Translations under genes and position numbers: made by a program
Assembly (NCBI GenBank): GCA_964017185.1
Contig: OZ024870.1
Coordinates: forward strand, 59,064,812 to 59,128,811
Reading direction: 5' to 3'
Length of the DNA: 64,000 nt
Source of the DNA: Rugalucina vietnamica
Lineage: Eukaryota > Mollusca > Bivalvia > Lucinida > Lucinidae
Part shown: one piece after another, positions 1 to 64,000 of the stretch
Layout: each line of letters starts with the position of its first letter
Numbering within the stretch: position 1 is the stretch's first letter
The notes under the pieces: model-generated
What the model was told of the DNA's origin: nothing
Databases searched by the model: none
What the model saw: only the letters and a program-made list of their open reading frames with translations

Positions 1-1150
1 CTATTTAATACGAATACATGTAGTAATGATTTTATTAAAACACGGTAATGGGTATTCGGCATTAAATCGGCATCACGGTATTTCCATAACCATGCACGTG
101 CGTGCACTTATGTATCATTATAGAGATGTACCGTATATACCGTATCTGCCAACTACTGTTGCTACCACCCTATTTTCTTTATTTAGATCAGATCTTGATT
201 TCTGCAGAAAACAGGTTTCAGTTCGAAATTTGGCAGGACCCTATAATGATATGTATATGTAGCTGTCCTTGGAAATTTTTACTATCTCCATACTTATCAA
301 AGACTTAATAATGGTTATAAGTTCTATGCATTACAGATTTACCGCTATAAATGAAATGAATATATTTGACCTATCGGTACGGGCGTATAATTAATATTTA
401 TAACAATAAATATGTGCCGCAAGTCTTCGACGCTAATTAGGAATTATAGCTGTTTTAGTGCTCTGAAATAACATTAACTATTGTGAACAGTTATGAAAAT
501 ATGCTTGACAGTTATAAAATCAATTTCAAAAATAAATATCAATGATCGTGACAAGGACTTCAACGACAAAGTAGAGTAAAACTATTTTTTGTTTTGAATC
601 AGCATTCTCTGCAAACGTTATCATCCTCAGGCGTTGGCCATGTCCATATGTAATCTTCCTCCGGCGTTGGCGATCCCATTCCTTTTTCCACAAGGGGTCT
701 TTGGTGGCGAATAATATCTTAACGCTTCGTCAGAAATGAGTTTTGATTAAAATAGTTTGTACAGCGAATATGAGTTATAAATTATAGCGTAAATAGAGAA
801 TGAAAAGTTTTGACTTTAAAGAATTATTGACTTCTAAATCAATCAGGACAATCAAAACCACAAAATCGTGCATGTTTTCTTGAATTTTATATGTTCCAGA
901 CAATGTATTGTTACATTTTGAAAATTTTATATGGAAGCAAGACCATCTTACCACACTAACATATCATAACAAATACATTATCCCCATGCTCTATAAATTA
1001 TTTCATAGTTTTGCTGACAACCCTTTACACGCTGTTCCTCAGGCGTTGGCTATTGCCTCGGAGTTAGCTATTTCACTCCGGCGTTGGTCAAATATCGATA
1101 ATTGGCATGCAGAGTGTGTACAAGTGTTGCCATGATTACGCACAGAAGTG
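1..1150. other. No gene recognised
   Basis: AT-rich sequence with four scattered copies of a GGCGTTGGC word (near 630, 662, 1042 and 1079), which may mark an old repeat. Confidence 0.5.
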
Positions 1151-1159
1151 CAATAGATA

Positions 1160-1430
1160 GGGCTTTTTTTTTTTCTTTTTTTTTTGCTATATTTTGGCCA
1201 TTTCTGAACACAATTTTTAATTTTTAACTAGCGGCCCACGCGACAAACAAATTGATACTTTGCATACATGTACAATATGTCTGGATGATACTTCATCATA
1301 ATTATTTCATATTAAAAATTGTGGGCCGGTAGTTGAAATGTTCTTTAATAATGAAAAATATGCCTAAAAGGTGCAAAACGTGTTAATTTATTTGTTTTCT
1401 GAGCTTTGCCGTGGCAACGTTTACTATTTG

Positions 1431-1461
<31 letters not shown>

Positions 1462-1590
1462 TGTACTAGATTTTAAACGCAGGGACACATACCAGCTATT
1501 TGCAATGGTTTCTCATCACAAATCCAAAATTCATTTTTTACCAAAATCTGAGGCCGAAATCAGGCCTTTGTCCCCAGCAAAGGTATACAT
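1160..1590 (+). repeat. F-family repeat, degenerate partial copy
   Basis: It shares GGCCCACGCGACAAACAAAT, GGATGATACTTCATCATAAT, GGGCCGGTAGTTGAAAT and AAAATCTGAGGCCGAAATCA with the fuller copies at 19.1 and 29.0 kb. It is interrupted by a poly-A run at 1434-1460. Confidence 0.7.
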
Positions 1591-2208
1591 TGACGTAGGC
1601 CTGCGTAGAAAAAGAGTAGGACAGGAGCACAATCCAAAATGCTCAAGTACTGATGCCATATATACTGAGTACTGATGCAGATACTGTTTTATGCAATTAC
1701 TGTCCTTCATCTGTCGGAAACTGCCTTTTTTTTTCAAAATCACTTTTGGTAAAGGTTTCGAGAAATGTCACCATTCCAAAAGTCTTAAAAATGTTGTAGG
1801 CCCTATATTTTTACGCAAGTCTGCGTCGAGGGATTTTCGCTTAGACTATAAAATGCAAGGCATTCAAAGGTTCAAACACTTAAAACCATTCCACAGATTT
1901 GCTAGAATTTCAATTTTATAGTTCTTGAATTACCCCCCATGTATATGCAAAAGGCCTATCCAAGATAACTTCTGGGCATGATATTTTTACTAGTTAGTGA
2001 ACCGATTTTTTTTTCGGCACTTTTTTTAATTTTTACTTTTTGGATGAAAAAGGATGACAGGGTCATACTGTTCTGGAGCTATTTCAAGAAAGGGTGATTT
2101 TGAAAAGGTGGTGTCTCAGTGAAAGATGGTGTATTAACCCATATTTGACGAATGGATTCTCCCATCGTTATCATTTGGGTGAGTCCACTTTCATTTTAGG
2201 GGTGTTTG

Positions 2209-2432
2209 TAGCCTAGCCACTAGGCGTGAAAATGACAAATCTACAAACGTAAAAATCTTTTTATATAAAATGTACATCATATGGACATAATATGGGTCTT
2301 CTCCTCTGTCTCGATTTTTCTAGCCAAGATATGTACATCAGAAAATATTTCGTCCTTTAGCTTTCAAGAAACGAAAAATTGGATTTACAAAAAAGGGCAA
2401 AAAATTTATTTATCAGACTAGTAGCTAGTCTA
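2209..2432 (+). mobile_element. TAGCC-family element with perfect 9-bp target duplication
   Basis: This 224-bp element runs from TAGCCTAGCCACTAGGCG to TAGTAGCTAGTCTA, imperfect inverted termini. GGGTGTTTG stands on both sides (2200-2208 and 2433-2441). It interrupts an older repeat whose uninterrupted relative is at 49.4-49.6 kb. Confidence 0.85.
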
Positions 2433-2509
2433 GGGTGTTTGGAGTGATTTTTTTTTATCTCATTTTTCGATGAAATTTCTCTGTGCAAACAGATTAGCAC
2501 CAGATAGGA

Positions 2510-3033
2510 CAGCTGGGGATAATTCTCAAAAATGGAGACATTCTCTCAATCGGGAGACACTGCCATAGAGTGTAACTTGCATTTTGATCAATTTTCATAT
2601 GATTTGTTAAAATTTTGTCCCCCAATCGGGAGACAGGAAATGACCTAAATAAAAAGCTTCAGATTAAAGTTCGTACCTTCTGCATGAAAATTTATCGTAA
2701 AAGTAACCATGCTGAACAATAAAATCACCAAGAAAATACACATTTTTTTCCAAGTTTTCAATCTAGAGACTACACCCGGGTCTGTCCCACATCTCTGTAC
2801 TTAACACAACGGTGAATTTTCTTGATGCAACGGATTAAATTTAGGTCTTGATGGACTGGTGTCATCCCAACTGGTTTTAACATGCGCTTTTTTGTGGTAC
2901 AATGCGCGTTACAGTCTGAAAATTCCTAAAACATGACATTTTTTCATACTGTCTCCCGATGGGGAGAATGTCCCCCGAATCGGATACATGTTTGTCTCCA
3001 AAACGGGAGACATTCCCCCAATCGAGCGACACT

Positions 3034-3072
<39 letters not shown>

Positions 3073-3179
3073 TGGGGGGGGGGGGGGGTGCAGCTATTTT
3101 TAACATTACTTGTCTCCGAAAACAGAGACAGTCCCCCGATATGGAGATTGTCTCCGTATTTGAGAATTATCCCCAGCTG
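2510..3179. mobile_element. 670-bp inverted-repeat element with GGGAGACA-rich ends, 5-bp target duplication
   Basis: The left end CAGCTGGGGATAATTCTCAA matches the inverted right end (TTGAGAATTATCCCCAGCTG). Both sub-terminal regions carry repeated GGGAGACA or TGTCTCC words. TAGGA flanks both sides (2505-2509 and 3180-3184). A long T run followed by a G run lies at about 3037-3089. No coding capacity. Confidence 0.8.
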
Positions 3180-3293
3180 TAGGACGTCGCGTTCTCTTAT
3201 CTTTTTTATTCTTGTCATGTCGCGGCCTTTTCTGTTTTGTTTTCTTACGCTCTTCAAGACAATGCCACTGACAGTCTGTGTTGGAAAACATTT

Positions 3294-3504
3294 GAGCCGC
3301 GTCATGAGCGAACCGGATTTTTGCCTATGCAGTCAGTAACTGCGAAGCTGGTCACCGCCTTTTCTTTCGCGACACGGATAGTACAATTTCTCTTCTTCAA
3401 AATCCGAAATTTCAGGCTTTTAGCCTGCTTCTGTGACTGTACAGGTCGGTTTGTGTCAGGCCTGATCGGAAACCCCAAAGACCGGTTTTCTCGCGTCGCG
3501 GCTC
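3294..3504. repeat. GAGCCGCC-family palindromic element, copy 1
   Basis: It runs from GAGCCGCGTCATGAGCG to TCGCGTCGCGGCTC, with CAGGTCGGTTTGTGTCAGGC inside. The central palindrome is degenerate. Confidence 0.75.
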
Positions 3505-6500
3505 AGTCTGTGTTTGAAAACATTTCTCTTATTGCAGAGTGAAAGAAATGGGCGTTGTAATGGCAAACCCATTGTCTTTATTTACCGAGAGGTGTAAGTT
3601 TTCACAAACAACAATTGAAAGACAAGTGTTTCTACTTTTAAATGTTTGGCAGACCACCTATATACCAAAAGTTTAATCATTTTTGTATTTTTTTCCTTTG
3701 ATGAATGCAAAACATAGATTGCGGTTACACGGCACAACCTTTCATGCTACCATGTTTCTTCTAAAATGCATGATACGCTTTATGATGAAGAAACTGAATG
3801 TTTTATACACTGAGAGGAACTAGAAACTTAAGTGTAGTATGGAAAAATCACTGTTACTCTCTACGAAGAATGTTTTTATTTATTTATTTATTTATTTTTT
3901 GAATTTAATATCCGTATTGCTATATTTCTTTTTTCCCTTTTTCTAAATGTATCTTCTATGTCTACCGATTGCCCGTTGTTGCCTGAAATTGAAAGAATGA
4001 AAACATTGTGGTCTCTAGGAGCCAAACCGAAAAAAATCGTCCTGTCCCCCCCCCCCCCCCCCCCCACTTATGAAGAAAAATTCCATTGCTACCATGCATC
4101 AGACACAAATCTAGGGTGGCAGGGTGCTTAGAAAACCATGTTTTACTAAGTTACCTGTGGTCATTTTTTCATTATATACATGTAATGTATGTTACTAGAA
4201 TCGTAGAGATTCTGAATATTTCCACTTTTCGCCACGATTCATCACGATCCATCCCGATTTTTCTGACCATGAGAAATCGGCATGAGTCGTGGTGAATCGT
4301 AGAGAAAATCGTGAATGTGTAAACGGGGCTTTACCGCTGGACAGCAATAAAGTATAATAAAGCATTAAGTGAATAATATTAAAACTATTGATCCATTTTT
4401 ACATCGTAAGAAATTAGTGTTTTGTGTTCATATGCTTAAATATAATATAATTAAGACAATTTTGAAACAATTGGTCAGTCAGGCATATTACTTACGTTAC
4501 TTTTTTTTTTATACACAATGTACCTATTTTTAAGACAGCAACAGAAACAGTTGTGTTTTGGTGCATATGAATAATATATCCTGTTTGATTTTTTTAATCT
4601 AGGTATTAACGACTCTTTTTTTGTAAGAAAACTCACTACCGTTTTTAGAACACAATTCTGTAAGGAACATAAATAATTAACAAAAATCACACCATGTGCA
4701 TTATAAAACACTAGTTTAAACAAACACTGGGTTACAGGATAATAATTAAATTTTCATGTATTACTGGCCCTACCTATATGTACTACATTTTTGTCTGGTT
4801 CCAATATAATGTTTGCGATATAATGTTGGCCACAAGATAAAAATGTAAATTGCAATCAATTTGTTAAATAAATCTATCTAGAGATAGAACAGTACAATGG
4901 TAGCCTTATATATCAATCACACATCTCTACTTTAGATTGAAAAAAGAAAAAGGCAAATAGAGATGCTTATTTCAGCTGCCGTATAGAAAAAAATGTAGCA
5001 TACGTAACAAATCTGAACAGCAAAACTTTATTAATTGCACATTAAAAGATGACAAGAGTAATGTTTTTTTCTTGACTTTAACAAACAAAACAAGTATCGT
5101 GTGTTTCCACTGCATGATAATACGAGGTTTGCGGGTTACATAGATTACAAGCTGTTTACAGACTTATGACCACAGAGAACTTAGTAAAACCTGGTTTTCT
5201 AAGAACCTGATAAAATGCCCCTGACCACTGACAGTAACCAAGTAGGGGGGGGGGGGGGGGACAACCTTCAAAATAACCTATATCTCAGATTGGCTCCTAG
5301 ACCATTGAGGGCATCTCGAAAACTGTTCAAACGTACTATAACTAAAGCTTCTTGTTGTTGTGCATTTGACATAAAACAAGTCCTTTGGAATATAAAAGTG
5401 CATAAAATGTACCCCACAGTCTAGTCACATTTTTTATACTGACATATGCTATAATATTTTGCAAAAGGGCAAACTCATTGAACTGGACGTACTTATAACC
5501 CAGTAGTGACAGGAACGGTGGCTGAAACAGGAAGCCTTCAAGTTTACGGGCACAAATCTGTGCTGGATCCCAGTCCTAAGACTGGTCTGGTAACTGGGTT
5601 TGGATTTTCAATTTAATTTTACCAATTCCTCCTATACCTTCTATTCTGAAATTTGCTATGAAAGAACTGCTTTGCAGAATCATTTTCCTGGCACTAGACA
5701 AAGTTTTCCCTTAACAATGATGTATGGTACATCCAATTAGTGGAGAAAAGACATGAATATTTCACTCGAGAGAAAACTAAAACTTCTTCTGGTATTTCGA
5801 GACGGTGGGTGGGGTTATTTATTGGCAGAATCTGAAAATCGATACGTTTTCCTACAGAATTTATGTCAGGAGCCAGTTTTATGACAAAGATTGAAGAAAT
5901 GTCACAGTACTGTCTATCTCCATAGAAACTGGATCTGAAGTTTATCTTGAAGATCAGATCAACACAGTATAGCAAAAGTCCATCTATCGCGATTCAATGT
6001 CATGTCTGTAGTCTCTCTTGTTGCTAAAATTTCTTTGGCGATATAAAGGTGAAAATAAGCAATGCATTGGAACCGCAGCCGACCCAACACAGAATCTGAA
6101 GTCCACGTCTCTCGATCATTCGTGGTTTGAATCTTACATGATGAAGGGCAAGAGGCCCTTATGCATGAAATGCATCCATGGATTCTTTTTTTTTTTTTTT
6201 TCTTATCTCAGGAATTTCTCAAAGACTTTCCGAAATAAAGCTTTAAAGGCGACATCATACTCGTAGGTGTCAAGCTGTCATGTTATGAAGGCAAAAGTTG
6301 TCAGAAATGAACATCCATACCGAATATGACGGCGACCTACAGAGTGACGGCGACCTACAGATGCACATGGTGTGTGGCATTCTGAGAATATTCCTGCGCG
6401 TTGCTTGCATCATTGAAATCTGTCAAGTAGTCTTTAGGGTAAATATCGAGTAAATTGCAAGATTTATAACTCCATTATTTACATTCATGCCTCAATAAAT

Positions 6501-6771
6501 CACCAACGAAAACAAAAATGTTAAAACTTTAAAACGAGCTGCCAGATGCGATCTATACCGTGTATTTTCGACACCTACCAAGAAATGATGTATTATGCAG
6601 CTTGTTTTTATGGTTTGTTATTTATGCGCTTGAAGATATAGTACCGATTACGGCGTACTAATATTTTGCGCAGCGCACCTGTCCATCTCTGTCTGTCATG
6701 TGTCAAAACGAACTTCCGGTGATGCATTCGAACACCGCTGACGAGGAAATCAGCCATAAAATTTCGTTTTC
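3505..6771. other. No gene recognised
   Basis: AT-rich sequence with a C run (4046-4065), a G run near 5246, the fold-back at 4.2 kb and a doubled GACGGCGACCTACAG near 6328-6360. Open frames are short and carry no domain. Confidence 0.6.
4205..4335. repeat. Small fold-back repeat
   Basis: CACGATTCATCACGATCCAT near 4234 pairs imperfectly with ATGAGTCGTGGTGAATCGTA near 4281 around a short loop. The right side ends GTGTAAACGGGGCTTTACC. Confidence 0.5.
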
Positions 6772-6780
6772 GTCTGCTTC

Positions 6781-7782
6781 TAGCCTAGCCACTAGGCGTT
6801 AAAATGACAAATGTACAAATTTAAGGCAAAAATCTTTTTATATAAAATGTACATCATTTCGACATAATATGGATCTACTCCTCTGTCTCGATTTTAACGC
6901 CTAGTACCAAGCAAAATATTCCCCTTCCACTTCTGACGGGGTAATACTGAAGTAATCTGATCCCACCAATTAATGTCAGAACAACCTGCTAGTTGCTGAT
7001 CAGAGATAAGAATTTATGGCCAATTGTTTATACTGCAACTGATAACAAGCAAAGACTGGAACATAGAAACATATTTTTCTTTAAAAGCCGGTTCTGTATT
7101 TTCTGTTCATTTTTTGTGATATTAAGTTCATAGATGAGCCACTGCATCAGAAAACAACAATCTACATTATGCGAACCCAAAGGCGCAGATCAGCTACCTT
7201 CTTCTGTGACCGTACAGATTGGTCTGTGTGAGCTGGTCGGAAACCCAGATCGTTGTTTTTCTCGTGCGAAGGCTCAGATATATTTACATCTTTATTTTAA
7301 TTAAAACATTTAAACAAATATTATATTATTTGTTTTTCATGTAAAAGAGAAAAAAAAGCTTGATCTTAACCCTAAACCCTGACGCTTCACTCAATTTGAA
7401 TTTATGTAAATATTACCCTCAAACCTATTTATATTTAACAAAATTTAATGCTGCTAATTCCTGGGTAACTGAAGAAAAAACGTTTGTGGTTTTCCTCTTT
7501 GAGCTGCATGGCATCACCTGTAGGCCATTAAAACTCAGATAAATAAACAAATTGGAGTTGGTGGGTGTAATCAGATTATGTGGGCCATTTTGAGGCTAAT
7601 AAATGTCAATCACAGCAGAAATACCTCTCAGAGCATTTTCGGAGAAGACTAGTCTGATAAATCTAGCAAAGATATGTACATCAGAAAATATCTGGTGCTC
7701 TAGCTTTCAAGAAAAGAAAATTTAAATTTACAAAAAATGGTCAAAAAACAACAACTTATTTATCAGACTAGTAGCTAGTCTA
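6781..7782 (+). mobile_element. Long (1.0-kb) TAGCC-family member with 9-bp target duplication and a nested insert
   Basis: The left half (6781-6898) and right half (about 7660-7782) match the 224-bp copy at 2209. About 760 bp of other sequence lies between, beginning AACGCCTAGT and ending ACTAGTCTGATAAA, words that resemble the family's own ends. GTCTGCTTC flanks both sides exactly (6772-6780 and 7783-7791). A deleted GAGCCGCC-family copy sits within (7136-7275). No transposase was recognised in the interior. Confidence 0.78.
7136..7275. repeat. GAGCCGCC-family element, copy 2, internally deleted
   Basis: GAGCCACTGC...GGCGCAGATCAGC is followed directly by the right half ending GCGAAGGCTC. 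The central palindrome is lost. It lies inside the 1.0-kb TAGCC-family element. Confidence 0.7.
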
Positions 7783-8019
7783 GTCTGCTTCAAGACTTCA
7801 GATTTTTACAAGAACAATATTTATCTTTATTTCGACACCCGATTCTTTGATACTGATACAATCGACACGATTTTGATATGCAGCTTGTATTTAATTCAGA
7901 TGAGAAAAAAAATCAAATGAAGCTGGAGAAAAAATGGTAAGTACAATAACATGTTCATTAGTATATTTTATGTCATTGTTACCAAACTGATTAAAATGGC
8001 ACATAGCCTAATTAAAGTC

Positions 8020-8580
8020 TGTGCCCTACCGTCTGATAATGGTTTTTCGCAGATATTTTGCATCTGCTTACATGTAGACGAAATATTTTCGTGGCACAAT
8101 GCAGCAATTAGTTTGTCGCAAAATGTGCTGCAAAAATTTAAAAAACCGGTTAATAAATAAAAAAAAAAAAAAGTTCTGGTCAAAAACATTTTGGAATAGG
8201 GATGTTTTGTACAAAAATCTCATGAAAGGGAGGTTTTCCCGCAAAAATTTGAAATTCTTGGTATTTCATTATGATTGCTCAAAATCATTATGGAATGACA
8301 CAAATGACTTACCAGAGACAATTTCTTCATGACCGAGTAAAATTTTTCGAAAAATACCAATTTTCATGATCATGGATTATCTCCCTTGCCAATGCAATGT
8401 CCCTATTCAAAATTCATTTTGGCCATTAAAACTTTATTCGTTAACCGATTTTCAAAATTTTTGCAGGTCCTATTAAGACAAACTGAGATCAAGCTTTTGA
8501 CATGAAAATAACTTTTATATCGTCCATCACACAAAACTTTTCTGCGAAAAATCATTATCAGAGGCAAGTTTTTAGACTTT
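8020..8580. repeat. G-family fold-back element
   Basis: CGTCTGATAATGGTTTTTCG at the left pairs with the inverted CTCTGATAATGATTTTTCGC at the right. Inner arms pair around TTTTGGAATAGGGA and TCCCTATTCAAAATTCATTTTGG. Open frames here are weak and not credible genes. Confidence 0.68.
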
Positions 8581-9815
8581 AATAGTAGAAGAAATAGAGT
8601 ATTCATGAATGTGTTATTTTTAAACCAGAATTAAAATTAAAAATGACCAAAATGCCAGTTTCCATTTTACTAGGGATGACTCTGTTATCTTGATTTTTTT
8701 TAAAGCCAGGAATGGGGAAAAAATAAAAATGACCCAAAATACCAGTTTAAATTTCTTCGGGTTGGCTGTGTAATTGCGAAATTGGGCCTAACCTGGTTCC
8801 CTGCGTCCATGAAGTCAATTTTGTGTCCCGGAATCCGGGATTTTGTGATTATATTAGTACATGAATACAGATCGCGGTCAGTTCCACTAATTGCTAGGGC
8901 CTTTTCAGGAGCTGAATACACGCGTATGCCTATCAAGTAACCTGCGGCACTTTCTATATATCAGATTGCTCCGTTTCTAATTTGTTCAAGACATGTTTTT
9001 TTTTCTTTTGTTTTCTTCCAGACTGAAACAACATAGAAGGAACACATATATATTGCAACTGCCATCGAGTAGATGTGCATGCAAGAAGAGCGAGAAACAT
9101 TCTCCATTGCCTCATGTTGTAAGAAATGCCTTCCATCAAAGTCAGGTAGTAAAAATATCGGGACAGTTATAGCTCAGCGTGAATTTGGCAAGTAACAAAT
9201 CACTGATAGATTTTTGATTTACAACTTGCCCTCTTAGATAAGGGAACTCAAACCGTGCTTAAACCGTCGAAACTGATCAATAAGACGGTGGTTAATTAGA
9301 TATTTTCAGCCTCTCATTTTTGTTTAATATTTTACAGTTACTTCCAGGAAAGAATAAAAGGTTCCGTTAAAGCCATCGTTAATGTAAATGTTGTATTAGA
9401 GCGAACATTGACTAAAAACTGCACGAAGTTATAGCTTTCCTATCTAACGGCTTTAACCCCGTCTCCATTCCGATAAACCTTCATGGTCTATCCCGGTTTT
9501 TAGTATATACAAAGCAATACCTTTCATGCCTTTATAAATTTAGATATACTAATATGATATGTACTTTAACAAAAACTGAGTTGTAAATATAATCCATCAA
9601 CACTTACCATTACAGTACAATACAGCACAGACCAAACTCGGGGAAGTAAGAAAGCACGAAAATATCTTGTTGACAGAACAAATGGAGGGCATTGATTTAC
9701 CCACTAAACCATTTTTTGCTGCCCAAGAGTTCTGGACCAAACACATCGCTTATTGCAGATGGAGACACTACTGAGCCATGACAAGGAAACGCTTGTTTCA
9801 CGTATAACAGTTTAT
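8581..9815. other. No gene recognised
   Basis: Unique-looking AT-rich sequence apart from a doubled AAAAATGACC-AAAAT-CCAGTTT phrase (near 8639 and 8726). Confidence 0.5.
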
Positions 9816-10032
9816 CTGGGCCCAGTTGTTCAAATTTTCATTAGCTTAACGTTGTCGTTACGCCCTCAATATGTCGACCTCTAAAGCAAATACACTGTTA
9901 TTTTTTGGTTGAAAAAATGTGAGAATCCTTTGCAATTTACATTATTTATTTTTTCAACAAAAAGTAACAGTGCACTCGTAATATTGCTATTTGAAATTTT
10001 ACTAACGACATAATTTTGAACAACTGGGCTCA
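9816..10032. mobile_element. 217-bp inverted-repeat element (MITE)
   Basis: CTGGGCCCAGTTGTTCAAA at the left mirrors TTTTGAACAACTGGGCTCAG at the right. Inner parts also pair (ACACTGTTATTTTTTGGTTG with its inverted relative near 9952), so the whole unit can fold on itself. Confidence 0.8.
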
Positions 10033-10712
10033 GTTTGGCATGATTCAGAGTTAGTAGTAATGTAGAATTTCGCATAATTCTCATCGTCATTTTTGAATAT
10101 ACGAGTATTCTGCAGGCTCCTCACCGCTGTGTGACGACACACAGTATTCAGAATAATGGAGAGTTGTTTCAGAATGGGATCAAACAAGACAAAAATTGTT
10201 ATGCCAGCGACAAAATTCACTGAAATATACTTTGCAAACAAAAGCAAAGGTGTTGACATATGCTCCGGATGATTTCTTTTATGCAGAGGACATGGGAAGC
10301 TTAAAAGCCTACCGGATGCTGTGATGGTGTTGAGATGTATGTGAGGCCTCAAATAACTATAAGTCACGTCAACTGTTTCTACAAAGTTGTAATATTTTAG
10401 AAAACTGTATTGATCAAAAGACAATATTCAGGGCACAGTGGTCACACAGAAGGCGTGAATTCAGGGCGTGCATACGCTTGAATGGTAGCAAAACTAATCG
10501 AACGACCCAAATGGGCGACATCCAAATAAAGATTTCTATGGGAAAGTGCTTATAATGAAGTTTGAAGAATCGCTACAAAGACACCCCAAAGCTTCAATGA
10601 CTTGTGTATCCTAACAAAGTCCTTGGAACATACTGCATGATGTCGCGGAATATAGATCAATATGGGATAGCCTCATAAAAACAGGAGCAGCTATGAGGAA
10701 AAGAGAATAGGT
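10033..10712. other. No gene recognised
   Basis: No domain, repeat or RNA gene seen. Open frames are short and lack recognisable products. Confidence 0.45.
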
Positions 10713-10925
10713 CATCAGGAAAACATGTCCGTGTATCAGGTAATATATACCCCCTTATAATCCACTTTTATATAGCAAAACCTGGGGTATTTTCAGGGGT
10801 ACATAGATTGTGGGTTCTCGTTAGAACTGCCTCAGTTTAAAAAATGGAAAATATCAAAAATTTTCTTTTGAAATTTTCATTTTTTTTTTATTTGAAAATA
10901 TCATGCATGTGCGTGTTTTCGTAAT
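10713..10925 (-). repeat. B-family palindromic element, partial
   Basis: It starts CATCAGGAAAACATGTCCGT and ends GTGTTTTCGTAATG. The central hairpin is reduced to one arm (ATTGTGGGTTCTCGTTAGAA). Confidence 0.75.
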
Positions 10926-11617
10926 GTGAAGCTGAAAGACAACCACTGTGTGACAGCTGTATGTACTGCTGCTACCATCTCTTCATCCCTAAAAACAAGT
11001 ATAACTCGTAAAAGTTTCATCTCTGTTAATGGGAGTGCAGTGCTGCCATCAGTTGACCTAGAACTACAAGCTGTACAATATAGACAACTTCTTGCAGAAA
11101 TGGTATTGTCAGAAATCCAGAGGCTGCATGTAAAATTATTTACACTGTACATATATGGTACCAGAAATAAACACAACCCAGTTAGATTTAATTTTTTTCA
11201 TATATACTTTTATTCACATGAGACAAACATAATAAATCTGGACAATGCTGATGAGAGTCGTTTTCACCGATTGTTCTAAACTAGTAGGAAGATGTCACCA
11301 TGAATGATGACTGGACACCATGCTTACACCTGCACGTACGCTGACACTGAAAGTTCACTGGACCAAGTTGTGCTGTTCTGAAAGTTCATTGGAACAAGCT
11401 GTGCAGTACTGAAGAGTGGCTTTGGATCGTTCGCACAATTTGACAGTATACTGTGATTCCTTTCAGATCACCTTCATACATTTTCAGGTAAAATACAATT
11501 TCACAACATTTTAATGTAAAGACAACATTTCCTTGAGTATAAACCTAGCCAACGTGAACTGCGAATTAAATAATAAATAATATAATTGTGAATTGTGCAT
11601 TCAATGTTTGAATGTCT

Positions 11618-11990
11618 CACTGGGTGCTTCCTTCGTACCGATATAAAAAGGTTTTGTTTGACTTTTACCATAGGTCCCGATAGGATTTGGTTTTGTTTGA
11701 TTCCGGTATAAGATTTTTTTCTACAATAATGCCTAGAAGTTGGTCAAAGATTTGATTTGATTCTTATTCATGACGTCAATGAAAGAATTTCAAGTCATAA
11801 TATGGTGTTTTCAATGCAATTTTATAGTAAGATTCCTTTTGATTCGTTAAAATGTGAAGTAAATTAAAAAAATTACGTTATTATCGACTCTGTTTTGTTG
11901 AGGTTTACTGTGTTAAAGAAGTAGAACAAAATTCGTTACCAAAAAGTCAAACAAAACCTTTTTATATCGGGACCAAGGAAGCACCCAGTG
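11618..11990. mobile_element. 373-bp MITE with perfect 5-bp target duplication
   Basis: CACTGGGTGCTTCCTTCGTA then CCGATATAAAAAGGTTTTGT is inverted at the right end with two or three differences over about 50 bp. TGTCT flanks both sides (11613-11617 and 11991-11995). It lies downstream of gene A. Confidence 0.85.
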
Positions 11991-12075
11991 TGTCTGCTAA
12001 TGTGCGTTGCACCTTCCTCCTCTAAGGTACATGTAAGGTATTTAAAGGAGAGTGTTTTAGTTTTGTGTTGCTTCC

Positions 12076-12317
12076 CATAACGAAAACGTATCCATGCAAT
12101 ATACAGAGAAAATGAAAATTTCATGGAAAAAAATGATATTTTCAATATTTATGCTCAAAACATTAATTGTGGGTACACGTTAGTCTAACGAGTACACACA
12201 ATCTATGTTTTGGATCAAAATTAAGAAAAATTGGTATACCCCTGTAAACCCCAGTTTTTGCTATATAAAAGTGAGGTTTAAGGGGGTATATATTACACGG
12301 ACATGTTTTCCTGATGC
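12076..12317 (+). repeat. B-family element, centre deleted
   Basis: It runs from CATAACGAAAACGTATCCAT to ACACGGACATGTTTTCCTGA. The GAGGCGGTTC hairpin core is missing. It sits in the probable 3' UTR or just downstream of gene A. Confidence 0.78.
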
Positions 12318-12481
12318 AACAGTTGGAGATCACCATAAACGTGATGATTATCATTAAATGATAGCACAAAGTTTCTTTCAGCCGGAGCACATGGTCAATC
12401 TTTTCAAGAACTGCTACGCCTCTGACACAAATAGTTTCTTGCTAGAGTGTAACCACCAACCCTGTATACCATGGACATGTT

Positions 12482-12766
12482 TCAGTTGATTGTGTTTAGT
12501 GTGCTCGTGAACAAGTCCGGTAGACTTGTTCCTCCCTGCTCATAGTCTATGATACCCGACTGAATATCCGAAAGGGATTGTGTGGAACTCAAATCCGACA
12601 GGGATGACGAACTATTGTTACTTATTTCACCGAATGATTTATCGTCAATTTTTTCGTCGTCGCTCAGTGGTAATTCTCCTTCCGCGTTTTCCTGCAAGTT
12701 CGGCTTCGTGTCGTCTGATTTTAAAACATGTCGTCGGTATTTAGCACGTGCGTTTTGGAACCATAC
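12482..12766 (-). CDS. Lhx2/9: Gene A exon 5: homeodomain recognition helix and C-terminal tail
   Basis: This terminal coding exon starts after a clean acceptor (TGTATTTCAG just before VWFQNARAKYRR) and ends with TGA at 12482-12484. The first residues are the third helix of the homeodomain, with the DNA-contact W, F, Q and N positions intact. The split just before VWFQ is an intron position known from LIM-homeodomain genes. The rest is a 75-80 residue tail rich in Asp, Glu and Ser (LPLSDDEK, SNNSSSSLSDLSS) ending SLPDLFTSTLNTIN. Vertebrate LHX2/9 end in a comparable TTLTNLF, so the SLPDLF segment may be its counterpart (inference). No poly-A signal could be fixed with confidence; an AATAAA on the minus strand near 11210 is possible, which would place two small transposons in the 3' UTR. 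Confidence 0.93.
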   Translation of the reverse strand, partial: VWFQNARAKYRRHVLKSDDTKPNLQENAEGELPLSDDEKIDDKSFGEISNNSSSSLSDLSSTQSLSDIQSGIIDYEQGGTSLPDLFTSTLNTIN

Positions 12767-13114
12767 CTGAAATACATGACCAACCACAGTTTTGTAAAAG
12801 GTAAAGCATATCTTTAATCATATTCACATTATGTTATGTTTAAAAGGGCAATATATTTCCAGAACTTTCATTTTTAAAGCACAAGTGCTTACAACAATGA
12901 TGATGATTATAAATGGAAGTTATCGTTATGATATTGAATTGGAATATTCTAGTTTGCATAGATCTGCAGACAATACAAAATAAAATTTAAAAGTTTCGAA
13001 TCAAATGTTTCTATAGAGTTCTGGAACCAGATAAGACAAAATCCACATAATCTAATAAATTTGTGTGTACATGTACGGAGACGTACATTCATCGACCATG
13101 GTAGTTACACTTAC

Positions 13115-13329
13115 TTGTAAAACACGTTTTGAGAGACCTGTTTTCTGCGCAAGCTGTTTCAGATCTTTAGCGTCCGGGTTATGGTTCAGTGCGAAGTAAG
13201 ATTTCATTGCTCGTAGTTGGTGGTGCTTGAAAGAGGTTCGCACTCTCTTCTGTCTGTTCTGCCCACCCGACATATAACCATCTTGGCCCAACAGCTCGGG
13301 CGGCGTCTCTCCATCACCAGGAATGTAAC
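13115..13329 (-). CDS. Lhx2/9: Gene A exon 4: inter-domain linker and first two-thirds of the homeodomain
   Basis: The acceptor reads TCTCGTTGCAG followed by GTTACATTCC, and the donor reads TTACAA followed by GTAAGTG. The exon completes a Gly codon begun in exon 3 and ends in phase 0. It encodes a short Gly/Pro-rich linker (GYIPGDGETPPELLGQDGYM) and then the homeodomain start QKRVRTSFKHHQLRAMKSYF, ALNHNPDAKDLKQLAQKTGL and SKRVLQ. These 45 or so homeodomain residues are nearly identical to vertebrate LHX2/LHX9, which read RTSFKHHQLRTMKSYFAINH in the same place. This is the strongest evidence for the Lhx2/9 class within LIM-homeodomain genes. Only a 348-bp intron separates it from the helix-3 exon. 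Confidence 0.95.
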
Positions 13330-13356
13330 CTGCAACGAGATGTTTTTAATCAAAAC

Positions 13357-13542
13357 TATCTCATAGGGAAAACATACCCGTGAAATGCATAACCCTGTAA
13401 ATTCCATTTTTATATAGAAAACTGAGGTTTGCAGGGGTGTACCTAATTTTCTTATTTTTGATCCAAAACATTCATTGTGGATACTCGTTAGAACCGCCTC
13501 GGTTTTGAGCAAAAATATTGAAATTTTCAGTTTTTACAGCTG

Positions 13543-13573
<31 letters not shown>

Positions 13574-13603
13574 GTATATTGCATGGGCGTGTTTTCGTAA
13601 TGT
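13357..13603 (-). repeat. B-family element, partial, 28 bp into intron 3 of gene A
   Basis: It begins CTCATAGGGAAAACATACCC and ends GGCGTGTTTTCGTAATG. Only one arm of the hairpin is kept, and an A run (about 13541-13567) has expanded inside. Confidence 0.72.
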
Positions 13604-14043
13604 TATAAATAACAATGGAATATATAATTAATTGTCAATTGTGAACAATAAATAAATAATTTTTCTCTATTAACGTATTTATTTATTTATTTATTTATTT
13701 ATTTTGTCTCTGTAGACGTTTTAAACCATATATGATAAGAAATTATACTGTACATGTGTAGCATGTCTGTCTGGATTTATTTATTTATTTATTAATTTAC
13801 TTGTAAGTTCACTTGTTCATTTTTATCTTTCATAAAATTGCACTTAATTGTTGCCGTTCTAAACTTAAGTTGTCTTTACATACGAAAACTTTTGCATTTT
13901 CTGTGGTAAAGATGTTTTTCACGAAAGAAATAATAACAAGTTGTGGAGATATTTTCTCCTATGAATAATGTAGAAAATGAGGCATTGGTTTGATGAGATT
14001 GATGGATGCATTTTATTTCGTGGGTATCTATATCTAATCAATA

Positions 14044-14325
14044 CATTACGAAAACTTGCCCATGCAGTTATACAAAGATTTTTTGAACTTTGAAAATTGA
14101 AAATTTTCAGCAGAAAAATTTGGATATTTTTCTTATTTTTGCTCAAAACATAGATTGTGGGTACACGTTAGAACCGCCTCGCCAAGGCGGTTCTAACGAG
14201 TACCCACAATCTATGTTTTGGAGCAAAAATAAGAAAAATAGGTATATCCCTGCATACCCCAATTTTTCTATATAAAAGTGGGGTCCAAGGGGGTATACAT
14301 TGCACGGACATGTTTTCCCGATGAT
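14044..14325 (+). repeat. B-family palindromic element, full
   Basis: It runs from CATTACGAAAACTTGCCCAT to ATGTTTTCCCGATG. The centre is a long near-perfect palindrome, with AAAACATAGATTGTGGGTAC and its complement flanking GAACCGCCTCGCC. Confidence 0.85.
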
Positions 14326-17300
14326 CTCTTTAATACATGTACTGATTTTGTTTGATTACTTCAGTCTTCCAATATCAAACAGATGACGTCATGGCTGCCT
14401 TTGAAAATTCAGATCGCAGGTGCTATGGCAAATTAATCCGCACTCGAAACTCGTTGAACATAGACAAGTGAAATTCAGCTATCTACTCTTGTATTTCAAT
14501 TTCTAAAAAGAATCAATACAGCTCAATTTTGCCATGCCACTTCATGCTTTTTCTCGGCTTTCGAAAAGTATTTGCCTAGCCACGTGTGTAAATCGTCACC
14601 AATTCAAGTGTTGAATCAGCCCCCGATGTAAATAGGAAACCCATCCACTTGAAAATAGTATATTTTTCATACAGAAAACAGGTAATACATATTTGTTGAG
14701 ATCGGATTTAAAAACATACTCGAATTTCTTGCTTTTAAGTCTAATCAAATAGAAGAGAAATTCTGCCAACAGTTGACAATGGATGAAGATCAACGAACTA
14801 CCAAAGTCTATAACAAGTATTATTTGAACGGGGTTTTATCCTACAGAGTTAATCCTGTACTACGCTCTCTTGAACCCATCGTTTGAAAGGAGTATATACA
14901 GATTGTGAAATAATACCTTTTATTTTGGGCTCTCACACTTTCAAACTGGTTGTCAAACTCGGACAAAAGTCTGTATAGTCATACTTTATCACATGCCTGG
15001 GTTTTCCAGTTGTGCCAAATGAAAAATATTCTACAGAAAGTGTTTTATATACTTATATACTTGAATAAGTGCAGACAAATATCATGTATGCATAATTTTC
15101 TTATTGTAACTAAAGACTTTCAAAATACAAAATAGACAGTTAAATGAGTTTTAAGATATCTGTAACTTCTAAAATATACAAACAATATATAAGTTGACAC
15201 CGAATTGCACTGAACAAAAAGATCATATTATTGTATATTTTTGCTAAATTGCTTCTATCTATACTGGACAGATGAAGTTAGGGATCCAAGTTTTACAAGA
15301 TTTCGAATAGCTGGTAAAATGAAACATTTCTATCATCAAGGTAATTCATTTTGCAAGCTTTGTACACTTTAGGATCGAAACAATAATCTTTGCATTCAAC
15401 AAGACCAGGCTTTCAGTCAGACTACCCTTAAAATGAAAGTGGCATGAAATTCCCATAGGGAATCGATGGTGGGTAAGTTTGTTCGTGCAAAACTTTTAAA
15501 ATGGCTAGAAAATTCCGATCTGTTTTAGCTGTAGAAATGATGGCTCTTGATGACTATCGTACAAATTCGCATTTTTTTTTTTTTAAATTGGCAAAACTGA
15601 ATTTTTTGTGGAATCAGTTTTTATGCACTTTTCAGTATAACTTTAGTTTTTAGGGTAGTGTGTTTTAAAGAACAGTTGTGCTTAAGTGAGATGATTCACA
15701 ATTTCAAAATTGGTGGCATACGAAAGTGCGATAAAACTGCTTATCCACCATATAAATGAAAAATTTATTAATTATTGGCTGGCCCAAAAATGCATCCTTA
15801 AAAGTTTGACCCCTAAGTTTGACCCTTAACTTATTTTGACCAGTATATATATGTGCCAAGCAAGATGGTTTCTTTTAAAACTGTTACAATACTATTTTGC
15901 ATCTTGGTAGACTCAGCGAAAAGAATCAAGACTTTAGTATGTTCCCGGCTGCGGTGCATGAAGTCACTTATTGAGTGCGACATTTGAATAAACATGTGTT
16001 TACAGGCAGCTGTTTAAAGCCCAGCCCTGGGGCCATATTTCTGCAGAACAAAACATTTTAACATGGGCCATCGATGTATTTGGTTAGATAAAGACTTCAT
16101 CGTCTTATAGGGAATTAAACCTTACGCCTGACCAACCCAACGCAATTGTTCGCGATTTATCAACAGTAAACAATTCTGTTGTGATGCTCCCGATATCTCG
16201 ACCGGGGCATTACCCCCTCCCATTGCATTAGTTACCCCCGAAAATTTTCAACAGTCGATGTCAGATGAGATACTGTTGTTTCAAAAGCCTTCAAAGAGAC
16301 CAGAAAATTTGCTCTGAGCCAAATTTTCCGTAAGAGATATTTCGAAAGTAACTTCACTATGCAAAGAATGCAGTTTCGCTGCAGACGGTGTGTTTGTTTT
16401 TGTTTAAAGTGTTTGAAATTCTTTAAAAGTTGTTTGAAGTGTGAGAAAAGAAGCGAGAAAAACAGACGGACGGATTCAAGTATTTCAGAGATGTTGAAGT
16501 ATGTGTCGCATACCTTGAACAGTAAGTTGTTCCGTCTTATTCATGTTTATATTTTCGATGTTTATAATTAAAAAGTACTTTAGAATAGGGATACATAAGT
16601 TAGAAAGTACTAGAATAGGGATAACCATAAGAATATACGGTTGGAAATAATGTTGCCGTAAAACAAAGGCTTTTCCGACCGTATATCCGACGATATATCG
16701 CCCTCCCACCCCCCCCCCCCCCCCCCCCCAACACACACACACAAAAAAAGTTATCCCCCTAAATGTAATGTACTTGAAATTTAAACACTGAACTGACAAA
16801 CTGCCACCTGAACTTGGCCTTGTAGCCACTTAGTGTAAACGCGACGCTTAGTGTAAAAACGTTGACAATAAGCAGTGCAGTATGGCCTACCTGCTTGTTT
16901 AAAGTATATGGACATTTGGACATTTATAAATAGATTAAGTTCTTTGAAAGTGACACTAATTTCTTTATAGAGTTGTCAACTATAATACATAAAAGAACTC
17001 ATACACATGCTTCCTCTAGATTGTTACTGGATCGGGGAACTAAAGAAAGGTTGTGCCACTATTCTGAGCTGGTCTAGTTCGATTCAAACACACAAGAAAC
17101 GGAATAAAAGTCACTGAAACCGTCAACATGGTCAATATCGTACAGTTTCTGCCATTGCATTGTAGATATTCCGCCAAATATTTGACTGTAATGCGGGTAT
17201 TTACACACATTTATTACGTTTGTTATGTTCTAAAACAACTTTACACCGTCTAGTGCGTTGTCTACTTTTCAGAACTGCGATGACACTAGGACCTTTGACA

Positions 17301-19114
17301 ACAGTGCCTGAAATTCATTCATGATCCGTGATGCACCAAGATGGAAAGAATGCCAAAACCAAGGGACAAGTATGCAGCATGGCAAGCCAACGGTTATGAA
17401 AAAGGAAAAAATCGTCGCCATACTCTAAGACATCTAGATTATAGAAAGCGGAGCCAGTTTGAATCGGAGTCTACTAAAACGAATACCCACAAACAGCTTC
17501 ATCTCGATATACTCAATTTCATGACGACTAAAATTAAATCCAAAGTTTTTAAAAATGACGGTGTAAACGGACATGCATGAAGAAGAATCAAATGTAGGCT
17601 CCGATTTACTGAAGTGTTTGCGGACAGGACTGTACATGTCAAAGGACAAACTTCAAAAAGGACACTCAAGGAAAAAACACAAACGTTAACAAGTGTTGGT
17701 GAACTGTACTTGTAAAGATGACACATAAAAACGAATGAAAATTTCTAGGCGTTTCACGGTCAAGTACAAACCCGATCAGAGAAACACTTGAGAGTGCAGT
17801 ACCCATTGAAAACTAATACCACAGTATTTTAGTCTAAATGCTCTCGTCATTTGCGCCCTACTGTTCTAAACAATATGTAATTTGAAAGAACAAAATAGTC
17901 TTTTCATCGGGAAAAGACGGGACAAATGCTTGCCCGTGGCACAAAATGGAAAGAGTGCGGGTGGTAGGCGTATATACGCACCTGAAAGACGATCTGATAA
18001 AATTACAAAGGGCGCTTTGCTGGACGTTCAATATGCGTTGGTTGGGCATGATAGGAGACACAGACTATAACAATCGATGGCAAATATATCGGAGGCTAAT
18101 CGGCGAGAAATTTCAGACATAACCGAAATAAGTAACCGTCACGGGCACCCGCCTATTGGGGCCTAAATAAATAGATGGACTGCTTGCCGGTGTCTCAAGG
18201 CACGGCGACCACAAGATACTGGTAAACCGCTCAGGTTTGAGCCTGCCCAGGAAAAGTGGTTCAAGTCAAACCATCCATACATACATAAGCCTTTGTGGCT
18301 TACTTGGGTGGTTATATTTTAAGCACTTGTTGGATGGCATGACATCCTCATTTTGGGTAAAAGTCCCATAAAATGGAGACAACGTCCCGACATGACTTTA
18401 GTTGTTGTTAAGCATTAATTCAAACAAACAAAAGTAACCGTTACAATTGCTTGTGCTAATTTTCAAATATGATTTTTATCAAGATTTATTTTTTTTTTGA
18501 AATGATTCGTAAGTTAATTACTTCATAAAGATAGCCACCCAAAACATTTCTTTATTTACTTTAAATTCCGAAACATGAGAATTTAATTTATACTACAATG
18601 CCGATTTTAACATGTAAACGGAAGCTAAATATGTTGGAACCTCAGTACTAAATAAAGTTGTTGAATTTAGAAGCGAATATAAACCGTATGATGATACAAT
18701 CAGTAGTACACTAGTATCAAACTGAGAATAAGGATAATGAGGTATCCTAGGGTGTTCAGATAACTCTTTCATCGACGCCCAAACACTCGGGGATGGTTCT
18801 TTTCAATATTCTCACGACACTTGAATAGACGTCCCGGTGCACCGACGACAGACCTTATAGAGGGATTAGCCTTCTCAACTTTGACACGTAGCTCAAAGAT
18901 AATGGAATAAAAAGATTTTCAAACACAACCTCTTAACCGTTCCTCTGGTATTCTTTTGAAATTATCACCAATTTTTATATTGCACTAATGCCGTCACATG
19001 TACATTACACCTAGATACAGCTGTTGCCCTGTTAATTATAATACAAAGTCGTGATTTTTTCCGACACAATTGCATGTATTATCGCTTAGTTGTCTGTTTT
19101 GTCTGTCCTATCCT
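14326..19114. other. Central part of gene A intron 3; no exon recognised
   Basis: It contains a poly-C/AC tract (16707-16745) and, near 18180-18435, a segment ending in AATTCAAACAAACAAA that resembles a retroelement 3' tail. A 79-codon plus-strand frame at 17341-17580 (MERMPKPRDKYAAWQANGYE at its start) has balanced composition but no recognised domain. ATTTA/TTTA runs lie just left, at 13676-13795. Confidence 0.5.
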
Positions 19115-19686
19115 AAAAGGTCTAGGGTGTTTAACGCCTGTTTTGGTCTCAGATTTTGATAAAAAATAATTTTGGAATTGAGAAAACTATTCCCAAAACA
19201 GCCATCTCCTCTTTTAAAAACCAGAACAAGTAATACATTTATCATAAAAGCGTTGCCATGGCAACGCGCAGAAGAACCATAGGTAGAGCACATTTTGCAC
19301 TTTTTGTGACCATGTCTGAACACATCTTTTAAATTTTAAGTGTCGGCCCACATGACGAACAAAATGATTCTTTGCATACAATATCTCTGGATGATACTTC
19401 ATAATTATAATTATTTCATAATAAGACATTTTTCGTCGTGCCGGCCGGTAGTTGAAAATGATGTTAAATGGTAAAAAAAAAATCAAAAATTGCAAAAAGT
19501 GCTAGTATTGCTGTGCTTTTCTGAGCGTTGCCATGGCAACATTAGAAATTTGAATGTAATAGTTGTTCTAGAATTTATAATCAGGGACATATACTTGCTG
19601 TTTGCAATACTTTTCTCCTCAAAATTCCAAAAGTATGTTTACCAACCCATGAGGCCGAAATCGGGCCTTAAATCCCCTAGGCTTTT
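19115..19686 (+). mobile_element. F-family inverted-repeat element, about 570 bp
   Basis: Ends AAAAGGTCTAGGGTGTTTAA and, inverted, AAAAGCCTAGGGGATTTAAG define inverted repeats of about 50 bp. Inner arms also pair (GTTGCCATGGCAAC near 19253 and 19528). It lies in intron 3 of gene A. No coding capacity. Confidence 0.75.
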
Positions 19687-19735
19687 GGAGAATTGGTAAA
19701 TATTTACCATGTACGTGTATCTTCCCTTTATATCT

Positions 19736-19768
<33 letters not shown>

Positions 19769-20103
19769 TTGTACCAGGTATTTGTATCATTTTTGGATTT
19801 GGGTACGGTGTTTTGTTCTGCGTTTACCTTGTCTGTCTTGTTTTTTTTTTTTCTACTTTGGTCATGTTAGTTTTCAAATGTTGCTTATGTCCTCGCTGGC
19901 TCTGACATAAACGCAGACTTAACAGAATCAAAATTTGATATTTTATTTGAGGCGAGTTGCGACAGTCTCGTGTCACACAAGAAGAGATAGTTTCAAAAGA
20001 ATAAAAGACTTGATAACAAAAGAAACGGAAATGGAGATTTTAGCTAAGATTCTCAGTAGAATCCGATTTCCTGAAAATCGACATGTACCACAATTTTTCT
20101 TAC

Positions 20104-20456
20104 CCATAGCTCTCTGTGTATATCCGGTCCCCTCTGGCGGAGGAATTTTCCTCTTACGCGGTCTTCCTTTCTGAACTCTTTTAGTTCCTGTGTAAAAGGG
20201 AATGTCGTCTGGCACTGATCCCAGAACCCCCGGGGAAAGTGACTGGAGCGTCTGACCTTGAATAATAGCCTCATAATCATCTCGACAATACACTAGTCCA
20301 TCACGCATGCCGAAATAGTCCCCGGGTAATAATGTCTTTGCGCATGCGCAACAGGAAAAACAGTTCATGTGAAACACAAAGTCTTTAGCACGCATCACCA
20401 TTTCGTTTGCGGCGATTCCCAGACGACATTTAGCACAGCACTTTATTGAGAACCGT
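20104..20456 (-). CDS. Lhx2/9: Gene A exon 3: second LIM domain and basic linker
   Basis: The acceptor is TTTCCTTTTCAG with a good pyrimidine tract, and the donor is GCTATGG followed by GTAAGA. The exon opens in phase 2 so that the LIM1 exon joins as YYRRFS, the same junction as vertebrate LHX2/9. LIM2 reads CAKCRLGIAANEMVMRAKD, then VFHMNCFSCCACAKTLLPGD, then YFGMRDGLVYCRDDYE. The zinc ligands of both fingers are present (CxxC, HxxC, CxxC, and CxxD at the end). After about 30 variable residues comes VQKGRPRKRK, a basic motif typical of LHX2/9. The exon ends with one base of a Gly codon, which exon 4 completes. Confidence 0.94.
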
Positions 20457-21399
20457 CTGAAAAGGAAACAAATTGAATAGAGGGAATGGATGCAAGAACT
20501 ACTACAAAAACATTACTTTATGAATCAGTATCTTTCTTTTACAGACCTCTACCACACGAGTGAAGATACGATGACAAACGCGTTAAGAAGCTTTCTGAAT
20601 GACAAACTGACCACAAACTTGGTCAAACAGACGATGGACAAGAAAATGATGACAAGCAGACGATACCACTCAGCCGAGCAGACGTAATAATATTATTGTC
20701 AACCCTGCCATTGAACTTGATAAAATGTCTAATCATATTATCTCGCGGATGCTGGAGATTTGCATAATAATATCTCTCATCACCAAAGGAAGTAATTTGA
20801 TCTAATAACAGTTCTTTAAACACCAGTGAATTAATTGCATAACGCATCAATAAGATTTTCCACTTTAGTTACACTTTGCAGAAGTCGGTTGCTATCAGAT
20901 TCCACTCTGCCAGTTTTACTTTCCGCTTTTCAAAGCTTGATATCAACCGTTATCTTAAAATATCGTAAAATTATTATTTTTTGACACTGCAAACTGCCAA
21001 AACCAAACATTTTCACCAGCATTTCCATAGAATATATCATATTGTTTCTAAAACACATTTTTTATATTTATTTTAGGATGCTGAACGACTGTTTTTTTCT
21101 ATGGTATGTGCTTGGTAAACAAAGCTAGGAAGAGGAAGTTGTAAAACAGAATAGACCACGCAGACGGCAATAACCAGCAAAAGAAAGTTGGTATAAGATA
21201 TAAACAGCAAAATCGATTTTAATATATTTGCAAAAGCAAGCTGCATCGTCTCAATAAGGCACATCTAAAGGGCAAACGTAACGCATATTTAACCTACAAA
21301 TAAAGTTATCATTATCCATTGTAATAACAGAATACCAATCTCACTGTATGTAGGGCAATGCTGCATTATTCCAAAAATACATTTTATGTTCACACTAAC

Positions 21400-21608
21400 C
21401 TGTAATAATCTTCTTTACAATAAACATTCCCTTCCCTCACAAAACACGTGGGCTCGTTGTCCAGGTGATATTTACAGTCATAACATTGTAAACAGTGCAC
21501 GTGCCAATGATTGTCTGCTGTTTTCAAGAAATATCTATCCACTATTCTCCCGCCACATCCGGCGCAATATCTTGGATCGTCTGTTTGTGCATCAACCATA
21601 GGCATCGT
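21400..21608 (-). CDS. Lhx2/9: Gene A exon 2: first LIM domain
   Basis: It encodes MPMVDAQTDDPRYCAGCGGR, then IVDRYFLKTADNHWHVHCLQ, CYDCKYHLDNEPTCFVREGN and VYCKEDYYR, a LIM1 domain with all eight zinc ligands. The donor (TACAG followed by GTTAGTG) leaves phase 2, matching exon 3. The proposed 5' boundary follows TTACAG and gives ACG ATG CCT, which aligns with CTG ATG CCT at the start of the gene B LIM1 exon and with the MP at the same exon start in human LHX9 as I recall it. The pyrimidine tract here is weak. Alternatives are an in-frame CAG 21 bp upstream, or a start at an ATG at 21645-21647 that would make a shorter isoform lacking exon 1. The LIM1 identity is certain; the exact 5' edge is not. 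Confidence 0.88.
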
Positions 21609-21979
21609 CTGTAACGAATTGTATACAGGCTGGATATAATTTTGCATTTTGATAATAACGTGGTGTCACAATTAATTTTAACCATTTTTAAGTTGTGATG
21701 TTTTATGCGCTTGCTCTTTATTGACTTAACATCTAAGGAGTGATATCATGTATGCTTGCCCTGGTCTAGTATACTTTTCATTATCAATGTAGAAAAATGG
21801 CATCATTTTAGACAATGTAATTTGTAAACAATTATAAGTATTTTAGAATACAGAAATTATCTATGGCTTATTATAAATGTGTTGAGTGTATGTAACGTTA
21901 TGCTAAATTCTGTAATAAATAAGCAAGAGATGTATACCATTGTAAGTAACATCTTGGACATTCTAATCTTGTGTGTAAT

Positions 21980-23060
21980 TGGGCATTGTAACATTGGGTG
22001 TAACGTCTGTAACATTTGGCATTGTAACATTAGATGTAACTTCTGCAACGTTGGACATTGTAACATTAGGTGTAACTTTTGTAACAATTGGCATCGTAAC
22101 ATTAGGTGTAATTCTGTAACGGTCTACATTGTAACATTAGGTGTAACTTTTGTAACAGTTGGCATTGTAACATTAGGTGTAATTTCTGTAACAGTGGCGA
22201 TTGTAACATTATGAGTTATTTCTGTATCAATGTGCATTGTAATATTAGGTGTAACGTCTGTAACAGTTAGCATTGTAACAAGAGGTGTAATTTCTGTAAC
22301 AGTGGCGATTGTAGCATTAGGAGTAACTTCTGTAACAGTGTGCATTGTAACGTTAGGAGTAACTTCTGTAACAGTGTGTATTGTAATATTAGGTGTAACG
22401 TCTGTTACAGTTGGCATTGTAATATTAGGTGTAACGTCTGTTACAGTGGGGATTGTTATGCTAAATTCTGTAATAAATAAGCAAGAGATGTATTCTATTG
22501 TAAGTAAAATCTTCGCCATTCTAATCTTGTGTGTACCTTCTGTAACAGTGGTCATTGTTATAGTAGGTGTAACTTTTGTAACAGTGGGGATTGTAACATT
22601 AGGAGTAACTTCTGTAACAGTGTGTATTGTAATATTAGGTGTATCGTCTGTAACAGTTCGCATTGTAACAAGAGGTGTAACTTCTGTAACAGTGGACATT
22701 GTAATATTAGGTGTAACGTCTGTAACAGTTGGCATTGTAACAAGAAGTGAAATTTCTGTAACAGTGGCGATTGTAACATTAGGAGTAACTTCTGTAACAG
22801 TGTGCATTGTAATATTAGGTGTAACGTCTGTAACAGTTGGCATTGTAACAAGATGTGAAATTTCTGTAACAGTGGCGATTGTAACATTAGGAGTAACTTC
22901 CGTAGCAGTGTGCATTGTAATATTAGGTGTAACGTCTGTAACAGTTGGCATTGTAACATAAGGTGTGACTTCTGTAACAGTGGGGATGGTAACATTAGGA
23001 GTAACGTCTGTAACAGTGGACATTGTAACATTAGGTGTAACTTCCGTGACAACGAACAGA
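21980..23060. repeat. 36-bp minisatellite in intron 1 of gene A, about 30 units
   Basis: Units such as CATTGTAACATTAGGTGTAA then CTTCTGTAACAGTGG repeat head to tail every 36 bp with point variation. Because 36 is a multiple of three and units rarely contain stops, several frames stay open: a 299-codon minus-strand frame of 12-residue TVTEVTPNVTIP units and a 243-codon plus-strand frame. I treat these as shadows of the repeat, since no start, signal or splice support exists. An 80-bp stretch of the left flank (21898-21975) is duplicated inside the array at 22456-22535. Confidence 0.9.
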
Positions 23061-23430
23061 ATAATGTAAGTCGTAAATGTAAATATTTTTTTTAAATGGT
23101 AACAATTTTAAACAATGCATATTTTAATACTAGGGTCTAGTGTTAGTTGTTACTTATGTAATCTTATCAATGTTTGTTCTTCAGAAATGACAACAGGGAC
23201 ATTGCTAACTTTTTATATGCTTCTTGTATTAGGTAGGGTAAAGGGTATTTTATATAGTGTGTAATACTGATAATCTTCTTAATTCGGCGAGTAATAATGG
23301 GGACAATTTAACTCAATATATGTATTTGTACATGCATGTAAAAACAATACTGTAATTTGTGTGACGCTATGAATTATGAAGCTTAAGTCAGTATCTAAAT
23401 TCGATGAATCCATTTAGAAATGTTAATAGC

Positions 23431-23432
<2 letters not shown>

Positions 23433-23466
<34 letters not shown>
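23433..23466. repeat. ATA trinucleotide microsatellite
   Basis: About 11 AAT/ATA units in intron 1 of gene A. Confidence 0.95.
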
Positions 23467-23468
<2 letters not shown>

Positions 23469-23545
23469 TATTCATGTATACAATAGAATTTATATGTGCC
23501 GGTATGCCTTGGCCCCTGTCATAAATGCATTATTATTTCTTATTT

Positions 23546-23780
23546 GAGCCACCGCATGGGAAAACCAACAATCTGCATAGGCGAAAACAAAGACGCAGAT
23601 CAGCTTCGCGGTAACCGCGAAGCTGATCAGCGCCTTTGTTTTCGCTACACGGATAGTATATTTCCTCTTCTTCTTATATCCGAAATTTCAAGCTTCTAGC
23701 CTGCTTCTGAGACTGTACAGCCCGGTTTGTGTCGGACCTGGTCGGAAATCCCGAAGACCGGTTTTCTCGCGTCGCGGCTC
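23546..23780. repeat. GAGCCGCC-family element, copy 3
   Basis: A 235-bp copy with a central near-perfect palindrome (CAGATCAGCTTCGCGGTAAC then CGCGAAGCTGATCAG). It lies in intron 1 of gene A, between the minisatellite and the LINE. Confidence 0.85.
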
Positions 23781-24097
23781 AAATTGTGTAATGTATGTAC
23801 TGTCATGTGATCAGTAAGTAATATTAATGACACTGTGATTCAACTTATGTGATTGTACATGTGTATGTATGCTATGTATTCGTAGAAGAATAATGCACAG
23901 ACATGACTACCTTTCATTTATTTAAAATTGTTAAAGATGCAAGGGCTGCAATTTTGATGAGTTTTTGTATCCGATTAAGTCATCATAGCAGATTGTATTG
24001 CGTGTCCACGCTTTGCTGAATATAATTAGGTAATCTGCCAAAATTCTACATTTCCTAGCATTTATCTAAGATCTGGTACTAAACCTCCATCCATTAT

Positions 24098-27000
24098 GTG
24101 CTATCACTGGTATTGATGGACAGTGCTGGGTCAAATAGACCGCAGCGTAGAACGGCCCTTGTGGGCAGAGAACTTGGGAGGTATGGAATTCAGATAGCAG
24201 CTCTGAGTGAGACTCGGTTAGCAGATGTTGGGGAGATCAAAGAAGTTGGTGCTGGATACACCTTCTTCTGGAGTGGACGCAAAAGTGAAGAGAGGCGTGA
24301 AGCAGGAGTTGGCTTTGCCATTAAAACAGAACTTGTTGGTAAGCTTTCAGGATTGCCAAAATGCATCAATGACCGCCTAATGACATTGAGACTTCCTCTG
24401 TCAGGCAATAAACATGCAACTATTGTCAGTGCCTATGCACCCACGATGACCAATCCAGATGAGGTTAAAGACAAGTTCTATAATGACTTAGATGACATTA
24501 TTTCTGCTACACCCCGTACAGACAAACTTATCCTTCTTGGAGACTTTAATGCCAGAGTTGGTACAGACCATCAGACCTGGGAAGGAGTTATAGGTCCAGA
24601 AGGTGTTGGAAAGTGCAACAGCAATGGTCTCTTGCTTCTAAGGAAGTGTGCTGAACATGATCTTCTAATCACCAACACAGTCTTTCGTCTACCTAACAGA
24701 AATAAAACATCCTGGATGCATCCCCGTTCCAAACATTGGCATCTCATAGACTATGTTATAGTGCGGAGAACAGATAGGCAGGATGTCAGAGTGACAAAGA
24801 CTATGTGTGGTGCAGACTGCTGGACAGACCATAGACTGGTTGTCAGCAAACTCAACCTTAGAATCCAGCCTGCGAGGCGACCTCAAGGCAAGAAAGCTGC
24901 TAAAAGACTGGATGTCTCAAAGCTGAATCAAGACAGCATGCGACAAGCTTTCTTAACAGACATTTGCAACCAACTGGATGCAATCAATCTCAGTTCAGAG
25001 AACCCCGAAGAAAACTGGACAGTCTTCCATAAAACAGTTCATTCTTCAGCTGCTACTACTTTAGGACATCCATCTCGCAAACATCAAGACTGGTTTGATG
25101 AGAATGATGACGAAATTCAGAAGCTTCTTGAAGAAAAACTCAGATTGCACAAGGCACATCAAGATGATACTAGCTCAGTATCCAAGAAAGCAGCCTACAG
25201 CAACGTTTGTAAGACAGTCCAGACCAAGCTTAGGGACATGCAAGATTCCTGGCTGAGGAAGAAAACAGAAGAAATTCAGTCTTTTGCAGACAGAAAGGAC
25301 ATGAAGAAATTTCATGATGCACTGAAAACCATTTATGGCCCTAAGAGTTCTGGAGCCACCACATTACTCAGTGCAGATGGAAACACTCTTCTCACAGACA
25401 AAGAGGCTATCTTGAAAAGGTGGGCAGAACATTTCAATAGTGTGCTAAATCGACCATCAAGCATCAATGAGGATGCAATTGACAGACTGCCACAGATAGA
25501 GTGCAATGTTCCGTTAGATGAATTTCCAACCGTCATGGAAACAAGAAAAGCAGTTCAACAACTGTCTTCTGGCAAAGCTCCAGGTGCAGATGCAATTCCT
25601 GCAGAGGTTTATATGGCCGGGGGGCTACCCATGGCAGAGAAACTGACCGAGCTGTTTCACTGTATGTGGAGGAAGGAGGCCATCCCACAAGAATTTAAGG
25701 ATGCATCCATAATCCACCTATACAAGCGGAAAGGAAATCCACAAGTCTGTGATAACCACAGAGGCATTTCCCTCCTATCGATTGCTGGGAAGATACTAGC
25801 AAAAATTCTGTTGAACCGCCTGAATGTTCATCTTGATCAGAAGGGACTTATCCCAGAAAGTCAATGTGGATTCAGAAAGGACAGGGGGACGATAGACATG
25901 ATCTTCACAGCAAGACAGCTTCAGGAGAAATGCCAAGAGCAGAATGTAGATCTATACATGACGTTTGTCGACCTCACCAAAGCGTTTGACACAGTAAGTC
26001 GTGATGGACTGTGGAAAATCATGGCCAAGTTTGGCTGTCCACCCAGATTCATAGCAATGGTGCGGCAATTTCATGATGGCATGCAGGCACGTGTGCAAAA
26101 TGATGGAGAGTTCTCTGAACCCTTTGAGGTAACAAATGGGGTCAAACAGGGCTGTGTTATGGCACCAACACTGTTCAGCATGATGTTTTCTGCCATGCTC
26201 ATGGATGCTTATCAGGACAGTGACACTGGTTTTCCAATCAGGTACCGTTTTGATGGCAATATATTCAACCTTAGAAGGTTGCAAGCCAAAACTAAGGTGC
26301 AGACCGATGTGCTAGATGAGCTCCTCTATGCAGATGATATGGATAAGAATGCCAGCTCAGAGGCAAAAATGCAAAGAGCCATGGATCAAGTCTCACAGTC
26401 ATGTGATAACTTTGATCTCACAATCAGCACAAAAAAGACAGAGGTTGTACACCAGCCAGCACCTGGAAAACCGTACAATGAACCAACCATCACTGTGAAT
26501 GGAGAAAAACTGAAAGTTGTTGATAAATTCACCTACCTGGGAAGCACTCTTTCCAGAGCAGTGCACATTGATGATGAGGTCACTGCAAGAATTGCAAAAG
26601 CCAGTGTGGCATTCGGAAGACTCCGTGCAAATGTCTGGGAGCGAAATGGAATCAAGCTTGACACCAAGCTGAAAGTCTACAAGGCTGTGGTACTTCCAAC
26701 CCTCTTGTATGCATGTGAGACCTGGACAGTATACCAGCGTCATGCAAAGAGACTTAACCATTTCCACTTAAGCTGTTTGAGAAAGCTGTTAAAAATCAAG
26801 TGGCAAGACAAGATCCCAGACACAGAGGTCCTGAAGAAAGCAGGGATGCAAAGCATGCATACTGTCTTAAAGCTAGCACAGCTAAGGTGGACCGGCCATG
26901 TTATAAGAATGCCTGATGAGCGACTTCCAAAGAAAGTCTTCTATGGAGAACTACAAGAGGGAAAGCGCTCTCAAGGTGGCCAGAAGAAACGCTACAAAGA

Positions 27001-27313
27001 CACCCTGAAAGCCTCTCTGAAGGATTTTGACATACCAATTGGGTCTTGGGAACAGACTGCACAGGAGCGATCAAAGTGGCGAGGTCTCATCAACAAAGGA
27101 GCAGCTCTCCATGAAAAAAAGAGAATCTGTGAAGCTGAAAGAAAGCGCAGAGAACGCAAAGCCAATACCAATGGGCCACCAGCTGATTCAATGACATTGA
27201 CTTGCTCTACTTGCAACCAACAGTTTAGAGCTAGAATTGGCCTAGTCAGCCATCAAAGAACTCACCAACACACACGAACCTATTCAAGAAATAATGATGG
27301 TCTTTCTCATTAG
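24098..27313 (+). CDS. LINE (non-LTR retrotransposon) polyprotein: endonuclease, reverse transcriptase, C-terminal zinc finger
   Basis: This is one long open frame of about 1070 codons with no internal stop. Residues about 30-250 are an apurinic-type endonuclease (IAALSETRLADVGE, GDFNARVG near 148, TDHRLV near 243). Residues about 440-850 are the reverse transcriptase: SSGKAPGADAIP near 490, FVDLTKAFD near 623, GVKQGCVMAPTLF, the catalytic LLYADDMD with YADD near 744, and FTYLGSTL. The C-terminus has WTGHVIRMPDERLPKKVFYG and a C2H2-like finger, CSTCNQQF then HQRTH, near 1036-1055. The usual start of such proteins is missing: the family match begins at MDSAGSNRP (residue 7), so the copy is 5'-truncated and the first six codons are flank. 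It lies antisense inside intron 1 of gene A. Exact clade not resolved. Confidence 0.93.
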   Translation: MLSLVLMDSAGSNRPQRRTALVGRELGRYGIQIAALSETRLADVGEIKEVGAGYTFFWSGRKSEERREAGVGFAIKTELVGKLSGLPKCINDRLMTLRLPLSGNKHATIVSAYAPTMTNPDEVKDKFYNDLDDIISATPRTDKLILLGDFNARVGTDHQTWEGVIGPEGVGKCNSNGLLLLRKCAEHDLLITNTVFRLPNRNKTSWMHPRSKHWHLIDYVIVRRTDRQDVRVTKTMCGADCWTDHRLVVSKLNLRIQPARRPQGKKAAKRLDVSKLNQDSMRQAFLTDICNQLDAINLSSENPEENWTVFHKTVHSSAATTLGHPSRKHQDWFDENDDEIQKLLEEKLRLHKAHQDDTSSVSKKAAYSNVCKTVQTKLRDMQDSWLRKKTEEIQSFADRKDMKKFHDALKTIYGPKSSGATTLLSADGNTLLTDKEAILKRWAEHFNSVLNRPSSINEDAIDRLPQIECNVPLDEFPTVMETRKAVQQLSSGKAPGADAIPAEVYMAGGLPMAEKLTELFHCMWRKEAIPQEFKDASIIHLYKRKGNPQVCDNHRGISLLSIAGKILAKILLNRLNVHLDQKGLIPESQCGFRKDRGTIDMIFTARQLQEKCQEQNVDLYMTFVDLTKAFDTVSRDGLWKIMAKFGCPPRFIAMVRQFHDGMQARVQNDGEFSEPFEVTNGVKQGCVMAPTLFSMMFSAMLMDAYQDSDTGFPIRYRFDGNIFNLRRLQAKTKVQTDVLDELLYADDMDKNASSEAKMQRAMDQVSQSCDNFDLTISTKKTEVVHQPAPGKPYNEPTITVNGEKLKVVDKFTYLGSTLSRAVHIDDEVTARIAKASVAFGRLRANVWERNGIKLDTKLKVYKAVVLPTLLYACETWTVYQRHAKRLNHFHLSCLRKLLKIKWQDKIPDTEVLKKAGMQSMHTVLKLAQLRWTGHVIRMPDERLPKKVFYGELQEGKRSQGGQKKRYKDTLKASLKDFDIPIGSWEQTAQERSKWRGLINKGAALHEKKRICEAERKRRERKANTNGPPADSMTLTCSTCNQQFRARIGLVSHQRTHQHTRTYSRNNDGLSH

Positions 27314-27329
27314 TGAGAGACGAACCACC
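24114..27329 (+). mobile_element. 5'-truncated LINE insertion with 11-bp target duplication
   Basis: ATCACTGGTAT occurs just before the first recognisable LINE sequence (about 24103-24113) and again 16 bp after the stop codon (27330-27340). This fits a target-site duplication and defines an insertion of about 3.2 kb with almost no 3' UTR. An intact ORF and an exact duplication suggest a fairly young insertion. Confidence 0.75.
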
Positions 27330-27978
27330 ATCACTGGTATGAATAATTATTATTATAAATATGGCATAAAACGTAATAAACTCAACCATTATACTTGTTT
27401 TTGCTAGTGTGGATGATTCTGCTCATCTCTATTTTCATTCTGAGAGTCACTAAATTTAGTTTGAATCTTTTTTCGACAAAATTGCATACGATAATGAAGA
27501 AAAGTCTGCTGATCACAAGTATTAGCCTTTTTAAAGCTCGCACCAAAAAAAGCAATAATTTACCATTTTTTGCGGATGTTCAGAATAAAAAAAAACTTTT
27601 TTGACTTGGCAAAATTGCAGCCCTTGCGTCTTTAAAGTTAAAGACATTATCCATTGATGACTATGCATTATTTACTTTAATATTCTGTAATATTCTGTAA
27701 TATAAAAGATATACGGTTTGTGTGCATATAATGTTAAAACTAATGTAGGCATTATAACATTTGTAACAGGCATTTTGGTGTTGCATTTCATTTAATAATA
27801 CGTTATAAACGATACAAATTAGCAATTTTATGCATCTGTGTTTCACATACTTGCAAAAAGTTATAGGGCATGCTTAGGTTCTGAATAAATGATAACAGTG
27901 CCGTTTTGTGTCATTTTAAGCGACTATACTATTTATGTCTGCATGTTCTTTTAAATAATCATGGTGCATTGTTACGTA

Positions 27979-30205
27979 CAGCTGCGTTCAGTTATTAATA
28001 TACCCCTGCAATATTCAGAAATAAATTGACAACTCTAAGAAGTTTTTGAACAATCGTCACGAGAAATGGATAACTGGAGGAATTTGTTTATGTAGTTTGT
28101 TAAATATGAAGGTAATTATATACTTTTGTATATAAAACTTCTAGATATTGTGAGGCGTATGATAATATATATTTACTTAATATATATAACTTCCAGATCT
28201 TGTGATGCTTTATGCCTGATTTGATTACATACTATGTTAAGCACATTTTTACTCCTACAAATAAGCTGATATTCAAGTTTCAAAGATTCCACAAGAAACC
28301 ATTGTTAACGGTTTGTTATTGTTTTTATAATATTTGAATGAATAACCATTTTTTGTACTAAGGCTGAAAATTTAGTGTCTTTATGGGCACTATTTACAAA
28401 GTCACACCCTGATTTTCATTCAAAGTACATTTTAGAATATCATGGTAGATTGGCTGTTACAATTTAAAACTAAACACTTCAGTGTTATTTTGCAAGAAAA
28501 TTCATATTCCACCATGACGTTTGTACGAAGAAACCTCGCTAGTGGATTCCTTCATGAGGTTAAGCATGTCTTAAAGCACTGTGGCGTCACCTCCTGCTTT
28601 GTATACTGCCAAAATGCGGGTTTACATTTCATCATACTGTTACATGATAATTTTGTTTTCTTGGCTAAGAATACCACAGATGATACTTTCAGAGAGAGCC
28701 TTTTATTGTTGGGCCATCTCTGATAGACCCTCTTCAAGGTATTCAAAACCTCTTCTTCTATAAGGTCATAGTCAAGGGAATCGTCAGGACATTCAAAGTC
28801 AGGCCTTCTCTGATATACAGCGAATGAATTTTGCGGTTTTGAAATTATTACAAAGAACATTGCCTTGCATAAATACAAATTCTTTTCGCATCCTTGATTG
28901 GCATGCTAATTTCCCTGACTTAAACCCTATGAAAGAGGTTTGGAATATCGTGGAGAGGAGATGTGAGTCGTTACCTTACAATAAATTGAGCATATTATGG
29001 TATTATGTGTAGAGGAACAAAATATGAAACTGTATTAGGAAAGGCCTAGGGAATTTAAGGCCTGATTTTGGCCTCATGTGTTGATAAAAATCTGAATTTT
29101 GGAATTTTGAGCAGAAACGTATTGCAAATAGCAGATATAGGCCCCTGCTTATAAAATCTAGCACAACTATCACATTCAAATTACACATGTTGCCATGGCA
29201 ACGCTCCGAAAAGCATAGAAATACCATTTTTTGCAATTTTGGGTCAATTTTTCACCATTCAATATCATTTTCAACTACCGGCCCACGCGACGAACAATTT
29301 CTTATTGTGAAATAATTATGAAGTATCACCCAGGGATATTGCATGCTAAGTATCATTTTGTTCGGAGTGTGGGCTGGCACTTAAAAATAAAAAAATGTGT
29401 TCAGAAATGGTCGAAAATAGACCAAAAAGTGCAGAATGTGCTCTACCTATGGTTCTTCTGGGCGTTGCCATGGCAATGCTTGTAGGATAAATGGAGTACT
29501 TGTTCCTGTTTTTAATAGAGGAGGCATATGGCTGTTTTAAGAAATAGTTTTCTCACCTAAATTCAAAAATTTATTTTTTGACAAAATCTGAGGCCAAAAT
29601 CAGGCGTTAAATGCCCTAGTCCTTTCAACCCGCATATTGGCAGTATATAAAGCCAGATGTGACTCCACAGTGCTTTAAGAAATGTTTACCCCATGAAAGA
29701 ACCCACTAGCAAGATTTTTTCGTACAAATGTCCTGGTGGAATATGATTTTTCATGCAAAATAATATTGACATGTTTAGTTTTAAATTTTAACAACCACTT
29801 TACTAAGAAATTCCAAAATGCTTATTGAATAAGTGTGTAACTTTGCAAAAAAGTGCCCATAAAGACACCAAACTTTTAGCCTTAGTACAAAAATGGTTAT
29901 TCATTCATAAATTATTAATAAAATTACAAACCGTTAACCATGCCGGTTCCCTGTGGAATTTTTAAAACTATTTTCAGCTACTTTTGTGTGAAAAATTTGG
30001 CTTCATACATTATGTAGTCAAAATAGGCATAACACAAGATTTAGTTTTATATACAAAGTAAATAATTACCCTCATATTTAACAAAAGATATAAACAAATT
30101 CACCCAGTTATCCATTTCTTGTCAGTAACGATTGTTAATAAACCAGTAGAGTTTTCAATTTATTTCTGAATATTGCAGGGGTATATTAATAACTGAACGC
30201 AGCTG
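27979..30205. mobile_element. E1: long-TIR Tc1/mariner-like transposon remnant
   Basis: Its ends are CAGCTGCGTTCAGTTATTAA and its reverse complement. The inverted repeats are very long: about 27979-28625 pairs with about 29633-30205. Between them, 28880-28990 reads ILDWHANFPDLNPMKEVWNI on the plus strand, matching the LDWPAxSPDLNPIExxW block that ends the DDE/D domain of Tc1/mariner transposases. The catalytic Glu of NPIE is Lys here, and most of the enzyme is missing, so it is a dead copy. The left edge is flanked by TA. A 587-bp F-family element sits inside it (29040-29626). It lies in intron 1 of gene A. Confidence 0.75.
29040..29626 (+). mobile_element. F-family inverted-repeat element nested in E1
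   Basis: Ends AAAGGCCTAGGGAATTTAAG and inverted GAAAGGACTAGGGCATTTAA. The arms carry GTTGCCATGGCAACG near 29189 and 29465. The matching place in E2 (about 54575-54600) lacks it, so it entered E1 afterwards. Confidence 0.78.
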
Positions 30206-31593
30206 TTTGCAATTTTGCCTAAAAATACATACTTGGTAACAGATATTACTTACGTCAAATAGTAATTACGAAACATGTTATATAATACGTGTATTTTCTT
30301 TGGTCAGGAGCATATAATTCTTCTCAGAAGAAGTATATGCCCAAATAAGAACATTATACGAACACGTATGTAGGACATTTTACCCATAAAATATAATAAT
30401 GTAAGGCTGTGCATTTCGTATGATACAAATGTTAATAACAACATCATATGAATATGATTTTCAGAGTACATTCTAATGAAAAATTAAAACTATAATATTT
30501 ACATACAAACGTAAGAACAGTAGTAAGTTTTATTTACACGAACATGCACCGATGAATGCCACAAATAAAGCCGCATTAACAATATATGGCTAAAATATTT
30601 ATTCACCGTTAATTCATTAAACAAACTTCCCTCAGACACTTAAGAACCTATTTGTTTTACAGAAAACCGGGTATGGGTTATTAATACATTGCCTTTGACC
30701 GAACCATAAACGTTTACAAAACTCGACAAAAGCCGGCACTCGTGTGTTTAACTGTTTGCTCTCAAAGAATAGACAGTTCCAATATTTTGATAACTTTCTG
30801 CAAGTGGTTAAAGTACTACAATACATCATTTTCTAAGTGGCTCTGCAAGATTAATGAAAATGATTTGATAGTGCTTCAAGTTGACAAATAACGTATGTAA
30901 TATACTCTTGGTAGCACAATGTTTATCTGAACTAAATGCTTGAATTTCTTGAAATTGTTGATTCTGATAAAATCCAGTGGCAAGTAGAAAGAAAAATTAT
31001 GTTACACTTTTTCAAACAGAAACGATTTCAAAGTAAAATCTTTTTAAGCCCTTTTGCCATGCATGATGTTCTGTACATAAGTTATATTATTCAAAAATAC
31101 TTTATTTCTAATAATGATTCTGTACAAGAAACAATGGCTATATTTAAGTATGTTATGTTATGTTATGTTATATTTAAGTAAGAACAGAAAGTCCGGGAAT
31201 AGATACAATGGAATTTAAAATTTCAACCCAGACACATCAGGGGGAACTATAGCTTAGTATCTACATTAGACCATGTTTCTTCTGCTATAATAATAATAAT
31301 AATAATGATAATAATAATAATAAGTAATAATAATAATAATGATGATGATGTTGAAATAAATGTTGATCGCACTTTTCATACGCAATTAATAGTGTTTTGG
31401 GATCAATGCTAAGTGACTATTCGAGACCAGTTTCTACATAAACTATACATGTATCATCACTTCGATCATATCGTCACAAGCTTCCCCAGCATAGCATGAA
31501 AAAAATTTATATTATTATTATTATTAACTTTATTATTCGCTTGCTACTATTTTGCGTCCAGTGCTGGCTCACTTTTATTTGCTTTACTTCAAT

Positions 31594-31626
<33 letters not shown>

Positions 31627-33250
31627 TTTATTACATGTACATGTACAATGTAACACATGTATGCAATCCTACAGTTTCTGTGGAACAGCTAAAGCATATC
31701 TGTTGAAGAAATTATCGCCAAGCCCCTGGGTAAGACTATCTCGTGCGAGCTGATAGCACAAATGCTCGCACGCTGCGCAAACCATCACATAATGAAAACA
31801 ACAGCAAAACATACAGTGCAAGACTTGAAAGCTCCAGATATGTTCTTGAAAATAAAACGAACTTAGAAATGTTTGATATGTAGCTTTAGTAGAGCATGAA
31901 TATTTACGTGAAAAACAGTTAGCAATATGTTTTCAAAAATATGCGGCATACCGACCGCAAATCTGGGCGCATGTTTATCCGCATTAGAACTAGATCTGGG
32001 CGTCCGTTTATCGACCGCGTTAGAACGAAGTCTGAGCGCCAGAAAGGAGCAGCCACCTATGTTTATTGTTTGGGTTACCGTTTGTTTTTGAAATACGTAT
32101 TTCAAAATATTTGACGTGACTCTTAATTTGGCAGGAAGCTTCATGAGACTTATCTAACAAACCCATCACGTTTCAAGATGATCACATTACGAAAACTTGC
32201 CCATGCAGTAAACAGAGATTTTTACAGTTGTAAAAATTGAAAATTTTCAGTAAAAAATATTCATATTTTTCTTATTTTTGCTCAAAACATAGATTGTCGG
32301 TACACGTTAGAACCGCCTCGACGAGGCGGTTCTAACGAGTACCCACAATCTATGTTTTGGAGCAAAAATAAGAAAAATTGGTAAACCCCTGCAAACCCCA
32401 GTTTTGCTAAATAAAAGTGGGGTTCAAGGGGGTATACATTACACGGACATGTTTTCCTGATGAGTCATGGGTCATTTCAGTGGCCACTTTTCCTATCTTT
32501 TCTCGGATAATGCGATAAACTGGCGCAGTGACTGCTAAATTAGTACTGCATGTTTTATCACTAATCACTAGTTTGTAGGAATTATATCCTAAAAATTTTC
32601 AAGTATGTCCCAAGAAATGGAAGGCTGTAATGATTTATGCATCATCTTTATTTCATAGTCATCTTTATTTCATAGTCCATCATGTTTTCTATTTGCCAGT
32701 TGCACTAAACAGTTATGTCATTTGCCCCACCTCGCTTTTGCACATATTCGTCATATTATTTAATTTCATTAACGTTCTCATGTATATTTCGTGTTTGTTT
32801 GTTCACAGTGTTCTGTAAAATTGTCTTGTAGTTTTCATTATTGTTTGTAAACATATCTTGCTCTCCTTAAAAGCAGGAAATAAAGAAATCAATCAATAAT
32901 TTCGGGACCACTCTCACTTAAACAGAAACTTAACAGCCTGTTCAGCTGCATCGTATTCGTAGTGCACCCACGTGTTAAGAAACTGTTGTCATAGTTAATG
33001 GTGGGAATAATGAGGTGGGTGATGTGGTTCATGATGATGATGATGATGATGACTAAGTGTTTCAAAAACTAAAAATAACCCTTATTTGTGTTTCTTGTTT
33101 TGCACACTACTACTGTTTTGCAGTTGTTTTTATGTCTGAAGGTTTACAGGGTGTGAATTAATACCTTCTTTCCTTCTATTACTTTTGTCATTATTGTTAT
33201 TGTAAAAGTAACTTTTATCATTTTTATTGCCAGGTTTGCAATTACATTAC
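30206..33250. other. Gene A intron 1, exon-1-proximal part; simple repeats, no exon recognised
   Basis: It holds TAA/ATA triplet runs (31289-31345), a CT run (about 31597-31624), the B-family copy at 32.2 kb, a possible LINE tail (AAATAAAGAAATCAATCAAT near 32879) and a GATGAT run near 33033. AGGAGCATATAATTCTTCTC near 30307 forms a hairpin and recurs at 40.86 kb. Confidence 0.5.
32186..32463 (+). repeat. B-family palindromic element, full
   Basis: Same ends and central hairpin (GAACCGCCTCGACGAGGCGG). It lies in intron 1 of gene A, about 0.8 kb from exon 1. Confidence 0.85.
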
Positions 33251-33442
33251 CTCGTTCATGTAATCCATATGCCCATCATCCCCATACAGTCTTTCATATT
33301 TCACACCCTCCCCTCCATCGCTCGGGGAATGTTGGTATTTCTCTATCATTCTGTCGTCTTTATCAAATCTTTTTCTGGTCTCTCTATCCGTCTCTTCAAT
33401 GCTCGTAGTTTCGCCCCATTTGGGGAATTTCGTTTCCAACAT
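33251..33442 (-). CDS. Lhx2/9: Gene A exon 1: N-terminal coding exon with start codon
   Basis: This is a 64-codon exon starting at the first ATG (33440-33442) after an in-frame TAA and ending at GAACGAG followed by GTAATG, a sound donor in phase 0, as exon 2 requires. The protein begins MLETKFPKWGETTSIEETDR and ends ERLYGDDGHMDYMNE. It is charged and looks disordered, as expected for the region before LIM1 in LHX2/9. Support is indirect: correct strand, correct phase, the resulting total of exactly 418 codons, and a GC-box-bearing region just upstream. There is no recognisable domain, so RNA evidence is needed. The gene B first exon has the same phase and a loosely similar end (SHMEDKFYTESVNQ). 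Confidence 0.68.
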
Positions 33443-33879
33443 ATGAGATGAAACAATCACTTTTTAGAACCCACGTTCACACTTAGATTGGTCACTATAA
33501 TTTCCAGTCTAAGCCTGTCAAAGGTGGCTTTCAACTTCTCCAGGAAAATACTTTTAATACAATTACTAACATAAATCGTAATCAGTTAACAAAGAAAAGT
33601 TTTTCGAATTGTTTAGTTTTAACTAACTGTGACAATTCTTGATTTTTGAAGCTACTAAAATATGCTTTGCACAGGTGTGTGTATCCAAAAGAAAAATCAT
33701 CAAAATCACGAATCAAATGTTATTTTGAGTGTGAAGCATTATATATGAAGATTCACTATTTGTCCACTGTCAATACTCTATTCATCCTCTTTATTTCTTA
33801 AGCTTTTCTCCTTAATCCTTATTGTTTGCTTAAACAGTGGCAAGTATTTAAGAGAAGTTTTGTATTTATCACCGTGAAA

Positions 33880-34110
33880 TTTTGTTTGGAATTCAGCTCA
33901 GTTCCACTCTGTTAAGGCCGCTGTGCTCCATTGTGTGCGGGCAACAGGGAGGCGGGGCCAAACTTCATTATGCTTCACTACAGTGACAGGCTGAAGCGGA
34001 GAACAGTAGCGAATCGCTCAATTATTGCTCGCTGCGTGAATGGTAGCCTAACAATTGATGGACGCTGCCTTGCTGTGCGAGCATTGTAGAGGAGTGCTTA
34101 TTGGTTTACA
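33880..34110 (-). promoter_or_regulatory. Candidate proximal promoter of gene A
   Basis: About 450-650 bp upstream of the gene A start codon, the AT-rich background gives way to a GC-richer stretch with a GC box (GGGAGGCGGGGCC near 33948-33960) and an inverted CCAAT-like TATTGGTTT near 34099. No obvious repeat occupies it. The position and motifs fit a TATA-less developmental promoter. No transcription start is proven. Confidence 0.35.
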
Positions 34111-35155
34111 CCTGTCTCTAAAGATACAGAAAAACAGAGAAAAACAGAAATACGTACAAAAACACACATCGTTTGATGTATTGAAATCAGTGATCGAAAA
34201 AAAAGTATTCATTTCTTGAAGGAAAAAAATGTTATAGCGAGTGAGCTATGAAAATATTTTGTTCCATCTCAGGTGCTTTTTTTCGAATCTATTTTCCGCT
34301 TTAATTTTGTTATGTTTAAAGCATTTAATTTCTTTCTCTACTGAAGTTGAACTATTTTATCCAGTTCACAATGTATTTATAAACATCATTTTTTACCTTT
34401 AATAAGGAATGTCACCGCAATTGACTTTCATTCCATCACCATTTCATAGCCTTTTCCCCAATTTTTCACTAAGGTGTGCCATGGTCTTCGTTAAGATGTT
34501 CATACCGACGTCTTGAACTCAGACATTCACCGGCTGGAAGGAGGTGAGTTCTCCATGTACCCCTGTACCAGTAATAGCAGTTCAGCCACCACACGCAATA
34601 ACAACCACCTGGGAGAGCTAAAAACAAGTTCCGTTTTTAATTTTGCACTTGCTTTGTAATTTTTATGCTCCAAGTTAAGTATTCTCCAGATGTTAAGACA
34701 TCAAAGAAGTTGAGGAAGGTAACTGTTACCTTATGTTTGGCTACGTTTTGTATCAAGGGGCTGATTTTTGTGATCATTTTATTTTCAAAACAAACAGAAG
34801 CAGTTCGGTAAATATTTGTGTTGGCTGTTTTCGGCTCATGGATAGCTCATATGGGAGTCTGCCAGTATTTATTCACTCCACGGGAGTGTTGATGTTTAGA
34901 CTGCTAGTTTGCTGGCTAGATTTTCAATTCGTATCAAACCAGATCTAGATTATTTTTCGCATTTATATTAAAGGTAAAAAATTAAATAAAAAATAAGCAT
35001 TGTTAGTTCAGTATTATTTACACTTGGAAAACCTGGATATTTTTATTTCAAATATATAGCTATATTGTTTGTGAAATAATTTTGAAAAAAAAAAAAAAAA
35101 AAGAAAAAAAATGTGTAATATAAATTTGTCCTATCAATCGATCGTTCGGTCAATC

Positions 35156-35181
35156 AATCAGTCAGTCAGTCAGTCAGTCAG

Positions 35182-35226
<45 letters not shown>
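35156..35226. repeat. TCAG/TCAA tetranucleotide microsatellite
   Basis: About six TCAG units run into about 13 TCAA units. Confidence 0.95.
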
Positions 35227-35401
35227 TCAAAAATAATTGGGAACGGCATATGTGTTTAATGATTAAAGAAAGTAGCCTACTTTTGTGGCAAATAAGACAA
35301 TACCAGACCACGCAAAATGAATAAGTTTAATTGCAGACTATGGCGATGCATATTCTGTACTTGTATAATATTCTCATTTTCCAATGCAAAAATATGTTAT
35401 T

Positions 35402-35636
35402 GAGCCGCCACATGGGAAAACCAACAATCTGCCTAGGCGAAAACAAAGGCGCAGATCAGCTTCGCAGTAACTGCGAAGCTGATCAGCGCCTTTGTTTTCG
35501 CTACTCGGATAGTACAATTCCTCTTCTACTTAAAATCCGAAATTTCAAGCTTCTAGCTCTTTTCTGTGCCTGTACAGGTCGGTTTGTGTCGGGCCTGTTC
35601 GGAAACCACATTGTTGGTTTTCCCATGAGGCGGCTC
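35402..35636. repeat. GAGCCGCC-family element, copy 4
   Basis: A full 235-bp copy with terminal GAGCCGCC and GGCGGCTC and the central CTTCGCAGTAACTGCGAAG palindrome. It lies in the intergenic interval. Confidence 0.88.
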
Positions 35637-36757
35637 AATTTATTTCAGCCTGTTGTTTCTATACGACCCATCGAAGACAACTTAATACTAATGACCCAGC
35701 TCCACTTTCCGAAGATTTCTGCGACGTTTCTCCAAACGAAGCTACTTAGTCTCGTTGCAGACGTTACTTGGAGCTCGTGAGCACGTGCAGAAATGTTTTC
35801 CGAGCTCATTATTTTCTACTTCTTGGACATTCATATCGATCACATAGCGGTCTTCAACGTGATATACGTGTTTTGCGCACATTTCTTGTAATTTAAGGAA
35901 ATCCATCGTATCATTTTCAGAATTTATTTGAATGTATTGTATCTGCATTTTTCCCAAATGTTGCAATAATTTGAAATTGTGTTTTAGAATGAATTTATTC
36001 CTAGTTATGGGTGCGCTGTTTGCTGGCATCACCAGGGTCCAAAAACCAAAAATACTCAGCAAAACAAACTTATGTAGTGTCAGCTATAAATATATGGTGG
36101 TAGGCTGGCACAAAATATCACGGTCGTCTTGACTGGCATGGATCTAACCATGTTTGTAAGGCCGGCTTGATGTCATTTTTTTCAATTTTTATGAAATATG
36201 GACAAGATCTGAATAAGTTGTTTGTTTAAAGCTGGCAAAAGCCAAAAACTGCTTAAGTTGAAAGGGGCATTTACAACTGAAACGCTGGAACTGCTTGAAC
36301 GTCCCCTGAGCAATCAATGCCTCGCCAGGCTAGGCGAAACCGAACAAACACTCAAATACCAAATACCCCTGGAAAAATAACAAGATCGATTTCATTGCTC
36401 ATTCTGGCATTGTACAATTTCCTTCCTTTGACAACAGTATCATTATCAGGTCATGAATTACTCCATATTAGCGACAAATTGTTCCTTTGCAGGCATCATG
36501 CAAACCGGAATCTGTGGATTTTTACAATTATTTTGTCACCATCTCTTGATAAATCGCTAATAAGTGGTTTTTCATTATGTCGAATTCGCTTAAAGAAGTA
36601 ATTTCCATGTTAAGATGCCATCTTGTGGAAATATGACCTTCTTGATTCCAGCTTTTGGAAATAAAATTGGAGTTAAAGCGGGAAATTCTCCGGAAAATTA
36701 TGTCCCAATGGTCCTATGTTGAATGAGTATGACTGAGTGAAGCATTAAGCAGTCATT

Positions 36758-36760
<3 letters not shown>

Positions 36761-36813
<53 letters not shown>
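36761..36813. repeat. GA dinucleotide microsatellite
   Basis: About 26 perfect GA units. Confidence 0.97.
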
Positions 36814-36817
<4 letters not shown>

Positions 36818-36929
36818 CTTTTCCCTGATATTGGAGAAATAAGGTGCTAGAGGCTTTGTTAGAACTGTCAAAGATTTCAAAGCATCGTAATACACCATGC
36901 AGATATATTTGAATAAAAGTGGAATAACA

Positions 36930-39900
36930 TCTAACGTAACGGTATCACCGCCATCTTGTCACATGACCTCGTTATCGCCTACCGATAGCGCACGACTAGC
37001 AGCAATTAGTCGATGGTGTGAGATACTAGTGCGATAATGGGCGATAACTTGTGGCTCAAAACACTTCCGTAATGATGTTGTGCACTTTTAGTTGCACCGT
37101 TAATTGTGGAGTGGTCAAAGGAGGTGCAATATGTGTATCAAAAATGTGTTAGACAACACTTTAGTAAAAGTTTTATGCAATAAACTTTTCTACAGTTTGA
37201 AACTTGGACCACGCCGTTAGAACCTTCAGTTCCTGACTGCATCTGTTACATGAAAGCATTCATTGTGGCGTTGGCTACCTTAAGATAGTTCAATTTGTCA
37301 CCGTTGTTGAGTCCGGACTTAATAATTGTTAATGTTTCCTTTGACGAGAGTTGCATGTTCTCCTAGAAAATATCAAGTGTGCTTTGCAGGCCTCGTTATA
37401 CCATCGCCTGAATGAACATTGAAAACTGGTCCATCCCATGTATCCAATTCAGATCGACCAGTACGTGCCTCTTACTTCTGTTTTGTCAAAGCATGTAAAT
37501 ATACCTCACTTCCAGTTTACTGAATTCTGTTTGACAGACTAAACTAGCAAGCGAATTTCTTTTTCCAGAATATATGTTCCGACTGGAAACATGTTTCGCG
37601 TTCCACACTCATCAATTCCCTGATTGATTTGTTGCTTTCCTCCCTCTGGCCGCAATCCATCTATCCTCATTAGAGGTTTAACGGGAAAGATACGTCTTGT
37701 TTATGTATCATATCGAACCCACACTGCTAATTGGTAACAGTTACTTATTAGGCTTCTGTGGAAAGCTGAAAATTCCAAAGGTTCGCAATCGGCCAACATA
37801 AATAGCGGATTGAAAATGGGTTGAGGTATCCCTGTTTGAGCGTTCTTACAAAATCTCGCTGTAATCTGATATTAAGATGGCTGAATGTGCACCCTCATGG
37901 ACCAATGTGTGCGGTCGCATGGTTGCTGGATCTCTTTCAAATCTGCAAACCGTAGTTGCCATTTTTGTTCATATGGCGTTAGTAGTAGAACTGAGATGCC
38001 GTCATTGCTTATATTTTATTCTGTTGTGCATTGAAACGCTGGCCATTCCTACTCTTGGGTACCGTTTTTCAGAAAAAAAAACAAAAAAAAAAAACTATGA
38101 TTTGAAGAAGTTTTTCCATTTCTAGATCACAGTATTTCAAAGAATATGGTCTCCAATTTTCTAAGATTCAAGAATCAATTGTAGTCCGGCTGCGACACAC
38201 GTTTCTTCAACGATAATTAATAAGTTTCGAACATAATTGTCAGTTCATGGAAAGCCGGTCAAACCCCGGGAGCCTATTCTTCAATAGAACTCGTTGATCT
38301 GCGACAGGTCCGGAAAATAATTGCTGTAATTAACAACTTCCGGTACCGTTCCGCCCTGTAACACCACGGTTCCGGTCGTTCTGGAATTGTCTTCTGCGTT
38401 GAATAAGAGGACGGAAGCGAGGCGAAACGGTTAACTGACGTTTTCATCTGCTAATGAGACTCAGGCTGGGTTTAATATTGTCCCTTTTTCAAATTATATT
38501 GTATTTGCTGGCTGAGAAATATTTACTTTAACAAGAAAAACTTACCGTCGTAGGACTACTTAAACGTAACGCCAGTACAATATTCTGCTTAATAGTCACA
38601 GGCTTTATATCTTGGGTTGGTATTTCTATTTCGAGGCGTAACCAAAGTCGACTTATTCAGACAAAAGCTCGCCTAGTCCATCATAGACACTTTGTTCATG
38701 TGATACGCTCAATCGTGCCCTTTAGAGGTCTAGGGCAAGTTTACGTCGTTATTCTGCACATTCACATTCTGGTGTGGAAGATTACGTACATTGATGTTCA
38801 GAGATTAGTATCAAACAACTGCACATGTGTCACTTGTAAGTTTGATTGTCATTGCACATTCATATAAGACCTCGGTAAATTCAAAGTTTTTAAGTCGAAA
38901 ATGTGTAGTGAAAGGTTACAACAAAATCTTGTTTAACTTGTGAAAGAAGGCGAATCAGAATGCCATGGGAATTTGTTTATGACACACAAAATGTCTACTT
39001 CAGCTATAATCTTATCCGACGGGGTGTTGATTTCAACAATGGAGGCCAGCTCAAGGACCGATTGACCGTCAGCTGACCTAGTCACGTGACGGACTGCACG
39101 CGGAGCCGGTAAAAAGTTTGTGTCTCTTTTTGCCTAATCTCCGACCGAAGGAGACAAAAGATTCTATTGTTGCGTTTATCGTTCATTGCATCAGAAATAA
39201 GATTCATTCGTTTAAGCATTATTGTGGTGTTTAGTTATGCTTTTGTAATACTAGACGCTGAAAATCAACTCCTGAACTGTTTAACTGAAATATGTCAACA
39301 ACGTTACCTTTTAGCCGCTGTTTTCATCTATAAAATATGTTGTTTTTGTCCAAGAATATACTGGTTCAGTAGTACTCCTTTTTTCAGTGTAGTTCAATGC
39401 AAGCCTTTCAATGCATCAAACTGAAGTTGCCTGACTTACTCCAAACACTCTCTCGTAGAAAGTACATAATATGGTCGACATAACATTATAGTTCTATTAA
39501 AGAATGAAAAACATAAAGGTACCGAGAATTAAATTTGATACCACGGATACCGGGACATTGCAGCAAATGCGCATAATTTGTAATAATCTCAAATTATATG
39601 CATCATGGCCATTAGTTTGCCAAGGTTAAATGATTCTTGGAAGCGCATGTTGCACAGGTCTATTCAACGAGAAAGAAAGTGGAATAAAAAGATAAATGTA
39701 TTTTAGAGATCATTAGAAACCGCCTAATTTCTAATGAAGAAATTTTACGGCTTTATTGTGCGCTCCGATTGACGGCTAGCTCGTGCTCTCGCTGATAGAC
39801 ACGTGACTACAACGTAGCTGACACGCATCAAGTTCGGTCCAAACCGCGAAATCGTGTTCAGTCCGATATTAAACTGTCTTCAAATCAGATATCAAATAAC

Positions 39901-40300
39901 GAGAGATAATTTCTACAAATCATTTTTTGAGAGTTTCGAAGGAAAAGATAAAATCACCGAATTTGATAACAAATGACACGTGTTAAATGTCTTCAGCTAT
40001 TAATTATGATTTCTTGGACTGTAACGGTTGTTTTAACATTGACATGTTTAGGCTGGTAGGAGAAAATAAACTATTGCATGTATGCGCAATGTAAAGTTTC
40101 AAAATGTGCATGCTGTGTGTTAAACTCCCTTTAATTTTATACACTTGTGGCACATATATGTCAATTTGAACAACTTTTCCATACCACAAGTATAAGCTTT
40201 AACAAAAAGCTTGGTCTACGCTTCGCATATATAAATTAGAATGTCAAAGAATCTGACCGTACTCCCATTTCATCGTGGTGCATTTGACTGAACAGAAATA
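36930..40300. promoter_or_regulatory. Repeat-poor, mixed-composition intergenic block; candidate shared enhancer region
   Basis: This stretch between the two divergent Lhx2/9 genes has few of the repeats that fill the rest of the window and a more even base composition. It carries scattered homeodomain-type ATTA sites (for example CTGTAATTAACAAC near 38315 and ACGATAATTAATAAG near 38212). Near 39005-39095 is a tight cluster of motif-like words: CTTATCC (GATA type), AACAATGG (SOX type), GTCAGCTGAC and GTCACGTGAC (E-boxes). No coding potential was recognised. Enhancer function is inference. Confidence 0.3.
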
Positions 40301-40309
40301 AAACGCTGT

Positions 40310-40505
40310 GCTGTGAAAGCATTCATACCTGACAATCGACCGTCACGATGCTATCGGTTCATTTAATTTCGTTGTGGCTTGGATCATGAGAATGTAAATG
40401 GCTACACAGGTGGGGCGCGGTCAAAGCTTTCATACCTGACCATATAGCGTCACAATACCGTCGGTTCATTTCATTCCGTTGTTGCTTAGATAGGATGCAA
40501 TCATG
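40310..40505. repeat. Two diverged tandem units of about 108 bp
   Basis: The phrase TTCATACCTGAC-AT-G-CGTCAC-AT-C-TCGGTTCATTT occurs near 40321 and again near 40429 with about 20% differences. Confidence 0.65.
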
Positions 40506-40737
40506 CACCAGTTCCACGAATTTAACAATTTGCCCCATTTTTGGTACCAACTGCACCGTTACCAACCAAAGGGAGGTTTGCATGGGTGTTTTGGGGTGTT
40601 TACACGGTCCTTGGCGAAACGACCCGGAATCCTACTAACACGATGGTCAAGCCACTAGACTCAAACCGTGCAGTTGCAGTTGTAGAGAGGTGTAAGAGTT
40701 GTCTTGTAAGTAGGTCAATCTCAAACATTAGAGTAGT

Positions 40738-40920
40738 CTACGCGCTGGCGCGTAGACAATACCAGCGCGTAGACAATAAATGTCTGATAGCAGAGATATC
40801 CGCCGCTAGCGAGGAAACACATTTCTTTTGAAAGTAGAGCTGGCTTAATACTATGTATCAGGAGCATATAATCTTCTCAGGAGCATATAATCTTCTGAGA
40901 TATTATAGGCTCCTGTATGT
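40738..40920. repeat. Short palindromes
   Basis: GTCTACGCGCTGGCGCGTAGAC (40737-40758) is a near-perfect palindrome, followed by AATACCAGCGCGTAGACAAT. Then AGGAGCATATAATCTTCTCA occurs twice in tandem (40860-40897), followed by an inverted partner ATTATAGGCTCCTG. Confidence 0.6.
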
Positions 40921-41519
40921 ATACGAAACACTTTTCTGAAATTGTTACATACAAAGGTAAGGCTAAATCATGAAAGTCACCAAAATGTGACACTTTTCAT
41001 GGCCTTCACCGTACATGTTTCTTGGTGCCACTGATGACATTTTTAAACAGCTTCCAGAACCAAAGTTCGCGTGTTGTAATAATCTGATTATTACAATTTT
41101 ATCAAAGCGTGTTTCTTTGATTAGTTTATTGAATTTATTTATTGGCATAATATCGCGAGACCAAATTTTATTGACTTATTAGCGAGTTTACGGCATCAAA
41201 ATGACAGTGAAACCCTAATAATGGGCTACAAACCGAAATGACGATTTTACGACTTCATATTCAATTTTTCAACCGTCGTCCAGAACATTTGAGGTCAACC
41301 AACTATTGCGCTGGGTACATTTATGGCCATTGGACGTATAGCTTGGCTTAACACGTCGTGAATTCAAGTTAAGGAGTGAATAAAATTGTCAGCCATAAAA
41401 AATGCGGTTTTGAATCATTGCTTCAGATTATCAGACAATGTTTAAAACAAAAATACATGAACAATTCTTTGTCATTGCTCACATTGTCATTGTCAAGTGC
41501 TCGAGCGACCAGATGCGTG

Positions 41520-41640
41520 CGTTTCTTAACATTGGTAAAAATGGTACCATTGGTAGACAAATACCGTTCAAGGTTTTACCAATTGTACCATTGGCAATGA
41601 CATTGGTACCATTACCAACGGTACCAATGTTACCAACATA
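41520..41640. repeat. Cluster of ACCATTGGTA / GGTACCATTGG palindromic words, left
   Basis: ATTGGTAAAAATGGTACCAT then TGGTAGACAAATACCGTTCA and further TACCATTGG words. A related cluster lies at 43405-43530, on the other side of the tandem-unit element. Confidence 0.6.
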
Positions 41641-41770
41641 TTATGGCAGCAAATGACGCAGACAGAATACAGTATCGGTAAATCTATTAAGACGTGAAAG
41701 GTCATGTTATTCAATATGGCAAGCTTAAAATTATTTCATGAATTTCATAAATAATCACTAATTTTTTTTT

Positions 41771-43296
41771 TTAACTCACCTGAGCCGAAAGCTCACAGGT
41801 GAGCCTATAGTATACCCATGCTCCGTCGTCCGTCCGTCCGTCGTCCGTCGTCCACAATTTCAAAGATTTTCTACTCTGAAACCGCATGGCCAATCAAAGC
41901 CAAACTTCATGTGGAGCATCCTTAGGAAGGGGGAACGAAAGTTTATATAAATGGTTCAGGTCACATTACCAAGATGGCCGCCATGGCTATAAATAGCAAA
42001 AACCTTTAAAAAATCTTCTTCTCCAGAACCAGTGGGCCGATTTCCACGAAACTTGGTATGTAGCATCTGGGACTTAGGCCCATCATAGTTTATATAAATC
42101 ATGACCTAGGATGACCTTGGCCTATTTTACGGCAAGGTCAACTTAGGTCGCCAATGCATTTGAATGGGAAAAAAATGGTAAAATGCTATTTAATGGGTAA
42201 AACTTACTGGGAATGGCAAATGGACAGAAGATTAATGTTAATGGAAAATTTTAGCCCCTTGGGGGTTGTCTGCCCCTGCCCCGGGGCTATATACATGTAT
42301 ATTTCCATAATAATGAAACATCTTCTCCCCTGAAACCGCTTGGCCAATCAAAGCCAAACATCATATGGAGCATCCTTGGGAAGGGGGAAAGAAGTTTTAT
42401 ATAAATGGTCAAGGTCACATGACCAAGATGGCCGCCATGGCATAAACAGAAAAAAAAAACCTTTAAAAATCTTCTTCTCCAGAACCAGAAGGCCAATGAT
42501 TTTGAAACTTGGTGTGAAGCATCAGTGACTGAAGCTCTACAAAGTTTATATAAATCATGACCCTGGGATGACCTTGACCTATTTTACGGCAAGGTCAACA
42601 TAGGTTGCTCATGCATTTGAATGGGAAAAAAGTGTTAAAATGTAATTTGTAGGGAAAAACTTGCAGGAAATGGGCAAATGGACTTAAGATTGATGATTCT
42701 GAAAAAAAAATGGACCCCAGGGGTCTGTCTGCCCCCACACCGGGGAAATATACATGTATATTACAGTGATATTCAAAGATCTTCTTTTCTGAAACTGCTT
42801 GGCCAATCAAAGCCAAACTTTATGAGAAGCATTGTTAGGCAGTGGGAATGAAAGTATACATAAATGGTCAAGGTCACATGACCAAGATGGCTGCTATGGC
42901 TATAAATAGCAAAAACCTTTAAAAATCTTCTTCTCCAGAACCAGAAGGCCTATGATTTTGAAACTTCGCATGAAGCATCAGGCAATGGAGCTCTCCAAAG
43001 TTTATATAAATCGTGACCCTTGAATGACCATGACCTATTTTACGGCAAGGTCAACTTAGGTCGCCCATGCATTTGAATGGGGAAAATTGTTAAAATGTCA
43101 TTTGAAGGGCAAAACTTGCAGTGTATTGGCAAATGGACTGAGGTTTTATGTTTTCAAAAAGAAATTGACTCCAGGGGTTGCTCTGACCCGGCCCTGGGGT
43201 TATATACATGTACATTACCATTCTAGTCAAAAAAGTTTACTGGTATATATCTCGGGTTTCAGGTGAGCGTTTACAGGACCATTGGTCCTCTGGTAT
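41771..43296. mobile_element. 1.5-kb non-autonomous element with three tandem 455-460-bp units
   Basis: Its termini carry AACTCACCTGAGCC and inverted TTTCAGGTGAGCG. Inside, three long units begin near 41875, 42330 and 42790 (CTGAAACCGCTTGGCCAATC then AAAGCCAAAC). Each continues with CCAAGATGGCCGCCATGGC, CTTCTTCTCCAGAACCAG, ACGGCAAGGTCAACTTAGGT and a TATACATGTATAT spacer. The first unit follows several CCGTCGTCCGTC words. I recall similar CTCACCTGAGC-ended repeats being widespread in mollusc genomes; no database check was done. No transposase is encoded. Confidence 0.78.
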
Positions 43297-43404
43297 TAAA
43301 GATGAAATGTAAATTTTTCTATGATAAATAACACAATATACATAGAAAATAAAAAAGGCAAAAACGATTGCGGTAGGTGTATTGATTAATATTATAAAAA
43401 TTCC

Positions 43405-43530
43405 ACCATGTGATCTACCAATGGTACCATTGTTATTGGTAACAGAAAAACGTTCAGGGTTTTCGGGTTGCCATTGGTAAAAATGTTACCAATGGTACCA
43501 TTGGTAGATTTGCAGGTGTTATCATTGGGA
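43405..43530. repeat. Cluster of ACCATTGGTA / GGTACCATTGG palindromic words, right
   Basis: CTACCAATGGTACCATTGTT and, about 70 bp on, GTTACCAATGGTACCATTGG. Together with the left cluster it brackets the 41.8-43.3 kb element. Confidence 0.6.
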
Positions 43531-43912
43531 GAACCCCGAACGTACATGTAGCCACTATTCGCAAAAGGGGATGGGGCGGCCAGTAGAATGGTCTAATCAG
43601 CAAAAGGCATCGCGTCGGAAATAGAAGAGAGAATGTCCTAGCGTGTTGTGACCTTCAACATGGAACATTCGCCTTCAACGGACTTTGCTTTTAGACATTA
43701 AGCTTTTTCCCCCCATTTTCAGGTCCTGGGAGAAAGACGTTTTGATGTCACAAACAACATCATGAAATGCTCTTTTGTGGATTTCCGCAGTGCCAGACTG
43801 CAGCATGGACCAGCCTTTGATAATTGTAAAGATAGATCAAACTGTTTGTTATGCTTTTAATTTGTTTTCAAACATATCAGTTCTAGGTTACGTTGGGAAT
43901 CGCATACATTTC

Positions 43913-44192
43913 ATCAGGAAAACATGTCCGTGTAATGTATACCCCCTTGAACCCCACTTTTATATAGCAAAATTGGGGTATGCAGGGGTATACCTATTTT
44001 TCTTATTTTTGGTCCAAAACATAGATTGTGGGTACTCGTTAGAACCGCCTCATCGAGGCGGTTCTAACGTGTACCCACAATCTATGTTTTGAGCAAAAAT
44101 AAGAAAAATATGAATATTTTTTTACTGAAAATTTTCAATTTTTACAACTTTAAAAATCTCTGTTTACTGCATGGGCAAGTTTTCGTAATGTT
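43913..44192 (-). repeat. B-family palindromic element, full, reverse orientation
   Basis: It begins CATCAGGAAAACATGTCCGT and ends GGGCAAGTTTTCGTAATG, with central GAACCGCCTCATCGAGGCGG. Confidence 0.85.
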
Positions 44193-44727
44193 CAGGCCTT
44201 AGATTTTATGACATCGTAAACAAAATTATCAGACTCTTCTTCAACTTTGTGGTGAAGTTTCCAATAAATGCTCTGATATTTCAGAGCAAGACATTCTATC
44301 GATAATGAAATTCAAATAATTTTCAGAAAGTTGTTTATATAATGATATCTCGAATAGATGTGTTTTATTTATGTTGTACACAAAGATAGCGAAGCATCAT
44401 CAGTTTTAGTGTTTTGGCATTAAGATGTCTCCATACGCCATAAAACGTAGGGCGTGTATTTATACACCTGTCATTGTTGGGATGCTGACAGTTTGATGTG
44501 CTCGTGTTGATGGACAGGTTCGATACGCCTCTGTGTTGTGTTAGCACAAATCTTTAAATGCTACTTGCATACAATAGTGCATGTTGTTGTCGTGTTTCGC
44601 ATGTTTAATAATTCCTTCAATATTGTCTTCCTAAATTTCAGATTACACCATGAAATGGGCGGACCTGTAGTAGGAACCATGGCTCTACCATTAGAACTTT
44701 CTGGGATTAGTACCTTTCAAAATAAAT

Positions 44728-44948
44728 GAGCCGCCTCGTGGGAAAACCAACAATGTGGTTTCCGAACAGGTCCGACACAAACCAGCCTGTACAAGTATAG
44801 AAAAGAGCTAGAAGCTTGAAATTTCGGATTTAAGTAGAAGAGGAATTGTACTATCCGAGTAGTGAAAACAAAGGCGCTGTTACCGCGAAGCTGATCTGCG
44901 TCTTTGTTTTCGCACATGCAGATTGTAGGTTTTCTCACGAGGCGGCTC
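44728..44948. repeat. GAGCCGCC-family element, copy 5
   Basis: A 221-bp copy in reverse orientation, with one arm of the central palindrome shortened. Confidence 0.85.
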
Positions 44949-46204
44949 AAATGTAAATTGATGTATCATTTTTGAATGGCTATACCTGTAATATTTGAAA
45001 GGAATTTCTTGCCATTTTTGTCAATGTGGCTGTCAAATTTTCCAGATAAATTGGCGAACTTTCGTTGTATTCCGCATTTGGTTGGCTCCATAATTTTACT
45101 TGTCCTGTTGACCAAATCCATAAATAACATATTGATTCTATTGACAAGCATTTCTCCGCAGATCTATCATGAAACAAGGCATGTAATTAGTCTCGCGTGC
45201 ACGCACATGCCACGAGATTTGGCGAGATAAATGATATTTTTATCTTGCTCGCGGATAGCTACAACTGCGATAAGTAGGCCCCCAGTCGTGATACATGGTG
45301 TAAAAACGTCGTGACAAGCATTATTTGCGGTAAAAGAATATTTTCTGGCGTTTATATCACGTGTTTTTTGTCTTTAAGAAAAGTTTAAAATCTCATCAGT
45401 TTGATTTTCTTCGTTTGGCGCCATTCTCAGTGCAAACACATCATGGCATTTCGATACGGACGTTTGGTCCAATAAACCAACAAGTCGTTTCTACACTGGC
45501 AGACCCAAGACGTACCTACCTACCCACGAAGCACATGTCATTTTGTTACTACAGATTATCGACCGAGGGAAGCTTTTGATTTCTTTCATTGCGGTTTTAA
45601 AATACATGTTCTAAAAAGGTAAACAAAATGTAACACGTTCCTTCAGCTTTCTCATAAATACTTCAAATACCTTTGTTGATATTACACAAAATGCACAAAC
45701 TTTTTAAATACGGCTTCTTTTATATTTTCTAGGATATATCAAATATCAATGTTGACACACAAATTTAAATCGGAAGTTTTATTTACAAAAGTAGTACTTT
45801 CAGGTCCTATCCTTTATACCGTGTTAAACGTTTCAATATTTGAACAGCCGGTGAAATCCCACCATCGTAGAAAATATCACACCTTTGAATGTACCGTTAG
45901 AATTAGCATGTTTCGATTTGCTTTAGTGAATCGTCTGACATCCCAAGAGCCTGCATGGTGTACATTAAACTTTTTCGAAGTCAGCTCAGAGTAGGGACAT
46001 GGGCATTCGAAAGAACTTCCATAGTTACAGTTGTGTACATTGTGTGTGTTGTCACAGTGATGATTTAAAGATATATCCTCATAATTTTCTGTTTACCGCT
46101 TTTGTGATCGTAACCTTTGTAATTGGTTGATGCTAGCAGGACTTGATGGCTACCTTGTTGGGAAAAAGCTAATCATTTTGCTTTTCATACTTGTTGTAAC
46201 ATTT
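44949..46204. other. Intergenic sequence, nothing recognised
   Basis: Moderately complex sequence upstream of gene B with no domain-bearing frame. It could hold regulatory DNA but shows no specific sign. Confidence 0.4.
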
Positions 46205-46445
46205 GAGCCGCCCCATGGGAAAACCAACAATCTGCATAGGCGAAAACAAAGGCGCAGATCAGCTTCGCGGTGACCGCGAAGCTGATCAGCGCCTTTGTTT
46301 TCGCTACTCGGATAGTACAATTCCTCCTCTACTTAACTCTAAAAGTTCAAGCTTCTAGCTATTTTCTGTGTTTGTACAGGTCGGTTTGTGTCGGACCTGC
46401 CTGAAGTTCGGAAACCACATTGTTGGTTTTCCCACGAGGTGGCTC
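46205..46445. repeat. GAGCCGCC-family element, copy 6
   Basis: A 241-bp copy with the central palindrome AGCTTCGCGGTGACCGCGAA intact. Confidence 0.85.
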
Positions 46446-47074
46446 ATTTTTGGAATGTTTAGTGGTGTACTTTCTTTGCCGCCTGGTGTCTTGGTTGGGG
46501 TTTTATTTTTATTGTATCAGTTCCTTTGCCATTTATTGATCTATATTCCGCTTACTAATGTATTTCTGTTCTGTTTTTCGCTAGCTTTGAACATTCTGCG
46601 TTTTTATTCATAATCCTCGGTTCTTCATGCATAACAAGTGTTAACTTGTGACATCCTTGACAAAGTATCAAAAATGTATCAAAAGTTGATCTAAGGAACA
46701 TGTGTACTAGAAGTACCTCTTTGAAACCACTTTGAGTTTGGACTGTCCTTGATTTTACATTGTCAAAAATCTTGTAGATATTCTTATAATACACATTTTG
46801 AAATGACGACAATATACATTGGTATTATTATTATCATTATTATTATTATTTGTTGTTGTTGTTCTTGGTGATGAGTAGTGGCTGAATAAATTAATTCAAT
46901 ATTATACATATAATGCTAGAGATGCAAGGCATCTATGAAGATCAGTATCTGGAAAATACTGAATACTACGAGCTCCGATCACCTACATACAGACTATGCG
47001 GTTGTTATCGTTCTAAGAGATCGATGCATACACTATTATATTCATCCGCTTGTTTGCTATAGGCTCTTAAAGCT

Positions 47075-47125
47075 GCTGAAGCTGAGAGGGCGGGTTGAAA
47101 TATTAAGCTCCGCCTTGATAATCAA
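47075..47125 (+). promoter_or_regulatory. Candidate GC-box pair upstream of gene B
   Basis: GAGAGGGCGGG (about 47085-47095) and CTCCGCC (about 47108-47115) form two opposed GC-box-like motifs about 500 bp before the gene B start codon. The surrounding sequence is AT-rich. This is only motif-level support. Confidence 0.25.
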
Positions 47126-47601
47126 ATGATATGATTCCCGTTATTTACAAATTAGATTCTGTGCGGGGGATAAAATATAATAATACATTTAACTCTCTAG
47201 AGAAGCTTGCGAAACCAATGTAAATATCCTACCGCGCAGGCTATAACCGGGTTATTTAGATAGAAAATAGAGAGATTTTGAGGAGTTTTTGATCTCAAAG
47301 ATTAAAAACGTTTGTTTTATTGTTGAAACTTGAATGGTGCGGAACATTTGTAAAAGATGAAATTTTCTGCAAGTGTTTAAGTGGGATTATATTACAGGAT
47401 TAAAATACTTTAACCTTCTATACAGGGCCATCTTCAAAACAACACCCATTGATGTTTATATTGATAATGTTCGGCAAATAAGCGCTTTGAAAAAAAAAAA
47501 AAAAAAAAAAAAAAAATGAATCTTAAATGTGACTATTGATAAAACTTTCCGGCTAGACTTTTCACCTGTTGTCATAGAAACTGGGCTTCTAGAACTTCGT
47601 T

Positions 47602-47706
47602 ATGATCGAGCGACAGATGACCAGTCCGACGGACGAAGATTTCCCGCGGGGTGGTGGCACCATGAGTCACATGGAGGACAAATTCTACACTGAGTCCGTA
47701 AATCAG
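47602..47706 (+). CDS. Lhx2/9-like: Gene B exon 1: short N-terminal coding exon
   Basis: This is a 35-codon exon: MIERQMTSPTDEDFPRGGGT then MSHMEDKFYTESVNQ, followed directly by GTAAATAG as donor. The ATG is the first after an in-frame TAG and has G at -3. It ends in phase 0, which is what the gene B LIM1 exon needs, and it mirrors gene A exon 1. It is too short to stand out as an open frame. It was found by looking for a partner to the LIM1 exon on the same strand. No domain is present, so the call rests on start context, donor, phase, composition and position. A GAGCCGCC-family repeat begins only 27 bp into the intron. Confidence 0.62.
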
Positions 47707-47732
47707 GTAAATAGTTGAGTTGAGAAGAATTT

Positions 47733-47948
47733 GAGCCTTCGCATGAGAAAACAAACAATTTGCCGGTTTCGGACCAGGTCCGACATAAACCGGAACAGGC
47801 TAGAAGCTTGAAATTTTCGATTTACTAAAGAAGAAGAGGGGTTGTGTAGCGAAAACAAAGACGCTGATCAGCTGTGCAGTTACTGCACAGCTGATCTGCG
47901 TCTTTGTTTTCGCATATGCAAATTGTTGGTTTTCAGATGCCGTGGCTC
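47733..47948. repeat. GAGCCGCC-family element, copy 7, beside the gene B exon 1 donor
   Basis: A 216-bp diverged copy with central CAGCTGTGCAGTTACTGCAC palindrome. It begins 27 bp after the exon 1 splice site. Confidence 0.8.
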
Positions 47949-48084
47949 ATTTAGGAAGGAGCCGCTTCAGGAGAAAACATCTTTTGCATTTGCAGAACGA
48001 CGTCTCTGATCTCTGAGCTGTCTTAAAAGTAAATAAATAAATAACTAAATAAATAAATAAATAAATAATATGGGATTTAAAGTG

Positions 48085-48604
48085 TGTTTCGTAGTATGTG
48101 ATAATGATTTTTCGCAGATATTTTACAAATGTAGAATAAATATTTTCTTTGCACAATTGAGCATCTAGTTTGTCGCAAAATATACAGCAAAAAGTTTGAA
48201 AATTGGTTGACAAATAAAAAAGTTCTGGTCAAAAAAAAATTGAATAGGGATTTCCTGTACAAAAGTCTAATGGAAGGGAGGTTAATATTTTCCCGCAAAA
48301 ATTTAAACAGTTACTTTTTAAACATGATTGCTCATAGCTGAGACAAAATCTTCATGATCAAGTAAAAATTCTCGAAAAATACGCATTTTCGCGATCATCG
48401 ATTATCTCTCTTGCCAATGCAAAATCCCTATTCAAAATTCATTTTGGTCATAAAAACTTTATTTGTTCACCGATTTTCAAAATCTTTGCAGTTCCTATTA
48501 GGACAAACTAAGATCATGATTTTGATATGGATTATTTTTCTGTCGTTCCACATACAAAAATTTTCTGCGAAAAAAACATTATCAGAGGCAAGTTTTTAGA
48601 CATT
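48085..48604. repeat. G-family fold-back element, second copy
   Basis: It shares the same order of words as the copy at 8.0 kb: GATAATGATTTTTCGCAGAT, AGTTTGTCGCAAAATA, AAAGTTCTGGTCAAAAA, TCCCTATTCAAAATTCATTT and AACATTATCAGAGGCAAG. Confidence 0.72.
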
Positions 48605-48608
48605 AGGT

Positions 48609-48887
48609 CATTACGAAAACATGTCCATGCAATATACAGAAATTTTTTCAGTTGTAAAATTTGAAAATTTTCAGAAGAAAATTTTTGATATTTTTCTTAT
48701 TCTTGCTCCAAACATAGATTGTGGGTACACGTTTGAACCGCCTCGGCGAGGCGGTTCTAACGAGTAACCACAATCTATGTTTTAGAGCAAAAATAAGAAA
48801 AATAGGTATACCCCTGCATACCCCAGTTTTGCTATATAAAAGTGGGGTTCAAGGGGGTATATATCACACGGACATGTTTTCCTGATG
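48609..48887 (+). repeat. B-family palindromic element, full
   Basis: It begins CATTACGAAAACATGTCCAT directly after the G-family fold-back element and ends ATGTTTTCCTGATG. It lies in intron 1 of gene B. Confidence 0.85.
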
Positions 48888-49387
48888 AATAATTTTGTAT
48901 TGACCACTGTAAACCACGCGTTTTATACTGCAATTGTGCAATTGTCACTTGAGACATGCGAATATATAACTTCTTCGTGATTTTGAAATTTTGCTTGCTC
49001 ATGATACCCACAGATCTATAAAATCATGCAAGTGCTATTATTGCAGACTTTATAATCATTAGCGCAGATGTGAGCTAGCTTCACATTTTTATATCTCATC
49101 AGAATCGAATAACCGCATGAAATGGGGCGTGACACAGCCCCACATGCTTAGCCTCATACCCCGATATATTAAGTAAGCGTGTCATGTGTTGAAGCCAGAT
49201 GCAGGTTCTGAAATATCTCCATAAATGATGCATATCGCATCACGGAATATTTTCATAGTCTTTTATTCACGGAGATTGTTTTATTTGTTAAAATCATAGG
49301 CCTACTTGAAGTCTTCCATTTTATATGACGTGCATTCGTACATGTAAATTTATTAATTTAGTCCAAACAATTTTAAAAGGGACATAT

Positions 49388-49568
49388 GCAGACAGAATAG
49401 CCCCAGATGTGACACCACAGAACGCGGCGTCCCATCTGGGGCTATTCTGTTTGCACAGAGAAATTCCATCGAAAAATGAGATAAAAGATAAAAATCGCAC
49501 CTAAAACCCCTACAAATGAAAGTGGACTCATCCAATTGATAATGATGGGAGAATCCATTCGTCAATTT
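49388..49568 (-). repeat. Uninterrupted copy of repeat D, with a strong hairpin
   Basis: CAGACAGAATAGCCCCAGATG at 49388 pairs with CATCTGGGGCTATTCTGTTTG at about 49432-49452 around a 23-nt loop. The remainder matches the pieces at 2.1-3.2 kb in reverse and so preserves the empty sites of both insertions. Confidence 0.75.
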
Positions 49569-49967
49569 TTTTTAACCTACCGAAATACGTCAATTTTATG
49601 CATTACAATTTCGGACTTCGCAATTAAAGTCACGGCTAGTCTTGGGTTGGTAGGTAAGGGAATGTTTTGCTTTCTGTAGGAAGTAGAAAATTAACTTTGA
49701 GCATATTAGTCTAGATTGTAAGAATCAGCTTTTATTTAGCGTGGAATACTACAGCTGCGTTCAGTTATTAATATACCCATGCGATATTAAGAAATAAATT
49801 GACAACTCTTCTTGTTTTTGAACAATCGTCACTGTCAAGAAATCAAGAAATGTACAACTGAAGGAATTTATTTATACATACTGTTTAAGTATGAATGTAA
49901 TGATTTACTCTGTATATAAAACTTCCATGTGATGGTGTATGCCTAAAATTGATTACATGATATATGG

Positions 49968-49972
<5 letters not shown>

Positions 49973-50016
<44 letters not shown>
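49973..50016. repeat. AC dinucleotide microsatellite in the left arm of E2
   Basis: About 22 perfect AC units. Confidence 0.97.
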
Positions 50017-50019
<3 letters not shown>

Positions 50020-50869
50020 AATCGCTGATATTTATTCGTGTTCAAGGAACTATGGTTATTGTTTGTAATTTTATTTGTAATTTATGAAAGAATAACAATT
50101 TTTGTACTTAGGCTGAAACTTTGGTGTATTTTTGTGCACTATTTTCAAAGTTACACCCTGTGCATTTTAGAATTCCATGACAAAGTGGTATGTCAGTGTT
50201 ATTTTGCAAGAAAACTAATATTCTACTAGGACGTTCCTTCTTGAGGTAAGCATGTCTTAAAGCACTTCGGAGTCACCTCTGGCTTTATATTCTGCCAAAA
50301 CATGGTTTTGATTGTCAGAATACAGTTTCATTATTTGTTGTCTCGGCACAGAATACCACAGCGGGCTGGACACAGAGAAGGTTTTCATTGTTAGGCTATC
50401 ACACACAGCTCATCTTCATGTTGTATAGGGTTTTAGTCAAAGGAATCATCAGGACATTCAAACACAGACTTTCCTCTAATATCAAGAATGTGTTTTGCGG
50501 TTTAGTTGGCCTCCCAAGCCCCCCAAATATTTTTCTGTTGGCATTTTTGAGTACATTTTGGCATCCATGCCTAATGTGTACCTTAATTTGTAACAATACA
50601 CGCTAGGGTGGATGCCAAGTCTGAAAATGCCCCAGAGTCCCAAAAATAGGTCAAAGGTCAACTAAGTGCAAAATTTGAGATTTTTCAACATTATAGCAGT
50701 ATCTTATGAAATATTTTCATTTTTTTTTTGTAAAAAATAGCCCCAAATTACATCTAATGCATTTGTATGGTGTAATCAGTTACAACTGTTACAACAAAAT
50801 AATGCAGATTTAGGTCAAAAGTCACTTTAGTGCAAAAAATGCTTATTTTCATGCCCTTTTACAATTGTC

Positions 50870-53040
50870 TGTATAAACATCAGTGTCAGGGGTATTCTGA
50901 TGGAGAAAAAGTTCAACTGTGTATAGAATATGATCGTAGCAATCGTTTGATATCAATTTCAGCACTCTGCAGCTTTTGGTCGCTGAGATATTGTCAATTT
51001 TATTGGTACACTCCCCTGTATTTGTCTGTGTTTTTTTCTCTTACATCTTAAGTTTTCTAATTTTTTGCACCGGGATAGTCAGCTTGGTCATATATATATT
51101 ATTACATGTTTATACATTATTGTCATAACTATCATTTGATACCAATTTCAGATCTCTAGGACTTATGGTTGCTGACATATTAACGTTTCCGTTGGTATAC
51201 CCCCTCTATTTTTCTGTGATTTTTATCAAATATTTCAAGTTTTCATCAATATTCAAACAAAAAAGTCGAACTATTCATTTATCTTATCGCATGTTTATAG
51301 AACATTATCATAGCAATTATTTGATATCAATTTCACCTCTCTAGGACGATTGGTTGCTAAGTTATAAAACATTTTGTTGGTATACCCCATCCACTTTTCT
51401 GTGGTTTTTCACTAATATTTAAAGTTTTTATCAATATTCGAAAAACAAGAAAGTCAGGACGTTTGTGTGTCTCACAACATGGTTATAGAATATTATCCTA
51501 GCAATCATTTGATACCAATTTCAGTTCTCTAGAGCTTTTGGTCACTGAGATATTAGCAGTTTTATTGGTATACCCCCTTCGTTTGCCAAGGATTTTTCTC
51601 CTATATCTTAGGTTTCTTTAAATATTTGAGAAACAAGATAGGGAGCTTGCTATATATCTTATCACATGATTATAGAATATTGCCATAGCAATCTTTTGAT
51701 ACCAATTTCAGCTCTCTATGACTTTTAGTTGCTGAGATATATACGTTTCCGTTGATATACCCCCTCTATTTTTCTGAGATTATTATCTAATATTTAAAGT
51801 TCTCATCACTATTCGAAAACAAGAAAGTCAGATTATTTATGCGTCTTACCACACTATTATAGAACATTATTATAGCAATCATTTGATACCTATTTCAGCT
51901 CTCTAGAGCTTTTGGTCACTGAGATATTAGCAATTTTATTGGTATACCCCCTTCGTTTGCCACTGATTTTTCTCTTTTATCTTAAGTTTTCTTAAATATT
52001 TGAGAACCAAGACAGTCAGCTTGTTTATATGCCTTATTACATGGTTATAGAATATTGTCATAGCAATCATTTGATACCAATTTCTGCTCTCTATGGCTTT
52101 TGGTTGCTGAGATATATACGGTTCCGTTGGTATACCCCCCATATTTTTCTGAGATTATTATCTAATATTTAAAGTTCTCATCATTAATCCAACAACAAGA
52201 AAGCCAGATTGTTTATGCGTCTTATTACACTATTATAGAACATTATTATAGCAATCATCTGATACCTACTTCAGTTCTCTAGATCTTTTGGCCACTGAGA
52301 TATTAGCAATTTTATTGGTATACCCCCTTCGTTTGCCAGTGATGTTTCTCCTATATCTTAAGTTTTCTTAAAAAATTGAGAAACAAAGAAGTCAGCTTGT
52401 TTATTTACCATATTACATGGTTATAGAATATTGCCATAGCAATCATTTGATACCAATTTCTGCTCTCTATGGCTTTTGGTTGCTGAGCTATAAGCATTTC
52501 TGTAGGTATACCCCCTCCATTGTTCTGTGACTTTTCTCCAATATTGAAAGTTCTCATCAAGATTTGAACCCCAAGAAAGTCACATTCTTTCTGTATCTTA
52601 TCACATTATTATAAGCCATTATCATATCAATTATTTGATATAAATTTCAGCTCTTTAGAGTTTTTGGTTGCTGAGATGTAAGCAATTTTTTTGGTAGACC
52701 CCCTTCATTTATCTGTTATTTTTCTCTAAAATCTGAAGTTCTCTTTAATACTGAGCATTAAGATAGCAAGTTTGTTTATATATCTTATTACAGAGTTATA
52801 GAACATTGTCATAGCAATCATTTGGTACCAATTTAAGCTCTCTAGGGCTTCTGGTTGACAAGATATAAGCAGTTGTGCTGGTATACTCCATTTTTCTGTC
52901 ATCTCTTTCTAATATATAAAGTTCTCATGAATATTTGAACACTAGGAAGTCAGTTTGATATTTATATCTTATTACATGGTTATCAAGCATTGTCAAACCA
53001 ATCATTTGATACCTATTTCTGCTCTCTTAAGGTCTATCTG
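50870..53040. repeat. 187-bp satellite array with dimeric higher-order structure, about 12 monomers
   Basis: The word ATTTGATACCAATTTCAGCT and variants recur near 50945, 51137, 51312, 51507, 51695, 51882, 52070, 52257, 52445, 52634, 52820 and 53007, a spacing of about 187 bp. In the centre two monomer types alternate: one with GGTCACTGAGATATTAGCA then CCCCCTTCGTTTGCC (51500, 51880, 52255), the other with GGTTGCTGAGATATATACG then a CTATTTTTCTGAGAT-like stretch (51690, 52065). This gives a dimer of about 375 bp. Confidence 0.85.
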
Positions 53041-53750
53041 TAGCCAAGAAACATGCAGTAATATAGGTGTATCACACTACTTCCTCTGCTTATTAGAGGT
53101 GGGTGTGAACACTCTATGATTTTACGTGAAACACATGGGCAATAAAGAGATCCTCTGACCAAACTGGCACCCATGGGCATTTGTTCTAAGGGTGCAAGGT
53201 ACATCCTATGGATATTCCATCCTAAACCCTTCAAATGGCAATAGATTTTCACTTTGTATATCTTGATTTTCGTCATTTTCATTAATATTCATGAAAATGC
53301 AAATGAGATAATTATTATTTAGGCCCATGAGTCATCAACAAATTTGTCAAATAGTACTATTGGTACAATAACAATAAGCCAAAATGATGGTTTAGGCATG
53401 ACATTAGTTTTTATGGGATAATTGATCTTTAATTATTTCTTTTTATTCATTTTAAAGTTTTAATGAAAATTCATGAATATGCAAATTAGATATTTTCCAT
53501 TACTTATCATAGGAAGAAAGGGCTATGTCTAAGCTTCAAGCTGAGACCAAGTTCAATGGTCTAGGATCACAAATAATTGAGATATATAATATTCATTTTT
53601 CTATGTATATCCCCATTATAAAAACGCAAAAAATGAATGTTTTATAGGGTACTTTAATAGAACATAGCGTAAAACGCAAACACTTCCACTGGCAGGAAAC
53701 AGGGTCTGATAACTTTTTCAATGTACTTAAATTAGAAAATCATAGTGTAG

Positions 53751-53831
53751 AAAATTCCCCCTGGGGGAAGAGGGTATGGGTAGCTACAAGAAAATTCCCC
53801 CTGGGGGAAGGGGGTATGGGTAGCTCGAAGA
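53751..53831. repeat. Two tandem 40-bp units inside N2
   Basis: AAAATTCCCCCTGGGGGAAG followed by a GGGTATGGGTAGCT stretch occurs twice in a row with few changes. CCCCCTGGGGG is itself a palindrome. Confidence 0.8.
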
Positions 53832-54826
53832 CTATTAGTTATCATAACAGGTTTTGATATTTTTGCACTCATATGACTTTTGACCTAACTATGTGACCCA
53901 GAGGCAGTTACAGACTTGGAATATACCCATATGAGTTTAAACACTTGTCAATGAATAAAATAAGCACATGTTGCCTTTAGTCAGTTCATGTTTGATTTAA
54001 GAAATATTTGATTATTGTAACGGGTGTTTGTTATTTTGCACTCATTAAACGTTTGACCTAATTGTGTCACCCAGGAGCATTTACAGTCTTGGCATCCACC
54101 TCTATGTCTTTGGACACATGTCAAGGAATGACATGAGTACAAGTTACCTATAATCAGTCCATTATTTTCCAAAACAATAATGTCTACTTTCATTTTTACA
54201 GATTTTTGCTATTTTGCACTCGTTTGACCTTTGACCTTGTTCTGTGGCCCAGGGTCATTTACAGACTTGGCATCCACCCGTACGAGTTTGGGCACATGCC
54301 AAGGAATATTATGAGCTTAGATAGACCAATGTACTAAAAAATGCCAACAAAACCAAAACTAAGCCACTTTTTTGGATTTGGACTGCCAAGTAGTTTTAGA
54401 ACTAATAAAAATCACATTGTCTTGCATATATACTAATTATTTTCGCATCCTTTATTGGCATGTTAAACCCTATAGAAGAGGTTTGGAATATTAAGAAAAG
54501 TAGATGTGTCATTTCCTAACAATAAATTTCACCCACTATGGTATTCTGTGCGGAGAAACAAAACATGAAACTTTATGATGAAATGCCAACCTACGTTTTG
54601 GCAGAATTCAACGTCAGAGGTGACTCCACAGCACTTTAAATAAAAATCAAAACTGAGATCCTTTAAGAGCAGTGAACACATTAATAAGAGGATGGGTCAT
54701 ACCGCGGTTTCGACTATTAAAGCCTCGCCAGTGACCCTTTAGATTTGGCAGCATGGAGCCAAAGAGAATTACTGAAAATTTGCAACTTTCTACAGGGTAG
54801 TCGATCGAAGACTAGTATTATCTAAA

Positions 54827-55255
54827 GGCACTGTGCATTTTATGGAGTGGAGTCATGGATTGGAGTCTTGAATTGGAGTCATGGAATGGAGTATTGGAGT
54901 GGATTATTGGTGTGGACCCTTGGAGTGAAGTTTTGAGTGTAGTGGTGAAATTTGTCTCGGGGCGAATTTACGCCAACACAAAATGTGTAACAAAAGCATA
55001 AACTGTGCGAGTAATGGATAAGTAACAGAAACTAAACCATTTATTTCCATTACTTATACTAGTAATGCATTTGTTACATGTTTCGCTATGGTGTCCATTC
55101 AAATGAGACTAATTCTACCACCAGAATAAATGTTTATCTTACGCTCCAACATTTCACTCCAAGGTTCCACTCCAAGAATCCACTCCAATACTCCACTCCA
55201 TGGCTCCAATCCAAGACTCCAGTCCATGACTCCACTCCATAAAATACACAGTGCC
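54827..55255. mobile_element. 429-bp fold-back element made of GGAGT-rich repeats, 9-bp target duplication
   Basis: The left arm (GGCACTGTGCATTTTATGGA then repeated TGGAGT words) pairs with the right arm (ACTCCA words, then TCCATAAAATACACAGTGCC). The perfect 9-bp TTATCTAAA flanks both sides (54818-54826 and 55256-55264). A 9-bp duplication fits a Mutator-like origin. The arms themselves are tandem degenerate repeats of about 16 bp. It lies in E2 between two 45-bp direct repeats (about 54638-54680 and 55451-55494). Confidence 0.75.
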
Positions 55256-55610
55256 TTATCTAAATGGGAAAAAATATACTATTAAGCACTGATTAGAAAA
55301 TGAATCTTGACCGATAATAAAATTTCTTGAATTCTCAGAATATCCTCGCTGATCTCAAAGGACCGAAAAGAAAATATAGCCTGCACTATGGATGATGTAC
55401 GGGGAGACTTTTAGTGCAACCACACGGCACAACACCAGCTGCAGTAATAGCAAATAAAAATAAAAAATGAGATCCTTTAAGAGCAGTGAACACATGCTTA
55501 CCTCATGAAGGAACCAATGTGGAATCTTGCCTTTTACAACCGTCTGGTGGAATATTAGTTTTCTTGCAAAATAACATCGACATGCTTAGTTTTATATTGT
55601 AACAACTGTT

Positions 55611-55841
55611 TAGACCAGCTACTAGTATGATAAATAAGGTTTTGTTGCGGTTGTTTTTTGCATTCAAGTTTAAATTGTTTTTTCTTGAAAGTTAGAGAAC
55701 CAGATATTTTCTGATGAACATATCTTGGCTAGATTTATCGAGACAGAGAAGTAGACTCATATTATGTCAAAATGATGTACATTTTATATAAAAGATTCTA
55801 CCTATGTAAATTTGTCATTTTAACGCCTAGTGGCTAGGCTA
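55611..55841 (-). mobile_element. TAGCC-family element, copy inside E2
   Basis: It is bounded by TAGACCAGCTACTAGTATGA and GCCTAGTGGCTAGGCTA, imperfect inverted repeats of the family also seen at 2209 and 6781. The flanks are ACAACTGTT on the left (55602-55610) and ACAACTGCT on the right (55842-55850), a 9-bp duplication with one change. The related E1 arm lacks the insert. Confidence 0.8.
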
Positions 55842-56822
55842 ACAACTGCTTTACCAAGAAATTCTAAAATCCACATCGATTGAAAATCAGGGTGAAACTT
55901 TGTAAAGAGTGCTCATAAATACACAGCCTTGGTACAAAAGGGATTATGCTTACATAAATTACAAACCATTAACCATGTTTCCTTGTGTTTAAAACTCGAA
56001 TATCAGCGATTGTTTTGTTAAAAAAATTGGGCTCCTTTATTATGTAATCAATTCAGGCATACAGCATCTCAAAACTGGAAGTTTTATATACAGATTAAAT
56101 ATTTACACTCATACTTAACAAAATATATAAACAAATTCTTCCAGTTATTCATTTCTTGCCAGTGACGATTGTTCAAAAGCAAAAAGAGTTGTCAATTTAT
56201 TTCTGAATAGCGCAAGGGTATATTAATAACTGAACGCAGCTGTACATGTAATATAGACTAGTATAAATTAAACGGATAGATATTTCACATAAACATATAA
56301 GTGCACAAATTTTCCAGGAAAGCAAATTTAACAAGTTTTATACAGACATTTGAAAGATTTAATTAAACCCAAATCGTACATTTCACCCAATTAAAATATT
56401 TTTCCTCAGAAAACTGCAATAGGTGGCTAGTAGGTACATGTAAAGGTCAAACAAACAAAATTTAATTTTCAGCCCGAACACGAATATATAAAATGAATCG
56501 CATCAGTATATTTTAGTTTTTATTTTAAACTTTCTGAGCTTGGCACCACTATTCCAGTCCCCCCCCCCCCATAAAAATCAAATGGTCGCTCCCTTAATAT
56601 TGTTCTTTTGATAAGTGGGACGAAATAATAAATTCTGTCTCTCGAGGTAAAGTGTTATTCATACGTATATTTGTTTGTTTATTTATAACTGTTTATTTAT
56701 AAACGATTCACACTTTAGTGAGACTTTTATTGATCGAGTGCATGTATGTGTTCATAGATCCAACTAGTAATCAGTAATGCCATATAGGGGACCTTCAGAA
56801 ATAGAATACCTCTCGTTTTCAG

Positions 56823-57049
56823 CTGATGCCTGTTGTAAACCTAGACTCCAAAACGATGGTTGAAGGTCAGCCCGTGGTCCTCTGTGCCGGGTGCGGTACC
56901 AGAATCTTAGATCGGTTCTTTCTCCTGGTTGCCGAGCAGCACTGGCACGTGACATGTCTACGGTGTGTCGACTGCAACGCTCAACTCGATACTCAGCTCA
57001 CGTGCTTTGCACGCGACGGTAATATCTTCTGCAAAGCAGATTATTATCG
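56823..57049 (+). CDS. Lhx2/9-like: Gene B exon 2: first LIM domain
   Basis: A strong acceptor (ACCTCTCGTTTTCAG) precedes CTG ATG CCT, and an in-frame TAG lies upstream, so splicing is required. The exon encodes LMPVVNLDSKTMVEGQPVVL, then CAGCGTRILDRFFLLVAEQH, WHVTCLRCVDCNAQLDTQLT and CFARDGNIFCKADYYR: a complete LIM1 with all zinc ligands. The donor CG followed by GTAGGT leaves phase 2, as in gene A. A GTATGA four bases further on is an alternative donor but would break the family phase. It is six residues longer than gene A exon 2, all before the first zinc cysteine. The LIM1 sequence is of the LHX2/9 type (CAGCG...CFxRDGNIFCKADYYR). Confidence 0.88.
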
Positions 57050-57136
57050 GTAGGTATGATTTGATATAGATAGTTCAGAACCTAATGACGGATCTCTTAT
57101 GTTATTATATAAATAGGGCTTACTGTATCTTTAAAT

Positions 57137-57370
57137 GAGCCGCCTTGTGGGAAAACCAACAATGTGGTTTCCGACCAGGTCCGACACAAACCGGCTTGTA
57201 CAAGCACAGAAAAGAGCTAGAAGCTTGAAATTTCGGATTTAATTAGAAGAGGAATTGTACTATCCGAGTAGCGAAAACAAAGGCGCTGATCAGCTTCGCG
57301 GTTACCGCGAAGCTGATCTGCGCCTTTGTTTTCGCCTATGCAGATTGTTGGTTTTCCCACGAGGCGGCTC
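57137..57370. repeat. GAGCCGCC-family element, copy 8, just after gene B exon 2
   Basis: A 234-bp copy 88 bp into the intron that follows the LIM1 exon. It is very similar to copy 9. Confidence 0.88.
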
Positions 57371-58286
57371 AAATATACATAGGATAACTTTAATATGTAC
57401 TGAAATTGCCATTGGCTTTGCTGCAGATATGATGAACTGGTTGATGACATTGGGCACAGCATTTACTTTCCTTTCTGGAAACTAAGATAGTGAATGCTGT
57501 CCAGCACACAAACATATCAAAAGCTAAGCAAAAACTAAAGCATGATCTTAAAATTGCAACGGATGCATATACAGTAAAACGCGCAAATATTTTATATTAA
57601 TCAAAACTGCTTAAATATTATCTACGGGTTCAATTTTGATGTGTACAGATAACACATGATTCTATGGAATGGTGTGAACAGGGGCATTTCTTCTTGGGGA
57701 TTTGTCCCGTGGTGACAGAATAATGGAACAATAGTGCAATTCTTCGACACCGGTTGGGATTAATGTAACCTAAGTGCATTAAAGTGTTAAGAGTCTTTGA
57801 ACGATTCCAAGAATTATTCTGCGTCGAAATCCAATTCGACATTACAATACAAAACATCGAAGTCTGCAAAATATTGATGAAACTGTCAATAATTCCACTA
57901 AACGTATACAATTGAAGATACTTTTACATGGTTTTGCATTATATCGTTAAACAAATCAATCTTTAACACTTCCAAGCCTCTTCGATACCATTTCATGGGC
58001 AGCCAAATGAACAATGGCCGGCTCTGCAAGATCTCCATGCGTCTCAACGGGACGTGTAAATCGTTGCGACAAGAAATAAAGTCTTAAGCTTAAAAACTTC
58101 CTATTCAGAGGAATTTTATTGTCACAATTGATGGCTGCAATGGGATTTAGAATGGAAATCGAATATTCTTACACGCAGACGACACGAGAATTTCATATCC
58201 GCCATTTCCGGAACATCCCCGTTTGTGTCCGGTGTCATGGTAGGAAATTCCGTTATTCTGCGTCGTGTGATGTTCAAGTGCAATTT

Positions 58287-58520
58287 GAGCCGTCTCGTGG
58301 GAAAACCAACGATGTGGTTTCCGACCAGGTCCGACACAAACCGACCTGTACAAGCACAGAAAAGAGCTAGAAGCTTGAAATTTTGGAGTTAAGTAGAAGA
58401 GGAATTGTACTAACCGAGTAGCGAAAACAAAGGCGCTGATCAGCTTCGCGGTTACCGCGAAGCTGATCTGCGTCTTTGTTTTCGCCTATGCAGATTGTTG
58501 GTTTTCCCATGAGGCGGCTC
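58287..58520. repeat. GAGCCGCC-family element, copy 9
   Basis: A 234-bp copy, same orientation and nearly the same sequence as copy 8. It lies in the same intron of gene B. Confidence 0.88.
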
Positions 58521-59439
58521 ATTTATTATCATTGGGGTATTAATTTTATTTGAGAACCGTTGCACACGTGGGAATAATGCTTTTGTCGTTGAGGAGATTC
58601 CGTGTTTTGACTTTTGATTTATTGTTTTTATAGTTTCCATTTCCTCATTGTAAAACAAACTCTGAGAAGACAGAGTTATGCCAGCATGTTCCCGAATAAG
58701 GATTCCAAAGAAACCACCCTTTAAAACCCAGTCTTTGTTAGTGCAAGGTTAAAAGTTTGGTGACATCACCAATGAAAAAAATGAAATTCGTTTGTTTTTT
58801 CCAGATGCTTGTATTGAAATTAAGTTTTAGGTGTTTATTATTATTATTATTATTATTTGTTTACTAAATACACTAATTTTAATACACATTTACAATGCAT
58901 TTTAAAAGTTGATTCCTTACTGTAGTTGTTCCGTATTATTCAGATAAAAAGTCAACTACTTGTATGAAGGCGCCTGAAAAATAAATATGAGTATTACAAT
59001 TTATTTTGGACAAACAACCTTGATACAGTTTCAGACAAAATCTTATTCATTGTTTTATTTCTATTTCAATGCATTTCTATATGTAATGTCTGGTATATAG
59101 CATTGACCTCCATGAAAAGTGTTTGGGTTCGACTTGAAGCTGGATACAACATCATTTTCGATCATTACGCTAAAATGTTTTCATTTCGGTTTGGAGGTAG
59201 GGCTGCGATTTCGATCACTCATCCTGATGGATTTTCAGTCCCGCTCCGGAAGGTCACGGCTTGCATAAAAGTTACCTGGACGCATATCCATTACATAAAC
59301 ATTAATCACTGGAATATCTTCGTGTGAATGCTGCTCACAGGGGAGAATTGGGCCTGTGTGTGTAAAACATACACTAAGAATGATAGTTTTGGATTTTTCT
59401 AAATATTTTTAAATGATTTTGTAGCTGTTGATATACCTA

Positions 59440-59625
59440 TAAAGGTTCCAGCCCTTGACGACACACTTGCAGAGATTTTTTCAGCTTTGAAAATTGAAAA
59501 TTTCATTGGAAAATTTATGATATTTTTTCTTATTTTTGCTCAAAACATAGATTGTGGGTACACGTTAGAACCACCTTGATGAGTGGGGGTTTAAGGGGGT
59601 ATACATGTCATGGATATGTTTGCAT
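59440..59625 (+). repeat. B-family element, truncated
   Basis: It keeps TTGCTCAAAACATAGATTGT, GGGTACACGTTAGAACC and the right end GGTTTAAGGGGGTATACATG. The second hairpin arm is deleted. Confidence 0.7.
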
Positions 59626-60292
59626 GGTGTGATCAAACTCGGGCATTTGGGTGTGATTTTTGCTTGTTTATTCAGCCCGTTTCTGTGTTGTGCTCGCCAT
59701 GGTTTTGGCGCAGTGGGAAAGGGCTAAACCTCTTGCTCTTCAAACGTGTTCTTATTATACGATGCCTGTTATTAACCTGTCTTGGCCGCCTGGTGTCTGG
59801 CTTTGTTTTGAAATTTAATTGTATAAATTTCAGGACTTTATATTCTTACTTAATATATTTTGTATTTATGAAAATGATTTTAAAAAAAGATATAGTAGGC
59901 AGTCATATGTTTTATATAGCACCATCAAAGCGGTTGTTACACGCAGTTTTACTAATCTTCTTCCCAGCCTCTCTGCCTTTTGTTGAGTTCATTAAATGCA
60001 AGAAGATACTTAATGCATTTGGTATTTCAGACATCCTTGCCGTCTGCCACTTGCCTAGAAAAACATATTCTCGGGTTTTGACATGATCTATTTAACAAAT
60101 TTCCTGTGTAAATAAATATGAACAATGTTACCAGGCAGAAACAGAAACTATTGCATGTCAATGGGAAGAAAATTCATTGCTCAGAAACCGGTACAACAAA
60201 TGATGTAACGTATTTTCAGCACCCACGATTTTAGAACATATCTAGGTTTTGTTGATGAATAAACTGTTTCAATGGTCCATCGAATACGCCCC

Positions 60293-60312
60293 CTAGCCTA
60301 GCCACTAGGCTT
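60293..60312 (+). repeat. Solo end of a TAGCC-family element
   Basis: CTAGCCTAGCCACTAGGC occurs alone; the following sequence does not match the family. Confidence 0.5.
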
Positions 60313-60374
60313 TATTTAATCCTTTATTCTTATACAAATAAGTTGTCTGCTGTCTCCAACATGCTGAAAATATT

Positions 60375-60465
60375 TCGGAGTAGCTATTACCAGTTAACTG
60401 GTAATAGCGATTTTACGTTAAAATGGCTGCTGCCAGTTGACTGGCAATAGCGATTTTACGTTAAG
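60375..60465. repeat. Two 46-bp units each centred on a palindrome
   Basis: TACCAGTTAACTGGTAATAG then CGATTTTACGTTAA, followed by TGCCAGTTGACTGGCAATAG then CGATTTTACGTTAA. Both cores are palindromic. Confidence 0.75.
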
Positions 60466-60978
60466 GACAGTCAGACGTCACTGACACTATTTTTTGCTCT
60501 TTTTTCAAAACTGATAGTTTATAAATACATTAAGTTTATTCTACATCATGTGCAAAAATTAAAATCATATCTTTGTCAGAAATGCTAGAATTTGATAAAA
60601 TTTCCAAAGTAACTGTAAAATGTGGATAAGTTTGTTCTATCAATTTACCCCTGATTGCCAATGGCCAATTGATTTCACACACTATAAAGATTTTTCTGTA
60701 CCAGGAGGCTGAAGGGCCAGTAGGCTATTAATCAACTTAGACAGACAAGAACTGTCTTGCCTTGAGAAAACCTGTGTTAGTTCTTGCACAAGACATAAAA
60801 AAATAAAATAAAAAGATAAAAATAAAGAAAAGATGAGCTGTGTTTCTGCTGCAAAGTTCAGGACTTTGTTTTACACATTTGAACATCCCTATTATTAGAA
60901 ACTGGTTAGTTTGTGTATCTCATTCTGTTAACAGTAGGGCACAACCGTTAAATCGATATATAATATTTCCTTTTTCAT

Positions 60979-61315
60979 ATAGTATCTAAAACTAGATATC
61001 ATATCTAAATCTAGATATAAACACAAAATATTTGATTTTACATATAGTATCTCCTTCTAGATATATAACTCTACATCCGGCTTATCTATATTTCGTTTTA
61101 CATATTATATCTAAATTGACATATATTGTCAAAATATCTTCTTTTTAATATTATAGTACCTAAAACTAGATATCATATCTAAATCTAGATATAAACACAA
61201 AATATTCGAATTCAAATATAATATCTACTTCGAGATATACAGCTCTACATCCGGTTAAAATATATATTTCGTTTGACATATTATGTCTCAATTGACATAT
61301 GTTTCCAAATTTGTT
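60979..61315. repeat. Two tandem 173-bp units of AGATAT-rich sequence
   Basis: TAAAACTAGATATCATATCT then AAATCTAGATATAAACACAA begins at about 60987 and again at about 61160. Both continue to CTCTACATCCGG and ATTTCGTTT-ACATATTAT. The units are packed with CTAGATAT / ATATCTAG palindromic words. Confidence 0.8.
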
Positions 61316-61559
61316 CGCCCCTTAGCAACATGTATACGTAATTTGTAGTCAGGATGTTCCCGTCGTTGTTCCTTGATAACTCTCCACACCACGCGGAAGT
61401 TGAGCTAGGTGACGAAGTGAAACCGGGATTGCGACTTATCTAGCTGATCTACATAATTTGTTGATCTAGATATTCTATACACTGGAACATGCCCGCAACT
61501 TAGTCTGCAACTAACATGGCCTAGTTCAACCTGGCAACGGACAAACATCTTAAATATCA

Positions 61560-61822
61560 TCTTGGTGGTGTTTAAACGATTCCGTGTGTTCAGGTTTTAT
61601 CTGACAGTCAGGTCTGAAGACCAGGTCCCTTGGACTTAACAAAAGGTCACAAAGTCTGTAGCCTCGTCACAATACGTCCTTGTCATCAGTTTGTCATGGA
61701 AGATTGTCGTGGGACCTCGACTTAAAGTCTCACCCGGAGGAGTGGAGAAGCATGGGATCGAACTCATGACTCCTTTTTACAGTGCATTTCCATTTAGCTT
61801 ATCCGCTGTGCCATAGAGGACT
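61560..61822 (-). mobile_element. tRNA-derived SINE-like element
   Basis: On the minus strand, TATGGCACAGCGGATAAGCT contains an RNA polymerase III A box (TGGCACAGCGG). About 40 bp later GAGTTCGATCCC is a B box. The acceptor and anticodon stems do not fold cleanly, so it is tRNA-derived and not a working tRNA gene. The body downstream (AGTCCAAGGGACCTGGTCTT and beyond) has no clear end; about 61560 is an estimate. Confidence 0.6.
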
Positions 61823-64000
61823 GTGTAACCACGCCACGCGAACACGATCATCGAGTTGCTTATTTTTGAAAACTCCAGTGTGCTAGAAATCGCCAAGATA
61901 CATGAACCATCTCATCGTATGAAGCTTTGTCATCGGTAAACAAGTCCCTACTCCGTTAAAAATGCTGGTTCATGACCTACTTGTTTCCAGCAATCATTCT
62001 TATATAGTTCCTTCTCTCGTTTCAATATGTCAGAGATTATCCGGGATATAAAAAAGTTGAGGCATCCAGGCGCAGGAAGCATAAATTCAAATCGGTTCAC
62101 CGGTACCAGCACCATTCCAATAACGTGTTGATGCTCTCGACATGAATGATAGCCTTGTTGAACCGCATTTTTTAATTTCACATTTATGTAAAAATAGGTA
62201 TCAACAAGGCACATTTTGGAAGTGTGACATTTGTGTATGTTAAATTTCGATTGCGGGGTGGAGGCGGTGAAATTAATACTAAAATTTCAAATGCTTCATG
62301 ATCGTTTCAATGCGATACTTCTGTTGTGGTTCTAATTGTTTTGTGTTTTGGAGTCGAATTTTTGTGCTGTTTGTCAGAGCCTTATGTACGTTTTCATATT
62401 TTTAGTTCAGTTAGGGTAACTGAGAGGCCGCCCATTGGGGAATAGCTGCTCACTCGGCTTACGACATGTTTTCATGGTATAAGTACCTAAGTGTCATTTT
62501 AGTGTTTCCCATCCCTCGGTTTATGGAGTGGGAATTTCTTTCTGATTGCGCCATTTCCTGATCATTGCCTATTTGTACTTATTTCTATTTCTGACGGTAC
62601 GAATTTTAATAACGTCTGTGAAGAACTGGTATGATTTTTTTTTTTCAGATGTGTAGAATTGACACAAATCGGTACTAAATCTTCTAACACACGAAAACAC
62701 ATTCTTGAACCATAATTTTCGCATTTCTCAAAGTTCCTATGTGAATTATTGGTACCAAATCCTCCCAGCCGGCGAAGAATTGGTAACGAAGTTGTATGCA
62801 ACGAATTTCATTCCATTCCACACCCATGTGAGATAGGCGCATGTAATCAAATTTCATGTACTATTCGTACGTATTCTTTACACTCACGAAAATCACCCAA
62901 CTAAAGTGGTTTTGCCTTTGATTCCAATTCTTCAGTTTAAAGCGATATTACATGTATGTGAACATTTAGTACGAAGCTTTTACATCTGAGTAAAATTGAT
63001 ACCAATTCTTCAAAGATGTGATGAATCCAAACCAATTCTTCACACGTCAAAACACTGACTCGTCCTGCATATGAAAATTTTGTACAACTTTTTCACATAT
63101 GAAAATAATACCAGATATTCACAGATTTTATGATTAAGCGCCGCCGATTTCAAACGTATGAAATCTGCGATTCAACAACGCTTTGAAAACGTACATAAAA
63201 GGAGCAAATTAAACATAGAACAAGTAGGACTAAAATAGACGTACCGCATCGGAGCGGTCAGTAATATAAATTTACTGGGTGGTATAAACAGTTTTATATA
63301 TTTTCTATTATCTTTGTTGAACTAGAGCCACAAGATAAGCTTTTCTTCTCGGCCTGCTACAAAATGCATGATTTTGCAAGCACCGGGCGGTCTCAGGAGA
63401 TTCGATCAACGTTATAATTTATAAATCCGTGGTTTCCTGCAGATAGAACATGAGCGTATAACCCAAACGCGCCCCGGGCTTATGAAAAATCTCAACATTC
63501 TGAAGATTTTGGACGTATAAAAGATAATTTGTTTCTTAAACTCGTTTTAGCAGTAACACATTAGCGCGTGACTGAAGCGTTTGCCAGACGTATGAAAATT
63601 TTTTTCAAAACGCTGAAAAAAAAAATAAAGTACGTTTTGTGTTACGTCCCAGACACACTAATCACCGCTCTGGCCAGTTTTGATTCGAGCCCCGCGCCGA
63701 GCCTTTGTGAGACGAGTGTGAATATGTTGTTCGATCCCGGGATTCGACGATATAGGTCTATTGTTTGAATGTGTTGCATTACGTTCGAGTCAACATCTAT
63801 GACCATATTGGTCATTTTGGGATGTTGCCTCCTTTCAATGGGACTTCTACCCAACATTGGGATGTCGTGACATGCTTAAAAATACGTCCTGAAGACATAT
63901 AACCACACAACAACTAAAGCGTATAACCTTTCCTAGGCAGTTTCAGACCTAAGTGGTAAACCAGTTATCGTGTGGTCGATCACCAAGTTATAAGCTCTGT

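What the first reader, a model, noticed from the sequence alone, without database searches (positions are those of the whole stretch)
12482..57049. Head-to-head pair of Lhx2/9 (apterous) paralogs with matching exon phases
Two LIM-homeobox genes of the same class lie on opposite strands with start codons about 14.2 kb apart. Their LIM1 exons share phases 0 and 2, start with the same MP, and match at about 35 of 56 positions. This points to an old local inverted duplication. Linked apterous duplicates are, as I recall, known from insects. If this linked divergent pair is conserved across molluscs, it would be a little-described LIM-homeobox cluster whose members may share regulation.
Basis: partly seen in the sequence, partly recalled or inferred. 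Interest (0 to 1): 0.78.

Follow-up and report, generated by a model that had tools for sequence, protein, structure and literature searches.

The report
Divergent apterous/Lhx2-9 gene pair
A lophotrochozoan chromosome, probably of a mollusc, carries two old copies of the developmental control gene apterous side by side and facing away from each other: a real but fairly ordinary gene pair whose shared ancestry and possible shared control can now be tested.

Summary
The pair is real. Gene A (minus strand) and gene B (plus strand) are both LIM-LIM-homeodomain genes of the Lhx2/9 (apterous) class; B's missing exons lie just right of the window. Predicted start codons are 14,160 bp apart (33,442 and 47,602); the LIM1 exons are 35.2 kb apart, on sequence without gaps. 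A whole-genome search with B's domains returns A's three domain exons next after B itself and shows no third copy. Synonymous sites are saturated and no collinear duplicated flank remains, so the duplication is old. Whether the pair is mollusc-, spiralian- or protostome-wide could not be tested. Published tables give one Lhx2/9 in the Pacific oyster, 'A2' and 'B' in a serpulid annelid, and ap-A/ap-B in insects. C2 also holds Lhx3/4, Lmx, Lhx6/8, LMO4 and DENND1, matching the ancestral LIM-homeobox linkage already proposed from Trichoplax and human. Best reading: an old local duplicate pair with an unchanged DNA-recognition helix and diverged LIM domains, probably kept by regulatory subfunctionalisation (inferred).

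The parts
33251..33442 (-). Gene A, predicted coding exon 1 (64 aa, start codon at 33442, donor GTAATG, phase 0)
   Evidence: Frame-plus-donor scan; sequence. Predicted, not proven; similarity to gene B exon 1 is borderline.
21400..21608 (-). Gene A, LIM1 exon (acceptor phase 0, donor phase 2)
   Evidence: PF00412 match
20104..20456 (-). Gene A, LIM2 exon with KGRPRKRK linker motif (phase 2 to phase 1)
   Evidence: PF00412 match
13115..13329 (-). Gene A, first homeodomain exon (phase 1 to phase 0, split after homeodomain residue 46 by the Pfam match)
   Evidence: PF00046 match
12482..12766 (-). Gene A, last exon: rest of homeodomain (WFQNARAK), tail ending SLPDLFTSTLNTIN, stop
47602..47706 (+). 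Gene B, predicted coding exon 1 (35 aa, start codon at 47602, donor GTAAAT, phase 0)
   Evidence: sequence. Predicted, not proven.
56823..57049 (+). Gene B, LIM1 exon (acceptor phase 0, donor phase 2). The remaining B exons lie right of the window in L009 (from G000:C2:59128812): LIM2 at window-extended 67099-67442, homeodomain exons 72702-72907 and 73176-73454 (stop).
33443..47601 (.). 14.2 kb between the two predicted start codons; holds dispersed repeats and a three-copy 456-bp tandem array at 41859-43218
24083..27310 (+). Non-LTR retrotransposon frame (endonuclease plus reverse transcriptase) inside the predicted first intron of gene A, opposite strand
   Evidence: PF00078, PF14529, PF03372

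Best explanation
An old local duplication of a single ancestral Lhx2/9 (apterous) gene, most likely in the spiralian lineage, left two LIM-homeodomain genes back to back. Shown: both encode two LIM domains with all zinc ligands and a homeodomain with an identical recognition helix; A is the nearest locus to B in the genome; synonymous sites are saturated. Inferred: both bind the same TAAT-type sites and both recruit the LIM-domain-binding cofactor (LDB/Chip), so they differ mainly in when and where they are expressed and in LIM-domain partner affinity (LIM2 has diverged most, 29 of 57 identical). The pair is most likely kept because enhancers were divided between the copies (subfunctionalisation), with some enhancers between the starts or in flanking DNA possibly acting on both.
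For: B homeodomain scores 108.9 bits against the Lhx9 homeodomain (2dmq); the other 40 listed chains score 46.7 or less. A homeodomain matches the same chain at 115.8 bits, next homeodomain 47.0. Searching the whole genome with B's three domains gives B's own exons, then A's homeodomain (81.0 bits), LIM1 (80.9) and LIM2 (72.2), then Islet LIM1 (63.9); of 28 rows none is a third Lhx2/9 gene (99 candidates scored). Eight zinc ligands in each of four LIM domains, and no A/B difference in homeodomain helix 3. Four introns at the same places and phases, 0/2/1/0. Five homeodomain positions are shared by A and B and differ from both the human and the fly row, four of them confirmed for the human side by 2dmq; this favours duplication after the split from flies. 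42 of 59 fourfold sites differ. Of 215 arm-to-arm DNA matches two are exon pairs (homeodomain, LIM2); of the best 60, 56 recur at more than two other places on both sides and the other four are not collinear flanks. In the tree of the genome's own genes (10 rows) A and B group at 81/95, not a starred branch.
Against: With recalled human and fly rows the tree does not resolve A+B as sisters: the 13-row tree leaves them in an open fork; in the 9-row test the best of seven constrained trees puts B outside (A, human, fly) by 0.5 log units, and six of seven are not rejected by AU. A is as close to human LHX2 (33/57, 35/57, 52/59) as to B (35/57, 29/57, 54/59). The best solved-structure matches of A's LIM region are Islet-1, Lhx4 and Lhx3 fusions (134.5 bits and less), no Lhx2/9 LIM chain being listed. 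Expression, cofactor binding and enhancers were not tested. The exon 1 models are borderline.
Confidence: 0.7

Rival explanations
1. The duplication is older than Spiralia: A and B descend from the same event as insect ap-A and ap-B, so linked apterous pairs are a protostome inheritance with losses in oyster and fly.
For: A-B distance is about as large as A-human distance. Insects generally have ap-A/ap-B (PMC9382207, PMC5832707, passages); pea aphid ap1 and ap2 are a tandem duplication 130 kb apart on one autosome (PMC12247715, passages). Trees with protostome-level duplication are not rejected by AU, p 0.107. At homeodomain position 35 B shares S with fly Ap and A shares A with human.
Against: Five homeodomain positions unite A and B against both human and fly. 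The two protostome-duplication trees are 9.5 log units worse than the best and fall outside the bp-RELL set, one also outside c-ELW. Only one fly row, recalled, was available and no ap-B.
Confidence: 0.1
2. A lineage-restricted duplication (for example within bivalves) with fast divergence of both copies.
For: The Pacific oyster table lists one Lhx2/9 gene (PMC5322547, passage). This genome also holds other linked homeobox pairs: two Lhx1/5 on C13, NK1-type and Tlx-type pairs on C2 (names recalled from signatures).
Against: Saturated fourfold sites, no collinear flank, LIM2 identity only 29 of 57, lower than between A and human (35 of 57); an annelid has Lhx2/9 A2 and B (PMC6118893, passages), though whether these match A and B here is unknown.
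Confidence: 0.19
3. Gene B is another LIM class or a LIM-only gene that only resembles Lhx2/9 in LIM1.
For: LIM1 of B is about as similar to this genome's Islet (32/57) and Lhx6/8 (31/57) as to human LHX2 (31/57).
Against: B has an Lhx2/9 homeodomain (108.9 bits to Lhx9), the KGRPRKRK linker and the same homeodomain split as A; joining B with Lhx6/8 is rejected, AU p 0.009.
Confidence: 0.01

Closest known systems
Lhx2/9 (apterous) class of LIM-homeobox genes: human LHX2, LHX9, fly apterous
   Same: LIM-LIM-homeodomain order; homeodomains 52 (A) and 51 (B) of 59 identical to the human row (recalled; residues 2-59 confirmed by 2dmq); KGRPRKRK linker (its presence in human proteins is recalled)
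   Different: Two linked, divergent copies; LIM domains more diverged
Insect ap-A / ap-B
   Same: Two apterous paralogs; linked in pea aphid (130 kb, PMC12247715, passages)
   Different: Orthology of the two duplications untested; the aphid pair is called tandem, here the genes are head to head
Annelid Lhx2/9 A2 and B (Spirobranchus lamarcki)
   Same: Two Lhx2/9 types in a spiralian, from transcriptomes (PMC6118893, passages)
   Different: Sequences not available here; no linkage in the passages I saw
Trichoplax LIM-homeobox cluster and human chromosome 9 and 1 LIM-homeobox genes
   Same: Trichoplax scaffold_2 has Lmx, Arrowhead, Lhx3/4 and Lmo in tandem and apterous further downstream (PMC2828406, section 6); LHX2, LHX3, LHX6, LMX1B on human 9q and LHX4, LHX8, LHX9, LMX1A on human 1 (PMC2211742, passage); here both Lhx2/9, Lhx3/4, Lmx, Lhx6/8 and LMO4 on C2
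   Different: Here the genes are spread over about 32 Mb of one chromosome, not a tight cluster

Membership tests
[quoted passage not shown]
   Pfam: LIM x2 and Homeodomain in both A and B, exons joined by me without exon 1
Lhx2/9 (apterous) class | Homeodomain closest to Lhx2/9 | tested here: met
   B 108.9 bits to Lhx9 2dmq, next 46.7; A 115.8 bits, next homeodomain 47.0
Lhx2/9 (apterous) class | Monophyly with known Lhx2/9 genes to the exclusion of other LIM classes | tested here: inconclusive
   B+Lhx6/8 rejected (AU p 0.009), but 13 and 9 rows only and low support inside the class; the best tree leaves B outside the others by 0.5 log units
Local inverted duplicate pair | Adjacent, opposite strands, closest paralog in the genome | tested here: met
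   (B as query; A was not used as query)
Local inverted duplicate pair | Residual duplicated flanking DNA | tested here: not met
   215 arm-to-arm matches: two exon pairs; of the best 60 none is a collinear flank; expected for an old event
Insect-type ap-A/ap-B pair (same duplication) | A and B orthologous to ap-A and ap-B | not testable with these tools
   no arthropod ap-B sequence held; indirect evidence against
Conserved mollusc LIM-homeobox cluster | Same pair at the same place in other molluscs | not testable with these tools
   no other mollusc genome held; a viral-contig scan gave no relative
Ancestral LIM-homeobox linkage group | Lhx2/9, Lhx3/4, Lhx6/8, Lmx and Lmo on one chromosome, Lhx1/5 and Islet elsewhere | tested here: met
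   C2 holds those five; Lhx1/5 pair on C13, Islet on C8, an LMO-like locus on C10 (class names recalled; not all 57 LIM matches were classified).

The most novel reading that the evidence does not exclude
Linked apterous pairs in this spiralian and in insects are one ancestral protostome arrangement, held together for over 500 million years by shared regulatory DNA, with the single-copy states of oyster and fly being losses.
Probability: 0.08. Interest if true: 0.75.

Novelty: new member of a known kind. Interest (0 to 1): 0.36.

Why it matters
A gap-free linked pair with exon maps lets one ask in any chromosome-level spiralian genome whether Lhx2/9 duplicates stay linked and divergent, and whether this reflects shared enhancers. 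It would also connect the insect ap-A/ap-B story, which bears on wing development and wing surface patterns, with spiralian developmental genes. The chromosome-wide LIM-homeobox linkage adds a spiralian data point to the ancestral linkage proposed from Trichoplax and human.

Tried and rejected
Intron phases as evidence for a private duplication: rejected, the LIM1/LIM2 intron is shared by 7 of 8 other loci checked. Residual DNA-level inverted repeat around the genes: none found. Vertebrate-like neighbours: Pfam on seven flanking, intronic or intergenic frames gave no family; DENND1, close to Lhx2 in vertebrates (PMC3100342, start of abstract and passages), is on the same chromosome but 3.0 Mb away. 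A systematic gene search of the flanks was prepared in a script but not run against a library. Rfam on the window: 0 matches. Viral contigs scan: 10 pattern matches, none confirmed. Dating by synonymous change: saturated. Recalled human exon 1 against both exon 1 models: no convincing match. Papers: ten searches listed no paper that I recognised as describing a linked divergent Lhx2/9 pair in a mollusc; the library holds open-licence papers only, supplementary files could not be opened, and the squid apterous study was seen only as a citation.
Full report
Where it lies. The window is part of a 1.09 Gb assembly of 47 contigs, on contig C2 (83.5 Mb), positions 59,064,812-59,128,811. Homeobox genes on C12 at 40.8-41.4 Mb include one with the Lox5 tail KLTGPD and two of Lox2/Lox4 type (loci L046, L043, L044). 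These signatures are recalled; they place the genome in Lophotrochozoa. That it is a mollusc is plausible but not shown.

The observation. Gene A on the minus strand has a LIM1 exon at 21,608-21,400, LIM2 at 20,456-20,104 and homeodomain exons at 13,329-13,115 and 12,766-12,482 with the stop codon. Gene B on the plus strand has LIM1 at 56,823-57,049 in the window; its LIM2 exon and two homeodomain exons with the stop codon lie to the right, at window-extended 67,099-67,442, 72,702-72,907 and 73,176-73,454 (sequences). The four introns have the same positions and phases, 0, 2, 1, 0. The 164 kb put together around them contain no N, so adjacency is not a scaffolding gap, although a misassembly without a gap cannot be excluded.

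Start codons. A scan for ATG-to-donor frames in phase 0, filtered for charged composition, gave one plausible exon for each gene: A 33,442-33,251 and B 47,602-47,706. The two share MIE[KR]xxxSP[ST]D; the score is the best of 36 candidate pairs, but 5.8% of 5,000 shuffles reach it. These exons are predictions.

B's homeodomain matches the Lhx9 homeodomain (2dmq) at 108.9 bits, and the other 40 listed chains score at most 46.7. Pfam finds two LIM domains and a homeodomain in each protein. Searching the whole genome with B's domains gives B's own three exons, then A's homeodomain, LIM1 and LIM2 exons (81.0, 80.9, 72.2 bits), then Islet LIM1 (63.9); among 28 rows there is no third Lhx2/9 gene. B with Lhx6/8 is rejected (AU p 0.009). 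The LIM region alone is less telling: A's best solved LIM chains are Islet-1, Lhx4 and Lhx3 fusions, no Lhx2/9 LIM chain being listed, and B's LIM1 is as close to this genome's Islet as to human LHX2.

Age. A and B share 35 of 57 residues in LIM1, 29 of 57 in LIM2 and 54 of 59 in the homeodomain; A and human LHX2 share 33, 35 and 52 (human row recalled, homeodomain residues 2-59 confirmed). Over the aligned protein 175 of 333 residues agree and 42 of 59 fourfold sites differ, so synonymous change is saturated. Of 215 arm-to-arm DNA matches, two are exon pairs (homeodomain and LIM2); of the best 60, 56 recur at more than two other places on both sides, and the remaining four are not collinear flanks. 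Five homeodomain positions are shared by A and B against both human and fly, while one (35) pairs B with fly and A with human (fly row recalled). This favours a duplication within the spiralian line, but the trees do not decide. In the 13-row tree A, B and the recalled rows sit in an open fork. In a 9-row test the best constrained tree has B outside, sister A+B is 0.5 log units worse (AU 0.611), and protostome-level duplication (9.5 units worse) is not rejected by AU (p 0.107) although it falls outside the bp-RELL set. The 10-row tree of the genome's own genes groups A and B at 81/95, short of the starred level.

The phase argument. The phase-2 LIM1/LIM2 intron is present also in Lhx3/4, its divergent neighbour, Lhx6/8, Islet, both Lhx1/5 genes and LMO4 of this genome; the Lmx boundary could not be read cleanly. 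The phases therefore show common LIM-family ancestry, not a private event.

How it probably works. The recognition helix is identical in A and B and all zinc ligands are present in the four LIM domains, so both should bind the same DNA sites and recruit LDB-type cofactors; this is inference from knowledge of LIM-homeodomain proteins. LIM2 and the tails have diverged most, so differences would lie in partner affinity and in expression. The 14 kb between the predicted starts is too long for one shared promoter; shared enhancers are possible and untested.

Chromosomal setting. Class names of the other genes are my reading of their domain sequences with recalled signatures. C2 holds Lhx3/4 (34.56-34.62 Mb), a divergent LIM-homeobox gene next to it (34.68), Lmx (38.08), LMO4 (45.45), the Lhx2/9 pair (59.1) and Lhx6/8 (66.79); Islet is on C8, two Lhx1/5 genes on C13, an LMO-like locus on C10. 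Trichoplax scaffold_2 has Lmx, Arrowhead, Lhx3/4 and Lmo in tandem and apterous further downstream (PMC2828406, sections 6 and 10 read), and human chromosomes 9 and 1 each hold the same four LIM-homeobox classes (PMC2211742, passage). The Trichoplax authors already proposed this linkage as ancestral. Five of eight loci on C2 has p 0.0001 by length but 0.015 against the homeobox-rich background of C2. A DENND1 gene, close to Lhx2 in vertebrates (PMC3100342, passages), lies on C2 at 62.14 Mb, 3.0 Mb away.

Literature. Insects generally have ap-A and ap-B (PMC9382207, PMC5832707, PMC3411629, passages); pea aphid ap1 and ap2 are 130 kb apart (PMC12247715, passages). Pacific oyster is tabulated with one Lhx2/9, and novel lophotrochozoan LIM clades without oyster members are mentioned (PMC5322547, passages). 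An annelid has Lhx2/9 A2 and B (PMC6118893, passages). In the passages I saw of the Hong Kong oyster, Eisenia, arachnid, Biomphalaria, cuttlefish and Neanthes papers there was no linked Lhx2/9 pair. Ten searches listed no report that I recognised of a divergent linked pair in a mollusc, within this open-licence library only.

Verdict. A correct observation of a real, old, linked pair of Lhx2/9 genes: a new member of a known kind, moderately interesting because it makes linkage and shared regulation of apterous duplicates testable.

Noticed in passing
G000:C13:42,272,478-42,284,932 (+) and 42,417,758-42,451,759 (-): Two Lhx1/5-type genes (class recalled from signatures) lie tail to tail, homeodomain exons about 133 kb apart; LIM1 44 of 55 and LIM2 46 of 58 identical. 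The Pacific oyster table lists one Lhx1/5.
   Followed up: partly
G000:C2:34,683,583-34,684,924: A strongly divergent LIM-LIM-homeodomain gene lies about 59 kb downstream of Lhx3/4 on the same strand.
   Followed up: partly
G000:C2, 34.56-66.80 Mb and 62.14 Mb: Lhx3/4, Lmx, LMO4, both Lhx2/9, Lhx6/8 and DENND1 share one chromosome, echoing Trichoplax and human linkage.
   Followed up: yes
G000:C2:29.55/29.59 Mb and 34.21/34.29 Mb: Linked pairs of NK1-type and Tlx-type homeobox genes (names recalled from sequence) on the same chromosome.
   Followed up: no
L063 (G000:C2:59,589,600-59,590,500): Half homeodomain ending WFQNRRIKWRKQ, perhaps of Not type (recalled), about 0.45 Mb right of gene B.
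   Followed up: no
window 21980-23051, 41859-43218, 50922-53027: Tandem arrays of 36, 456 and 188/376 bp units between the two genes' LIM1 exons.
   Followed up: no
L014, about 3.4-7.9 kb left of the window start: Run of long frames including a zinc-finger-like one, possibly a large mobile or virus-like element; only listed, not examined.
   Followed up: no
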